Shown: positions 1 through 64,000 of the stretch, in pieces
Layout: each line of letters opens with the position of its first letter
Numbering within the stretch: the stretch's first letter is position 1
Source: Sordariomycetes sp. S80-01Y
Taxonomy: Eukaryota > Ascomycota > Sordariomycetes
Length of the DNA: 64,000 bases
Direction of reading: 5' to 3'
Assembly (NCBI GenBank): GCA_037042185.1
Contig: JAXQJY010000026.1
Location: 1,798,001 to 1,862,000, forward strand
Position numbers and translations under genes: made by a program
The notes under the pieces: generated by a model
Databases searched by the model: none
The model's input: only the letters and a program-made list of their open reading frames with translations
Told to the model about the DNA's origin: nothing

Positions 1-1958
1 ACCGTCAAGTGCATAAGCTTCTTCAGAACGTTCGGGTTATAGCAATGAGAGGCTAGCATCGTTAGCTAAACATAGATAGAGGCAAGATTGAGCATGAATG
101 AATCTGGAAACCAAACTCACTTTTTGCGAACACGTCCTCTGGGCCTTGTCGAATGTCATCAACGGCGAGGATATCCACCAAGTCTTGAGTCCGATCCTTG
201 TCACCGGAATTAGCCTTCCTCAAAAGCTTCAGATAGATCCAAAGTCTTGCACAACGGGAGTTTCGAAAGGTAGCTGTGAGCAGAGACAACGTTTGGACGC
301 GCTTGACCATGCTGCACCTCAGGGTCCATAAACCAACTGTCTTCCCCAAAAGGAGCATCTTCCCAGCTTGAGCCAAGTTGTTTAAGAACCCTACGGCTCC
401 GTCGACTGAAGATAAAGTATCAGAACTTGGCTCTTGAATGTGAAATTGTTTTTAGAGTGAACTTCTTACCCTCCTCAAGCTTTGAATGCAGTTCGAAGAA
501 TGCATGGGCTGGATTGGGACCAATATTTCCAATGCCTCTTGAAGAGTACATCATCTTGAGGAAAGTATCCTCTTTCTCCGAAGCCTTGCCGGTTGCCGCT
601 GATATCGGCTCAGGCATGAACCTCCACACTAAAAGCTTTTGGGATCCTAAGGTCCGGATCAGGGCCTCCAAGCCCCTCAGAAACTTATACTCAGCGTCGC
701 CCGCACCACCAGCGACGATTTTGTAGTGTTCGCAAGGCCCACAGACATATGATTCGACAGTCTTAAGGAAGCTTTCCTGGGTTCGGAAGGCGAGAACACC
801 AGTCGGGCGAAGATTTTCCAAGAAGATGTTATTGATCTCCTGGACATGGCGGGACTCAATGAGATGATAAGCGAAGGAGAAAACGTCGGTCGGCCGATGA
901 ATTCCATCATATCCTCCAACTGCACGTACCCTACCATTCACGATCTCGCAGTAGCTGTTCCTTGCTAATCGTATTGGGAGATCTTCGAGTACCGATCTCG
1001 ACTCAGTACCGAAGATCTGACCGTAGGTTGCCCAGTGGAGGTCCTGGCGAGCTCGACAAATCTCCGGGTCGAGGTCCTCTTCTGGTATTGGGAGTTTGCG
1101 GGAACGCAAAACGACCATCAGCCGCGGCGAGATGGGCGCGAACTCATGATATGAAGCATGCGTGCTGCCCGTAATCTCTCCCGTGGTGCTGTCTCGAATA
1201 AAATTGTTCGGCCCCTCGAAAACGTTGTAGCCATTATCGGTCAGAATGAATTCCTCGCCCGTAGCTGGACTTGCGCATATGGCCATGTAGAAGATTTGGG
1301 CATGGGTAATGAACCACCTAGCATCGTCGGGGAACATAGTTCGCGGAAGTTCCTCTATCCACTTGCACTGAGGATCCATCTTCAAATTCATAATTACCTC
1401 CAGATTATGGAACCAGACATCTCTGGGAGATGAGAAGTTCTGTGTCCTCATGTACTCGAGCAGTCGCTCGCGATCGTTACACTGGTAGTCTTCAGGGCTG
1501 TCATGATAGAATCGCCGATGGAATGTTGATCCACGGTATTTCAGCAAGAAGAGGAACTTCCTGACAAGGTCTCTTTCGATCCTCGTAAGCGTGATAGCGC
1601 TATCGCCTGCCTCGTGGGACTTGACAATCCGGCGGAACACGGTGCTTGCTTGGGACTCCATCTTGCCAAACATCGTTTCGATGCGACGCGCTTCGTGTGA
1701 TTCCGCTCCCGCTGGGTTGTGGTACATTGCCGGTGCTCCGAAAATGCGTTTGACGGAATGTACCTCCAGACGGAAAGGCGTTTTCGAAAGGTTGACGCAG
1801 TTCACCACGAGGTCACCGGGGTGTTTGCCTTTTTCATGGCGGCATCTGCACTTCTTTGATCCGCGATTCTTGGCTTCGGGGCAAGTGAATGGGTATGCGT
1901 AATTTTTAAGAAGGAATTGGGGGATGAAGTGTTGAAACTCTGTGCTTGAGGTGGCCAT
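1..1958 (-). CDS. DUF4238-type protein, C-terminus beyond left edge
   Basis: A long open stretch on the minus strand starts at the first in-frame ATG (1958, context gcaATGg). The N-terminus reads HFIPQFLLKNYA, the conserved opening of the DUF4238 family, whose function is unknown. The frame has a stop at 420-422, but a consensus intron (GTAAG donor, exon end at 470, TTCAG acceptor, 406-469) removes it and joins a second exon (121-405) in frame. A second intron (53-120) has a GTGAGT donor and a GCTAAC branch site and leads to an exon still open at base 1. The splicing model is inferred from splice signals and frame continuity. About 608 codons lie in the window. If the first intron were retained, the product would end at 420 with 512 residues. 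A conserved cluster of Cys, Lys and Arg lies near residues 30-45. Confidence 0.7.
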
Positions 1959-2512
1959 TGCGGAACGCAAGTCGTTGAACACAGCATTTATACAAGAGCG
2001 AGGAGATGAAGGGGAAGAAAGGAAGCAGACCGGGGGCTTGCCCAGTGGAAATATATATCATATAATGGGCCAGAATCCTACATCTGGTCATCTAGCAGAT
2101 GGCCCAAGTCGTTTGAAGCCTTCAAGCAACACTTGCCGTGTCCTGCATCTCAGGAGGCCTACGCATAACCAACCGTCGAATCGCGGCCTGGGGCGCTCAC
2201 ACCGGCCAACATCACTCGTGACTCTCAACACCCATTGGCTTCTAGCTCATATCGTAATGCAAAGGCCTCCCAGTTGCACCAATGAGAGCCACGCGATTTC
2301 CAGACAAGGCCCCCATTAGCATTTGCGTTGTGTACGTTGCGCATCCAGCACAACGCCTATAAGTAGCCTCTATTCCAATATGACCGACGGCTCCTCTCTT
2401 TTCTGCTCTGTCTAATCTACTCTCTTCGACTTTCTTCCAACTTGTTGTTCAGAGGCAGCGCCGCATGCTTCCCCTGGCATAGTCTTATACCACATTCCTC
2501 CATGACAGCATC
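1959..2512. promoter_or_regulatory. Divergent promoter region
   Basis: This gap lies between two divergently read genes. An AT-rich TATA-like run at 2049-2066 lies about 90-110 bp before the minus-strand DUF4238 start. For the plus strand, TATAAG at 2358-2363 is followed by a pyrimidine-rich tract at about 2395-2445, a common arrangement in fungal core promoters, ahead of the ATG at 2513. No open frame of note is present. Confidence 0.45.
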
Positions 2513-3218
2513 ATGAAGAAATGTGGCACAGGAGTGTCGAAAAAGCCTGCGGCGCTGCCTCTGAACGTCCTTTCCTTTCCTCCTGGGCTCGAACTAACTG
2601 AGCAACAAAAGCGCTTCTCGCAGCAATTGATTGACCAGTGGTACGTTGGGTGTTGGAAGTCCCGAAACAGAGTCGAGTTGCCATCATTGACACCTACTAA
2701 CTGATTATAGGCTACGCAATCCTACTCCAAGTCCGCAATATTTTCTCACTTTGCTTGACATCTTCCATCGTCGACCTAAAGTAGGGTTGTTGCCACCTTT
2801 CGCGGCAATGGACACCCAACTTTGGAGTCCACTTGGAAAGGACTCAGGCCTCTTGAGAATATGCTGCGGCCTTTTGACAATGGTAGCCATTGCGTCAATC
2901 CAGCTTGAACTCACTGGAGTTTCCTGCCATGGTAAATACTCTTTGTCCCTAGGCGTTGTTGATTCGCTGATTCGCGTAGAAACCAAGTTTGCTGGACCCG
3001 GATATCGTCGTAAAAAGGTGTCCAATGTTCACACTGATATTAATCGGGTGACTCAATTACAGCAATCGATATACTCAAAACATTATTCGTTCACTCGATA
3101 CCGCCGCCACTTATACAAAACATTCTCAGCAAAAATACGCCGCAGCTATGCCCGACTCAAGATGGGATTGGGACGACTGCCCCTACTCTCCGCAGGCGCC
3201 TTTCCTGGACGCCGATGA
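2513..3218 (+). CDS. Hypothetical small protein, two exons, 3' end uncertain
   Basis: I do not recognise this gene. Exon 1 (2513-2640) joins exon 2 (from 2711) across a convincing intron: GTACGT donor, CTACTAAC branch sequence at 2694-2701, TATAG acceptor. The splice keeps the frame and completes a Trp codon. Read to the first stop the protein has 211 residues. The N-terminal part contains the short motif FPPGLE, also present in the C2H2 protein next door. Residues after about 115 become Arg/Tyr/Ser-rich, and the DNA there (about 2930-3147) resembles the leader of the next gene. The reading frame overlaps the next start by 71 bp, so the true 3' end may be earlier or the gene may be decaying. 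A TATA box and CT-rich tract lie upstream. Confidence 0.4.
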
Positions 3219-4037
3219 CCCGCAGTCATTGTTGGTGGGGGATCTGCCACTAGATGCTGATAGCTCTAGAAGGCAACAAGAGCCACCTGGTAGATCTTGC
3301 GATCCTGCATCGTTGGACTTCTCTGCAGGGCCAGCCAACTTTGGGGGTAACAACGACCAACCCTGCGTTGAATACGGGTTTCCTCCGGGACTCGAGCCGC
3401 AGCATCCTCAACAGCCACATGGAGCCTCAACGTTTACCGCATATCTAAGTCTTTCAGAAATGGACGTGTCCGTACCAGATAGTGCAACGTGGAATCCAAG
3501 TTACCCCCCACAATACCCCTGGCCGCCTCCAGACCCGTATCTTCACTCACCAGGGTATTCAGCCTCCCCATACTACCCTTCTATCTCTCCCAGCCAACCC
3601 TCAGACGGGGTTCCAGACGACTACTCTACACCAATGACACCACAAGACTTACCTCATCATCATGGCTATGATGCATCGACACCCGAGCACAAGAGCCAGA
3701 GCAAAAAAAGACAGCGCAGGAAGAAAAATCCAGAAGATCTTAAGTACGCTACCACCCTGTATTTTACCATGAGCGGCAACGCTGACCAGACTCCCTCCCT
3801 TTCAGAAGGAATCAAAACAAGATCTCGAGGCCCGAGGTCTGCAGCCAGTGTGGAAAGGGCCATGCGGAAAAGAGAGACTTGGATCGACATATGGTAAGCA
3901 ACCACAAGAGTTACGCTAAGAGCATTGGCTTGGATGTTTCGAAAGTAAAATGCAAAAAATGTGGGATGGAGTTTGACAACATTCGGAAGGATCGCCTAAC
4001 CAAACACAATAAGAAGCAACACGGTGCGTTTTACTGA
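3148..4037 (+). CDS. C2H2 zinc-finger protein with Pro-rich N-terminus
   Basis: Two exons, 3148-3743 and 3806-4037, encode 275 residues. The 62-nt intron has a GTACGC donor and TTTCAG acceptor. Without splicing the frame misses the fingers, which supports the intron. The first 170 residues are rich in Pro, Ser, Asp and Tyr, as in an activation or disordered region. A basic segment (SKKRQRRKK) near 186-194 could be a nuclear signal. Finger 1 has C211, C214, H227 and H232 (C-x2-C-x12-H-x4-H). Finger 2 has C248, C251, H266 and H271 with a longer 14-residue loop. A further intron at 4024-4066 (GTGCGT donor, ACTGAC branch, ATCAG acceptor) would replace the last few residues and end at 4092. Probable nuclear DNA-binding protein; the target is unknown. 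Confidence 0.72.
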
Positions 4038-4469
4038 CAAGCTTCAAAATTTGTGCCATCCATCAGCGCTGAAAGCAAGCGTGACACCATGACTTCACCG
4101 GATACAAAAGTAGTGTGTTGTTTGATGACTCCAGCAAGTCTTGTGTGTTCTGTTCCATTCACAGGCTTGCGAAGTAGGTATAATTGAGTGAATTGACTGC
4201 ATTATGGCTTGTATAGATTGAATCAATGAGCCACTGGACATAGAAGAAATGATCTTAAGACCTCGTGGGCTCGATCCTAACTGAGCCCGGCAAAGTATGG
4301 CCAACCTCTACGTGAAGAAAAGGGGCAGTTCGCAGGGTAAGCCAAACAACACGAGCGCCCCACCACGACGTCACTCCGAGCTGCACTCAGTTTCAATCTT
4401 CCACCATGTGTAACACCTCTCTTCCCCAATTTCTCCCTTCGCCAGCACACTCATTTCAGCACCGTCGCA
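4038..4469 (+). other. Intergenic stretch, 432 bp
   Basis: This stretch lies between the C2H2 gene and the MDP-1-type phosphatase, both plus strand. It holds the possible alternative last exon of the C2H2 gene (to 4092) and the promoter of the phosphatase. I see no other coding signal. Confidence 0.5.
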
Positions 4470-5123
4470 ATGCCGCGCAAACTATCCCGCCAGCAGTCCA
4501 TACCCGCATCGCCCTCACAAGCCCTCGCCTCCCTCCTCCCCCCGACCCTCGCCGACACGAGCCTGCCCCTGCCCCGCCTCATCGTCTTCGACCTCGACTA
4601 CACCCTCTGGCCCTTCTGGGTCGACACCCACGTCACCCCGCCGCTGAAGCCGAACAGCACGCACACGAGCGCCAGCGACAAGTACGGGGAGGGCTACGGC
4701 TTCTACGACGACGTGCCCGGCATCCTGAGCAGCCTGGGCCGGTGTCCCACCCATCCTGAAGACGAGGTGCCCACGGGCATCAAGCTGGGCGTGGCGAGCC
4801 GGACGAGCGCGCCGAACCTCGCCAGGGATCTGTTGAAGCTGCTGCACCTCCCGCCGATGGACGAGAAGGACAAGGCGAGAAAAGCAATGGATGTTTTCGA
4901 CGCGGGGCTGGAGATCTATCCCAGCTCGAAGATCAAGCACTTCGAGGCGCTTCAGAAGCGGACGGGCATACGCTACGAGGATATGCTGTTCTTTGACGAC
5001 GAGGCGAGGAATAGAGATACGGAGACGCTGGGCGTTACGATGTGGTTAGTGAGGGACGGCGTAACGTGGGACGAGGTCGAAAAAGGAGTCAAGGAGTGGA
5101 GAAAGAGAAGAGGATATAAATGA
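4470..5123 (+). CDS. Magnesium-dependent phosphatase-1-like HAD phosphatase
   Basis: A single exon of 217 residues. The HAD motif I reads VFDLDYTLWPFW, with the nucleophile D41 and acid/base D43. This DLDxTLWP form is the hallmark of the MDP-1 (acid phosphatase, PF12689) family. Motif II is the Ser/Thr in GVASRTS (about 110-116), the Lys of motif III lies in SSKIKHF (about 155), and motif IV is the acidic pair in LFFDDEARN (about 177). MDP-1 enzymes are small cytosolic phosphatases acting on protein phosphotyrosine or sugar/fructosamine phosphates; the substrate here cannot be told. The length fits the fungal family. The N-terminal 35 residues are a Pro/Ser-rich extension. The gene converges on the Sec14-like gene 267 bp downstream. 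Confidence 0.88.
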   Translation: MPRKLSRQQSIPASPSQALASLLPPTLADTSLPLPRLIVFDLDYTLWPFWVDTHVTPPLKPNSTHTSASDKYGEGYGFYDDVPGILSSLGRCPTHPEDEVPTGIKLGVASRTSAPNLARDLLKLLHLPPMDEKDKARKAMDVFDAGLEIYPSSKIKHFEALQKRTGIRYEDMLFFDDEARNRDTETLGVTMWLVRDGVTWDEVEKGVKEWRKRRGYK

Positions 5124-5390
5124 TGGTGATACCCATGATAAACCAGCGCACGAGGTTAGAGGAGTGTCACGGACTTGCGAAAAGAAAGTGTACAAAAACA
5201 GCAATGTAGGTATTTGAGCCCAGATCTATAGATGTGTATATACCCAACAACAACTACAATACGCCCAAGCAAAACTCCATGATTCGCTGCGTATGTTCCT
5301 CACATGCCCTTCTCGTCCTCCATAATTTCGTGTCCGGGGTATCTTCTCCTCTATAAGGCGCCGTGCAGGCTGACGTCTCAAAGCGGCAAT

Positions 5391-6784
5391 CTAAGCCGCC
5401 GTGGTGGGTGCACTGGCTGGGATGGCGCCGTTGGGCTCCTTCTTCTCGTCGCTAATGTCGAGCTTCTTGAGCTCGTCTCCGTTGGTGACCGAGTCCTCAT
5501 TCTTGACCTCCTCGGTCGGCTTGGGCTCTTCGGTCTTGGCCTTCGCTTCGGCGACTACCTCGGGGTCGGGAATGACGCCGGCCATAACCTCTTCGGGCCT
5601 GGCCGGCCAGACCTTGGGAACGGTGCAGACGCGCTCGTGAATTTTCTGCCCATCCTTTGAACCGAGAGCCACGCACGCCATCCTGTGCCCGTCGTCGATC
5701 TCTTCCCAAAGTAGGGGCCCGCCTGGGAACGATGTGTAGCCATTCTCCCAGCTAACGATGCCCTCCCACGCCGGATCCGGCACGGGCAAGTCGCCAAAAT
5801 TGAAGTCCAACTCGCCGCCATACTTCTTGGGGATGTTCTTGGGATCGATGAAGCTCTCCAGCGTAGGCTTGACCTCGTTCGGGGACAGCACAAAGATCTT
5901 GCTCACGGTGATTGGGTCGAACCATCTCTTGATCCAGCCCCAAACTGTGTTGAAGAACATGGGCGCCCCAATGATGAAGATTCTGTCCAGCGTCTCCGGG
6001 TAATGCGCCGTCGCCAGGGTAGATGCAGACTGCATGTGCGTCTTCAGGTTCCAGAACTGCTTCAACCCCACGCCCGAAATATCGACCACGTTGTTGCACA
6101 TGGTGATGGGCACCTCTGGCATTTCCCTGTCCTTGAGCTGGCTGCAGAAGGGCATGTTGAAACGCGTCAGGTTCTCGTAGAGCGCAAACAGCCGCAGCAT
6201 GCCGGGGGCGGTCTTGCCATCGGTGCGCGCTTCGCTGAAGGTGGACTTTGCGCCCTTCTTCTCGTACTCGGAGATGGTCTTGTTGTCCAGAGGCTTCACC
6301 TCAAAGATGTAGAGAGGGATGCCGCGGCGATCGCGACGGCCGGTCCATTGGGGATACTGCATTCGTCAGGTCTCCTCCCAATCGATGACGTAGAGTTTAA
6401 ACTCACCAAGCGCCGACTCTGGTCATAGGCGTCCAACTCAATCGTGCGATAGAGCACATCGATGTCGTTGGCGACCCTCCAGTCCTCGGTGTCCTTGAAC
6501 TGCTGGAAGGCATCCGCGGGCACCCATCGCCGCGCGCGCAAGAAGCGCAACAGCGTAGGGTCGTCGTGGGAAGCGGGGGGCCCACGGGTCCAGTACTTGC
6601 GCTCCTCGAGGAGATTCTTGAAGGCCTCGAGGGCCTCTTCCTCGGATTCGGTAAGGTGGCCCAGGTGTCCGCGCGGGTAGCCCAGCTCGTAGACGGATGT
6701 GACGCTCGTCGTGGAGGTTACGCGTGTTGCGTGGGGTGCGGCTGGGGCGGCGTGGGCGTCGTCGGGAGCGGCAGTGGACGTCAT
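5391..6784 (-). CDS. CRAL-TRIO (Sec14-like) lipid-transfer protein
   Basis: Two exons, 6407-6784 and 5391-6356, encode 447 residues. The 50-nt intron at 6357-6406 has a GTGAGT donor and GCAG acceptor. The ATG at 6784 (A at -3) is chosen because the open frame upstream of it looks non-coding. Residues 45-125 match the CRAL-TRIO N-terminal helical domain (LLRFLRARRW). Residues 126-330 form the CRAL-TRIO lipid pocket, with DISGVGLKQF, YPETLDRIFIIGAP and the KYGGELDF tail. The last 60 residues are acidic, Lys/Glu-rich and probably disordered. Members bind phosphatidylinositol or phosphatidylcholine and act at Golgi or endosomal membranes. It is probably a housekeeping gene unrelated to the NRPS. 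Confidence 0.9.
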
Positions 6785-8189
6785 TGTGGCGGTGTCGTCG
6801 GAAGCGCAACCTGCGACTGGGGAGACGATCAGAGGTGCAGTTAAGTAGGAAGAGGAGGAGAAGGAGGACGATGCGATGCGATGCTGCTGCCGCTGCTGCT
6901 GCGTCAGCACAATATGTAGGCAGAAGAAAAGTTCGAACAGACTGTTGGACCCTTTGGCGCTCGCTGTGGGGGCTGCGAGCTGGAGGCGGCTCCTATTTCG
7001 GAAGGACCGGAGATCACATAGAAATCCCAAGTCCGAGCCCGATGATCAGAGACTCAAGTCATCCGACACGCCTCTTCCCAACATCGCGGCTCGTGATCCA
7101 GACGGACTCCGATGATTTGCAGACGCCGCGATGCAATGGCATTTGGCTCGGCGCTTGTCGATTGCTCAGCGAAGCCGCGATGATCTAAGCGCTGACCTGC
7201 TTCAACCCACCGGGATATCAGGACCGGCCGGAGGATGTGGGAGCGACTCTATGCGATTCGAACAAGTCTAGATCCAGACTTGCTTACAACGACCTAGTCG
7301 TAGACCTTGGCCGCATAGGGCAGCGCTCCGCGAGACGCCCGGCATGACGCGCTGAGCGACGAGATGCTATTATCAGCATAGTCGAAGTCAGCTCCGAGTC
7401 ATCGCTTTGTGATCTCAGTGCCCAGTCTACCCGCAGGCCATGGCGAAGCATGCAGCGGTCGAGATGGTGTCGTGATGACCTTGGCATAGCCATGGCTTTA
7501 TGGGCACGCCACGCCAAGATAATTCCATCTTCTACGACCGTCCTTGATGGTGCAGGCAGAACCCCAACGCGCTCAACGAGAAGCATCGCCAGCTTCACTC
7601 AGATAGCCAGTCGCTGGCGTGTATCTTCACCTAGGTCTCATCCAGACGAGCATTTAAACCCTTTCGGGATATTTGCTCTCGGCCGCGGTCCGCTATAAAC
7701 TGCGATTCGGCGGCTGACCTTCCCTTTCGCCATTGTAAGCACGCAAGAGGGTTGCGCTACAGATCGCTGCAGTGGCATTCCAATTAGGGACGTTTAAAGA
7801 CGAGAGTGACGAGGTTGGCGAGTTCAGAATGAGATAGTAGACTGGCGATAGCGTGGTGAAATTGGGGATGGCCCGGAGGCGGACACACCCGGTCCGGATT
7901 TTATGATGGGATTGTGACAGCCCAGAGGTTATGCAGGTGAAAATGTCTTGGTAACTTCGAAACGGAAAGACACTTGGCAATCAGTGCGGTGCGCTTGTTG
8001 TCAACAGCTTCTTTCATTGAACACACTGCTAATAAGTAGCCGTTGAAGCGATGCCGTTCGTGCGAACCCCGAGCCGAGGTTGGAGGTCGAGATCCACAGC
8101 TATCTCGGCCGGCACCTCGTTGAAAGACCACAGCAACATCATTCCATCCGTTCACTAAGCATCCTTCTGCAGTCTCACTGTCTCCTACA
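6785..8189. promoter_or_regulatory. Divergent intergenic region, 1.4 kb
   Basis: This region lies between the Sec14-like gene (minus) and the thioesterase (plus), so both promoters lie in it. Open frames inside are short, overlap each other and show no recognisable motif. I see no RNA gene. Confidence 0.4.
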
Positions 8190-9158
8190 ATGCCAACTTC
8201 TCTGGTGGATCAGGTTGCTGTCGAGCCTCTCGGCTCCGACGACTTCGTCTCCCGATGCCTTCCACTGCGCATGGGCAACGCCATGCCCATCGCCTACGGC
8301 GGCTGCTCCATCTCCATCGGCCTCTCAAGCGCAGTCGCTACCGTCAAGGCCGGTTATAACCCCTATTCCGTCATGGGGCACTTCCACGGACCGGCAGCTA
8401 CAGACCGCAAGCTCTACACTTCCGTTCAGCGTACCCGTGACACGCGTAGTTTCGCAACGAGGAGAGTCCAGGTCAAGCAAAAGCAGGACGACGGCAAGGA
8501 GCGCGTGGTGATGGACCTGATGGTCGATTTCCACATCCAGGACCAAGGCCCGTTCGAGTACTCCGCTCCTCCAGCTGGCGCATGGCCCAAGCCGGTGGAT
8601 TGTCTGACGCTGGAGGCTTTAGCCAACTCATACAAGGACACTGGTCGCGTCACCGCAGCGCAACACGCCGTCCTGTTGAAGACCTTCGCGAGCAGCGTCG
8701 AGCATTTCGACACGAGGCCTTGTGTCAACGGCGTCGCGGGGCAAAATCTCAACGGCGCGGCGAAGAATTTACCGACGACGCAGGACAGCCTCCCTCTCAC
8801 CTCCAAGCTAAGCGCGGAGTGGCAGCGGACCTGGGAGACACTGCCAAGCATCGCTGCAAAACATGGCGTTCTGGGCTTCCTCATGGACGGCGCCCTCAGT
8901 TTCCTGCCCCTCAGTCACAGCCAAATGTGGTTCGACGACGTAGGTGCCTGCTCGAGCATCGACTTCGCGCTGAGGGTCTTCGTGCCCGTCGTCGACCTAG
9001 GTGAATGGCATTTGCGTGAGAGGCAGACGTACAGGGGCAGTGGTGGGCGGACGTATAGCGAAGGGAGGTTGTTCGATGAGCAAGGGCGCTTGGTTGCCAG
9101 CATGACGCAGCAGTCCATCATGAGAGGGCTGCCCGAGGGCAAGGCAGCCAAAATATAG
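8190..9158 (+). CDS. Acyl-CoA thioesterase-like protein (double hotdog, TesB-type)
   Basis: An intronless 322-residue frame with start context acaATGcc. The N-terminal half carries the hotdog signature YGGCSISIGLSSAV (about 32-45), then GHFHGP and RDTRSFATRRVQV (about 65-96), which correspond to the conserved segments of TesB/acyl-CoA thioesterase II. The C-terminal half has a second hotdog ending in EGRLFDEQGRLVASMTQQ. Such enzymes hydrolyse acyl-CoA, commonly in peroxisomes, but the C-terminus here (KAAKI) is not a standard peroxisomal signal. Relatives occur in some fungal secondary-metabolite clusters. It reads toward the NRPS with the alpha/beta hydrolase between, so a cluster role is possible but unproven. 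The NRPS has no starter C domain, which argues against lipid loading of its first residue. Confidence 0.8.
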   Translation: MPTSLVDQVAVEPLGSDDFVSRCLPLRMGNAMPIAYGGCSISIGLSSAVATVKAGYNPYSVMGHFHGPAATDRKLYTSVQRTRDTRSFATRRVQVKQKQDDGKERVVMDLMVDFHIQDQGPFEYSAPPAGAWPKPVDCLTLEALANSYKDTGRVTAAQHAVLLKTFASSVEHFDTRPCVNGVAGQNLNGAAKNLPTTQDSLPLTSKLSAEWQRTWETLPSIAAKHGVLGFLMDGALSFLPLSHSQMWFDDVGACSSIDFALRVFVPVVDLGEWHLRERQTYRGSGGRTYSEGRLFDEQGRLVASMTQQSIMRGLPEGKAAKI

Positions 9159-9817
9159 ACCGTGCGGTTTAACAGGGTAATTGAACAGGTTTAGACTTCG
9201 AGAGGAGGACTGATGTGTCAGCTTACATTCTTGCGTACGCCGCCTGTAGTACCAGTCGAGCAGACGACAACCAGTCAGTGCTCTCTACACGCAAAGATCC
9301 TACACCTATCCAATGCGATTCTGACTGCCCTTGATGCTGTGTAAGCATGTAGTGAACATTTAGTGAAAGTGGTTGCTATCCACCAAGCACCGCAGACCGA
9401 CCTTGTCCACTAGCCGCGGTCTCACTCGCATTCGCATTGCAACCCTCTCAACATTTCCATCAGCATCAATCCACAATTGCGCTAGCATCGTCGGCTCAAC
9501 GTGCCTTCAACAAAAGATGAAAAGTAGAACAAGGCAGAAGATTACTAAACCATTCCGGTTGATTGCAATTGCGTATTGATGCATCGACGTGCGGAAGTGG
9601 TTATCATTGGACGTGAGTGCGGCCTCAGCCTTTTCGGTTGAAGAGATTGTGTACTTAAGATTCACTCCGGACCCTCCACACGTCGTCAGCACTTCTGATT
9701 CTCACCTTGTATCAACATCTCTCTTGCATATTTTAAGAAACCTCGACGACATTTAAGCTCAGATCTGTCGCTTCTCAAACGTTCTGCCTCAAGTTGAGAC
9801 CAACTACTTCCCCAGCC
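9159..9817 (+). other. Intergenic stretch, 659 bp
   Basis: This stretch lies between the thioesterase stop and the alpha/beta hydrolase start on the same strand. It presumably holds the terminator of the first and the promoter of the second. I see no supportable gene. Confidence 0.4.
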
Positions 9818-11122
9818 ATGAGCGACCTTGAGATGGAGGCGCGCCGGCCGCCAGTTGTTTTCTCCTTATTTCAGAAGCTCAGACTTCTGGGTGCCTTCGT
9901 CGGAATGGGTAAGCACTGGTGCACGACCCGTAACTCAATGGTCTGTTGACTTCATGTAGGCGGTTCGATGCTGTACGGCGCAATTACCGGGCTCTTCCGC
10001 GATAGACAAGCCGCGCCTTCGTACAAAAGACATATGCTGCTGGAAACCATTAAAGCCGTACGTGAAGACTGTCCACCGAAGACTGTCCACCTTAGCTTGA
10101 CCGAGTGCTTACCCTGTATCTCAGTTGACAGGCAACCTTGACGCGCTGCAAATGCAGTACACTGCTCCAACTTACGATCAGGTCTATCGAGACTTTTGTA
10201 AGCAGCACTCTGTCGAGCCTGACTTTGTCGCCAAGAATTCAGAGACTATCGGCTTTTGGGTAGGCTTGAGAACTGCTAAGCATGTTATCATGCATTTTCA
10301 CGGTTCGTCATAATCTTCAATTTGAGAGAGCTGAGCTGACTCTCACCAGGGGGGGCCTTCGCTCTGGACATCACACCCGAGCATCTCCAGTTCTGGCACA
10401 GAATTCAACAAGAGCTCTCAGATTCCAGCATAGATGTATCCTTCTTCTTTCCTGTCTACACACTAGTTCCACACAAGAGGTACCCAACTCAATTCAACCA
10501 GGCTGTGGAGGCGTTGCGTTACCTCGTCCAAGACGAAGGCCGCAAGCCAGAGGACATCACCATTTCGGGCGACTCGGCAGGTGCGAATCTCTGTGCTGCC
10601 ATCATATCCCACGTGTCAAATCCTTCCGCCGAAGTCCCCAGGTTGGAGCTCGGGGGTAAGTTGGGTGGCATGATCCATCTTTCTCCCTGGTTGTCTTTCG
10701 ATACCACCTGGGCGAGCATGACATACAACGCCCACAAAGACATTGACACTCCAGATGTTCTCAAGTACTGGTCCGATCTTTATCTCGGAGGAAGAGCACC
10801 GGACAACTACAGTGAGCCTGCCCTCGCGCCTGCGGAGTGGTGGAAGGATGCCGGCGTTGGGAGTACTTTGGTGGCTGTTGGCGAGCATGAGATGTTCTTC
10901 GATGGAACCAAGGCCTGGGCAGAGTCTTTCAAGGTATGTCGGTGCAGCAGCGTTAAGCACAAGGGTTACTGATCAAGTTAGGCTGCCGGTAATGACACGA
11001 AGTTGGCGGTTGCGAAGGGGGAGTTCCACATTGAGCCGTTTATCATGGCGAAGTTTGGGGACGAAACGGAGACGGGTGTTGAAAGGGATATCAAGGCTTG
11101 GTTGAAGGAGAGACTCGGATGA
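9818..11122 (+). CDS. Alpha/beta hydrolase (HSL/esterase-lipase family)
   Basis: Five exons (9818-9908, 9960-10057, 10125-10302, 10350-10933, 10982-11122) give 363 residues with all splice phases consistent. The introns are 47-67 nt. A hydrophobic stretch near residues 23-45 may be a membrane anchor. The oxyanion motif is H122-G-G-A-F, the nucleophile is S198 in SGDSAGANL, the acid is E303 or D307 in EHEMFFD, and H333 lies in FHIEPF. This is the layout of the hormone-sensitive-lipase/alpha-beta hydrolase fold-3 family, common as esterases or lactonases. The HGGAF form differs from the usual HGGGF. It is the closest gene upstream of the NRPS, though 4.3 kb away, and could process or hydrolyse its product; this is inference. 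Confidence 0.85.
10064..10091 (+). repeat. 14-bp tandem duplication inside an intron
   Basis: The 14-mer gaagactgtccacc occurs twice head to tail (10064-10077 and 10078-10091) within intron 2 of the alpha/beta hydrolase gene. The copies are identical, so the duplication is probably recent. It lies outside the splice signals. Confidence 0.9.
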
Positions 11123-14100
11123 TTCGTAACTCATTCCTTGGTCAAGGTGGAATGCAGTTATTCATGACAGCTTTTGTGATTTCGTCGGCAGGACTCTATG
11201 GGCACTTCCTAGGGTATTATACAAAATTGCAGAAGAGTGAAAGCATCGAGGTTCCGTTCACAAATAAGCTTTTGCGCGTCAGAAATGGGATATAGGGGGT
11301 TTATGGTTGGCAAACAGCCTTCTTGTCACCAGCTCGTATGTGGTGGGATAACAAACAAGCCACGAAGTTGTCTGGAGGTGTACATCATGTCTGGATGTCT
11401 CAGAATGGAACTTTGACGAGGGACTTCAGTTGCGGATTCCAAAATTCTGATGAACTCGAGTGTCTGGTTGGACGTGCGAGCGCACAGACAGTTCCCAGCG
11501 CCTCGGTCGCCGCGGAATCGTTGGTGATCATATCATACAGCATTCAGACCGCCCGTCCCGGCCACGCTTGGAGCTTTAGAAGTTGCTTGGATCGTCCAAT
11601 TGCCTCGACGCGGGACCTGCGAAAGCGAGACCTGAATGCCTTCACGAATCCTAGGTACTGATGGTGGCTCAGGCCGACATCCAGTGCAGCCTTTCGCAAC
11701 GTTGGCTGACCGACAGTGCGTCAACTTGCGAGTTGTGATGCTCTCCCTGGGGGGCTAGACTCGGTTCGACAGCGTCTTCGAACGGGCGCTGCAAGGAACA
11801 TTAGCTCCTCAGACTGAGTTATTCAAAGCCCAGTGCCGGTTGGTTGGGCACGGATGAGACGCAACCGTGCGCCGCCAACGACACAGCCGACAAACGTCGA
11901 TGCGAAAACTTCGGTCGGAAAGCTTGGAGGAGAGCCAGCGAGATGTGCCGACGAGGCTTCCATGTAAGTTTGGGCGGGTAGCTCTGAACCAGCAGCGATC
12001 GTCACGTCGCGAAATCCCCAGCCAGCATCGAGCTCTTATCTCAAACGCGACTCCGTGCAGCCCTCCGCCCGTCCCGCCACGGGAGACTCTCTGCCGCGCC
12101 AATATTCTTTCGAAACGGCAAAGGATGAAATGTTTAGGTCAGGAAAGGGACGGAGCGGTGGAGGCAGCGGGAGCCGTGGAAGGATTTGGGGGTGGGTGCT
12201 GCTGTATTACTCAAGGCCGGAATCCTATCGGTATGTCGGGCGCGAGGCGATCACTGATGCGCGCGCGCGGCTGTGAATCTGCTGCGCCAGCGGTAGACGC
12301 CGCACGCGTGGCTGGCGCAGGCAAATGCCGAGAGACTTCTCTGAGATTGGAAAAGACTGTTGCTAATTATGCCAAGTCGTGATGGAGGACGCGGTCAGCT
12401 CTGTCAACTTGGCGATCGAGATGTTTTTATTTCCGGCCACGGCTCGGATCGTGACTGAGGCGGCACAGCATCGCGGATTACAACGACAGCCCTATCGGCA
12501 CGGGAGGGGGGCAGCATCCCTCGGACGGGTTCTAAGATCACTCCGAAATGCACTTCAGTCAGCTGCTGGATTCTTTTGGCGCCGAATGAGGACATCGTGA
12601 GGTTGCCGATCAGGGTCTTTCCCATGCTTTCTCGTAAGCCCCTGAGGTCCGCTGCAACGCGGGAACGGGAGGACACGAGGTGAGGATCAGGGTCTTCGAC
12701 CATGCTGTGGCTTGCAGGAAGAAATGGCAGAAGTGCTTAGTAGCTTGATGCTTCACTGAGCTGTGGTTTCGGAAAGTTGATCTTGGAGCTTATCTCGATT
12801 CGTGAAGAGCCTTGGTCGCACAGCGGTCACTTCCCGGAGAGGGATCGATAAGCGCGGTTACTAACCTGCCATACCCCCAAACTACTGAAGATACAGACAT
12901 ACGCGCTGCGATGGCTCCGTAGAACGAAAAGGCCTTCTTCACGTTGCTCTTCCAATCTTCTTGGAGAGGCGGCCGACAGTGTAGATCACGGTCAGCCCAC
13001 GCCGGCCTTGGTCCACGAGCAAGACTTTTACCGACCAACTAATGGTCGACTAATGTGCCTTGCATCTATCCCAGTCCATCAATCAAGGGCCTAATTACAG
13101 CTATTCCGTACCAAAAGCTCGTACCGACCCAGGACCCCACAGGAACCTTCTCCGCTGGCCGCGCTCCCACGGACCTCTCGATCAACACTGCCTAATCAGG
13201 CAATTAGACGTCCCGGGTAGTGGGGCGCAACGCAAGGCTGGGGCCGAAGCCACGATGCACCTTGACGTGTCTTGGCCATGCTGCTGTTGCAGCTGGAGTC
13301 TGGGCGCCTGGGATCTGCAAACATGTTTCAGAGGCAGCCAAGGGCCTCAGAGATGATACGGAAAATTCCAGCTGGTTTTGTGAAGATCCCCACCGCGCAG
13401 GTGACGGAGAGTTGACGATGAGAAGTTAAGGTTTGGGATGCCATGGGTTGCCCCGGTCTTGATGGATCCTCCAGATGGCAGCCACCTACCCTGTAGAAAC
13501 ATGACATTCTTCACGTCGTTCGCGTAGCAAGGGCTTTCTGTCGTAAAACCATAGAAAGGGGTGTTTTCTCCCTGAAGACCGAAAGTGTCTTTACAGTGGG
13601 AATTGCGGGTTTGGTGGAAAGAGGTTTCTCACCCTTAATACTTGGTACCTTTGGTGACCTTCCTGCGGCCAACCCGCACAAACTTCGTCACCATAGCAGA
13701 CGATGCAATCCCGATAGATTTCCCGAAAACCACACAGGGACCTAACATCACGTCGATTTGTTGAAATAGTATTCGGATCGACAGCTGGCGGTAGTAAGGC
13801 AAGCTTGACTGCCGCGTGAGAGCTCCCACAACCCTGTTGAACTGTTTCAATTCGGGCACCCTAAGGCGAGAGGCCACGACGACATCAGACAGGTCATTGT
13901 GGTCTTCTAACTTGGGGTCTTGGTCTGTTTCCCAGATTGGATCCCCTGTGTTGCGCAGCACAAGTCGATCCAGGTTGCATCCATGCACCTGTAGGGCCCA
14001 CGCCTGTAAGCCGCCCAGGGGCAGGGAGATGCATGCCGTGATCCGGCTGGATATGGGGTTGTGGATATCACGTCTCGCTGAGAAACCATGGGCATGTATG

Positions 14101-14680
14101 TCCGTTCATCGCTCGTGATCACTGCACAACTTCTCCGGGTCTGAGATCGTGCTGACTGAAGTTTTGTAAACTAAGAAGTGGGAGATTGGAACGAGAGTTG
14201 CACGCGCCCATTTAACAGTGCCTTTCCTCTCCCAGCGCCGTTGGGATCCCGAGGCCGTCTAAGTGATTCAAGTTGCAAGACTCAAATTACTGTCCAAATG
14301 GGAATTATTCGACTGATGATGTCACTGAAGATGCCCTGGAGACTCTGGAGGATCGTGGTGGTATGTCGCAGACGCCCACAACGGGCCTAGCGTGGGAGCC
14401 GAGCCCCTGGGCGGAATCAGCGCTATCGCAGCCCTGTGTGCGCTGTGGGGGATTTCCACCCGCTAATTGCCCGCTGGCTGTGGCTGATCGTGAAAAGAGC
14501 AGCCAATCAAGAGGCGGCACTCACAGCACCATCCGGGCCCGAAGCTCCCACGGGTTTCCAACCTCACTCACCTCGATCCTCTTTCGCTCAGACCCCACCC
14601 TGTCATCGCGGATCTCTCTAGTCGATAGACGCGCTGTGCTCCTTTCCAACAGATCCCACGCGCAGTCCGACTGAAGTTGA

Positions 14681-14704
14681 TGCTGCCAATGCTGCCAATG
14701 CTGC
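14681..14704 (+). repeat. Short 9-bp tandem repeat
   Basis: A 9-bp unit (tgctgccaa) repeats twice and then partially. It is a simple repeat in non-coding DNA with no visible function. Confidence 0.7.
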
Positions 14705-14876
14705 TCACCGCGCCCGTCGCCCGCCACGTGCCGTGAGACTCTTCACAACTGTGCAGGTAGAGGCCTCGCTCGAGGATCGCCCTCCGAATGGCACGTCCCG
14801 CGGCTCCCAAATAGTCGCGTGGCGCACCACCGCGTTTCTGACTGTCCTGGCGATCCTACTTCCGTCATACTGCGGC

Positions 14877-14892
14877 CGGTACCAGTGTACCG
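14877..14892. promoter_or_regulatory. Perfect CGG-N10-CCG palindrome, candidate Zn2Cys6 binding site
   Basis: The arms CGGTAC and GTACCG are perfect inverted repeats around a 4-base centre (CAGT), so the CGG triplets face each other over 10 bases. Everted or inverted CGG triplets at fixed spacing are the classic recognition pattern of dimeric fungal Zn2Cys6 factors, and Put3 uses N10. It lies about 550 bp before the NRPS ATG. Its role as an operator of the NRPS is inference, and no matching regulator gene lies in the window. Confidence 0.4.
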
Positions 14893-14990
14893 CATCCACA
14901 CCACACCACCAGCTCGCGCCTCAACCGCGCGCAGGCGTGACAGCGGCACAGCTCAGCCTTACCTCCAGCCCCTGCGCGAGTCGCTCTGCC

Positions 14991-15004
14991 CTCTCTCTCT
15001 CTCT
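14991..15004 (+). repeat. (CT)7 run in the NRPS upstream region
   Basis: Seven CT dinucleotides lie within a pyrimidine-rich tract about 440 bp before the NRPS ATG. CT-rich tracts are common in fungal promoters. A TATA-like sequence (gtataa, 15342-15347) lies about 100 bp before the ATG. Confidence 0.45.
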
Positions 15005-15444
15005 CACACCCCGTGGCCGGATTCAGTCGGATCCCGGTCGTCTCACGCAGCCATGTTACTATGCTGGGCTGGCTAGGCTCCCGGGACCCTGGCTTCCTCA
15101 GCAAGTCACTGAGGAGCTTCCCGCGCCAGACGGATCCACAGCTGATCGAGATTCTTAGATATCTAGCAAATGTACCGGATTTCATGTTGAATGCAGCTGT
15201 TGATCTCACCTTTGACCATTGTCAAGTAACTTCTGGAGCTTCTCGATAGTTCAAGCTCCCAGAACGAGCTCGATTTGCAACTCTCGCCTACTCTTGTTGG
15301 AGTTACGATACCCCGTTTCCTTCGGATACCCGCCACCTGTTGTATAACAGCGATTTGGATGAGCTGCTCGTCTCATACCGATTCCACACGTATCGATATT
15401 CTACAAAACCCCTGCCTCACGATACCGACGAGAACGAGAACAAG

Positions 15445-18400
15445 ATGGAACGACACGCGACGAAGCCCGAGACGCTGCCTCTCACCGGCAGTGCTATTGA
15501 CCCCGTCCAGCAGTCACTCGAATGGAACAGCGAGTTCCCTGAAATTGTCGATGCCACCGTGCATCAGTTAATTGAGCTTCAAGCTGAGAAGCGGCCAAAC
15601 GCCACGGCCATCCGCGCCTGGGACCGCGAGCTCACCTACAGCCAGCTTAATCAAGCTGCCAATAGATTAGCAAACTACCTGGTCAGCCACCACCAGGTCG
15701 GTCTGGAGGAGATCGTGCATGTTTGCTTCGAAAAGACGGTCTGGTACTTTGTGGCCATACTAGCCATCAACAAGGCTGGAGCCGTATGGGCTCCCCTTGA
15801 CCCTTCACACCCCCCTCAGCGCAGCCAGCAGGTCGTCTCACAGACCCAGGCGCGCATCATCCTCACCTCACCCAGCAACGCCGAGCTGTGCTCCAGCCTC
15901 GTCCAGACGGTAGTCGAAGTCACGCCGAGGCTCGATGCGCAGCTATCACGAGATGCCTCAACCAGCGAACTCGGTCCGGACTCTGGCGTCGGCCCACGAA
16001 ACGCAGCATACATCCTCTTCACATCAGGCAGCACCGGCACGCCAAAGGGCTTCGTAATGGAGCACGGCTCCGTGTGCACCTCACAAACCGCCATTGGGCG
16101 ACGACTAGGCCTTCATTCCGACATCCGTATTCTTCAGTTCGCGACATTTGTCTTCGATCTCTCAATTGGTGAAATCATTGGGCCCTTGATCTTTGGTTCC
16201 ACGCTGTGCGTGCCCTCGGACGAGACCCGCATGAACGCTCTGCCACAGTACATCCACGAACAGTCCATTAATTGGGCGTATCTGACGCCCGCCTTTACCC
16301 GAACACTCAACCCAGACGATTTCCCTGGTCTCGAACTGCTGCTGCTGGCCGGCGAAGCAGTTGGCAGGGACGTGCTCGAGACTTGGTTCGGAAAGGTGAG
16401 GTTGATCAACGGCTGGGGACCAGCCGAGACCTGCTGCTTCTCGACTCTGCACGAGTGGAAGTCCGCGGATGAGAGCCCCTTGACAGTGGGAAGCCCGGTC
16501 GGTGGTCTGTGTTGGATTGTTGATCCGGAAGACCCCCAGAAGCTGGCGCCCATTGGGGCGGAGGGAGAAGTAATGATCCAGGGTCCCACGATTATCCGCG
16601 AATACCTCGCAGACAAGGAGAAGACGGCCAAATCGACGGTTCTGTCTCTGCCAGACTGGGCCCCCGAGTCCGACTCCCCATACTACAACCGGTTCTACAA
16701 GTCCGGCGACTTGGCGACGTACAACGAGGATGGTACAATCAAGTTCGCCAGTCGAAAGGATACCCAGGTCAAGATTCGAGGTCTACGCGTGGAGTTGGGA
16801 GAGGTCGAGCACCACGTGCGGGTGATGCTCAAGGGCGTTCGTCAGGTCGTGGTGGATGTGCTGAAGACTGAGACGGGCGCCAACCTGGTGGCCTACTTTT
16901 GCGACAGCGAGGACACCCGGCCAAGCGCTACGATGTACGACGCGACGAATGAGGACAACGAGATTTTCCTTCCTATGGGTGCCGACTTGCAGAAGAAGGT
17001 CACAACCCTGGTGAATGAGCTCAGCGCCGTGCTCCCTCACTACATGCTCCCTACGCTCTTCATCCCCTGCAGATACATGCCTCTTATTACCTCGACAAAG
17101 GTAGACCGCAAGGGCCTCCAGGCCAAGACCGCCGAACTGGACCAGGAAGCCCTCTCCTCCTACGCTCTCCAATCTGGAGACAAATCACCGCCCGAGACGC
17201 CCATGGAATGGCGTCTTCAGAAGATCTGGGCTGAGATCCTCAAGCTGCCGGCTGATTCGATCGGCCGCGACGACAACTTTGTCCGATTCGGCGGTGACTC
17301 GATTGCTGGTATCCGTCTCGTCAACACCGCGCGTGCCGAGGGAATCCTGCTCCAGGTCAAGAAGATATTCGAAGACCCGCGCTTGTCGGGCATGGCTGCC
17401 ACTGCTGTTGAGCTCGACGCCGCGGATGCCGTTGCTGATGGGGAGATAACTCCCTTCAGCCTCATTTCCGAGCCTCTGCGGACATTGGTCTACAGCGAAG
17501 CTGCGCAGCAGTGCGGCCTCGGCAGCGACGCCGTCATTGAAGATGCGTACCCGTGCAGCCCTCTCCAGGAGGGTCTGATGGCGCTGGCGATGAAGAACCC
17601 GGGCTCGTACATTGCCAAGTGGATATACAAGCTGCAGCCCGGGACCGATCCGGCTCGCTTCAAGGCTGCGTGGGAGAAGACGATTGAGGTTTGCACGAAC
17701 TTGCGAACGAGGATTGTCCACTTGCAGGGCTCGACGACGCAGATCGTCATTGAGAATGATTATTCTTGGGAGCCTACGGAGGGCATGAATCTGCAGCAGT
17801 TCGTCAAGTCGACCGAGTCGATTACTATGGGCTACGGCTCGCGCCTCAACCGCCACGCTCTCGTGCAGTCCGAAGGTGCCACATACTTCATCTGGGTCGG
17901 ACACCACACTGTATATGATGGCTGGACCATCAGATTGATGCTTGGAATGATGCAGGATTTCTACGAAGATACCAAGACCGTCAGCCTCGACCCGTACCCC
18001 GGGTTTGTCAAGTACGTTGCCAACCTTGACAACGACGAAATGGCCGACTACTGGAAGAATCAGCTGCAAGGCGCCAACCGAGCTGCCTTCCCACCCAACC
18101 CTCGCCCGTCCGATGAAGCCGACCCCAACGAACTCACCAAGTCGTTTAGCGCTAAGATCCCCTTCCCCGATCTCAAGGATAACTCCGTGACGAAGGCGAC
18201 GGTTCTGCGAGGTGCGTGGGCCATGCTCATCTCGCGCTATTCGGACACCGAAGACGTGACCTTTGGGTCTACGACCTCTGGTCGTCAAGCGCCGGTGAAC
18301 GGTCTCGAGACGATGCCCGGTCCAGTCATCGCCACGGTGCCGGTCCGGATAAGGGTCGACCAGGAGGACTCTGCCCTGAGCTTCTTGTTGAACGTGCAGG

Positions 18401-18813
18401 ATCAAGCTCTGGATATGGTGGCCTACGAGCAGTATGGTCTGCAAAACATTGCAAAGGTGTCTGCAGATGCTCGCGATGCTATTAACTTCAGCAGCTTGCT
18501 GGTTCTTCAGCCGATGAAATACCTGTCAGGAATGGCAGAAGAGCTGGTTCAGCAGAGCGGCGTGGATGGAGAGCCCATCGAGGAGCTACCTGAGGGCTAC
18601 TTTAACTATCCTCTTGTCGCTCAAGCTTATGTCTACGACGACTACATCAACCTTGTGTTCACCTACAAGTCCGATGTCCTGACGGAAACCGCCTTGATCG
18701 CCCTGAGCAGCCAATACGACAACATCGTGCAGCAGCTGCTTGTGGAGCGTGAGGCTCCTCTCAAGTCTATCACCATGGCCGGATCGTTCGACATGGATAA
18801 AGCTATTGAATTC
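15445..18813 (+). other. NRPS module 1: A1-T1-C1 (initiation)
   Basis: Residues 1-1123. A short leader of about 40 residues precedes A1, and there is no condensation domain before it, so a free amino acid is loaded. The carrier serine is S619. The C1 active site is HHTVYDG at 820-826. Pocket residues by alignment to GrsA: D-L-G-Y-L-A-G-C-F-K (group a). Confidence 0.85.
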
Positions 18814-21800
18814 AACCCGGAGGCCCCGCACGCGGTTGATACTTGCGTTCACACCTTGATCGAGAAGCAGGCCGCCCTACGACCCGAGGCCCCTGCCATT
18901 GTTGGCTGGGACCAGGAATTCAACTATGGTGATTTGAACGCCGCGGCGAACCGTCTATCACACTACATCATCAAGAACTTCGGTGTGAAGACCGGTGATC
19001 TTGTCCATGTGTGCTTCGAGAAATCGGCATGGCATTTCGTCGCTATCCTGGCTATTATGAAGGCCGGTGCCGCTTGGGTTCCGTTAGATCCAGGCCACCC
19101 GGCTCAACGACAGGAGCAGGTCGTGAAGCAGACTGGTGCAAAGTTGGCCCTGTCATCGAAGCTACATGGTGTTGTCTGCGAGGGTTTCCTGCCTTCTGTA
19201 TTGGAGGTGACCCCGGATCTCGACCGCAAGCTGGCGGAGCACTACCCTGAGACCAGCAAGCACACCCCTCAGACCGGTGTGTCTCCGTCCGACGCAGCGT
19301 ACGTCCTCTTCACTTCCGGATCCACGGGTACACCCAAGGGTCTGGTTATGGAGCATGGTAGCGTGTGCAGCAGTCAGACTGCCATTGGCAAGAGGCTGCG
19401 AATCACGCCCGAGGTACGCATGCTTCAGTTCGCCGCCTTCGTGTTCGACTTGTCGATTGGTGAGATCTTCGGGCCTCTGATCCATGGTGGTTCGGTCGTT
19501 ATTCCTTCAGATGAGACCCGCATGAATGGAATCAAAGAATTCATCAACGAGAAGAAGGTTACGTGGTCCTATCTCACGCCTTCATTCGCGCGTACCCTGT
19601 CCCCGTCTGACGTGCCGACCCTGGAGCTCCTGTTGTTCGCTGGAGAGGCTGTGCCTCACGATGTGTTCAACAAGTGGTTCAGTTCAGTCCGTCTTATCAA
19701 CGGCTGGGGGCCTGCAGAGACCTGCTGCTTCTCGACCCTCCATGAGTGGCAGAGCGCTGATGAGTCGCCCTTGAACATCGGCAGACCCGTTGGCGCTTAC
19801 TGCTGGATCGTTGATCCCAACGACCCTCAGAAGCTCGCTCCTGTCGGGACTCACGGTGAGGTCATGCTTCAAGGACCAACTCTGCTTCGCGAATACCTTG
19901 CCGACCCCGAGAAGACGAACGCTGCCTCCGTCACATCACTTCCCGAGTGGACACCCCGGCGCCACGAATTCAAGCGCTTCTTCAAGTCCGGCGATCTCTG
20001 TTCTTACAATACCGACGGAACCATCGAGTTTTCCTCCCGAAAGGACACGCAGGTCAAGATTCGCGGTCTACGTGTGGAGCTCGGAGAGGTTGAGCACCAC
20101 ATCAGGGCCAAGCTTCCTGAGGCGAAGCAGGTTGCAGTTGATGTGTTCAGAACGGAGGCTGGTGCCAATCTGGTCACCTACTTCTGCTTCGAAGACGACA
20201 CAAAGACAGCGATTAGCTCCGAGGAACAGGTGTTCTTGCCGCTAGATACTGACCTTCAGACGAAGCTAAGCTCCATGGTCAGTGAGCTTGGCATCAGTCT
20301 GCCTCGCTACATGATTCCGACCTTGTTTATCAACTGCAAGTTCATGCCATTCATCACGTCTACCAAGCTCGATAGGAAGGGTCTTTCTGCTCGCATGAAT
20401 GCCCTCTCAAAGGAGGAACTTGCTCAGTATTCTCTCGTGAACAGCGAAAAGCGCGCCCCCGAAACCGACATGGAGAAGCGAATGCAGGTCATGTGGGCTG
20501 AGAAGCTGAACCTCGAAGTGGAGGGCATTGGCAGGGACGATAGCTTTTTGGCTATTGGCGGCGACTCCATCGCTGCCATCTATCTCGTCACTGCGCTCCG
20601 CGAGGAAGGCTTCTTGCTCACAGTCAAGGATATCTTTGACGACCCTAGATTGCACTCTGTGGCGGCTAAGTGCGAAGTTGCCGACGGTGACGCGCCTGAC
20701 TTTGCGAATGTTACGCCCTTCAGCCTTCTGGAGCCTTCCCTGAGGGACAATGTTGACGAGGCTGCGCGCAAGCAGTGCGGTCTGGCCAGTAACCAGAAGG
20801 TTGAGGACGCGTTCCCCTGCAATGCGCTTCAAGAGGGTCTCATGGCTCTGTCTCTGAAGCAGCCCGGCTCGTACATTGCGAAGTGGGTGTACCGTTTGGG
20901 CGAAAGCACCCAGCCCGAAGAGTTCAAGAAGGCCTGGGAGCAGACCGTCAAGGCGATGCCCAACCTGCGAACTAGGATGATCCAGCTTCACTCCACGACC
21001 GTTCAGGCTGTTGTTACCGACGACATTGGCTGGGACTCCACCGAGGGTTTGGACTTGCCAGGCTATCTTGAAGTGGCGAACGACATGAAGATGACCTTTG
21101 GAGACCGTCTTAGCAGATACGGTCTCGTCGAGGGAGCGGACGGCGTCTACTATTTCGTTTGGGTCGCGCACCACGCCATCTACGATGGCTGGACCATGCG
21201 ACTGATGCTTTCTACGCTCGCCGATCTTTACCAAGGCTTTGAGAGCCTCTCCTTGAAGCCTTACTCCAGCTTCATCAAATACACCTTGTCCATGGATACC
21301 AACGCCGCGAAGAAGTACTGGTCCGAGCAGCTCGATGATGCCAAGAAGGCCAGCTTCCCGCCCACGACAAAGTCTGGCTCTAAGAAGGAGAAGGTCACCC
21401 GTCTCATGCGTACGCGCATCGATTTCCCTTCGGCCACGAGCACTGCCGTGACAAAGGCCACCCTGATTCGTGCCGCCTGGGCTGTCGTGCTCGGCAGGTA
21501 TTGCAACATGGACGACATCACTTTCGGCACCACCGTGTCTGGAAGACAGGCACCCGTCCCTGACATTGGAGAAATGCCGGGTCCTATGGTAGCCACTGTC
21601 CCCGTGCGCGTGCGTCTGGACCGCAAACAGACCGTTTCTGAGTTCTTGAAGAAGATCCAAAGCCAGGCATCGGAGATGATTACTTACGAACAATTCGGCA
21701 TGCAACAAATTTCCAAGTTGAACCCCGATGCCGCCGATGCATGTGACTTCAGCAGTCTGCTGGTCATTCAACCTTTCCAGCAAATGGCTGCCGTTGGCGC

Positions 21801-24800
21801 CCACGCCGATGCTGTGCTCGAGATGGACGCGTCTGCCAAGCACGGAACCGAGGACACTCTAGAGGGCTATTTCAGCTATCCTTTGGTTGTCCAGGGTGAA
21901 GTGTCTGACAGCCATGTTGATCTCGTGCTCACATACGATTCGGAGATTCTCCAGGAGGCACAGATGGCGAGGATGAGCCAGCAATTCGAGAATGTCGTAA
22001 AATCCTTGGCTCCGGCCGATGAGAAGGCCCTTGGAGATGTCTCAGTGGCTTCGCCTCGTGATCTTGCCACGGCTAAGGAGTACAACAGCGACCAGCCTGA
22101 AATCGTCGACTCGACCCTCCACGAGCGCATTGCTTACCAGGCTGAGGTTCGTCCGGACGCCCCTGCTATCTGCGCCTGGGACAAGACACTGTCTTACAAA
22201 GAGTTCAATGAGGCCGGTAACCGTCTTGCCCATCACCTCGTTGGCTTTGGGGTTAAGGCTGGCGACCTCGTACACGTGTGCTTCGAGAAGTCAGCTTGGC
22301 ACTTTGTGTCCATTCTGGCCATCATGAAGGCTGGCGCCGCTTGGGTGCCCCTCGATCCCGGACATCCAGCTCAGCGTCAGCAGCAGGTTGTCAAGCAGAC
22401 CGGCGCAACCCTTGCCCTTGCTAGCCCCGTCAATGTTGCCCTTTGTGAGGGTCTCCTCGAGAAGGTCCTTGAAGTGACCTCAGACCTTGACGAAAAGCTT
22501 GCTTCTGACCCAGCCCTCAGCCTTCGTGCACCCGAGACCGAGGTCACTTACAAGAACGCCGCGTATGTGCTCTTCACATCGGGTAGTACTGGTACCCCTA
22601 AGGGTTTGGTGATGGAGCACGGTTCTGTTTGCACCTCATCTCGCCATATCGGCCAGAGACTTGGTCTGTCTCCCGATGTGCGCATGTTGCAATTTGCGGC
22701 ATTCGTCTTTGATTTGTCTATTGGCGAAATTTTCGGTCCCTTGACCCACGGAGGAAGCTTGCACATCCCATCCGATACCGATCGCATGAACGATCTGCCT
22801 GGCTTTATCCGTAAGAACCAGGTTAACTGGGCTTACCTTACGCCAGCCTTCGCCCGCACCCTAAACCCGAAGGACCTACCCTCCCTGGAGCTTCTCCTGT
22901 TCGCTGGTGAAGCTGTGGGCCGTGACGTCTTTGAGCAATGGGTTGGAAAGGTTAGGCTTATCAATGGATGGGGACCTGCTGAGACCTGTTGTTTCTCTAC
23001 GCTTCACGAGTGGACTAGCATTGACGAGAGTCCCTTGTGCATTGGAAAGCCCGTGGGCGGCTTCTGTTGGGTCGTGGACCCGGAAGACCCTCAGAAGCTA
23101 GCACCGATTGGAACCAGCGGCGAGGTCGTCATCCAGGGACCAACACTCCTCCGGGAGTACCTGGCCGACCCCGAGAAGACAAAGGCTGCCATCGTGCCGA
23201 ATCTCCCTGAATGGGCCCCGAAGCCCGATGCCTCTCATTGGGGAAGGTTCTACAAGTCTGGCGATCTGTGCGCTTGGAATGCCGACGGAACCCTTGAATT
23301 TGCGTCTCGCAAGGATACGCAGGTCAAGATTCGCGGATTGCGCGTTGAACTTGGCGAGGTCGAATACCACGTGCGTAGCTCTTTGAAGGGGGTGAAGCAG
23401 ACAGTCGTCGATGTGTTCAAGACCGAAGCCGGCGCGACGCTCGTGGCTTATTTCAGCTACAGCGAAGAACAGCGTCAAGCTGGCGCGGCCAACGACGTCT
23501 TTGCCCCCCTTACCCAGGAGATTCAGAACCAGGTCACCGAGATGGTCGGGCAGCTTACTGTGTCGCTCCCTCGTTATATGATTCCGACCATCTTCATCCC
23601 TTGCTCTTACATGCCAGTCATCACGTCGACCAAGCTGGACCGTAACAAGCTGAAAGCATTCACCGCCAACTTGACCGATGCCCAATTGGCCAAATACTCC
23701 CTCGAAGATGCTGAGAAGCGTGCGCCGGAGACCCCCATGGAGATGCGCCTTGCTGAGCTTTGGGCTCCCATTTTGAAGAAGCAAATCTCGGCCATTGGAC
23801 GAGATGATAACTTCTTGCGCATCGGCGGTGACTCGATCGCTGCTATGCAGCTTGTGTCGCAGGCTCGCGAGGTTGGCATTGGATTGACCGTCAAGGATAT
23901 CTTTGATGACCCTCGTCTTTCTGGCGTTGCTCTCAAGGCTCAAGAGATTGACGAGGAAGTCGATGGCGGAATCAAGCCTTTCAGCCTGCTTAGCGAGACC
24001 CAGCGCCGGGCTGTTACCACCAAGGCTGTCAAGGACCAGTGTGCTTTGGCGCCTGGTCAGGAGATCGAAGATGCCTACCCCTGCACTGCCCTGCAGTCTG
24101 GCCTGATGGCTTTAACGATGCAGACCCCCAGCGCTTACATGATCAAGCATATCTACAAGCTGCATGAGCTCGTGGAGGCCGATAAGTTCAAGGCTGCTTG
24201 GGAGAAGACCATCAAGACCTGCGATAACCTCCGCACTCGCATCGTCGAAGTGAACGGCTCTGCCATGCAGGTCGTTCTGAACGATGATGTTGCTTGGGAG
24301 GATACCAAGGGTATGGGTATCGACGAGTACATGACATCTACCAAGGAGCTCACGGTCAATTATGGGTCACGCCTGTGCTATTTTGCTCTCGTCCAGGAAG
24401 GTGATGAAATGTGGTTTGTTCAAACCTTCCACCACAGCATCTTCGATGGTTGGACCCGTGGGTTGCTTCTTGAAGCATTGCAAGCTCACTACCTCGAGGA
24501 GGTTCTGCCTCCGTTAATGCCGTACTCTGGGTTCATCAAGCATGTTACCGATATTGACAACAACGCCGCTGCAGACTACTGGAAGACTCAGCTCGCTGAT
24601 TCGAAGGCTGCTGCATTCCCTGCTTTCAACAACAGCGAGAACATCACCCGCAGCTACACCCGCAAGGTCGAGCTGCCCGAAGACATTAATACTTCCATTA
24701 CTCGTGCCTCGGTAGTGCGTGCTGCTTGGGCTATTGTCTTGGCTCGGTATGGTGAGACCGACGACATTACATTCGGTGCAACTGTTTCTGGTCGCAATGC

Positions 24801-27800
24801 ACCCGTTCCTGGTCTTGAGTCCACTCCTGGACCTACCATCGCTACCGTGCCGGTTCGTGTCCGCATTGACGCTTCGCAGCAGATCGAAGATTTCCTGCAA
24901 GCAGTCCAGTCTCAAGCTCTTGAGATGACTTCATACGAACAGTATGGCCTGCGTAACATCACCCGGCTTGGCCAGGACATGAAGGATGCGTGCGAGTTCT
25001 CGTCACTTATCACTGTCCAACCTGCTGACAGCGATATTATCTCCGACCACCAGCTTATGGAGTTTGCCCCTGAGAAGATCGGGGACTCTATGGACGGATA
25101 CTTCAACTATCCTCTCGTTGTCGAAGCTTTCCTTCAGGAGGACGCCATAGAGTTCCACATGACCTACAACGCTGCTGCAGTCACAGAGAAGCGTCTTGAG
25201 GCTCTCTCTTACCACCTCGACCACGTCATCCAGCAGCTTCTCACCAAGGAAGCTACCGTGGGCGACATTTCCATTGCTGGTCCCTGGGACGTCGCTCAGA
25301 TCGAGAAGTGGAATGCTTACACACCCGAGGTTGTGGACGACACTCTGCACGACATCATCTCAAAGAAGGCCAAGGAGCAGCCTGATGAGGAAGCTGTCTA
25401 TTCAACAGCTTTGTCGCTTACTTATGCTGAGCTGGATCGCCTCTCTGACAAGTTCGCCAACCACCTTGCTTCCCTCGGCGTCAAGCCTGAAACCTTGATT
25501 CCGGTCTGCATGGAGAAGTCGCCATGGGCCTTGGTTGCGCTTGTTGGCGTGATGAAGGCTGGTGGCTGCTACATCCCTCTTGACCCGTCTCATCCCGACA
25601 CACGCCGTCAGGAACTGATTCAACAGGTTGATGCACAATACTTGGTTGTCTCTCCAAAGACTGCGGCTTCATCTGAAGGCATGACTCCCAACAACGTCGT
25701 CATGTCATCCGAGCTCCTCGACAGCATTTACGCTGGCGCCCACGTGAAACCTCCTACCGGCAACGGGGCATACATCCTGTTCACATCTGGCTCTACAGGT
25801 AAGCCGAAAGGCGTGGTCATCGAGCACAAGGCTATTGCAACCTCAATCGCTGGCGAGAGGAAGATGTTTGCACTCGAGAACCACAAGCCGCGCTTCCTGC
25901 AATTTGCGACCTTCACTTTTGATGCTAGTGTTTGCGAAATGTTTACCACCCTGAGCGCCGGTGGAACAGTGTGCATGCCGACTGAAGAGGAGCGTATGGA
26001 GAACATCGCCGGTTTCATGGAGCAAGCCCGTGTCGATGTTGCGCTCTTGACCCCTTCGTTCGTCAGGACAATCGACCCAGAAACCATCCCCTCTTTGAAG
26101 AAGCTCATGGTCGGTGGCGAGGCGCCTGGAAAGGACACTCTCGAGATTTGGGCCAACCGCGTCATGCTCATTAACGGTTACGGTCCTTCGGAAGCGGCCA
26201 TTATGTGTGCCGCCCATACCTTTACACCAGAGGATAAGACACCGGGAGTCATTGGCAAGGCCGCCGCCCACACCAACTGGATTGTTGAGCCTGACAATCA
26301 TAATCGTCTGACTCCCCTAGGCTGTGTTGGTGAGCTCATGACCCAGGGTTACGCCGTTGCTCGCGGCTATCTCAACGACCCTGTCAAGACTGCCGCCGCT
26401 TTCATCGACGGCGTTGACTTCATGCCTGCTTCCATTGCTGAGCGCGACATCCCTCAGAAATTTTACAAGACTGGGGACTTGGTCAAGTATCTATCTGACG
26501 GCTCTCTGCAATACCATGGCCGACCTGATGCCCAAGTCAAGGTTCGTGGTCAGCGTATGGAGCTCGGCGAGGTCGAGGATGCCATCAAGAAGATGTCGCC
26601 CAAGATCGAGCACGTCGCTGGCGGCATCGTTCAGCACAAGTCGCGCCAGACTCTGATTGCTTTCCTCACCTTCAATGAGACCACTGCCGAGGATGATGGC
26701 TCCAAATTCCTGCCCATGGACGACAGAATGCGCGAGTTCCTCGGCAACCTCACGCAGGACTTGAAGAACACTCTGCCAGGGTATATGGTGCCTTCGATGC
26801 TTCTGCCTATCCGGAAAATGCCTTTCTTTGGCGCGTCTATGAAGTTAGATCGCAAGACTCTGAAGGGCATCTCTGACAGCCTCTCGCAAGACGAACTTGC
26901 TTCCTTCTCCCTTGGCAGCTCCGCCGTCAAGACTGAGCCTACCACTGAGGTCGAGTTCAAGCTTCGTGATCTATGGGCTCAGATCCTCGATCTCAGCGTC
27001 GACGAGATCGGAAAGCATGACCAATTCCTTCAGATTGGTGGTGACTCCATCACCACTATCCAGCTGGTCTCGCTCGCTCAGCAGAACGGCCTGGGCTTGA
27101 CTGTTGGTCAGATCTTCAAGGATTCGCGCCTCTCAGTCTTGGCCGAAAACGCTCAAATCGTGGAAAATGCTGTCGACTACAGCAACATAGCGCCTTTCGA
27201 GCTCATTCCCGAATCTCAACGCAAACTTGTCAATGAGACCATTCTTGAGCAAACTGGAGACGCTCAAATTGATGTCGAAGACGCCTACCCCTGCACTACC
27301 CTGCAACAGGGCTTTATCGCCTTGTCCGTCAAGCAACCCAAGTCCTACATCGGAAAGTTCCAGTACCGCATTGGTGATGATGTGCCCATTGACAAATTCA
27401 AGGCTGCCTGGGAACGCACCCTTGCCGGCTGCAAGAATTTGCGCTCCCGCATCGTCAATGCAAAGGGTGCAATGTACCAGGCTGTCATTGCTAACGACAT
27501 CCAGTGGGAGGACACCAAGGGCATGGATGCTAAGTCCTTCTGGGAGCACACCAAAAGCTTCGAGATGACTTACGGTTCTCGACTAGTGCGTTACGCTGTT
27601 GTTGAGCAAGCTGATGGCCAGCGCTTCTTCATGCTCCTGTGCCACCACGCCCAATTTGATGGATGGTCGATGAAACTGCTTCTCAACACGCTCGCTGACG
27701 CTTATCACGAGACGAGCACTCTCGACCTCCACCCCTTCGCGGCTTTCATCAAGTACACCCAGGAGATCGACCAGTCTGCTGCCGCTGCGTACTGGACTGA

Positions 27801-30800
27801 TCAGCTTCAAAATGCTAAGGGCGCTACCTTCCCACCCAAATCCAAGGCCGGAAATGTGGGCAAGGCCAAGATGCTTGTCAAGGAGATCCCTATCCAAGCC
27901 TGCGAGAACAACTCGATTACAAAGGCCTCGATCGTACGCGCGGCATGGGCCATTGTCCTAGCTCGCTATTCCGAGTCTGACGATGTGACCTTTGGTACGA
28001 GTGTGTCCGGCCGTCAAGCTCCCGTCCCCAACATCGGCGAGATGCCTGGTCCTATGGTAGCTACGTACCCAGTACGCCTTCAAATGGATCGCACCAAGGG
28101 CGCTCTAGAATTCCTCCAACACGTGCAGGATCAAGCGATGGAGATTGTTCCATTCGAGCAGTATGGTCTGCAGAACATCTCCAAGCTGAACAATGATGCC
28201 AAGGAAGCCTGCGATTTCTCTTCCCTGCTCGTGGTGCAGCCGATTGACCGCATGGGCACGATGGGCGACCGCGTCGACAAGATCATGCACATGGATAAGG
28301 CCGATCGCCTGGGTAGCGATGAGCAATTTGACAACTACTTCAACTACCCCCTCGTTGTCCAGGGAGATGTTTCCGACAGCCAGATCAATCTGCTTTTCAC
28401 CTATGACTCAGGTGTCGTACAGGAGTCGCAGATGGATGCCATGTCAAAGCACTTCTCTCACGTGGTCGAGCAACTCTTGAACCCTGGTCAGAAAGTCATG
28501 GATGACATCTTCGTCGCAAGCCCTTGGGATCTTCAGAGGGCCACCGAGCTCAATGCGCATGTGCCCAAGATTATGGAGACCACGTTCCACGAGATGTTCG
28601 AGGAGCAGGCTCGCATTCGTCCTGATGCACCTGCTGTGCACGGCTGGGATAGGCACTTCACATACAGCCTGCTCAACGGTGCTGCCAACCGTCTCTCTCA
28701 CTACATCGTGCAGAAGTTCGGTGTCAAGAGGCATGATCTGGTCCATGTCTGCTTCGAGCATTCGTCTTGGTTCTTTGTCGCTATTCTAGCCATCAACAAG
28801 GCCGGCGCGACCTTCGTTCCCCTCGATCCTGGACACCCGCCAGCGCGCCACCAGCAGGTCGTTGAGCAAACGGGAGCTTCTCTTATGCTGACTTCGGCCC
28901 TGCATGCTGATCTCGTTGGAAGCCTGGTAGAGCACACTTTGCAAGTCACCCCTGACTTGGACTGGGAGCTGGCCCGCGATGTCGAATCCAGCAAACAGGC
29001 CCCGGTCACCGACGTCGACCCAAGCACCGCCTGTTACATCCTGTTCACATCTGGATCGACCGGTGTTCCCAAGGGCTTTGTTATCGAGCACCGCTCGATC
29101 GTCACCAGTCAAATCGACATGTGGACCCGTCTGCGGATGACACCCAAAGTCAGGATGCTGCAGTTCGCTTCGTATGTGTTCGACATGTCAATCGGCGAGA
29201 CTGTGCCAACCCTGATGTTCGGTGGCTGCCTGTGCATCCCCTCTGAAGAGACGAGAATGAATGGCCTTGTCGACTTTATTCGCGACATGCACGTCAACTG
29301 GCTCTTCCTCACGCCAGCTTTCGCGAGAACGATCAAACCGCAAGATGTCCCAAATGTTGAGTTCATGATCTTGGCTGGCGAGGCTGTTGGTCAGGACATG
29401 CTGCGTACGTGGTTCGGACACGTACGCATGGTTAATGGCTGGGGTCCCGCGGAGACCGTGGTTTGCAGCACAATCCACGAATACACCTCCCCAGAGGAAA
29501 ATTCCGGCAAGATTGGTACACCTGTCGCCGGTCACGTCTGGATCGTTGACCCTGAGGATCCGACACGTTTGGCTCCTATGGGAACTGTTGGAGAAGTCGT
29601 TATCCAAGGTCCAACCCTGCTCCGGGAATATCTAGCCAACCCTGAGAAGACCAAGGAGGCCGTTATGGCTGCTCCTTCTTGGGCCCCTCGTACCGAGAAT
29701 AAGCATTTCCAGCGGTTCTACAAGTCTGGAGATTTGGCTTACTACGATACCGATGGCGCGATGATTTTCTCAAGCCGTAAGGATACCCAGGTCAAGATCC
29801 GCGGATTGCGTGTTGAGTTGGGAGAGGTGGAACACCACATCACCAACGGCCTCAAGGATCTTCGCCAGGTGTGTGTCGACGTGTACAAGACGGACGCTGG
29901 ATCCAACCTCGTGGCATATTTCTCCAAGAGTGACGATACTAGTCAATCTGCCGATATCAACATGTTCCTTCCCCTGGAAGGCGACCTCCAGAAGGACATT
30001 ACCGCCCTGATCGGAAAGATGTCTGTTGCTTTGCCCCGCTACATGGTCCCCACGCTTTTCGTTCCGTGCGCCTACATGCCGGTCATCACATCCACCAAAC
30101 TGGACCGCAAGAAGCTTTCGGCTCTCACGAGCGAGCTGAGCCCCGAGTCCATGGACATGTACTCTTTGTCTAGCGGGGAGAAGCGTGCTCCTGAGACACC
30201 TATGGAGAGTAAGCTGCAGAAGATCTGGTCCGAGATCTTGAACCTACCCGCGGAGAAAATTGGAAGGGACGACAGTTTCCTCCGAATTGGTGGTGATTCG
30301 ATCACTGCTATTCAATTGGTAACCTTGGCGAGGGATGAGGGCATTTCTATCACCGTCAAGCACGTGTTTGACGACCCTCGTCTGTGCGCTGTTGCCGAAA
30401 AGGCCGTCGAAACCGAGGACACCAGTCCTAATGCCCTTGAGCCGTTCGCTCTGCTTGACGGCCGTGTTGAGAAGAGTGTCGTGGAGAAGGCTGTTCGCGA
30501 GCAGGCTGCCCTTCGCGATTTTATCATTGAGGATGCTTATCCACTCACTTCGTTGCAGGAAGGTCTTATGGCTCTCAGCGAAAAGCAACCTGGGTCCTAC
30601 ATCGTCAAGCATTTGTACCGCCTGTCGAAGAACGTCGACATTGCGCGCTTCCGCTCTGCCTGGGAGAAAACCCTCAAGCTTTGCGCTAACCTCCGAACCC
30701 GAATCGTCAACACCGATAATGGCGCCATCCAGGCTCATATCAAGGATGACATCTCGTGGGAGAACACTTCCGGCGCCTCTCTCCGACAGGTCATTGAGGA

Positions 30801-33800
30801 GGCCAAGGCCATGGAGATGACATATGGCTCACGCCTGGCTCGCTACGCCTTGGTCGAGGAGGATGGCCAGACCTACTTTGCCTGGACCATCCACCACGCT
30901 GTCTACGACGGCTGGACAATTCGCCTGATTCTCAGCACCTTGTTCTCCCAGTACAGCGACACGCCTGGCCTTCGACTTCAGCCCTACGCTCCCTTCATTC
31001 AGTACATCCACAACATGGACCGCGAGGCTGCGAAGAACTACTGGGCCGACCAACTGCAGGATGCCAAACGCGCTACCTTCCCCCCGCCAGCCAAGCAACA
31101 CAAGTCTGTCAAAGGCACCAAGGCCTTGTACCGCTCCATCGAATTCCACGATGACTCTGAGACCTCAATCACTAAGGCCACCATCGTGAGAGCGGCGTGG
31201 GCTATGATCCTTGCCCGCTACTGCGACGCCAACGATGTCACGTTTGGAACCACTGTTTCTGGTCGTCACGCCCCAGTTCATGGAGTATCAGATATGCCTG
31301 GCCCCATGGTAGCAACAGTTCCGATTAGGGTGAGGCTTGATAAGGATCAGGCTGTCAACACGTTCTTGAAGAATATCCAGACGCAAGCTTCCGATATGGT
31401 CAGCTTTGAGCAATACGGCATGCAGAATATCGCCAAGATCAACGACGTCTGCCAGGATGCCTGCGACGTGACCAGTTTGCTCGTCGTGCAGCCCTTCCAG
31501 AAGATGTTCTCCACCCACTCCGACAGTGAGGATGACATCTGGACCGACGTCGGTCAGGAGAAGATGACGGATGGCGAGTCCTTCGAGGGCTACTTCAGTT
31601 ATCCTCTCGTGGTTGAGGGTCTGGTATCAGATGAGCAGGTTGATCTGCAGCTCATTTACAACGCTGACGTTGTTTCTGAGGATCAGATGGAAGCCCTTTC
31701 TCACCAATTCACTCACGTTGTCAAGGAGCTCGTTGCACTCACCGAGAAGCAGCAGCCCCTTGGCAGCATCTCTATCGCAGCGCCTTGGGATCTCGAAAAA
31801 GCCGCTTCTTGGAACACTGACGTCCCTGAGATAGTCAATTCGACTTTCCACGAAATGGTCGATCTCCAAGCCGAGATTCGCCCCGACGCCATGGCCATCC
31901 GCGCTCACGATGGTGAGATGACCTATAAGCAACTCAGGGCCACCACCAACCGCCTTGCCCACTACCTCGTCGACGACAAAGGTGTGAAGTTGAATGACCT
32001 CGTTCACGTGTGCTTTGAAAAGAGTCTGTGGCATTTCGTTGCTATTCTCGCTATCAACAAGGCTGGTGCCGCTTGGGTTCCGTTGGATCCCTCCCACCCT
32101 GAGCAGAGGCAGCAACAGGTTGTTTCGCAAACTGGAGCTACCTTGGCCCTGGCTTCTCCGGCCAACACAGCCTTGTGTTCTTCTCTTTTGTCTGATGTAG
32201 TCACCGTCTCACCGGACCTCGACTCGCATCTGCAGAGTCTCGACGAAGCAAACGCTCCCGTTGTTGGCGTAACTCCCAAGCAAGCCGCTTATGTGCTGTT
32301 CACCTCAGGATCGACCGGTACGCCCAAGGGCCTGGTCATGGAGCATGGCTCTGTTTGCACATCTCAGACCGCCATCGCAAAGAGGCTGAACCTGACTCCT
32401 GAAGTAAACATGCTTCAATTTGCCGCCTTCGTCTTTGATCTTTCGATCGGTGAGATCGTCGGCCCGTTGGTGCACGGAGCGACTCTTTGCATCCCGAGCG
32501 AGTCCGATAGGATGAATAATCTGGTTGGCTTCATCAAAGACTTTGATGTGACTTGGTCCTACTTAACCCCAGCTTTCGCCAGAACTATCGACCCGAAGTC
32601 GGTGCCCTCCCTCGATCTGCTTCTGTTCGCCGGCGAGGCCGTTGGTCGCGATGTCTTCGAGTCCTGGTTCGGCCACGTGAGATTGATCAACGGCTGGGGT
32701 CCTGCAGAAACCTGCTGCTTTAGCACCTTACACGAGTGGCAGTCCAAGGAAGAGTCACCCCTCACCGTCGGTGCCCCCGTCGGTGCCTTCTGCTGGATTG
32801 TCGATCCCGAGGATCCCCAGAGGCTGGCTCCTATTGGTACACTCGGTGAGGTTGTTTTGCAAGGTCCCACGTTGCTGCGGGAGTACCTAGCTGATCCGAC
32901 TCGAACGGAGGCTGCTACCGTAAGGAGCCTCCCTGAGTGGGCACCAAACTCATCCAACGAGCATTGGAACCGCTTCTACAAGTCGGGTGATTTGTGCTTC
33001 TACAATCCTGATGGAACAATTCACTTCTCGAGCCGGAAAGACACCCAAGTCAAGATTCGCGGTCTACGTGTTGAACTTGGCGAGGTCGAACACCACGTTC
33101 GCTCTGGACTCGAAGGTGTCCGCCAGGTTGCCGTTGATGTGTACAAGGGTGATAGCGGAACGAACTTGGTTGCTTACCTCTGCTTCTCTGACGAGTCGCG
33201 GGGCGCTAGCGCCGTCAAGCACGAGGGCGACGAGGATGTGTTCAAACCAATGGACGCTGATTTGCAGAAGAAGCTGGTGGCAATGGTCGCTCAGCTCAGC
33301 GTCAACCTTCCTCGTTACATGATCCCAACCCTCTTTGTTCCGTGCCGGTACATGCCTTCCATCACCTCCACCAAGCTGGACAGAAATGGTCTCAAGGCCA
33401 GGACTTCAAAGCTTACTCAGAGCGAACTGGCTGCCTATTCTTTGGTAGATGCGGAGAAGACGCCCCCTGAGACTGAGATGGAGCACCGTCTTCAGGCCCT
33501 TTGGTCATCGATATTGGGCCTTCCGACTGAGAATATTGGACGGGAGGACTCATTCTTGCAGATTGGTGGCGACTCAATTGCCGCAATCCAGCTAGCAACC
33601 AAGGGTCGCGAAGCCGGCATTCTACTCACGGTCAAGGACATTTTCAATGACCCTCGCCTGAGTGCCGTCGCAGCCAATGCCTCCCTTATAGATGGTTCTT
33701 CTCAGGAAGAGGACCTCGCGCCGTTCGATCTCCTCGACGACAGCCTCCGGTCAACTCTTGCCACCGACCATGTCCGTGTTCAAGCTCAGCTTCAAGACGG

Positions 33801-36800
33801 TCAGGAGATCGAAGATGCTTTCCCTTGCACGCCCCTCCAGGACGGTCTGATGGCTCTTGCGATCAAGTTCCCCGGATCTTACATGGCTCGTCACGTCTAC
33901 AAGCTTGCGAGCGATGTCGACATAACACGTTTCAAGGCTGCCTGGAATCGCACTGTCGAGCTTTGTGCTAACTTGCGCACGCGCATTGTAGAAGTCGACG
34001 GATCAGCTGTCCAGACTGTCGTGGCTCCCGATGAGCGCTGGGAGAACGCCGAGGGCATGGACATGCAGAGTTTCATGTCTTACATTGACACCATCAAGAT
34101 GGGCTACGGCACGCCGCTTTCCCACTATGCCCTGGTGCAAGAGAAGGACGAGACGTACTTCGTCTGGGTCATGCACCACGCTGTATCCGATGGTTTCTCG
34201 CTCGTCATCAACACCACCACCATGCAGCAACTTTATGCCGGTGCTGATGTGCTCCCACTTCGCCCCTTCTCGGAGTTCATCAGGTACACCCAGCAGATCG
34301 ATCAGGAAGCCGCCGTCGATTTCTGGAAATCGCAGCTCACCGGTGCAAAGCGGGCGACATTCCCGCCTACCACCTCCAACGGCTCAGAGAAGAAAACCCG
34401 CATGCTGGAAAAGACTATCTCCTTGCCCGAGCAAATCGACAACTCCATCACAAAGGCTTCGATCCTTCGTGCGGCTTGGGCCATTGCCCTCGCGCGCTAC
34501 TCCGATACCGATGATATCACGTTCGGAACCACCGTTTCTGGTCGGCAGGCCCCTGTCAATGGCTTGGAGACGATGGCCGGCCCTGTGGTTGCAACTGTAC
34601 CTGTTCGTCAGCAGCTTGATAAGAACCAAACTGTGAAGGAGTTCCTTCAGAGTGTGCAAAAGCAGTCGTCAGAGATGATTCCCTACGAACAGTATGGTAT
34701 GCGCAAGATCATGCAGCTCGATCCTGAGATCAAGGATGCCTGTGATTTCTCGTCTCTTCTGGTCATCCAGCCTATGCGCAAGCTGAGCTCGATTGACACC
34801 GGCAAGAACGAGATTATGACTGGCGTATCTGGCAAATTCTCCCAGGACGAGGCCATGGACAACTACTTCACCTACCCCTTGGTGACAGACTGCCTTGTTT
34901 ACGACGACAAGATAGAAATGGTATTCACCTACCGCTCCGACATCCTGGATGAAGGGCAGCTGAGCGCCATGTGTCACCAGCTCGAGCATGTTGTCACCCA
35001 ACTCATGAGCGAGAAGCCCCTGACCGTTGGCGAGGTATCTGTTGCTGGGCCATGGGATGTGCAAAAAGCCATGACCTGGAACAAGACTCAGCACGAGATC
35101 GTAAACTCAACTGTTCATGGGCTGTTCTCCGAGAAGGCTGCGGCTCAGCCAGACCACGAGGCTATCTATGCTTCTGACGGTAGCCTAACCTACAAACAAC
35201 TGGACGAGCTTTCTTCCCGTCTAGCTAAGCATTTGATTGAATTGGGCGTTATACCCGAGAGCATGGTCTGCTACTGCTTCGAAAAGTCTATCTGGACACC
35301 AGTAGCCATGCTCGGCATCCTCAAGGCGGGAGGAGTGTTCATACCTTTGGACCCATCCCACCCTGTTGGCCGACGTCAAGGAACTGTGACGGAGGCTGAT
35401 GCCCAATTCGTCATAGTATCCCCCAAGACCGCCAAGGACTGCGAAGGCATGGCTCCTAATTTGGTTGAGCTGACTGCAGGTTTGCTCGAGAATGTTGAGC
35501 CGGCAAATATCGCCGAAGTCAGCAAGCGCTCTCATTCCAGACAAGCCGCCTACGTGCTGTTCACTTCCGGTTCGACAGGCAAACCTAAGGCCATTGTGGT
35601 TGAGCACTCTGCGCTCTGTGGCAGTATCCTTGGCTTTGACAGGTCCTATCAGATGGATTCCAGCAACCGCGTTCTCCAATTCTCAAGCTATGTCTTTGAC
35701 GTCAGCTTGTCCGAGATCCTGGAAACACTCGTCTTCGGAGGCACCATATGTGTTCCATCCGACCAGGAGCGCATGGAGGACATCACAGGCTTCATCCATC
35801 GCGCCCAGGTCAACACCGCCATGCTTACGTCTTCTTTCCTGAAGACTCTTGATCCAGAGGAGCTTAAGTCAATCAAGATGCTGATGCTCGTTGGTGAGCC
35901 TCCAACCAAGGATGCCATCCAGACCTGGCAACAACGCGTTGACCACCTCGTCAACGCCTACGGTCCCTCCGAGGTGTCCATTTTCATTGGCAGCCACACC
36001 TACAGCTACCCTGAGGAGCAACCTAGCAACGTTGGGCGCGCTTTCAGTGGTAACATGTGGATCGTGGAGACCGACAATTACAATAAGCTGGCGCCAATCG
36101 GCTGCGTCGGTGAGATCCTGATCCAGCGCAATATGGCCCGTGGATATCTCAACGATGAAGAGCGTACCAACGCATCCTTCATCCGCAGTGTGGATTTCCT
36201 CCCCGGTCCGGAATCTAACGACCCCCGGAAATTCCACAAGTCGGGAGATTTGGGTCGCTACAACTCGGACGGTACGATCGAGTACCTTGGCCGACGCGAC
36301 ACGCAGGTCAAGCTGCGCGGATACCGCATTGAGCTGGGCGAGATCGAGTACAACATCCAGAAGTCTCTCCCTGGCGTTGAACATGTCGGTGTTGATGTTG
36401 TTAGCGTTCTCGGCCGCGAGACTTTGGTCGGATTCGTCAACTTCAAGGATGATGAGTCGCTTGCCGCTGGCGACCTCCCCGAGCCGATTGCCAACATGAC
36501 TGATGGTTTGAAATCCATGTTCACCGAGCTCACTGACCAGTTGCGCAACGTCCTCCCGAGTTACATGGTACCAACCCTTTTCCTGCCTCTTACTGAGATG
36601 CTCTTCAACACGTCCCTCAAGATGGACAGGAAGAGACTTCGCGATCTGGCTGCCGGCTTGTCCCAGGAAGACGTCGGTAAGCTGACGCTCGACACCGAGG
36701 CCAAGGTCGAGCCAACCACGCCCATGGAATTCAAGCTTCGTGAGTTATGGGCTCAAGTGCTCAATCTTGAGGTCGATGCCATTGGCAAGAACGACAACTT

Positions 36801-39800
36801 CTTGCAGATCGGCGGTGACTCTATGGCTGCTATCCAGCTTGTATCTGCCGCTCAGAAGAGCGGTCATGGGCTGTCAGTAGCCAATATTTTCAGCAACCCT
36901 CGTCTCTCCGCCATGGCTACTGTCGTAGGCAAGATCGAGCAGCCTTACAACAATGTCCCCTTCAGCTTGATGAAAACAGACAAGGACGCAGCACTTAAGG
37001 AGGCTGCCAAACATTGCGGATCCGAGACAATGGTCTTCGAAGACGCCTACCCTTGCACTTCGCTGCAAGAAGGCTTGATGGCCTTGGCCGTTAAGACACC
37101 AGGCTCCTACACTGCTAAAATGTCTTTCCGTCTAGGTAATAATGTCAACGTTCGCCGCTTCAAGAGCGCATGGGAGGAAACTGTCCGACAGTGCACCAAT
37201 CTCCGCACCCGCATTGTTCCAGTTGAAGGAGAGACAATCCAGGTTGTTGTCAAGGACGATATTGAATGGGAAGAAAACCACCAAGACCACAACATGCGTT
37301 CCTTTACCCAGGCCGTCCACGACACCCCGATGGCCTACGGGTCCCGCCTCTGCCGTTACGGCCTCTGGACCGAGGGCGACGATACTCACTTTATCTGGGC
37401 GGTGCACCACGCCATTTATGACGGTTGGACGATGACTCTGATTCTCCGTACGCTTTACAGCGCGTATCAGGGCACCCAGGTGACCCCTCTGCAGCCATAT
37501 GCCGGATTTATCAAGTACAACCAAGATATGGTTGAGTCTGAGGCTCAGGAATACTGGAGAAGGCAGCTCTCCGGGGCGAACCGCGCCAGTTTCCCTCCGA
37601 CGATGCGCACTCAACGCTCCGAGTCTGGCAGTGTGACCCGATCTCTCACACAGAAGATTGACTTCCCCAAGCCTTCCGAGACCTCGATTACCAAGGCTAC
37701 AATTGTTCGGGGTGCCTGGGCTATGATTCTGGCCAGGTACTGCGACACCAACGATGTGACCTTTGGTACGACAATCTCCGGAAGACAGGCTCCTGTCCCT
37801 GGTCTAGGTGACATGCCTGGCCCTGCAATCGCGACTGTCCCTGTTCGGGTGCAGCTCGACCCTAGTCAGAGCATTGCAGACTACCTTCAAGGCGTTCAAA
37901 CCCAGGCTTCAGATATGGTTGCCTTTGAGCAATATGGTCTGCAAAAGATCTCTAAGCTAACAAACGAGACGCAAGAAGCTTGCAACTTCACTAGTCTCCT
38001 AGTCATCCAGCCCTTCTCTCCTCTTGCTGCCATGAACAGCGACGGGGAGGCTGTACTCGAGCCCAGCGGAGACGCCGGCCCCGACGACGAGAAGATGGAA
38101 GGCTACTTTAACTACCCTCTCGTCATCCAGGCTTCCGTCTCTGATACCGAGGTCAGCCTTCACATGACCTACGATACATCTATCCTCGCCGAGTCTCAGG
38201 TCCGCGGCCTCTGCCACCATTTCAACCAGGCAATTGAGGACTTGCTACCGCAGCGCTCTGAGCCACTGAACGCGGTGAGCATTGCCGGCCAGTGGGATCT
38301 TGATGAAGCTATCCGTCTCAACGGCGATGGACCTGAGCTCATTGACAGGTGCTGGCACCACATCTTCGAGGAAAACGCCAAGAACCAACCCGATGCCCCA
38401 GCTGTTATGGCATGGGACCGCAAGCTCACATACAAGGAGCTCGACCAAGCTGCCAACCGCCTTGCCCACCACCTTGTTACCTCGTATGGTGTTGTCAACG
38501 ACGAATTGATTCACGTATGCTTCGAGAAATCGGTTTGGTACTTTGTTTCAATTTTGGCCATTAATAAGGCCGGTGCCACGTGGGTTCCTCTTGATCCAGC
38601 CCACCCTGAGCAACGTTTGCAGGCCGTCACCAAGCAGACAGGTGCTCGTCTTGGGCTGGCTTCATCCAAGCAGACCTCCTTGTGTAACAGTCTCCTTGAA
38701 ACAATTGTTGAGGTGAACAGCGAGCTTGACGATAAGCTGAACCAGGAAGCTCCTCAGGCTTCAGACATCCGTCCCGTGGAGAACATCTCCTCTCGTACCG
38801 CTGCTTACATTCTCTTTACAAGTGGTAGCACGGGCACACCTAAGGGCTTCATCATCGAACACAGGGCTCTCTGCACTTCTCAAATCAACATGTGGAGGAG
38901 ACTTCGGATGACGCCTGATGTGAGGATGCTACAATTTGCCTCCTACGTCTTCGACATGTCCGTTGGTGAAACCATTCCCTCATTCCTGTTTGGCGCTTGT
39001 GTCTGCGTGCCTTCGGAAGATACGAGAATGAACGGTTTGGTGGACTTCATCAACGAGCACAAGGTCAACTGGCTCTTCATGACCCCCGCATTTGCACGTA
39101 CCTTACGACCTGCCGACCTACCAACCGTTGAGTTCATGATCCTGGCTGGGGAGGCTGTCGGTCAAGACATCCTCGATACTTGGTACGGCAAGATTCGTCT
39201 AGTTAACGGATGGGGTCCAGCTGAGACTACTGTTTGCTCTACAATCCACGAATATGCGTCTGCAAATGACAGCCCAGGAACAATCGGAAAGAGTGTTGGC
39301 GGCTACACTTGGATCGTCGACCCTGACGATGCCCATCGTCTGGCCCCTATCGGCACCATTGGCGAGGTCATGATCCAGGGCCCTACCCTTCTTCGCGAAT
39401 ACCTTGCCGACCCTGGCAAGACGGCCGCTGCTGTTATGACCGACCTGCCCTCCTGGGCGCCCAAGACCTCCGAGCCAGGGTTCGATCGCTTTTACAAGTC
39501 TGGTGATCTGGCTTATTATAACCCCGACGGCACGATGGAGTTCTCGTCTCGCAAGGACACACAGATCAAGATTCGCGGACTTCGTGTGGAGTTAGGGGAG
39601 GTTGAGCACCATATTCTCAAGGCCCTGACTGGCGTGGTGCAAGTGGCTGTAGATGTATTCAAGACTGAAGCAGCCACCCACCTCGTGGCCTACTTCTGCT
39701 ACAGCGACGACCCGAGTCAAGCTGACATGGTGGATGACCTCTTCATGCCCCTTACTGCGGACATGCAGAGCCAGATCACTGAGATGGTGGGCGAAATCTC

Positions 39801-42800
39801 AATTGCCTTGCCCTCTTACATGGTGCCTACCCTATTCGTCCCCTGCAACTACATGCCTTTCATCACCTCGACGAAGCTGGATCGCAAGAAGCTCAAGGCA
39901 GAAACCGCTGCCTTGAGACAGGAAGAGCTGATGGAATACAGTCTTGTGGATGCCGATAAGAGACCCCCCGAGACTGAGATGGAAGAGCGCATCCAGAAGC
40001 TATGGGCCGGTATCCTGAACCGTCCATTGAACAGCATCGGTCGCGACGACAGTTTCTTGAAGATTGGTGGCGACTCGATCTCTGCCATTTACCTCGTCAC
40101 GGCTGCCCGTGAGGCTGGTATCCTATTGACCGTCAAGACCATCTTTGACGATCCTCGTCTCTCAGCCATTGCCTCAAAGGCTATAGATACGGACCCGGTT
40201 AACGATACCGACGAGGAGATCATGCCGTTCAGTCTCCTGAATGAGCAACTCCACGAAGCCGTCCTCAACAAAGCCGTTCGTGAGCAATGTGATTTGGGTA
40301 AAGACCAGGTCATCGAGAACGCGCTTCCTTGCACGCCGCTCCAGGAAGGTTTGATGGCCCTGGCTGTTAAGCAGCCTGGTTCATACATTGCCAAGTGGGT
40401 GTATAAGCTTCCTGATCACGTTGACCCGTCCAGGCTCCAATCTGCGTGGGAGGCTACCGTGAAGAAGTGCACCAATCTTCGTACCCGCATTGTTCACATC
40501 TTGGGCTCTGCGATTCAAGCTTACATCAAGGACGATGTCCACTGGGAAGATACCGAGGGCAAGGATTTGAAGACCTTCCTCAATGAGGCTTCTGCTGTTG
40601 AGATGGAGTTTGGATCTCGTCTTGCTCGCTATGCCTTGATCAAGAATGGCCCCGACGATTACTACTTCGTCTTTATCGCGCATCATGCCGTTTATGACGG
40701 ATGGTCCATGCGACTGATTCTCGGCATATTCGCTGATTCATATCATGGATCGAACAGCCTTTCACTCAAGCCCTTCGACAAGTTTATGAAGTACATCGTC
40801 GATATTGACGACAAGGCTGCAGCACAATTCTGGAAGAACCAGCTTCAGGACGCCAAGCGAGCCTCATTCCCGCCCATGTCCACAACGAGGACTCAATCCG
40901 AGACTCGAAACATGAACACACTCTTCCAGCTCCCTCCCACCATCGACTCGTCAGTCACCAAGGCGACCGTGGTTCGCGCCGCCTGGGCTATGGTCCTAGC
41001 GCGGTACTGCGATGCCAATGATGTCTGCTTTGGAAGCACCGTGAGCGGACGACAAGCGCCAGTTCAAGGCCTGGGAGAGATGCCAGGTCCCGTTGTCGCG
41101 ACGGTCCCTATCCGCATCACCATTGACAAGGATCAGTCCGTGACGGACTTCTTGCACGGCATTCAGTCGCAAGCCTCTGAGATGATTCCCTTCGAACAAT
41201 TCGGTGTGCAGAACATCTCCAAGCTGAGTCCCGAAATGCTTGAGGCACTGAACTTCAGTTCGCTACTGGTCGTGCAGCCCTTCCAGAAGATGTCTGCCAT
41301 TGGTGCCGACGCCGACCAGCTCTTGATCCCCGCCGAGTCTACTGATGAGCAGACTGACTCAAAGCTCGAGGGATACTTTTCCTTCCCTCTTGTCTTGCAA
41401 GGAATGGTTTCGGACGAAGAGGTGTCCATCAACCTGACCTATGACTCGCAGGTCTTGTCCAAGCGACAGATGGTCGCCTTGACAAACCAGATGGAGCATG
41501 TCATCAAGGAGCTTCTGACCCAGGTTGACACCCCTGTTGGTGATATCTCCATTGCAGGCGAATGGGATCTTGGCGAGGCCTCCAAGGCCAATGATGAAGT
41601 CCCTGAGATCCTTGATGTCTGCTTCCACGACATGGTGTCGAAGCAGGCCGAGATTCGCCCCGACGCCCTCGCTATCCAGGCCTGGGACGCGGAGCTCAGC
41701 TACGCCGAGTTTGAAAGAGCTTCGAACCGCCTAGCGCATCATCTCAAGGATGACTTTAACGTCAAGGAGGGCGATCTCGTCCAAGTCGTCTTTGAGAAAT
41801 CTGCCTGGCACTTCGTCGCTTGTCTCGCAATCAACAAGGTTGGCGCAGCCTGGGTACCCCTCGATCCCGGCCATCCCCGTCAACGCCAAGAACAAGTCGT
41901 TAAGCAGACCGGTTCGACTCTTGCGTTGGCTTCGCCACAGCACGCGGAGCATTGCAAGAGTTTGGTCGCCAACGTCATTGAGGTCACCCCCGAGCTTGAT
42001 GCCCACCTTGCCAATGATGAGAGCAAGTCCGTCAACGGCCCAGCCGTTCAAGTTTCTCCCCGCAGCGCTGCCTATGTCCTGTTCACGTCTGGCAGTACCG
42101 GCACCCCGAAGGGTCTCGTCATGGAGCACGGAAGCGTGTGTACCTCGCAGACAGCAATCGGAAAGCGCCTCAAGATGACACCAGAGGTCAAGATGTTGCA
42201 GTTCGCCGCCTTCGTATTCGATCTTTCCATTGGAGAAATCGTGTGCCCGTTGATCCATGGCGCGACGCTGTGCATCCCGTCAGACGAGCAGCGGATGAAC
42301 AGCCTGGCCCAATTCATCGCCGACAAGAGCGTTAACTGGGCCTTCTTGACTCCTGCCTTTGCAAGGACTTTGCGCCCAGAGGATGTGCCATCCTTAGAAT
42401 TGCTCCTCTTCGCTGGTGAGGCTGTTGGAAAGGATGTGTTCCAGCAATGGTTCGGCAAACTACGACTTATCAATGGCTGGGGCCCTGCAGAGACTTGCTG
42501 TTTCTCAACGCTCCACGAATGGGCCTCCTCCGATGAGTCTTCTCTTACAGTTGGACGTCCTGTGGGTGGTTTCTGCTGGATCGTCAACCCGGATGACCCA
42601 ACACGTCTGGCACCCATCGGCACAGCCGGTGAGGTGGTTATCCAAGGTCCAACTCTACTGCGCGAATACCTCTCAGATCCCGAGAAGACCAAGGCCGCAA
42701 TCGTTCCAGAAGGCTCTCTGCCTAACTGGGCGCCAATGTCTGACGACTCTCACTGGTCTCGTTTCTACAAATCGGGTGACTTGTGTAGCTACAACCCTGA

Positions 42801-45800
42801 CGGCACGATCGAATTCGCAAGCCGCAAGGACACTCAAGTCAAGATTAGGGGCCTCCGCGTGGAGCTTGGCGAGGTCGAATATCATATTCGCAACTGCTTG
42901 CCAGGTGTCGAGCAGGTGGCCGTGGACGTCTTCAAGACCGATTCCGGTGCCAGCCTCGCGGCCTACTTCTCTTACAGCAAGAAGACTGGTCAGACGGGCA
43001 CTGTCGATGACGTGTTCGCAGCTTTCACTCCCGAGACGCAGGCTCAAGTCACGGCAATGGTTGGTGAGCTAACCGTAGCACTGCCGCGCTATATGGTGCC
43101 TACGTACTTTGTGCCCTGCAACTACATGCCGGTCATCACCTCCACGAAGCTAGATCGCAACAAGCTCAAGGCCCTGACAGCTGAGCTCAACGAAGAGCAG
43201 CTGTCCATGTATTCTCTTGATGACGCTGAGAAACGTGCGCCAGAGACCCCGATGGAACAGCGTTTGGCTCAAATCTGGGCCAAGCTCCTTGGTAAGCCAG
43301 TCGACACTATCAGCCGCGACGATAACTTCCTTCGCGTGGGTGGTGACTCGATTGCCGCTATGCAGCTTGTTACACAGGCACGCGAGGCAGGCATCACTGT
43401 CACCGTCAAGGACATCTTTGACGACCCCCGCCTCAGCAGCATGGCTCGCAACGCCAGTGAGGTCGGCGAGAGTGGCAACCCGGGCCAGCCGAAGCCATTC
43501 ACTCTGTTGACCCCTGAACAAAGGGAAGCTGTATCTACGAAAGCCACTCGCGATCAGTGTGGCTTGACAAAGGATCACGTTATTGTGGATGCATACCCGA
43601 CAACGACTATCCAATCTGGCTTAATGTCACTCACAATCAAGCAACCCGGGGCATACGTCATTAAGCACGTTTACAGGCTATCCAGTGAGATTGATATCGC
43701 ACGATTCAGGGAAGCCTGGGAGCAGACAGTCAAGGTGTGTGACAATCTTCGCACGAGGATCGTCGACCTCAACGGCTCGGTCGTCCAAGTTGTCATTAAA
43801 GATGACGTCGCTTGGGAGGAGGCAGCTGGACGAATGAACATGGCTCAATTTATGGGTTACACCAAAGATATCAAGCTGGACTACGGCTCTCGTCTCGCCC
43901 GCTATGCCGTCGTCAAAGACGACGACGGTCAGCACTACTTCGTCCAGATCTTCCACCACAGCATCTTCGACGGATGGACCCGGGGACTGCTGCTTGAGAC
44001 TCTTCACAGTAACTACGTGGAGGCGACACCGCCGTCCATGCAGCCCTACTCGAGCTTTATCAAGTATGTGACCGAGATGGATACTGATGCGGCCACCGAT
44101 TTCTGGCGCGAGCAACTTGAGGACGCCAAACCAGCATCCTTCCCTGCGCCTCTCGGCCCTGAAGCCACTGCCAAGAAGAGTGCGCCTGGGCACGTAAGCA
44201 AACACATCGAATTCGGTGCCTCTGTCAACAAGACCATCACGAAGGCGTCTATTCTTCGTGCCGCGTGGTCCCTCGCTCTCGCTAGGTACGGTGAGACGGA
44301 CGACGTGACCTACGGTGCAACCGTATCTGGCCGTAACGCACCTGTGCCTGGGCTCGAATCAATGCCAGGCCCTGCCATCGCCACGGTGCCTGTCCGCGTC
44401 AAGATCAACCCAGAACAGACAATTTCGGACTTCCTGCAATCGATTCAGTCGCAAGCCATGACCATGACTTCCTATGAGCAGTTCGGCCTCCAGAACATCA
44501 GCCAGCTAAGCCAAGAGGCCAAGGAAGCTTGCGATTTCACTAGTTTGATCACTGTTCAGCCTGGTCAGAGCAGCCACTCCAATAGCACTGCTTCTGACGA
44601 GGCTGAGCTGCTCACGTTCGATGGCGACAAGATCGGCGATTCTATGGACAGCTACTTCAACTACCCGCTTGTAGTCGAGGCGGCTCTGCTGGACACCCAC
44701 GTTGAGCTTGCTTTGACGTATAACAGTAACGTCCTCAGCGAGAACACAATGACTGCTCTTGCGAACCATTTCGATCACTTGGTCCAACAGCTGCTATTGT
44801 CTTCTGACAAGACCATTGGCCAGCTTTCAATGGCCGGTCCTTGGGATCTTGAGAAGATCAGACACTGGAATGACTATGTACCCGAGGTCTCCAACTCCAC
44901 AATCCCTGATCTTATTACTCTTGAGGCTCAGAAGGCCCCCAACCACGAGGCGCTATATTCTAGCGACTTATCGTTCACCTACAGTGAGCTTGATGCCCTT
45001 TCGACGCAATTGGCCGACCATCTCGCTCAACTTGGTGTGCGACCCGAGACCTTCGTGCCCTTCTGCATGGAAAAGTCTCCTTGGGCCGTCATCGCCATGG
45101 TCGGCATCATGAAGGCGGGTGGTGCTTTTATTCCTCTTGACCCCAGCCATCCTGAGAGCCGTCGCCAGGGTCTCATCAACCAAGTCGGTGCTCAACACCT
45201 GGTCTGCTCACCGACAACAGCAGCCTCATGTGCCGGAATGACCCCCAACAACATCGAGCTCTCTGCCGCTCTCCTCAAGGGTCAGACCAGCACAAGCCAG
45301 AAAAGATTCAGCCCTGCCCCAAGCAACGCCGCCTACGTACTGTTTACGTCGGGTAGCACCGGTACCCCCAAGGGCGTGCTGGTTGGCCATCGTGGCATCT
45401 GCAGTAGTTTGACCGGTCAGCGCAAAATGTTTGGCTTCAACGGTGACTACCGCCCGCGCTTCCTGAACTTTGCCAACTACGTCTTTGATGGAAGCATCTT
45501 CGAGATTTTCGCGACCCTAACCGCGGGCGGCACCGTGTGTGTGCCCAACGACGAGCAGCGTATGCAACAGACCGCCGCCTTCATGGAGGAGGCCCGTGTC
45601 GACTGCGCTATCTTGGCACCGTCCTTTGCACGAACTGTTGACCCCGATTCCGTGCCAACTCTGCGCAAGTTGATGACTGCTGGAGAGGCCCCAGGAAAAG
45701 ACATCATGGACGCCTGGCTCGGCCGAGTAACACTCATCAACGGTTATGGACCCTCTGAAACCTGCATCTGCTGTGCAGCTCATGAGTTCACCTCGCCCGA

Positions 45801-48161
45801 CACGCCCGCCGCAACCATTGGTCGTGGTGTGTCGCACGTCAACTGGATCGTCGAGCCTAACGACCACAACAAGCTCACGCCGGTGGGACAAATCGGTGAA
45901 CTTCTGGTGCAAGGTCACGCCATGGCCCGTGGCTACGTCAACGACCCTGAGAAGACGGCGAATGCATTCATCACGAATGTTGACTGGATGCCTGCCGATC
46001 TGGTGGACAGGATGCCACAGACATTCTACAAAACTGGTGATATGGTGAGGTATAGACCTGATGGAACATTGGAGTTCTTTGGGCGACAGGATGGACAGGT
46101 TAAGGTTCGTGGACAGCGTATGGAGTTGGGTGAGGTGGAGGATAGGATCAAGAATGCTTCAGACGCGGTGGAGCACGTGGCCGGCATGGTTGTCCGACAC
46201 AAGAACCGCCAAACCCTCATCGCCGTCGTCACACTGAAGAACGCCAAGGCGGACGAGAGCAACAACTCTCTCTTCCATACAATGGATGATGATATGAGGA
46301 AGCTTCTGTCGCATCTGATTGAGGAGCTCAAGAACGCGCTTCCAGCTTACATGGTCCCAACCATGTTGCTGCCCATCAAGGAGATGCCCTTCTTCGGTGC
46401 ATCGTACAAGCTCGACCGCAAGACGCTCAAGCAGACTTGCGATGCACTGACTCAAGATGAGCTGGCCGCGTTCGTCACGGCCAGTCATATCAAGACCCCT
46501 CCAACCACTGAGGAGGAGTTCAAACTCCGCGAGGTGTTTGCGTTCTGCTTGGAGATGAGCGTCGAAGAGATTGGCAAACATGACCAATTCTTGCAGATTG
46601 GTGGTGATTCCATTACGGCCATCCAGCTTGCCAACATGGCCCAGAAGAAGGGCATCAACATTACAGTCGGCCAGGTCTTCCGCGACTCCCGACTGTCAAG
46701 CCTTGCTTTGGCCGGCTCTGATGGCACTGCGGGTTACGAGTCATTCCCAACCGAGCCTTTTGAGTATCTTCCTGATGGTGAGAATGATGCGATTCTCGAC
46801 GAGGTCCGCGAAAAGTGCAACTTCCCCGCGGACCAAGTCATCGAAGACGTCTTCCCCGCCACAACCGTCCAGGAGGCTTTCATGGCTGGGTCCGCGAAAT
46901 TGCCCGGAACTCTCATGGCTAAGCGCCTCTACAGACTTCCGCCTGATATTAACATCGAGGCCTTCAAGTATGCTTGGGAGCGAGTGTTTGAGCACTTCCC
47001 CAACATGCGCACTCGCTACATCCTGCACGAAGGCATGTGCATTCAGGCTATCGTGAAGGAGAAGATGGTATGGGAAGATACCACTGGCTACAGCGTTCGT
47101 TCCTGGATGGAGCACTGCGCTGAGAATATCCGCATGACCTATGGGTCGCGCCTGAGCCAACATGCCCTGCTTGAGGAGGATGGCGAGTACTTCTTCGCTT
47201 GGATTCGTAAGTCCACCCACATTCCATCTTTTTTTTTTAATCTCGCTGACGCCAAACAATAGACGGACATGCTATTCTTGATGGATGGGCCATGGCTATG
47301 GTCATGGATTCACTTCACACAGCTTACGCCGACGCGAATGCGGAGCTGCGCAAGCTCAAATCAATGGCGTCCTTCGTCAAGTACTACGAGAGCCTCGACC
47401 ACGAAGAGATGGCGAACTACTGGAGCAAATACCTTGCAGGTGCAAAGCGTGTGCACTTCCCTCCCGAGCGCACGCCTGGGACTCGTCTGCGCCATGCCCT
47501 TCGTCACTCGTCCAAGATCTTCCACTTCCCCGAGCTCACCGACAACACCATCACCATTGCTTCAGTAATGAACACTGCCTGGGCCGCGACGCTTTCCCAC
47601 TTCGGGAAAGAAAGCGACATCACTTTCATGACCACGTCTTCCGGTCGTCTTGCTCCGCTCGAGGGACTGGACCGCATCCCCGGCTGTCTGACGGCTCGTG
47701 TTCCAGTCCGCGTCAAATTCGATCCCAACCAAAAGGTCCTGGATCTTCTTCACACAACCCAGATGAACTCCGCTGAATGCGTCGATTATGAGCAATACGG
47801 TGCCCAAAATATCGCCAAGCTCGGCAAGGATATCGAGCACGCGATCACCGACCTACCGGGTATCTTCTCCCTTCAGCCCTGGCAGCAGCGTCAATCAGTC
47901 GAAGAGCTCAGCTCTGAGGTCGCACTGGTCACTCCAGCATATGATAAGTACTCGGCAGCCGAGTCCTCCGATGGGTTCTTTAGCCAGGTCCTCATCACCC
48001 AGTGTTTCATGGGCGAGGATGAGACCGATCTGCAGACCTACTGGAACTCTGACGTCTTGACAGAGACGCAGGCGGACGCTGTCAACGACTACCTTGCTAA
48101 GGTTGCCTGCAACCTCGCTCAGCACATGGATAAGACCGTTGGTGAAGTCTTGTCCATGTAG
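15445..48161 (+). CDS. Ten-module non-ribosomal peptide synthetase, (A-T-C)x10
   Basis: The gene has two exons (15445-47206 and 47263-48161) and encodes 10,886 residues. The start is the first in-frame ATG (context aagATGg), 35 codons after the frame opens. The domain order is A-T-C repeated ten times. Every A domain has the ATP motif FTSGSTG, a GxGPxE motif, a (Y/H)K(S/T)GDL motif and the catalytic Lys in TSTKLDRK or its variants. Every carrier domain has a GGDS serine (S619, 1708, 2797, 3868, 4952, 6044, 7126, 8211, 9302, 10389). Nine C domains have HHxxxDG and the tenth has GHxxxDG. There is no starter C, E, methyltransferase, TE or reductase, and modules of about 1,076-1,123 residues leave no room for them. 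The expected product is a decapeptide assembled in the cytoplasm, released and probably cyclised by the last C domain. No frame break is seen. I do not match it to a named synthetase. Confidence 0.97.
18814..22083 (+). other. NRPS module 2: A2-T2-C2
   Basis: Residues 1124-2213. The carrier serine is S1708 and C2 has HHAIYDG at 1909-1915. The A2 pocket residues equal those of module 1 (D-L-G-Y-L-A-G-C-F-K, group a). Confidence 0.85.
22084..25311 (+). other. NRPS module 3: A3-T3-C3
   Basis: Residues 2214-3289. The carrier serine is S2797. The A3 pocket is group a (D-L-G-Y-L-A-G-C-F-K). C3 has HHSIFDGWTRG at 2996-3006, a sub-type shared only with C9; both precede group-b A domains. A3 also shares VEYH at the A8 region with A9, where the other group-a domains have VEHH. 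Confidence 0.85.
25312..28551 (+). other. NRPS module 4: A4-T4-C4
   Basis: Residues 3290-4369. The carrier serine is S3868 in HDQFLQIGGDS, a form shared with module 10. C4 has HHAQFDG at 4067-4073. The A4 pocket reads D-A-C-L-M-G-G-I-M-K (group b). The catalytic Lys lies in GASMKLDRK, not TSTKLDRK, again as in module 10. Confidence 0.83.
28552..31812 (+). other. NRPS module 5: A5-T5-C5
   Basis: Residues 4370-5456. The carrier serine is S4952 and C5 has HHAVYDG at 5150-5156. The A5 pocket reads D-M-G-F-I-A-G-V-C-K (group c), the same as A8. The two A domains also share the unusual stretch FASYVFDMS. Confidence 0.85.
31813..35079 (+). other. NRPS module 6: A6-T6-C6
   Basis: Residues 5457-6545. 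The carrier serine is S6044. The A6 pocket is group a (D-L-G-Y-L-A-G-C-F-K). C6 has HHAVSDGFSLV at 6244-6254, where the other internal C domains have an aromatic residue before Asp and Trp after Gly. It precedes the outlier A7. Confidence 0.83.
35080..38319 (+). other. NRPS module 7: A7-T7-C7
   Basis: Residues 6546-7625. The carrier serine is S7126 and C7 has HHAIYDG at 7321-7327. The A7 pocket reads D-V-S-M-M-V-A-I-F-K (group d), unlike any other module. The core motifs also differ: SGSTGKPKA, KLRGYRIELGEIE and a Lys in NTSLKMDRK. Confidence 0.83.
38320..41589 (+). other. NRPS module 8: A8-T8-C8
   Basis: Residues 7626-8715. The carrier serine is S8211 and C8 has HHAVYDG at 8413-8419. The A8 pocket equals that of module 5 (D-M-G-F-I-A-G-V-C-K, group c). 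Confidence 0.85.
41590..44868 (+). other. NRPS module 9: A9-T9-C9
   Basis: Residues 8716-9808. The carrier serine is S9302. The A9 pocket is D-L-G-F-L-A-G-C-F-K, one Tyr-to-Phe change from group a. C9 has HHSIFDGWTRG at 9504-9514, as in C3. Confidence 0.85.
44869..48158 (+). other. NRPS module 10: A10-T10-C10 (terminal)
   Basis: Residues 9809-10886. The carrier serine is S10389. The A10 pocket reads D-G-F-I-M-A-G-I-C-K, nearest to module 4. C10 reads H-G-H-A-I-L-D-G at 10588-10595 after splicing, so the first His of HHxxxDG is Gly while the catalytic second His (H10590) and Asp remain. Fungal cyclising terminal C domains often have SHxxxDx at this place, so a release or macrocyclisation role is likely. 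Confidence 0.83.
47207..47262 (+). other. Sole intron of the NRPS gene
   Basis: A 56-nt intron with a GTAAGT donor, a T-rich tract, a GCTGAC branch site and an AATAG acceptor. It interrupts the codon for H10588, inside the active-site motif of the last condensation domain. Without its removal the reading frame stops at 47262 before the motif. Confidence 0.93.
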
Positions 48162-48538
48162 ACTTGGAGTGAATTTTTAGATAGTTTTCCCTTTGTCCAC
48201 ATATACAGTATGTTTTACAATTAGATAGTTCATTTCAATACTTTTCTACCATTTGCCTGTCCTCACTTGCCTCTGTTGAAATGGCTGAATTACTACTGCT
48301 GAAGAGGGTAACCTCCGGAAAGGGGTAAAGGGGTTAAGCTTTTGGTGCTGACTCATCCAAGTGCAGCTTCCGCCCCGGACTTCGGAGCCCCGCGAGGGGC
48401 TTTTCCCGATCCGACACTACCCGACTGCCACTGACTCTTCGAACTTAATCCTCTTCCCTCACATAAGAATCTCGGCGGGTAACGTCTTTTCAATAAACGC
48501 AGAATTCAAAGCAGAACTCTGCAGTTGCGTCTGTCATA
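48162..48538 (+). promoter_or_regulatory. NRPS 3' end and promoter of the QPRTase gene
   Basis: These 377 bp must hold the NRPS 3' UTR and the promoter of the next gene on the same strand. An AT-rich stretch follows the NRPS stop (48170-48250). A pyrimidine-rich tract (about 48435-48462) lies 80-100 bp before the next ATG. Confidence 0.4.
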
Positions 48539-49497
48539 ATGGCCGCCACCACACCCATAGCCCAGGGTAGCCCTGCCCACCTCCTACCTCCGAGTTGGAA
48601 GACGTCAGTCACAGCCTGGCTCGCCGAAGACACGCCATCGTTCGACTACGGTGGCTTTGTTGTGGGTGAAGGGGAGCGAACAGCTACGCTCTGGGGAAAG
48701 TCAGCTGGTGTTATTGCCGGCCGACCATTCTTCGATGAGGTGTTTACGCAATGCGGCTGCACTGTTGAGTGGTACGCAGACGAGGGATCAGAGCTTGACC
48801 TGAGCGCGAATGGGGGCAAGATGAAGGTCGCAACCGTACGAGGACCCGTGAGAGGGATCCTTCTAGGTGAGCGTGTCGCTCTGAACACCCTAGCCAGGTG
48901 CTCAGGCATCGCTAGCCGTAGCCGCGAGCTCGTCACATTACTTCGCGAGGCCGGATACAAAGGCATCCTAGCCGGCACTCGCAAGACGACACCCGGCTTC
49001 AGACTTGTCGAAAAATACGGCATGCTGACTGGTGGAGCTGATGCCCACCGAATGGATCTGAGCACCATGGTCATGCTGAAGGATAACCACGTCTGGAGCC
49101 GAGGCAGTATCACGGATGCTGTTCGTGCCGCCAAGTCAGTGGCTGGCTTCAGTGTAAAGATCGAAGTGGAAGTTCAAAGCGAAGAGGAGGCTGACGAAGC
49201 GATTGCGGCGGGAGCTGACGTTGTCATGCTGGATAACTTCACTGGTGACGGCGTGAAGATTGCGGCAAGGAGCCTGAAGGATAAGTGGGCGGGCAAGGCT
49301 CACTTCCTCTTGGAGGTTTCCGGCGGTCTGAAATCCGACAATGTCACCCCATATGTGTGCAATGGTAAGTCACGGTAGAGACACTGTTTGCGAAGCGCTT
49401 TTTGGCTAACGTGAAAGCAGATATTGACATCATCTCGACAAGCTCCATCCACCAAGGCGTGCCGCATGTCGACTTCTCCCTCAAAATTGAGCACTGA
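48539..49497 (+). CDS. BNA6: Nicotinate-nucleotide pyrophosphorylase (quinolinate phosphoribosyltransferase)
   Basis: Two exons (48539-49364, 49421-49497) give 300 residues; the 56-nt intron has a GTAAGT donor and AAGCAG acceptor. The enzyme joins quinolinate and PRPP to give nicotinate mononucleotide and CO2 in de novo NAD synthesis from tryptophan. The NadC signature is complete: RNTLAR-like segment [17 protein letters not shown] (about 119-135), [36 protein letters not shown] and the C-terminal SGG and STSS segments. The length is normal. The gene ends 183 bp from the convergent Ca2+-ATPase. It is a standard single-copy metabolic gene, and nothing in it shows a link to the NRPS. Confidence 0.95.
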
Positions 49498-49680
49498 AGG
49501 TCGCTAGTTTAACTGTTGGGAGAAGGATTCTAAACAGATTCTGATTGGTATATAACGCTCTAATTGTATCATGTACTCGTATCATATCTACATCCCACCT
49601 GCAAGCCTGACCAAACGCCGCGCAACAAAACAAGAGAACCATCAACGACTCCATAAGCTATAATCAGCTCACATTCGTGC

Positions 49681-52600
49681 CTACTCGGCACTTGTGACGT
49701 GAAGGGCTGGAGCATTCGGAGCACCCGCAGGTGCGTTGCCAGCCTCCTCGTCGTTCTTCTCCGCCTTGTCCTTGTTCTTCTTAAACAGGCCCTTGGTCTT
49801 GGTCCATCCCTTGCCGAGGAACCTGTAGACGATGACAAAGGGCTTTCCTACGACACCCGCGATCTTTGCGAACCACTCATCTGGGAACAGACGCACGAGG
49901 ATAGCCCAAGGCAGACATACCATCGCCGTGACGACTGAAATGGCCCATTGTGTTCCGTCAAGGCCACCAGGGTTGATCTGGAAGGCCCGCGATCCCACGA
50001 AAATGATGGTGACCTGGAGGCCGACCATGAGGATGTTGATGACGATGAAGAACTGGTTACGGTGGATGCCTTCGAAGATGTTGAACTTGTTGTCGAGACG
50101 ACGATTATTGAACTCGTTAAAGATTTGCATCCAGACGAAGGTGTTGAAGATGACAGTGTCGAGCTGGAGCATCTGCGACTCAGACCTGCGGTCGTAGCCT
50201 AGGATCTCGGGGCCAGCGAAGTAGAGGACGAGGGTGATGACCAGTTGGAAGATGGCTTGGCCGACAATCATTTTCCACATCTATGACACCGTCAGTTGTG
50301 ATCTAGCGGGGACTTCGGCACCGTGTGACTTACGTTGGTGGTGATCAAAGGCTTGTTCTTGCCCTGAGGAGGTCGGTTGAGAATCTTCTCAGTTGGGGGA
50401 TCCGTGGCCAAGGCCAGAGCGGCGAAGGTGTCCATGATCAAGTTGACCCAGAGAAGCTGAACCGCCTTGAGGACAGACTCCATGTTGTCGTCGTAAACCG
50501 CGGTAATGAAGGCGAGCAAGACAGCCGTGATGTTTACGGTGATTTGAAACTAAGGATTCACTGTCAGTACATGGCAAACACACCCGGAGGTGTCGAATCT
50601 TACCTGCAGGAACTTTTGCACAGCGTCGTTGACCGCTCGGCCCCATTTGAGCGCGGTAACAATTGAAGCAAAGTTATCGTCCATCAACACAATGGAAGAA
50701 GCTTCTTTGGCAACCTCTGTGCCGGAGATACCCATGGAAAAGCCAACATCGGCAGCCTTCAGGGCCGGAGCATCGTTGGTTCCATCTCCAGTGACAGCCA
50801 CGGTCTCACCCAAAGCCTTGAGCTTGGTCACAAGGATCCTCTTATCCTCGGGCGACGACCGGGCGAGAACTTGAAGGCGCGGCAATGTGGCAGTCATCTC
50901 TTCGTCAGAAAGAGCTCTGAAGACGGGACCCTCCATGACAATACCACCCTCGGTGTAGATGCCACATTCTGTAGCGATAGCCTGAGCAGTGACAACGTTG
51001 TCGCCGGTGACCATGCGAGTAATGACGCCGGCATGCTGGGCCTTGCGAACGGCTTCAGGGACACCTGGACGTACTGGATCTTGGATACCCACGACGCCAA
51101 GGAAGGTCAGATCATGCAAGAGGGAGGTGAACTCGACGTGTCCGTCGGTAAGCTCCGCCTTGGCGGGCGGCCACTCAGGGTAATCTTGATAGACTAGGCC
51201 GATGGTGCGGAGGGACTTGCTCGCATAGCGGTCAATCGTAGCAGTCAACGAGGCCTTGTCGTCATCCGTGAGTGGCTCAGCCTCAAGGGTGGCGAGGTTA
51301 GCCTTAGTTGAGCAATAGCTCAGCAGGATCTCGGATGCACCCTTAACGAGGAGACGATAGCCACCGCCGCGGACCTTGATGACGGCGCCCATGCACTTCT
51401 TGCCAGAGTCGAAGGGCATCATCTGCACGACCTGCTCGTTGGAGCGGGCCTCGGAGAGTGATTGAAGGCCGAGGTGGTCCTTTGCGAGCTGCAAAAGCGC
51501 GGTCTCGGTCTTGGAGCCGATGAAGGTGGCCTGACCATCCTCTTCGCCTTCAAAGGCCGTGGAGTTGATGGCTACGGACTGTACAATGAGGTTCTTGAGG
51601 CTTTTGGGTGCAGTCGAAGCCCAGAAAGAGATGGACTCTTCGGAGGACGACTTCTCGGACGTCTCATTCTGGACAAAGCTGCTTGAGCCAAAGGTACCCG
51701 CGACAACAGTCATCTTGTTGGTGGTCTATGCATGTTAGCTATGTACTAGTTGTGTGATTTCCTAGTTCTTCACTTACCAAAGTGCCTGTCTTGTCGGAAC
51801 AGATTGTGGTAGCGTTACCCATGGTCTCACAAGCTCGAAGCACGCGAACCAAATTGTTCTCCTTCAACATTCTCTTCGTCGCGAACGCAAGCGCCAAAGT
51901 CACCGCAAGCGGCAATCCCTCAGGCACAGCGACGACGATGATGGTGATGGCGACGATCAGAATATCCAAGAAGGTAGAAGCCTTGTCGGCAGCCGGGCGG
52001 TCGTCGCCGGGCAAAGCGCCGAGGAAGCGGAAGAGGAGGACGAAGAACAGAAGAATGGCTGCACTGCTGCCAAGCTTGGCTATGGCCAAAGCGAGGCCCT
52101 CGAGCTTCTTCTGAAGAGGAGTGGCCTCCACCTCTGTGCGCACAGCCATCATGATCTTACCGAAGCTGCTGTTGACGCCGACCGAGGTGCACACGAAGGT
52201 GCCCATGCCTGCACATGTCAGTTGTGGTCTGGTGGAGGTTGTGATGGAGACTTACCTTCAAGGACCTTGGCACCAGAGATGATGAACGGGTCCAAGTCCT
52301 TTGTGCTAGCACCCGATTCCAATGCCGCCATGACTTGATCACCGCCAGTCTTGCGGAGAGCGTCAGACTCGCCAGTAGCTGACGATTCATCACACTTCAG
52401 CTCATGGCCTTCGATAAAGACACCATCCACAGGCACCAAGTCTCCAGGCTCCAAATGAAGGACATCTCCGACAAGAATGTCGAAGACGCTAATCATGAAG
52501 GACTTGCCTGACCGGATTACCTTGATCTCGCGCTCTTCTTTCTTGGCGTTGAGCTTGACGAAGGCCCTCTCCTTCTGCCAGTCATTGAGAGAGCCAACAA

Positions 52601-53300
52601 GAGTGACAATGAGGATAGCAACAATGATAGCGACGCCCTCAACCCAATCAACAGGCATCGGGGCGTCAGGTGGGTGGTAAACACCAAATGTCTCATAGAG
52701 GCCCAGCGCCAAGGACACGACCGCCGCCACAGTCAGCAGGATCAAGACCTTGTCGTTGTAGGCGTTCCACGCCAGCTTCCAAAAAGGCGTCGCCTTTTTC
52801 GCAGGCAGCACATTGCGGTTGTAGACTCGTATCCTGTCCCCAAAGGGCTCCGTTGTGGCTGAAGAGTGCTTTGCTGCGACGGTGGGTGGCGAGTGCGAGT
52901 TCACTGCCTCATCGAACGTGACGCGTCCAGGGGCGGCGGTTTCGTCGACGCTGAGACCCGCGTGCAGATCTGTCTGCAGTCCACGCGCGATTCCCTGAAG
53001 ACCACCCAGAGCACGGAAAGCTGCGAGGGATTTTGGGTTGAGTATTTTGTTGAGCTGACCCGGGGAGAAGGCAAAGAGGTTGTTGTCGACTTCGAAGTCG
53101 GCCTCGGTGCCGGGGTCGGGACGCAGCGCATCGACCTTGTCTTTTTCCTCGAAGATGCTAGAGGCTCGGCTCCTTGCCGATGGCGTGAGGAAGGGATTCG
53201 ATACCTGAGACGATATTGTCTCGGATTGTGAGGGCGCGCGAAGGCGCTTCTGGTCCGTGTCGACTGTTAAGCCGGGAGGGGCCAAGCTGTCGCCGGCCAT
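49681..53300 (-). CDS. PMCA-type P-type Ca2+-transporting ATPase (Pmc1/NCA-2-like)
   Basis: Five exons (52256-53300, 51726... as 51778-52208, 50604-51725, 50334-50549, 49681-50280) encode 1,137 residues; the introns are 47-54 nt and all phases close. Residues 1-180 are a cytosolic N-terminus, with the PMCA-type stretch [18 protein letters not shown]. The actuator motif TGES is at 309-312, M4 has [12 protein letters not shown], and the phosphorylated D487 lies in SDKTGTL. The nucleotide site has KGASE and the hinge GDGTNDAP is at 805-812. M6 carries [15 protein letters not shown], matching Ca2+ ligands of IIB pumps. The C-terminus is Lys/Glu-rich and lacks a long calmodulin tail. Members move Ca2+ out of the cytosol into vacuoles or across the plasma membrane. 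Housekeeping in character. Confidence 0.94.
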
Positions 53301-56300
53301 GGTTGTGCTTGAGGAGAGTTTAAGGAGTAATGGATATCGGAGTAATTAGAGGTAAGGGAAGGAATTAAGCTTCCCCAGATAATAGAGTAGTGTAAATAGA
53401 GTGAGGAGCTTTGGCCACTTTGCGACGATGCCGCAGCCTGTGTTGATGCTGTGATACACAATCAGATCTGGCCTTGATTCGGAGGCGACGGGAGAAGAAC
53501 GTGATATACCTGTGCCCAGGAGGAGGGTTGTGGCTGAGTTGCCAGGTCAGAGCGTGAGACACCTTCCAAGGCAAACCAACTTTGCACAGCCGGGTCGGTC
53601 AGTCGACCGGGGCCCAAAGTGGGCACCCGTACGTGAGAGGGGGATGTGGGAGGAGCTCGGAACTTACACATTGCCACAGCCTTGGGAGCGAGGCTTGCCA
53701 GGCTACGAGGGGAGTTGGACTATTTGGCACGTGCAGCAAAGGTATTTAGTCGGCGTTCTAGAGCTCCGGCCAACTTCCGTGCCCGTCCCCGGCTCAATAC
53801 CTACCGAATCAGGAAGTCCGGCCCCACATCCCCGGACGACTCCGGGGTGCTCACCCTATTGATGGCTTGCAGGAGCTAAAAGAATGAGGAGATATTCGGA
53901 TGCAGCCCAGGAACAATCATCAAGATTCGTCGAGTTTCAGCTATGGGCGCAAACCGGTAGATGAGGGGGGGCGAGCTTGTCGGAGGCAAATCCGCCCGCT
54001 ATCGTGGCTGTGTAGGCAAAGCAGCCCACTCAGGGACGAGAACGGGGATTAGGCGCCCACCTCATCCAGAGAGGCTCACAGATATCTGTTCAAAAGCTAG
54101 AACTTCTCAATGTGTGATGCATGTCGAGCTGGCTAGTTTGTTGGTAGTCCTCGTTGTACACCGCACCAGCGTAGCGCCGGGACGGGCTTTTCCATCGCTC
54201 CGCCAAGCCCATTCAAGGAGTACAGTTAACCGCCGTAAGCTTTGCAAATTACGTTGTGGCTATGCTGATTAGTGTGATGTCAATGATCGAGCCATCAGGA
54301 ATGTGGGAGAGTCTTTTCCGAAATGGACGGGGCCGAGGCAAACCAACACGCAAGACGCACCGCCTCGATAGGAGACTTCATGACAAGGCAACGGAACTGG
54401 GCCACACGTTAGGCGGCGATATGACTGCAAATTTTCGATCTTTGCAGCAAGCCCCCAGCTTTTGGAAATGATTCAGACTGCTAGCGGTGGATCAGATATG
54501 ATTTACGGAAGTTTGGTTGGTGAACTTTGTGCCATAGCCCCTGAAATGAGCCTCGTGGAAGCCCTGAGCCTTTGGGTGACGACAGACCTTGTGAGGCGAC
54601 ACATGTGAGAAGCTGCCCAAAAGCTCTGAAGCGCTCGTGATACTGACCATGTCCATGACTTCCACGGATTTTGGACGTCTTGAGCGACGGAGCCCATCTG
54701 CTTCGACGTGGCCCGTGAAGGGAGGTGGATAAGCGTTTGGGCTGCAATCCTGGTCTACCAACTGCCAGCTGCTCAAGTCAGGGGCCAATAAGTCCAATGC
54801 ACCAAAACACAAAATTATAGGTAACATCATAGAGGCGGTGCAAGATTGTTTGACACTGTAAAAGCCTCATCAGCAGAATCCTGAGCGCAGTGCCAGCGCA
54901 CCACGACATTAGTTCAACCCCTGAGCGCCGCTTCTCCGTCCACCATCCGACCCGATCACGGATGCAAGTGGAAGCAGATGTGTAAGTGCTTCTTCCCCAG
55001 ACTCTGTCCTTTACACAAACAGTCCCACACTGTGTTGCGTTGACGCCGGTGCCAGGAAGGAGGCTTCACAATGGAGGTTCTTCGCCAGCGGGGTACCCCT
55101 TTTCCTCTAACTGCAGCCACCTTTTCCAAGCGATAACGAGTCACTGTTATGGTTTGAATTCCCGTGATATAATTGCTGTGATATGATCAAATTCACAGCC
55201 CAATTGTGGTGTGCTTTGCGACGCATCTAGAAGCCCGCACGGAGCACATGGTCGTTTAGCAACCCACAGCAGCTTGGACGTGATGCCAACTGGACCTGGG
55301 CAGAGACTCGATAGCCTTCGAGGCTGTGCAAGGCAATTCATTATGACTGTGCTTCTGATATTGCTCCGGTTATTTCCTTGGGCTCAGCGCCATGTCTCTA
55401 CTTGAAGATGAGCTTTGTGCGGCCGTCGCAACGGGCATACGAGGGCTTCGGCCGATACGTCTCCAAGCAGTGGTAAAGCAATCACATCGAGGCAGTGCAA
55501 TACTCCATTGCCAATGCTGCACCCAAGGATGTCACTGGAGACGTTTTTTGGGTCATAAAGGGAGCGGTGAGGTTGGGTCGGTATTCAGGGGCTACCCCCA
55601 TTCAAGCCATTACCCAGGCTTCGGGCGATGTAGGATGAAGGAGCTCCCAATGGGGCTGTGCAAAATTGATGGCAGCTTCTCAACATCATTTCGATATTCA
55701 CAAGACTTTTGCGGCTTCAGAGTAGAGTGTACTCTCTGTCGGATGTCGCAGTGCAGCAAATGGCGAGGTTGAGCATAGCACAACAAAGAAAAAGCAGTGA
55801 CTGCGATCTTTCAGGACATTCTATATTTCCTCAGGGCCTTCAAGATTTCAATGTGTGGTCTTGACGAAGAAGATGCGTCTCGAAGGCGATTTGCTTCTCG
55901 ACCATCAGACTTGCGGGGCGAAATCACAGCTTCAACCGAACCATGCAAAGCCATACGTTTCCCCAGTAGGCTGTGCAAGCATCGTCTCCAGGATATCCCG
56001 TTAATCGATGCTAATTGAGACAAAATACTTTCGCCAGAATGGGTTCGTTGTCGTCCTCCCTCACCTCCCTCAACGCGTGAGGCTATCGTGATCCGAGTCA
56101 GGACGGTGCCAGCCGAAGACGGAGGAGTTGCAGTCGGTGGAGGCCATTTGTGGCAGTGCATGCACGAGTATGCACGATAGCTTAAATCACTCAAGGTTAT
56201 CTGCGTCGGGAAACGCTAGCTCGTCGGTTATTTCCCGCCCATCTGGTCGAAATGGGGGACCGACGCCGGAAAAGCGAGTAGAGTGTCCTTGGATGCGGAG

Positions 56301-57262
56301 AAAAACCGGCGACTAGTGCCAAGTAGCGGGTGGCTGTGTAAAATATGCAGCTCATGAAATCGAAACTAAAAGGTTTATCTGGTAGAAGGTTGGTTCCGCC
56401 ATGCGGTGACACGCTCGGGAGGGTGTGGGAGGGAGCCGGCATGTGGGAGGTTGGGACCCTCCCCCAGTCTCCACCACCGGCCGTGCGGGGACAGATCGCC
56501 CACTTACACGCCCAAAGGAGCTGTCCACTGCTCGCCACAACTACTTCGACGCAGAATGAGAATTTCGCAGGCAATTTGCTGAGGCATAGCAGAGGCACAG
56601 CGAGCTTTCTTTTTGCTCTGTCGTTTTGTTCGTGGTTGGGAGTCGAAGAGTGACACACCACCATGGTCTGGGGAATATAGACTATCTGACTCCACTCCGA
56701 TCACCTCGGAGTCTCGACCATGTGCCTGGCGTCTCCCCCAATCTTGGCTCGCGACTCAATCGCCATAGCGTCGGCCAGAACCTCACCTCCGCTCAGCTCG
56801 GTAGTTGTCCGAGGGGGGTCCCTCGCGCCAAGGAAAAACTCACAACCCTTGTCCCCCATCGAAGTTCCAAGCTTCCAAGAACTCAACGACTCCTCCCCCG
56901 CGCTCCCCCGCTTCTCCATCCCAGCATGCAGCCACTAGGTTCCAACTCTCTCAGCGAATTCACCCGGGACGTCGAGAGCCGTTCTAGACGAGTGTGGGAG
57001 GGCCTGCACCCGGGGCAGCCCACACGCACCAGGTTAGTTCACGTGTGCGTGGCCGAGGGCATGGTGGTATTTGCATGAGTTAGATAAAGGCCTCCATTTC
57101 TGCTGTTGATCATCCCATGTTCACAATTTCACAGCCCCGATCCTCTTCCCCAGATTCTTGTGCAACACTGTCACAACACGCTGCCACGTGCTGAGAAGGC
57201 TGTGCCTCTTGTTACACATCACCATCTGCGTTTCCCCTCGGTCAGCGTAATTGTCTGCCAAT
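53301..57262. other. Gene-poor region, 4 kb
   Basis: This region lies between the divergent Ca2+-ATPase and MFS porter genes and holds both promoters. Open frames of 60-160 codons occur on both strands but overlap one another and show no domain, good splice model or consistent codon use. One stretch near 55312-55633 reads like protein but contains an internal stop (see rejected items). No transposon ends, tRNA or long repeats were seen. Confidence 0.4.
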
Positions 57263-59097
57263 ATGGGTTTCTCGCTGCACGCTGATGGGACGCACGATCC
57301 CCCTGAGGTGCGCAACTGGCGCATCCACACCGTGGCCATCATCGCCTCCATGTCTGCCATCGCCAGTAAGTCGACTGATCCTGTTCTACGCAGCATTCAG
57401 GGCTCTGACAACCTCTAGTGGGCTATGATACCTCTGTTATCGGCGGCACGATGGCCCTTGACTCCTTCAGGCGCGACTTTGACCTGCTCGACGTTTCAGA
57501 CACTGAGCGTGACACCCTGCAGGGCAATATCGTCTCCACGTTCCAAGCAGGCTGTTTCTTCGGCTCGCTTGCGACGTTTCCCCTCGCTGAAAGGATTGGA
57601 CGCAAGAAGGCCATTTTTACCGCAACCGTGTTCTTCCTCGTCGGCGCGGTTTTGATGACTGCTAGTCATGGATTCCTGCCCATGCTCATTCTCGGCCGTG
57701 CCATCGCTGGTCTAGGTATCGGTGCAGCCTCTCTGACGGTGCCTGTCTACATCGCTGAGACTTCACCTCCATCGATTCGTGGTCGTCTTATCGGTATCTT
57801 TGAGGTACGTGTAAAAGCCTCTCCAGGTCAATTCTGTCCTAATGTGTTTGCAGATTGCTTCTCAAGGCGGCGGTATGCTTGGCTTCTGGATCAACTACGC
57901 CTGTGACCGAACCATCTCCGACGCAACACAGACTCAATGGGTCGTACCCCTTGGGATTCAGCTCGTTCCTGGAGTGCTTCTTGCCATTGGCATGCTTTTC
58001 TGTCCCGAATCTCCTCGCTGGCTCGCCCGCAAGGACCGCTGGGAGGAAGCTGAGGCGGTGCTCGTCAACTTGCGCGGCCTCTCTGGTGATAACGAGTACA
58101 TCCGCGAGGAACTCTCTGAGATTCGCCAGCAGGTTGAGGAGCGCACTGCAAACAAGATGACTCTCGCTGAGTCCTTCAAGCGATTGATCCAGAAGGGAGT
58201 CAGGAACAGGATCTTGATTGGTCTTCTCCTCATGGCATGCCAGAACATGACCGGTGTCAATATTATCACGTACTGTAAGTCAGCTTCGCACCGGATATTG
58301 AAGTTCAATGAACTCACAAAACTGCAGACTCGCCCCGCATCTTCGAGACTCTCGGTATTACAGGCACCTCGACCAAGCTGTTTGCAACTGGCTTCTACGG
58401 CATCGCCAAAACCCTCGGCATGATCATTTTCTCTCTCTGGCTTGTTGAGAAGGTCGGTCGTCGCAACGGTCTCATCTACGGTGCCTTCATCGGCTCGATC
58501 CCCATGTGGTACATCGGCGGTTACGTCTTCAAGGCCGACCCTGCCTCAGCAGCTGCCGATGGCGAGATCACAAGGACTGGCTGGGGTTATCTCGCGATGG
58601 TGTGCGTCTACCTCTATGGCTTGATCTACTGCGCTACGTGGCAGGGTATCACGTGGGTTTACTGCTCGGAGATCTTCCCCATTGGTAAGCCACTCTAATT
58701 CTGCCCCTTTTCTACGCTAACAATGGTTTTCATAGATATTCGTATGCTTTGCACCGCCATTACCACTGCCGATCAGTGGTTCTGGAGCTTCCTGATCTCC
58801 CGTACGACACCTTACATGATCACCTCCTTGGGATACGGCACGTACATGTTGTTCGGCGCCCTCATGATCATCATGGGCTTCTGGGCGCTGTTCTTCATCC
58901 CCGAGACCAAGGGTCTCACCCTCGAAGACATGGACCGCCTCTTCATTGTCAGCACGCGCAAGACTGTCTGGCAGTCCTTCGTGCAACGCAGGCCGCTCAA
59001 GGAGCTGTTGGCTGAGAGGCACGCCGAGCAGCAAATCTGGCACGACAAGAAAGTTGGCCTGGAGCAGGTCGAGGAGGTTGATGGCCGACAGGCGTGA
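57263..59097 (+). CDS. MFS sugar/quinate-type porter
   Basis: Five exons (57263-57365, 57419-57804, 57854-58274, 58328-58684, 58736-59097) give 542 residues with consistent phases; the introns are 49-53 nt. The first splice completes an ATG codon inside SAIAMGYDTS. Twelve membrane segments are expected. Sugar-porter signatures are in place: GYDTSVIGG in TM1, ERIGRKK in loop 2-3, ETSPPSIRGRL, PESPRWL, the Q-N-x-T-G-V-N-I-I-T-Y stretch of TM7, VEKVGRRNG and PETKGLTLEDMD. The opening and TM1 resemble the QutD/quinate permease branch of fungal porters. The substrate could be quinate, a hexose or another polyol. It acts at the plasma membrane by proton symport or facilitation. It is not a drug-efflux type, so it is an unlikely exporter of the NRPS product. 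Confidence 0.92.
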
Positions 59098-60067
59098 GTG
59101 GTTCAGATGCTTGGACCTGGATCATACAGTCAGGATGTTCTGGTGTATACCTTTAACGGACGGGGGCGAGGCGTTTAGGGATGGGCCAGCGCCGGAAACT
59201 GTTTCTCTCTTTTCCCCTGCAGCGTCGTTTCATGAATTTTCAGGTTCTATTTCTTCGTTCGTTGAGCGCTGTTCATAGTCATTTGAGAGTAAAGAGAGAC
59301 CGTTGCTGAAACTGTGGGATCTGTGAGGTCTGCAAAGATGTACGGACTACTGTTCTACCTTCATTCCGTGTGACGATCCAAATTCGATATACTGTCCACT
59401 CTATCAGTCACAGATGACAAGCCGGTGGTGCCGTGTCAGGTTTCATGGCTCACAGCCACTCTTTGCGTATTTGTGTATCCGCAACCGGTGGTTGTGAAAG
59501 ACTCGCAGGGGGTGACTGTAGCGTCGTTTCCTATTGTTCTTACTGTGGGAATGCGCATACTACATCATAGCTTGCAAGGTCGAGAGCTGATGAGAGACCG
59601 GGGAGCCCAATTCCGGTCTCACCACGAGACAATATATACTTCGAAACCTTGCATCTCATGTAATGAGACCATGCATGTGGTGACCCTCTCGGGTTCTGGT
59701 TCTACAAGTCGACATCATTGTCGGAAACTGTGAGGTTTGTCAAAGTATTGCCTTCGTGCAGCGAGCGTATCACCGAATTATAGATGCGTAGGTCGGCTGA
59801 CGACTTTGTGCTACCGAACACGACCCAATCTCGTACTAGAAGTTGCTGGAGCGACATTGTTGAAATGCTTGAAGTGATTCAAGATCCCACAAATTAAATT
59901 TGGACTCCAAGTATGAAAACATTTCATCGTCACCAAGTACTTCTAAAAGCTTCCCAAAGGGTGCGTTTCATTCCTATAAGGGCCCGACTCATTCTAACTA
60001 AGCCAAGTCTCCCAATTCAGTCCAAGCCCAGGCTCGTAAAAGTGCACACACATACGTTCTATTTGCT
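59098..60067 (+). other. Intergenic stretch, 970 bp
   Basis: This stretch follows the MFS porter and shows no supportable gene. It holds one short perfect inverted repeat, listed separately. Composition is more AT-rich than the genes. Confidence 0.4.
59594..59620. repeat. Perfect 8-bp inverted repeat with 11-nt loop
   Basis: The arms gagaccgg and ccggtctc flank an 11-nt spacer and could form a hairpin. The site is about 500 bp past the MFS porter stop, so a direct terminator role is doubtful. Confidence 0.5.
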
Positions 60068-60361
60068 ATGTGTATCATATATCGCCAGTACGATCGCTGT
60101 CAAGGTTGGAAAGGCTTAGGCGATAATCCCTGCCCGAATGAGCGACCAGCCGGGACGAAACAGCAGAAGTGCTGGGAAGTCACTCGTAGCTTCAGCGCCT
60201 TCGGCACTTGCGGACATATTCAAAAGGTCCCTCGACAGGTAGGAGTGTACCAGTGTTCAGCCTGTTCGAACAAAGAGGAAAATTGGAGAAAGCATGAGCT
60301 GAGGGAGAGGAGTCTGAATAGATGGGGTCTGGTTCCATCTCATCAAGATGACTCAGAATAG
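60068..60361 (+). CDS. Small Cys-rich hypothetical protein
   Basis: I do not recognise this gene. It is a 97-residue single-exon frame. It opens with MCIIYRQYDRC and has cysteines at 2, 11, 22, 35, 48, 63 and 66, with a C-x2-C pair (CSAC) at 63-66, then a charged C-terminus rich in Arg, Glu and Lys. An MC-x2-Y start followed by scattered Cys/His residues and a late C-x2-C is a pattern of small uncharacterised fungal proteins that may bind zinc. There is no clear signal peptide, so a secreted effector is not the first choice. The gene lies between the MFS porter and the SNF2 gene. It could be a chance frame. Confidence 0.42.
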   Translation: MCIIYRQYDRCQGWKGLGDNPCPNERPAGTKQQKCWEVTRSFSAFGTCGHIQKVPRQVGVYQCSACSNKEENWRKHELRERSLNRWGLVPSHQDDSE

Positions 60362-61431
60362 CGAAGGAGACGCTGTCTGTCTGGCGTGGTGAACAGGAAA
60401 GATCAGTTTGTCACCTCTGCAGGTGAATAGGCAGCTTACCGGATCTGAATCCTTTCCCATGATGTCGTATAATGGTTTGCGCGACTCATTGGTATGACCT
60501 TGCGATACGCCAAAGCATGGACAATACTTGAAGAGCTGTCGAGCTCTAAGTAAAAATAGGTATCTCTCGTCGCAGACTTTCCCCAGTGGATTAGTAACAA
60601 AAGATATATAGTTGCAAGCGCGGTCTCGTGTGCTCCGATCCCCTGAAAATCTCTTGGGAGCCCTGAGATGGGTGTTCATAAGGAAATGAAGATAATGTCA
60701 TCAGCTCTTGGGCCATAGAAAATCAAGTAGACTGTCCTGACATTATATTTGATATAACCAACAAGTTCTTTCGGGACTGGTCCTCGTTAGAAGGAGTGTC
60801 GCCTAATGGCAAAGACCAAACAAGTGTGTTCCTAATTTTATAGGAAGTACCAGGAAGTTAGAATATTTGGTCCAATTATAGATGGAGTAGTTGCACACCG
60901 CAAGCACCAGGAAATGCACGGGGTGTAATCATCTCATCACTCGCATCACCCGTGAATACGAGTTGCCTCACTGCAGGTGATTTTCTTGAGTTTCGTCTCT
61001 ACTCTGACCGGGAGTTTGGCATTCTCGCCCCCAGAGATCGCTCTTCCCGAGGGCACATCGCTTCACTAGAGAGAAATCATCGAAGTGTCCCTATAATTTT
61101 ACCATCAGCTCCCCTCATGCACACTTTCTCCATTCACACCAACCAGTTCTAGTTTCCTTCTTACGCCCACAACCTTCTTCTTCGCTCATTCCCCTTGCGC
61201 TTCAAGCTTCCTTTCTCACCACAACATTCCAGTTCTTTTCAGGTCTCTTTACCTTCCAACACTTCTCTGGCCTCACGTCCAAGAATTGGTTTTCCATCTC
61301 ATGAGCATGAGTCTTAGTCTGCACTTCAAATATCGTCACAGAAAGCCTGAGTGTTGAATCAGCGACGCGCGAGTTCTGAAACCCTTATGGCGTTAACAAA
61401 GGCTGATACCTCGTCCTAGACGTCTTTCATC
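60362..61431 (+). other. Intergenic region before the SNF2 gene, 1.07 kb
   Basis: No gene is supported. A pyrimidine-rich stretch at about 61150-61260 lies 170-280 bp before the SNF2 ATG and probably belongs to its promoter or leader. Short frames on both strands lack recognisable motifs. Confidence 0.4.
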
Positions 61432-64000
61432 ATGAACGATGGTGCGCAAGGTTTCCCCCTGGCGGATGAGGCTTCCTCTACTGGTCCTGGAGCACCTGTC
61501 GTTTCCATCGGCAATCCTCTGCGACGGACGCTCGTTGAAGGTCCAATCGCTGGTACCGAACACAGCCGTTTCGTGGGAACCGAGCCCACCCCTCACTCTC
61601 ATGTCTATGATGACATGTCTCCTCCTTTGAAAGATAATTCAGACCTACATCAGGTCACTTGTCTCCAGACTCAGAAGAAGACACTCGCAACTGGCAGCAA
61701 CAACCTGCATCCCGTAGCCGCGCGGTCTTTCTTTGCTGGCATTGGATCTCAGCGCCAAAGACGTTCTGACGGGGCTTTCGGGCATCGCGAGCAGAGCCGT
61801 AGCAACGATACGCCAGACAAAGCTTTGCCAGCCCCGCTCAAGCCTGAGGATAATGAGGACGACGACGACTCGGGCTTCCACGGCTCTGTTGATGATAACG
61901 ATGAGTATGAAGATTCTGAATATCACGAAGACTTCGACTACAGCGACTCCATCGACGAGAATTCCAGGGAAGACGGCTACGATCAATACGAAAATCATGT
62001 AAGGGTCGACGTGGCTCTAAAACCGGGAGCACAACAAAACGCCAGCAATACGTCCAAGGGTCGAGTTGTCGCCTTAAAGAAGGGCCCCAAGAAGCGAAGA
62101 AGAAAGGCTTGCAAGAATGCAAGAGAATTTTGGATGCGTTGGAATGAGGATAATAAGATCCGTGGGATCAAGAGGAAAGCCGCCAAAACAGGTGACAGCG
62201 CCGCGATCAAGAGGCAAAAAGAAGAAACCACAGCAGCCCAAGAATCAGCGGCTCCAATACATGCCTTCCAAGCAACTACCAAAGCGCAGCAGACAGCTCA
62301 ACTCAGAGCTCACATCCCGAAGGGCGGCGACGTACGCCGGAGAAAGGAACAGTGGAGAGATCATCAGCAAGCATCAAAGAGTTTTGGGTTTGGAAGGTGC
62401 GTGGCCGATGGTCAAAATTCTCTCCTCAAGAGCATGAACACTTCTCTGCGGCCTTTTCAACTTCCCGTCGCGGCTTGGATGATACAACGGGAGGTCTGTG
62501 GGGACCCAGCCGGAGGCATATTGGCAGATGACATGGGCATCGGCAAAACCCTCACTACCCTTGCTTGTATATCGGAGCATTGGCCTGAACAGAAGGATAT
62601 CGAAGAGTATGGTTCGGCTACTCTTGTCGTGGTTCCTAACCGAACCATTGCCGGTCAGTGGCTAAAGGAAGTCCAAAAGCACTGCAAGAAAGAAGTAGCC
62701 GATTGGACTGGCATCTACCACAAGACGACCGCTCTTGCCACTTTGAGGTCAATGAGGGTTGTGTGAGTTATATAAAACCACACTCTTTGTGTGATCAACT
62801 AACAGAAGCCTAGGATCACTACTTACAATGAGGTGGGGAGTCAGTGGTTACCAAAAGAAACAGTCGCTCAACTCAAAGAAAAGCATCAGGACAATGAGGA
62901 CTTCTTCGAACAAGCTTGCGATGCGCTGAAAGAGCATCTCTTTCAGGTCCCGTGGTACAGAGTTGTTTTGGATGAAGCTCATATGATCAAGAATCGAAAC
63001 GGACAAGGTCAGACGTCTCGGACGTTTCGCCTGGTCAGATGCTAATGTGATTCACAGCTTCCATTGCTGCCCGTCAGTTGACAGCAAAATATCGCTGGTG
63101 TCTGAGCGGCACGCCTCTATCCAATACTTCTTTGGGTAAACAGAAACTTCCAACTCCTAGTACGTCAGGCTGATATTTTCAGAACTGTTCCCATATCTCC
63201 GGTTCCTCCAATGCCACTTCTCAGAAGACAAGCGGGAGTTCAACAAGAAATACGTCACAGGGGTATTATATGCCCCAAATAATAACGAATTCCATTGACG
63301 AGATCAGGAAGAAGCAGCAGAGAACTTCGAGGCTTTAGTCTCCTTGATCATGTACAGGCGGTAGATTCCTCTTGAGCCTCGCGCATTGCTACAAGCTGAT
63401 CTGACTCGTGCTTTAGGACCCAAAAGGATGAGTTTTTGCGTCATAAAATTATCGACCTTCCTGACTCATTCTGCGAGGATATTTGCGTCCCTCTCTCCCA
63501 AGAAGAGGAAATTGTTGCACAGTAGGGATCCGTCGAATACTTTAATGTGCAGTTGTTAATTTTCAGATGCGTAATCGAGCACCTAGCTTCACAAGTGGAG
63601 CCCGATGACACAGATGAGCAAGATTTACAAGACAATATTGCCTTTGCGGCCCAGATCGACGCGACGATGCTTCCCGAAGGGGTACCTGGGGTACAAGGCG
63701 AAGACAAAAATGAAGACCACAAGACTGCTCCCTTCGCACATTCAACGAAAATGGCTCTTGTCTCTCATCCATTAAACCTTGAAAGGCTCATCCGAACCCA
63801 GATGTCAATCGAGAGTGTTGGATCTTTGAAACGGAATCTTCAGGAGCAGGGAGGCCAGAAGTCCTTGCTAGATCACCTCCTCGACAGCGTCGATGATTCC
63901 AACAACATCGGGAAATATCGCGCAGGCATCACCATGCTTAGCAATTTCAACGCCAGCGCTATGGGCGGGAAGTTCAAAATGGACGGAATTCTAGAGCTGA
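61432..64000 (+). CDS. SNF2-family DNA-dependent ATPase (Rad5/Rad16/HLTF type), 5' part
   Basis: The gene runs off the right edge. Seven exons are visible: 61432-62762, 62814-63007, 63058-63135, 63183-63262, 63308-63360, 63417-63521 and 63567-64000 (open), 758 codons so far. The six introns (45-56 nt) all close in phase, and unspliced the frame breaks repeatedly. Residues 139-190 are strongly acidic and a basic cluster GPKKRRRK (near 218) is a likely nuclear signal. Helicase motif I is ILADDMGIGKT (about 363-374), motif II is VLDEAHMIKN and motif III is CLSGTPL, followed by the typical LFPYLRFL segment. Such enzymes remodel nucleosomes or act in DNA-damage tolerance. A RING finger and the second RecA-like lobe, if present, lie beyond the window. 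Fungal genomes carry many Rad5/Rad16-like paralogues, so orthology is not claimed. Confidence 0.87.

What the first reader, a model, noticed from the sequence alone, without database searches (positions are those of the whole stretch)
15445..48161. A giant ten-module NRPS made only of A-T-C units, with no match I can name
Seen: ten A, ten T and ten C domains with intact core residues in one 10,886-residue chain, and no starter C, epimerase, methyltransferase or thioesterase. Known: fungal NRPSs ending in a C domain usually cyclise the chain. Inferred: the product is an unmodified, mainly L-configured cyclic (or linear) decapeptide. Decapeptide synthetases this uniform are rare, since most large fungal ones (peptaibol, cyclosporin types) include E, MT or PKS parts.
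Basis: partly seen in the sequence, partly recalled or inferred. Interest (0 to 1): 0.9.

Follow-up and report, generated by a model that had tools for sequence, protein, structure and literature searches.

The report
Fungal ten-module peptide-making giant enzyme
This fungal gene encodes one intact giant enzyme with ten repeated units that should join ten amino acids into a small peptide, possibly rich in a rare building block typical of peptaibol antibiotics but started and released differently from peptaibols, so it is a good lead for a new compound rather than a new kind of machine.

Summary
Window 15445-48161 encodes one 10,886-residue NRPS: a 31,762-nt exon, a 56-bp intron (47207-47262) and a short last exon. 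Motifs and alignment show ten A, ten T and ten C domains in strict A-T-C order. I found no starter C, KS/AT/ACP, E, MT, TE or R domain. Synonymous sites between modules are near saturation while the protein is conserved, so the modules are old and under selection.

The five a-type domains share the pocket DLG[Y/F]LAGCFK, which I recall as the Aib code of peptaibol synthetases (recall; no call confirms it). The two c-type domains share DMGFIAGVCK; the three b-type pockets differ.

Best reading: a synthetase of an Aib-rich decapeptide with a free N-terminus, released by the divergent last C domain (GHxxxDG), most simply as a ring. 'Mainly L' becomes doubtful, because Aib is achiral. No cluster partner was recognised nearby, and no fungal collection was searchable, so novelty against MIBiG or fungal genomes is untested. 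I file it as a new member of the fungal (A-T-C)n NRPS kind.

The parts
15445..48161 (+). NRPS gene, 10,886 aa, (A-T-C)x10
47207..47262 (+). single 56-bp intron, inside the last C domain just before GHAILDG
   Evidence: GT...TAG boundaries restore the C3 motif region
15445..18804 (+). module 1 (A1-T1-C1); pocket DLGYLAGCFK (a type)
18805..22068 (+). module 2; pocket DLGYLAGCFK (a type)
22069..25275 (+). module 3; pocket DLGYLAGCFK (a type); A3/A9, T3/T9, C3/C9 pair in the trees
25276..28539 (+). module 4; pocket DACLMGGIMK (b type)
28540..31794 (+). module 5; pocket DMGFIAGVCK (c type)
31795..35055 (+). module 6; pocket DLGYLAGCFK (a type)
35056..38310 (+). module 7; pocket DVSMMVAIFK (b type, diverged)
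38311..41577 (+). module 8; pocket DMGFIAGVCK (c type)
41578..44838 (+). module 9; pocket DLGFLAGCFK (a type)
44839..48158 (+). module 10 (holds the intron); pocket DGFIMAGICK (b type)
46738..48158 (+). terminal C domain C10 (holds the intron), GHAILDG in place of HHxxxDG, 31-36% identical to C1-C9

Best explanation
A working fungal NRPS that loads its first amino acid directly on A1-T1 (free N-terminus), adds nine more in line order, and releases a decapeptide through its terminal C domain, most simply by attack of the free N-terminal amine on the thioester (head-to-tail ring). Five positions (1, 2, 3, 6, 9) take the same small residue, most likely alpha-aminoisobutyric acid; positions 5 and 8 take one other residue (isovaline, valine or alanine class); positions 4, 7 and 10 take three different residues. 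The gene grew by tandem duplication of a three-module unit a-b-c. Shown: architecture, intact motifs, pocket letters, grouping of modules, selection. Inferred: substrates, order of use, duplication history, release mode, ring.
For: Ten ordered modules with intact motifs. No upstream C, KS, AT or ACP: in the best seven rows of the solved-structure search the A-domain match begins at residue 23-34 of the chain, and none of the 30 upstream flank ORFs given to Pfam (of 55 listed; the other 25 overlap scanned ones) matched such a domain. Pocket letters: A1, A2, A3 and A6 identical in 10 of 10, A9 in 9 of 10, although only 43% of alignment columns are invariant among the five; A5 and A8 10 of 10 at 59% of columns; A4 and A10 only 5 of 10 at 55% of columns. 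Trees: A4/A7/A10, T4/T7/T10 and C3/C9 are starred groups; A3/A9, T3/T9 and A5/A8 pair with lower support. C10 alone has lost the first His and is the longest branch. Terminal C domains as release or cyclisation domains of fungal NRPSs are described in passages of PMC2823734, PMC6518819, PMC10212144 and PMC12113358; the CT of PMC6518819 has SHxxxDG with the second His kept.
Against: The Aib assignment rests on my recall of peptaibol-synthetase codes; two text searches for code fragments found no paper on it. PMC12192607 says that signature comparison and A-domain phylogeny are limited predictors for peptaibol synthases (passage). By sequence the second-exon part of C10 matches bacitracin, tyrocidine and surfactin C domains better than TqaA (57.8, 51.5 and 50.6 against 40.7 bits). 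A changed first His is not proof of a terminal role: in PMC6518819 C1, C7 and C8 also have it, and PMC10212144 describes a fungal LCL-A type with SHxxxD. The duplication model is not fully borne out: A3/A9 (91/94), A5/A8 (93/91) and T3/T9 (91/92) are below the tool's star threshold, T5/T8 and C5/C8 do not pair, and C1/C7 (85/90), which the model does not predict, does. No Aib-forming or tailoring gene was recognised nearby.
Confidence: 0.5

Rival explanations
1. Same assembly line, same Aib-like building blocks, but the product is linear: C10 passes the chain to an external amine or water, or to a second NRPS protein that starts with A-T in trans, as in split peptaibiotic systems.
For: Split systems exist: coniotin uses three NRPS proteins for 21 modules (PMC11774467, passages) and the NPT2 gene is split in two (PMC11610996, passages). 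Peptaibols are linear. C10 is not closest to TqaA by sequence.
Against: No second NRPS was recognised in the other 31 kb of the window (58 of 113 listed flank ORFs scanned, the other 55 overlap scanned ones). The changed C3 motif of C10 alone fits a terminal rather than an elongating role, though not uniquely.
Confidence: 0.25
2. The five like A domains activate an ordinary small amino acid (alanine or valine class) and the product is an ordinary cyclic peptide with no link to peptaibiotics.
For: The Aib code is recalled, not confirmed; prediction in fungal NRPSs is unsatisfactory (PMC10212144 passage; PMC12192607 passage). No Aib-forming enzyme was recognised in the window.
Against: Five domains share a tight pocket, DLG[Y/F]LAGCFK, that I recall from Aib modules; two further modules share a variant of it.
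Confidence: 0.2
3. An orthologue of a peptaibiotic synthetase already sequenced, such as the ten-module TOPH_03035 of Tolypocladium ophioglossoides.
For: TOPH_03035 has ten modules, and its modules 2, 3 and 6 share ancestry (PMC4517408 passages).
Against: Its domain order, start and release domains were not seen; its 18-gene cluster holds transporters, an epimerase, an esterase, a PKS and a 16-module NRPS, of which only an esterase-like alpha/beta hydrolase was recognised here.
Confidence: 0.1
4. A decayed or non-functional relic of a larger synthetase.
For: No cluster genes were recognised beside it; C10 has a changed motif.
Against: 10,886 codons open, motifs intact, fourfold sites near chance while residues are kept.
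Confidence: 0.03

Closest known systems
Peptaibol synthetases (Tex1 of Trichoderma virens and kin)
   Same: Very long single chains with duplicated modules (PMC2823734 passages); by recalled codes the a-type pockets are of the Aib kind.
   Different: Tex1 begins with KS-AT-ACP and ends with a reductase (PMC11610996 passages); this one begins with A and ends with C.
LcsA, leucinostatin synthetase of Purpureocillium lilacinum
   Same: Ten modules, 11,872 aa, A4, A7 and A8 for Aib (PMC4946873 passages).
   Different: C-A-PCP order with a first C that takes an acyl chain, reductase release, PKS partners; here A-T-C order, terminal C, no PKS recognised.
TOPH_03035 of Tolypocladium ophioglossoides
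   Same: Ten modules, peptaibiotic A-domain clades, related modules 2, 3, 6 (PMC4517408 passages).
   Different: Sequence and domain order not available here; lies in an 18-gene cluster with a PKS and a 16-module NRPS.
Fungal (A-T-C)n peptide synthetases, e.g. SAPIO_CDS10511 (A-T-C x4) of Scedosporium apiospermum
   Same: Pure A-T-C modules with terminal C and no editing domain (PMC6737921 passages).
   Different: Four modules against ten; its A domains are related to SimA, destruxin and enniatin types.
Arborcandins A-F
   Same: One 2017 review counts seven fungal cyclic decapeptides, six of them arborcandins (PMC6150023 passages).
   Different: Another review calls them cyclic lipopentapeptides with alkyl side chains (PMC9230156 passages); no gene was seen. 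No link to this gene is claimed.

Membership tests
Fungal multimodular NRPS of (A-T-C)n type | Repeated A, T, C domains with core motifs in one chain | tested here: met
   10 A, 10 T, 10 C by motif and alignment; Pfam 10, 9, 10 with T5 cut by my piece boundary
Fungal multimodular NRPS of (A-T-C)n type | Chain ends in a C domain instead of TE or R | tested here: met
   C10 46738-48158 is followed by the stop codon
CT-type cyclising synthetase | Terminal C with changed C3 motif, second His and Asp kept | tested here: met
   GHAILDG; the published CT seen has S in the first place, here G; the change is not exclusive to CT domains
CT-type cyclising synthetase | Sequence closest to known terminal C domains | tested here: inconclusive
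   TqaA 40.7 bits, bacitracin synthase 57.8 bits, exon-2 part only; for C1 the same two give 45.5 and 109; no CT reference set held
CT-type cyclising synthetase | Cyclic product | not testable with these tools
   needs chemistry
Peptaibol synthetase | N-terminal KS-AT-ACP loading | tested here: not met
   chain starts at A1; no KS/AT/ACP match in the chain or in the 58 of 113 flank ORFs scanned
Peptaibol synthetase | C-terminal reductase | tested here: not met
   no Pfam reductase-type match; chain ends in C
Peptaibol synthetase | A domains for Aib | tested here: inconclusive
   five of ten pockets DLG[Y/F]LAGCFK; meaning of the code is recalled
Peptaibol synthetase | A domains inside the peptaibol clades | not testable with these tools
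   no fungal reference A domains found in held collections

The most novel reading that the evidence does not exclude
The first synthetase of a head-to-tail cyclic peptaibiotic: a decapeptide with Aib at positions 1, 2, 3, 6 and 9 and a second dialkyl residue at 5 and 8, built from a duplicated Aib-X-Iva trimodule and closed by a terminal C domain, with neither the acyl start nor the alcohol end that define peptaibols. ('First' is a conjecture; only open-licence papers were searched.)
Probability: 0.25. Interest if true: 0.7.

Novelty: new member of a known kind. Interest (0 to 1): 0.45.

Why it matters
If the Aib reading is right, the gene makes three things testable: whether Aib-rich chains can be closed into rings by a terminal C domain, what a peptaibiotic does without its acyl cap and alcohol end, and how a three-module unit multiplies into a long synthetase. 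Cyclic, protease-resistant Aib peptides would also be useful scaffolds. If the Aib reading is wrong it is still an unusually long, uniform synthetase with an unassigned product.

Tried and rejected
Rejected: hidden E domains (TIGR01720 far below cut-off in 9 C domains, T followed directly by C); dual epimerising C domains (motif absent); recent gene conversion between modules (fourfold identity 0.24-0.40 over 21 a/c-type A pairs, mean 0.31, chance 0.30; the highest, A2/A6 at 0.40, is above chance; T3/T9 is 0.5 of only 18 sites; no 40-codon window above 85% nucleotide identity in the 21 a/c-type A pairs, nor above 75% in the 36 pairs of C1-C9); foreign gene by composition (GC3 0.66, within 0.53-0.83 of eight neighbouring ORF stretches from seven genes); a PKS, reductase or second NRPS in the flanks (58 of the 113 flank ORFs of 90 aa or more were given to Pfam; the 55 not given each overlap a scanned one).

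Led nowhere: own-genome search (no genome held); relatives of A domains in viral contigs (none) and in bacterial genomes (six loci, 27-31% identity); C3 against plasmids (289 records, all under 60% identity, the five listed at 25-28%); text searches for pocket codes; arborcandins as product (reviews disagree on ring size, no gene). Searches for a published ten-module A-T-C-only or cyclic Aib synthetase (30 of 68, 11 of 11, 15 of 31, 15 of 25, 4 of 5 and 15 of 31 papers listed) showed none by title or start of abstract. I opened passages of 15 papers and no whole text; subscription journals are largely missing; the paper cap stopped me before the KK-1 paper (PMC10512319; start of abstract only). 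So absence in print is not claimed.

Full report
What is there. The frame from ATG 15445 runs open to a 56-bp intron at 47207-47262 and ends with the stop at 48159-48161, giving 10,886 residues. The first exon is 31,762 nt long. Ten A, ten T and ten C domains follow each other, with 1071-1092 residues between successive T-domain serine motifs. Pfam finds 10 AMP-binding, 10 Condensation and 9 PP-binding stretches over the pieces given; the tenth PP-binding (T5) was cut by my own piece boundary and is intact by motif and alignment. The chain starts with A1 (matches to solved A domains begin at residue 23-34 in the best seven rows) and ends with C10. No KS, AT, MT, TE or R match was found. TIGR01720, the E-domain companion (its meaning is recalled), gave at most 21.2 bits against a cut-off of 74.2 in nine C domains.

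It is a selected, old gene. Over the 21 pairs among the seven a- and c-type A domains, 56-71% of residues match, yet the third base of fourfold codons agrees at 0.31 on average (0.24-0.40), close to the 0.30 expected from base use. Synonymous change is near saturation while protein sequence is kept. GC3 (0.66) lies inside the range of eight neighbouring ORF stretches, 0.53-0.83.

The modules are ordered. The A domains fall into three types: a (modules 1, 2, 3, 6, 9), b (4, 7, 10; A7 is only 45-46% identical to the other two) and c (5, 8). A4/A7/A10, T4/T7/T10 and C3/C9 are starred groups; A3/A9, T3/T9 and A5/A8 pair with lower support; T5/T8 and C5/C8 do not pair, and C1/C7 pairs weakly, which a simple block model does not predict. 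The order is a-a-(a-b-c)-(a-b-c)-(a-b). Block 3-4 matches block 9-10 domain by domain: A3/A9 71%, T3/T9 69%, C3/C9 55% (next best 46%), A4/A10 59% (next best 46%), T4/T10 60% (T4/T7 58%), but C4/C10 only 32%. I infer that a block was copied up to but not including the last C, and that C10 is a separate terminal domain; that the gene grew from a three-module unit is an inference from this pattern, made after seeing it.

Substrates. Reading the ten pocket positions from the A4-A5 motifs (GrsA numbering recalled) gives DLGYLAGCFK for A1, A2, A3 and A6, DLGFLAGCFK for A9, DMGFIAGVCK for A5 and A8, DACLMGGIMK for A4, DVSMMVAIFK for A7 and DGFIMAGICK for A10. Nine of ten pocket positions are invariant over the five a-type domains against 43% of all columns; the c pair agrees in 10 of 10 against 59% of columns; A4/A10 agree in 5 of 10 against 55%. 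So a and c positions seem to keep one substrate each while b positions have diversified. I recall DLG[Y/F]LAGCFK as the Aib code of peptaibol synthetases. No call confirms this: full-text searches for code fragments found nothing relevant, and two papers warn that codes predict fungal or peptaibol substrates poorly (PMC12192607; PMC10212144; passages seen).

Release. C1-C9 carry HHxxxDG; C10 carries GHAILDG and is the most divergent C domain. Fungal NRPSs commonly release by a terminal C domain (PMC2823734 passage), and a described terminal domain has SHxxxDG with the second His kept (PMC6518819 passage). Against a simple CT reading, three non-terminal C domains of that same enzyme also have the changed first residue, a fungal LCL-A type does too (PMC10212144), and the second-exon part of C10 scores better with bacitracin, tyrocidine and surfactin C domains than with TqaA. 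With a free N-terminus and no other release domain, ring closure is the simplest outcome, but linear release or hand-over in trans is not excluded.

Comparison. Peptaibol synthetases load through KS-AT-ACP and end with a reductase (PMC11610996 passages); both features were tested and not met, so this is not a peptaibol synthetase, though it may use the same building blocks. LcsA has ten modules with Aib at three, but in C-A-PCP order with acyl start and reductase (PMC4946873 passages). Pure A-T-C enzymes ending in C are known with fewer modules (PMC6737921 passages). TOPH_03035 has ten modules with related modules 2, 3 and 6 (PMC4517408 passages); its domain order was not seen and it is the first thing to compare.

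Surroundings. Neighbours look like general genes: DUF4238, acid phosphatase, CRAL-TRIO protein, TesB-like thioesterase, alpha/beta hydrolase (about 10.2-11.1 kb), quinolinate phosphoribosyltransferase with its ATG 378 bp after the NRPS stop, a P-type ATPase, a sugar transporter and an SNF2 gene. 58 of 113 listed flank ORFs were scanned and the other 55 overlap them. No Aib-forming enzyme, ABC transporter or regulator was recognised among them. The organism is not identified; that it is a filamentous fungus is inferred from gene structure and content.

Limits. No fungal genome or MIBiG search was possible. A-domain queries in bacterial and viral collections gave nothing closer than 31% identity, and C3 against plasmids nothing at 60% or more. 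Novelty of the sequence is therefore untested.

Noticed in passing
window about 10240-11122 (+): An alpha/beta hydrolase (hormone-sensitive-lipase like, GDSAG motif, apparent introns) is the nearest recognisable gene upstream of the NRPS; an esterase lies in the described Tolypocladium peptaibiotic clusters, so it could belong.
   Followed up: partly
window 8190-9158 (+): TesB-like acyl-CoA thioesterase upstream; the leucinostatin cluster holds a thioesterase, but here no acyl-accepting C domain exists.
   Followed up: partly
window 11150-15440: About 4 kb before the NRPS start without a recognisable gene: 15 of 15 ORFs of 90 aa or more gave no Pfam match.
   Followed up: partly
window 48539-49497 (+): Quinolinate phosphoribosyltransferase (NadC type) begins 378 bp after the NRPS stop, in the same direction, with one apparent intron read by eye.
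   Followed up: no
window 34174-34203 (C6): C6 reads HHAVSDGFSL where the other nine C domains have W after DG.
   Followed up: no
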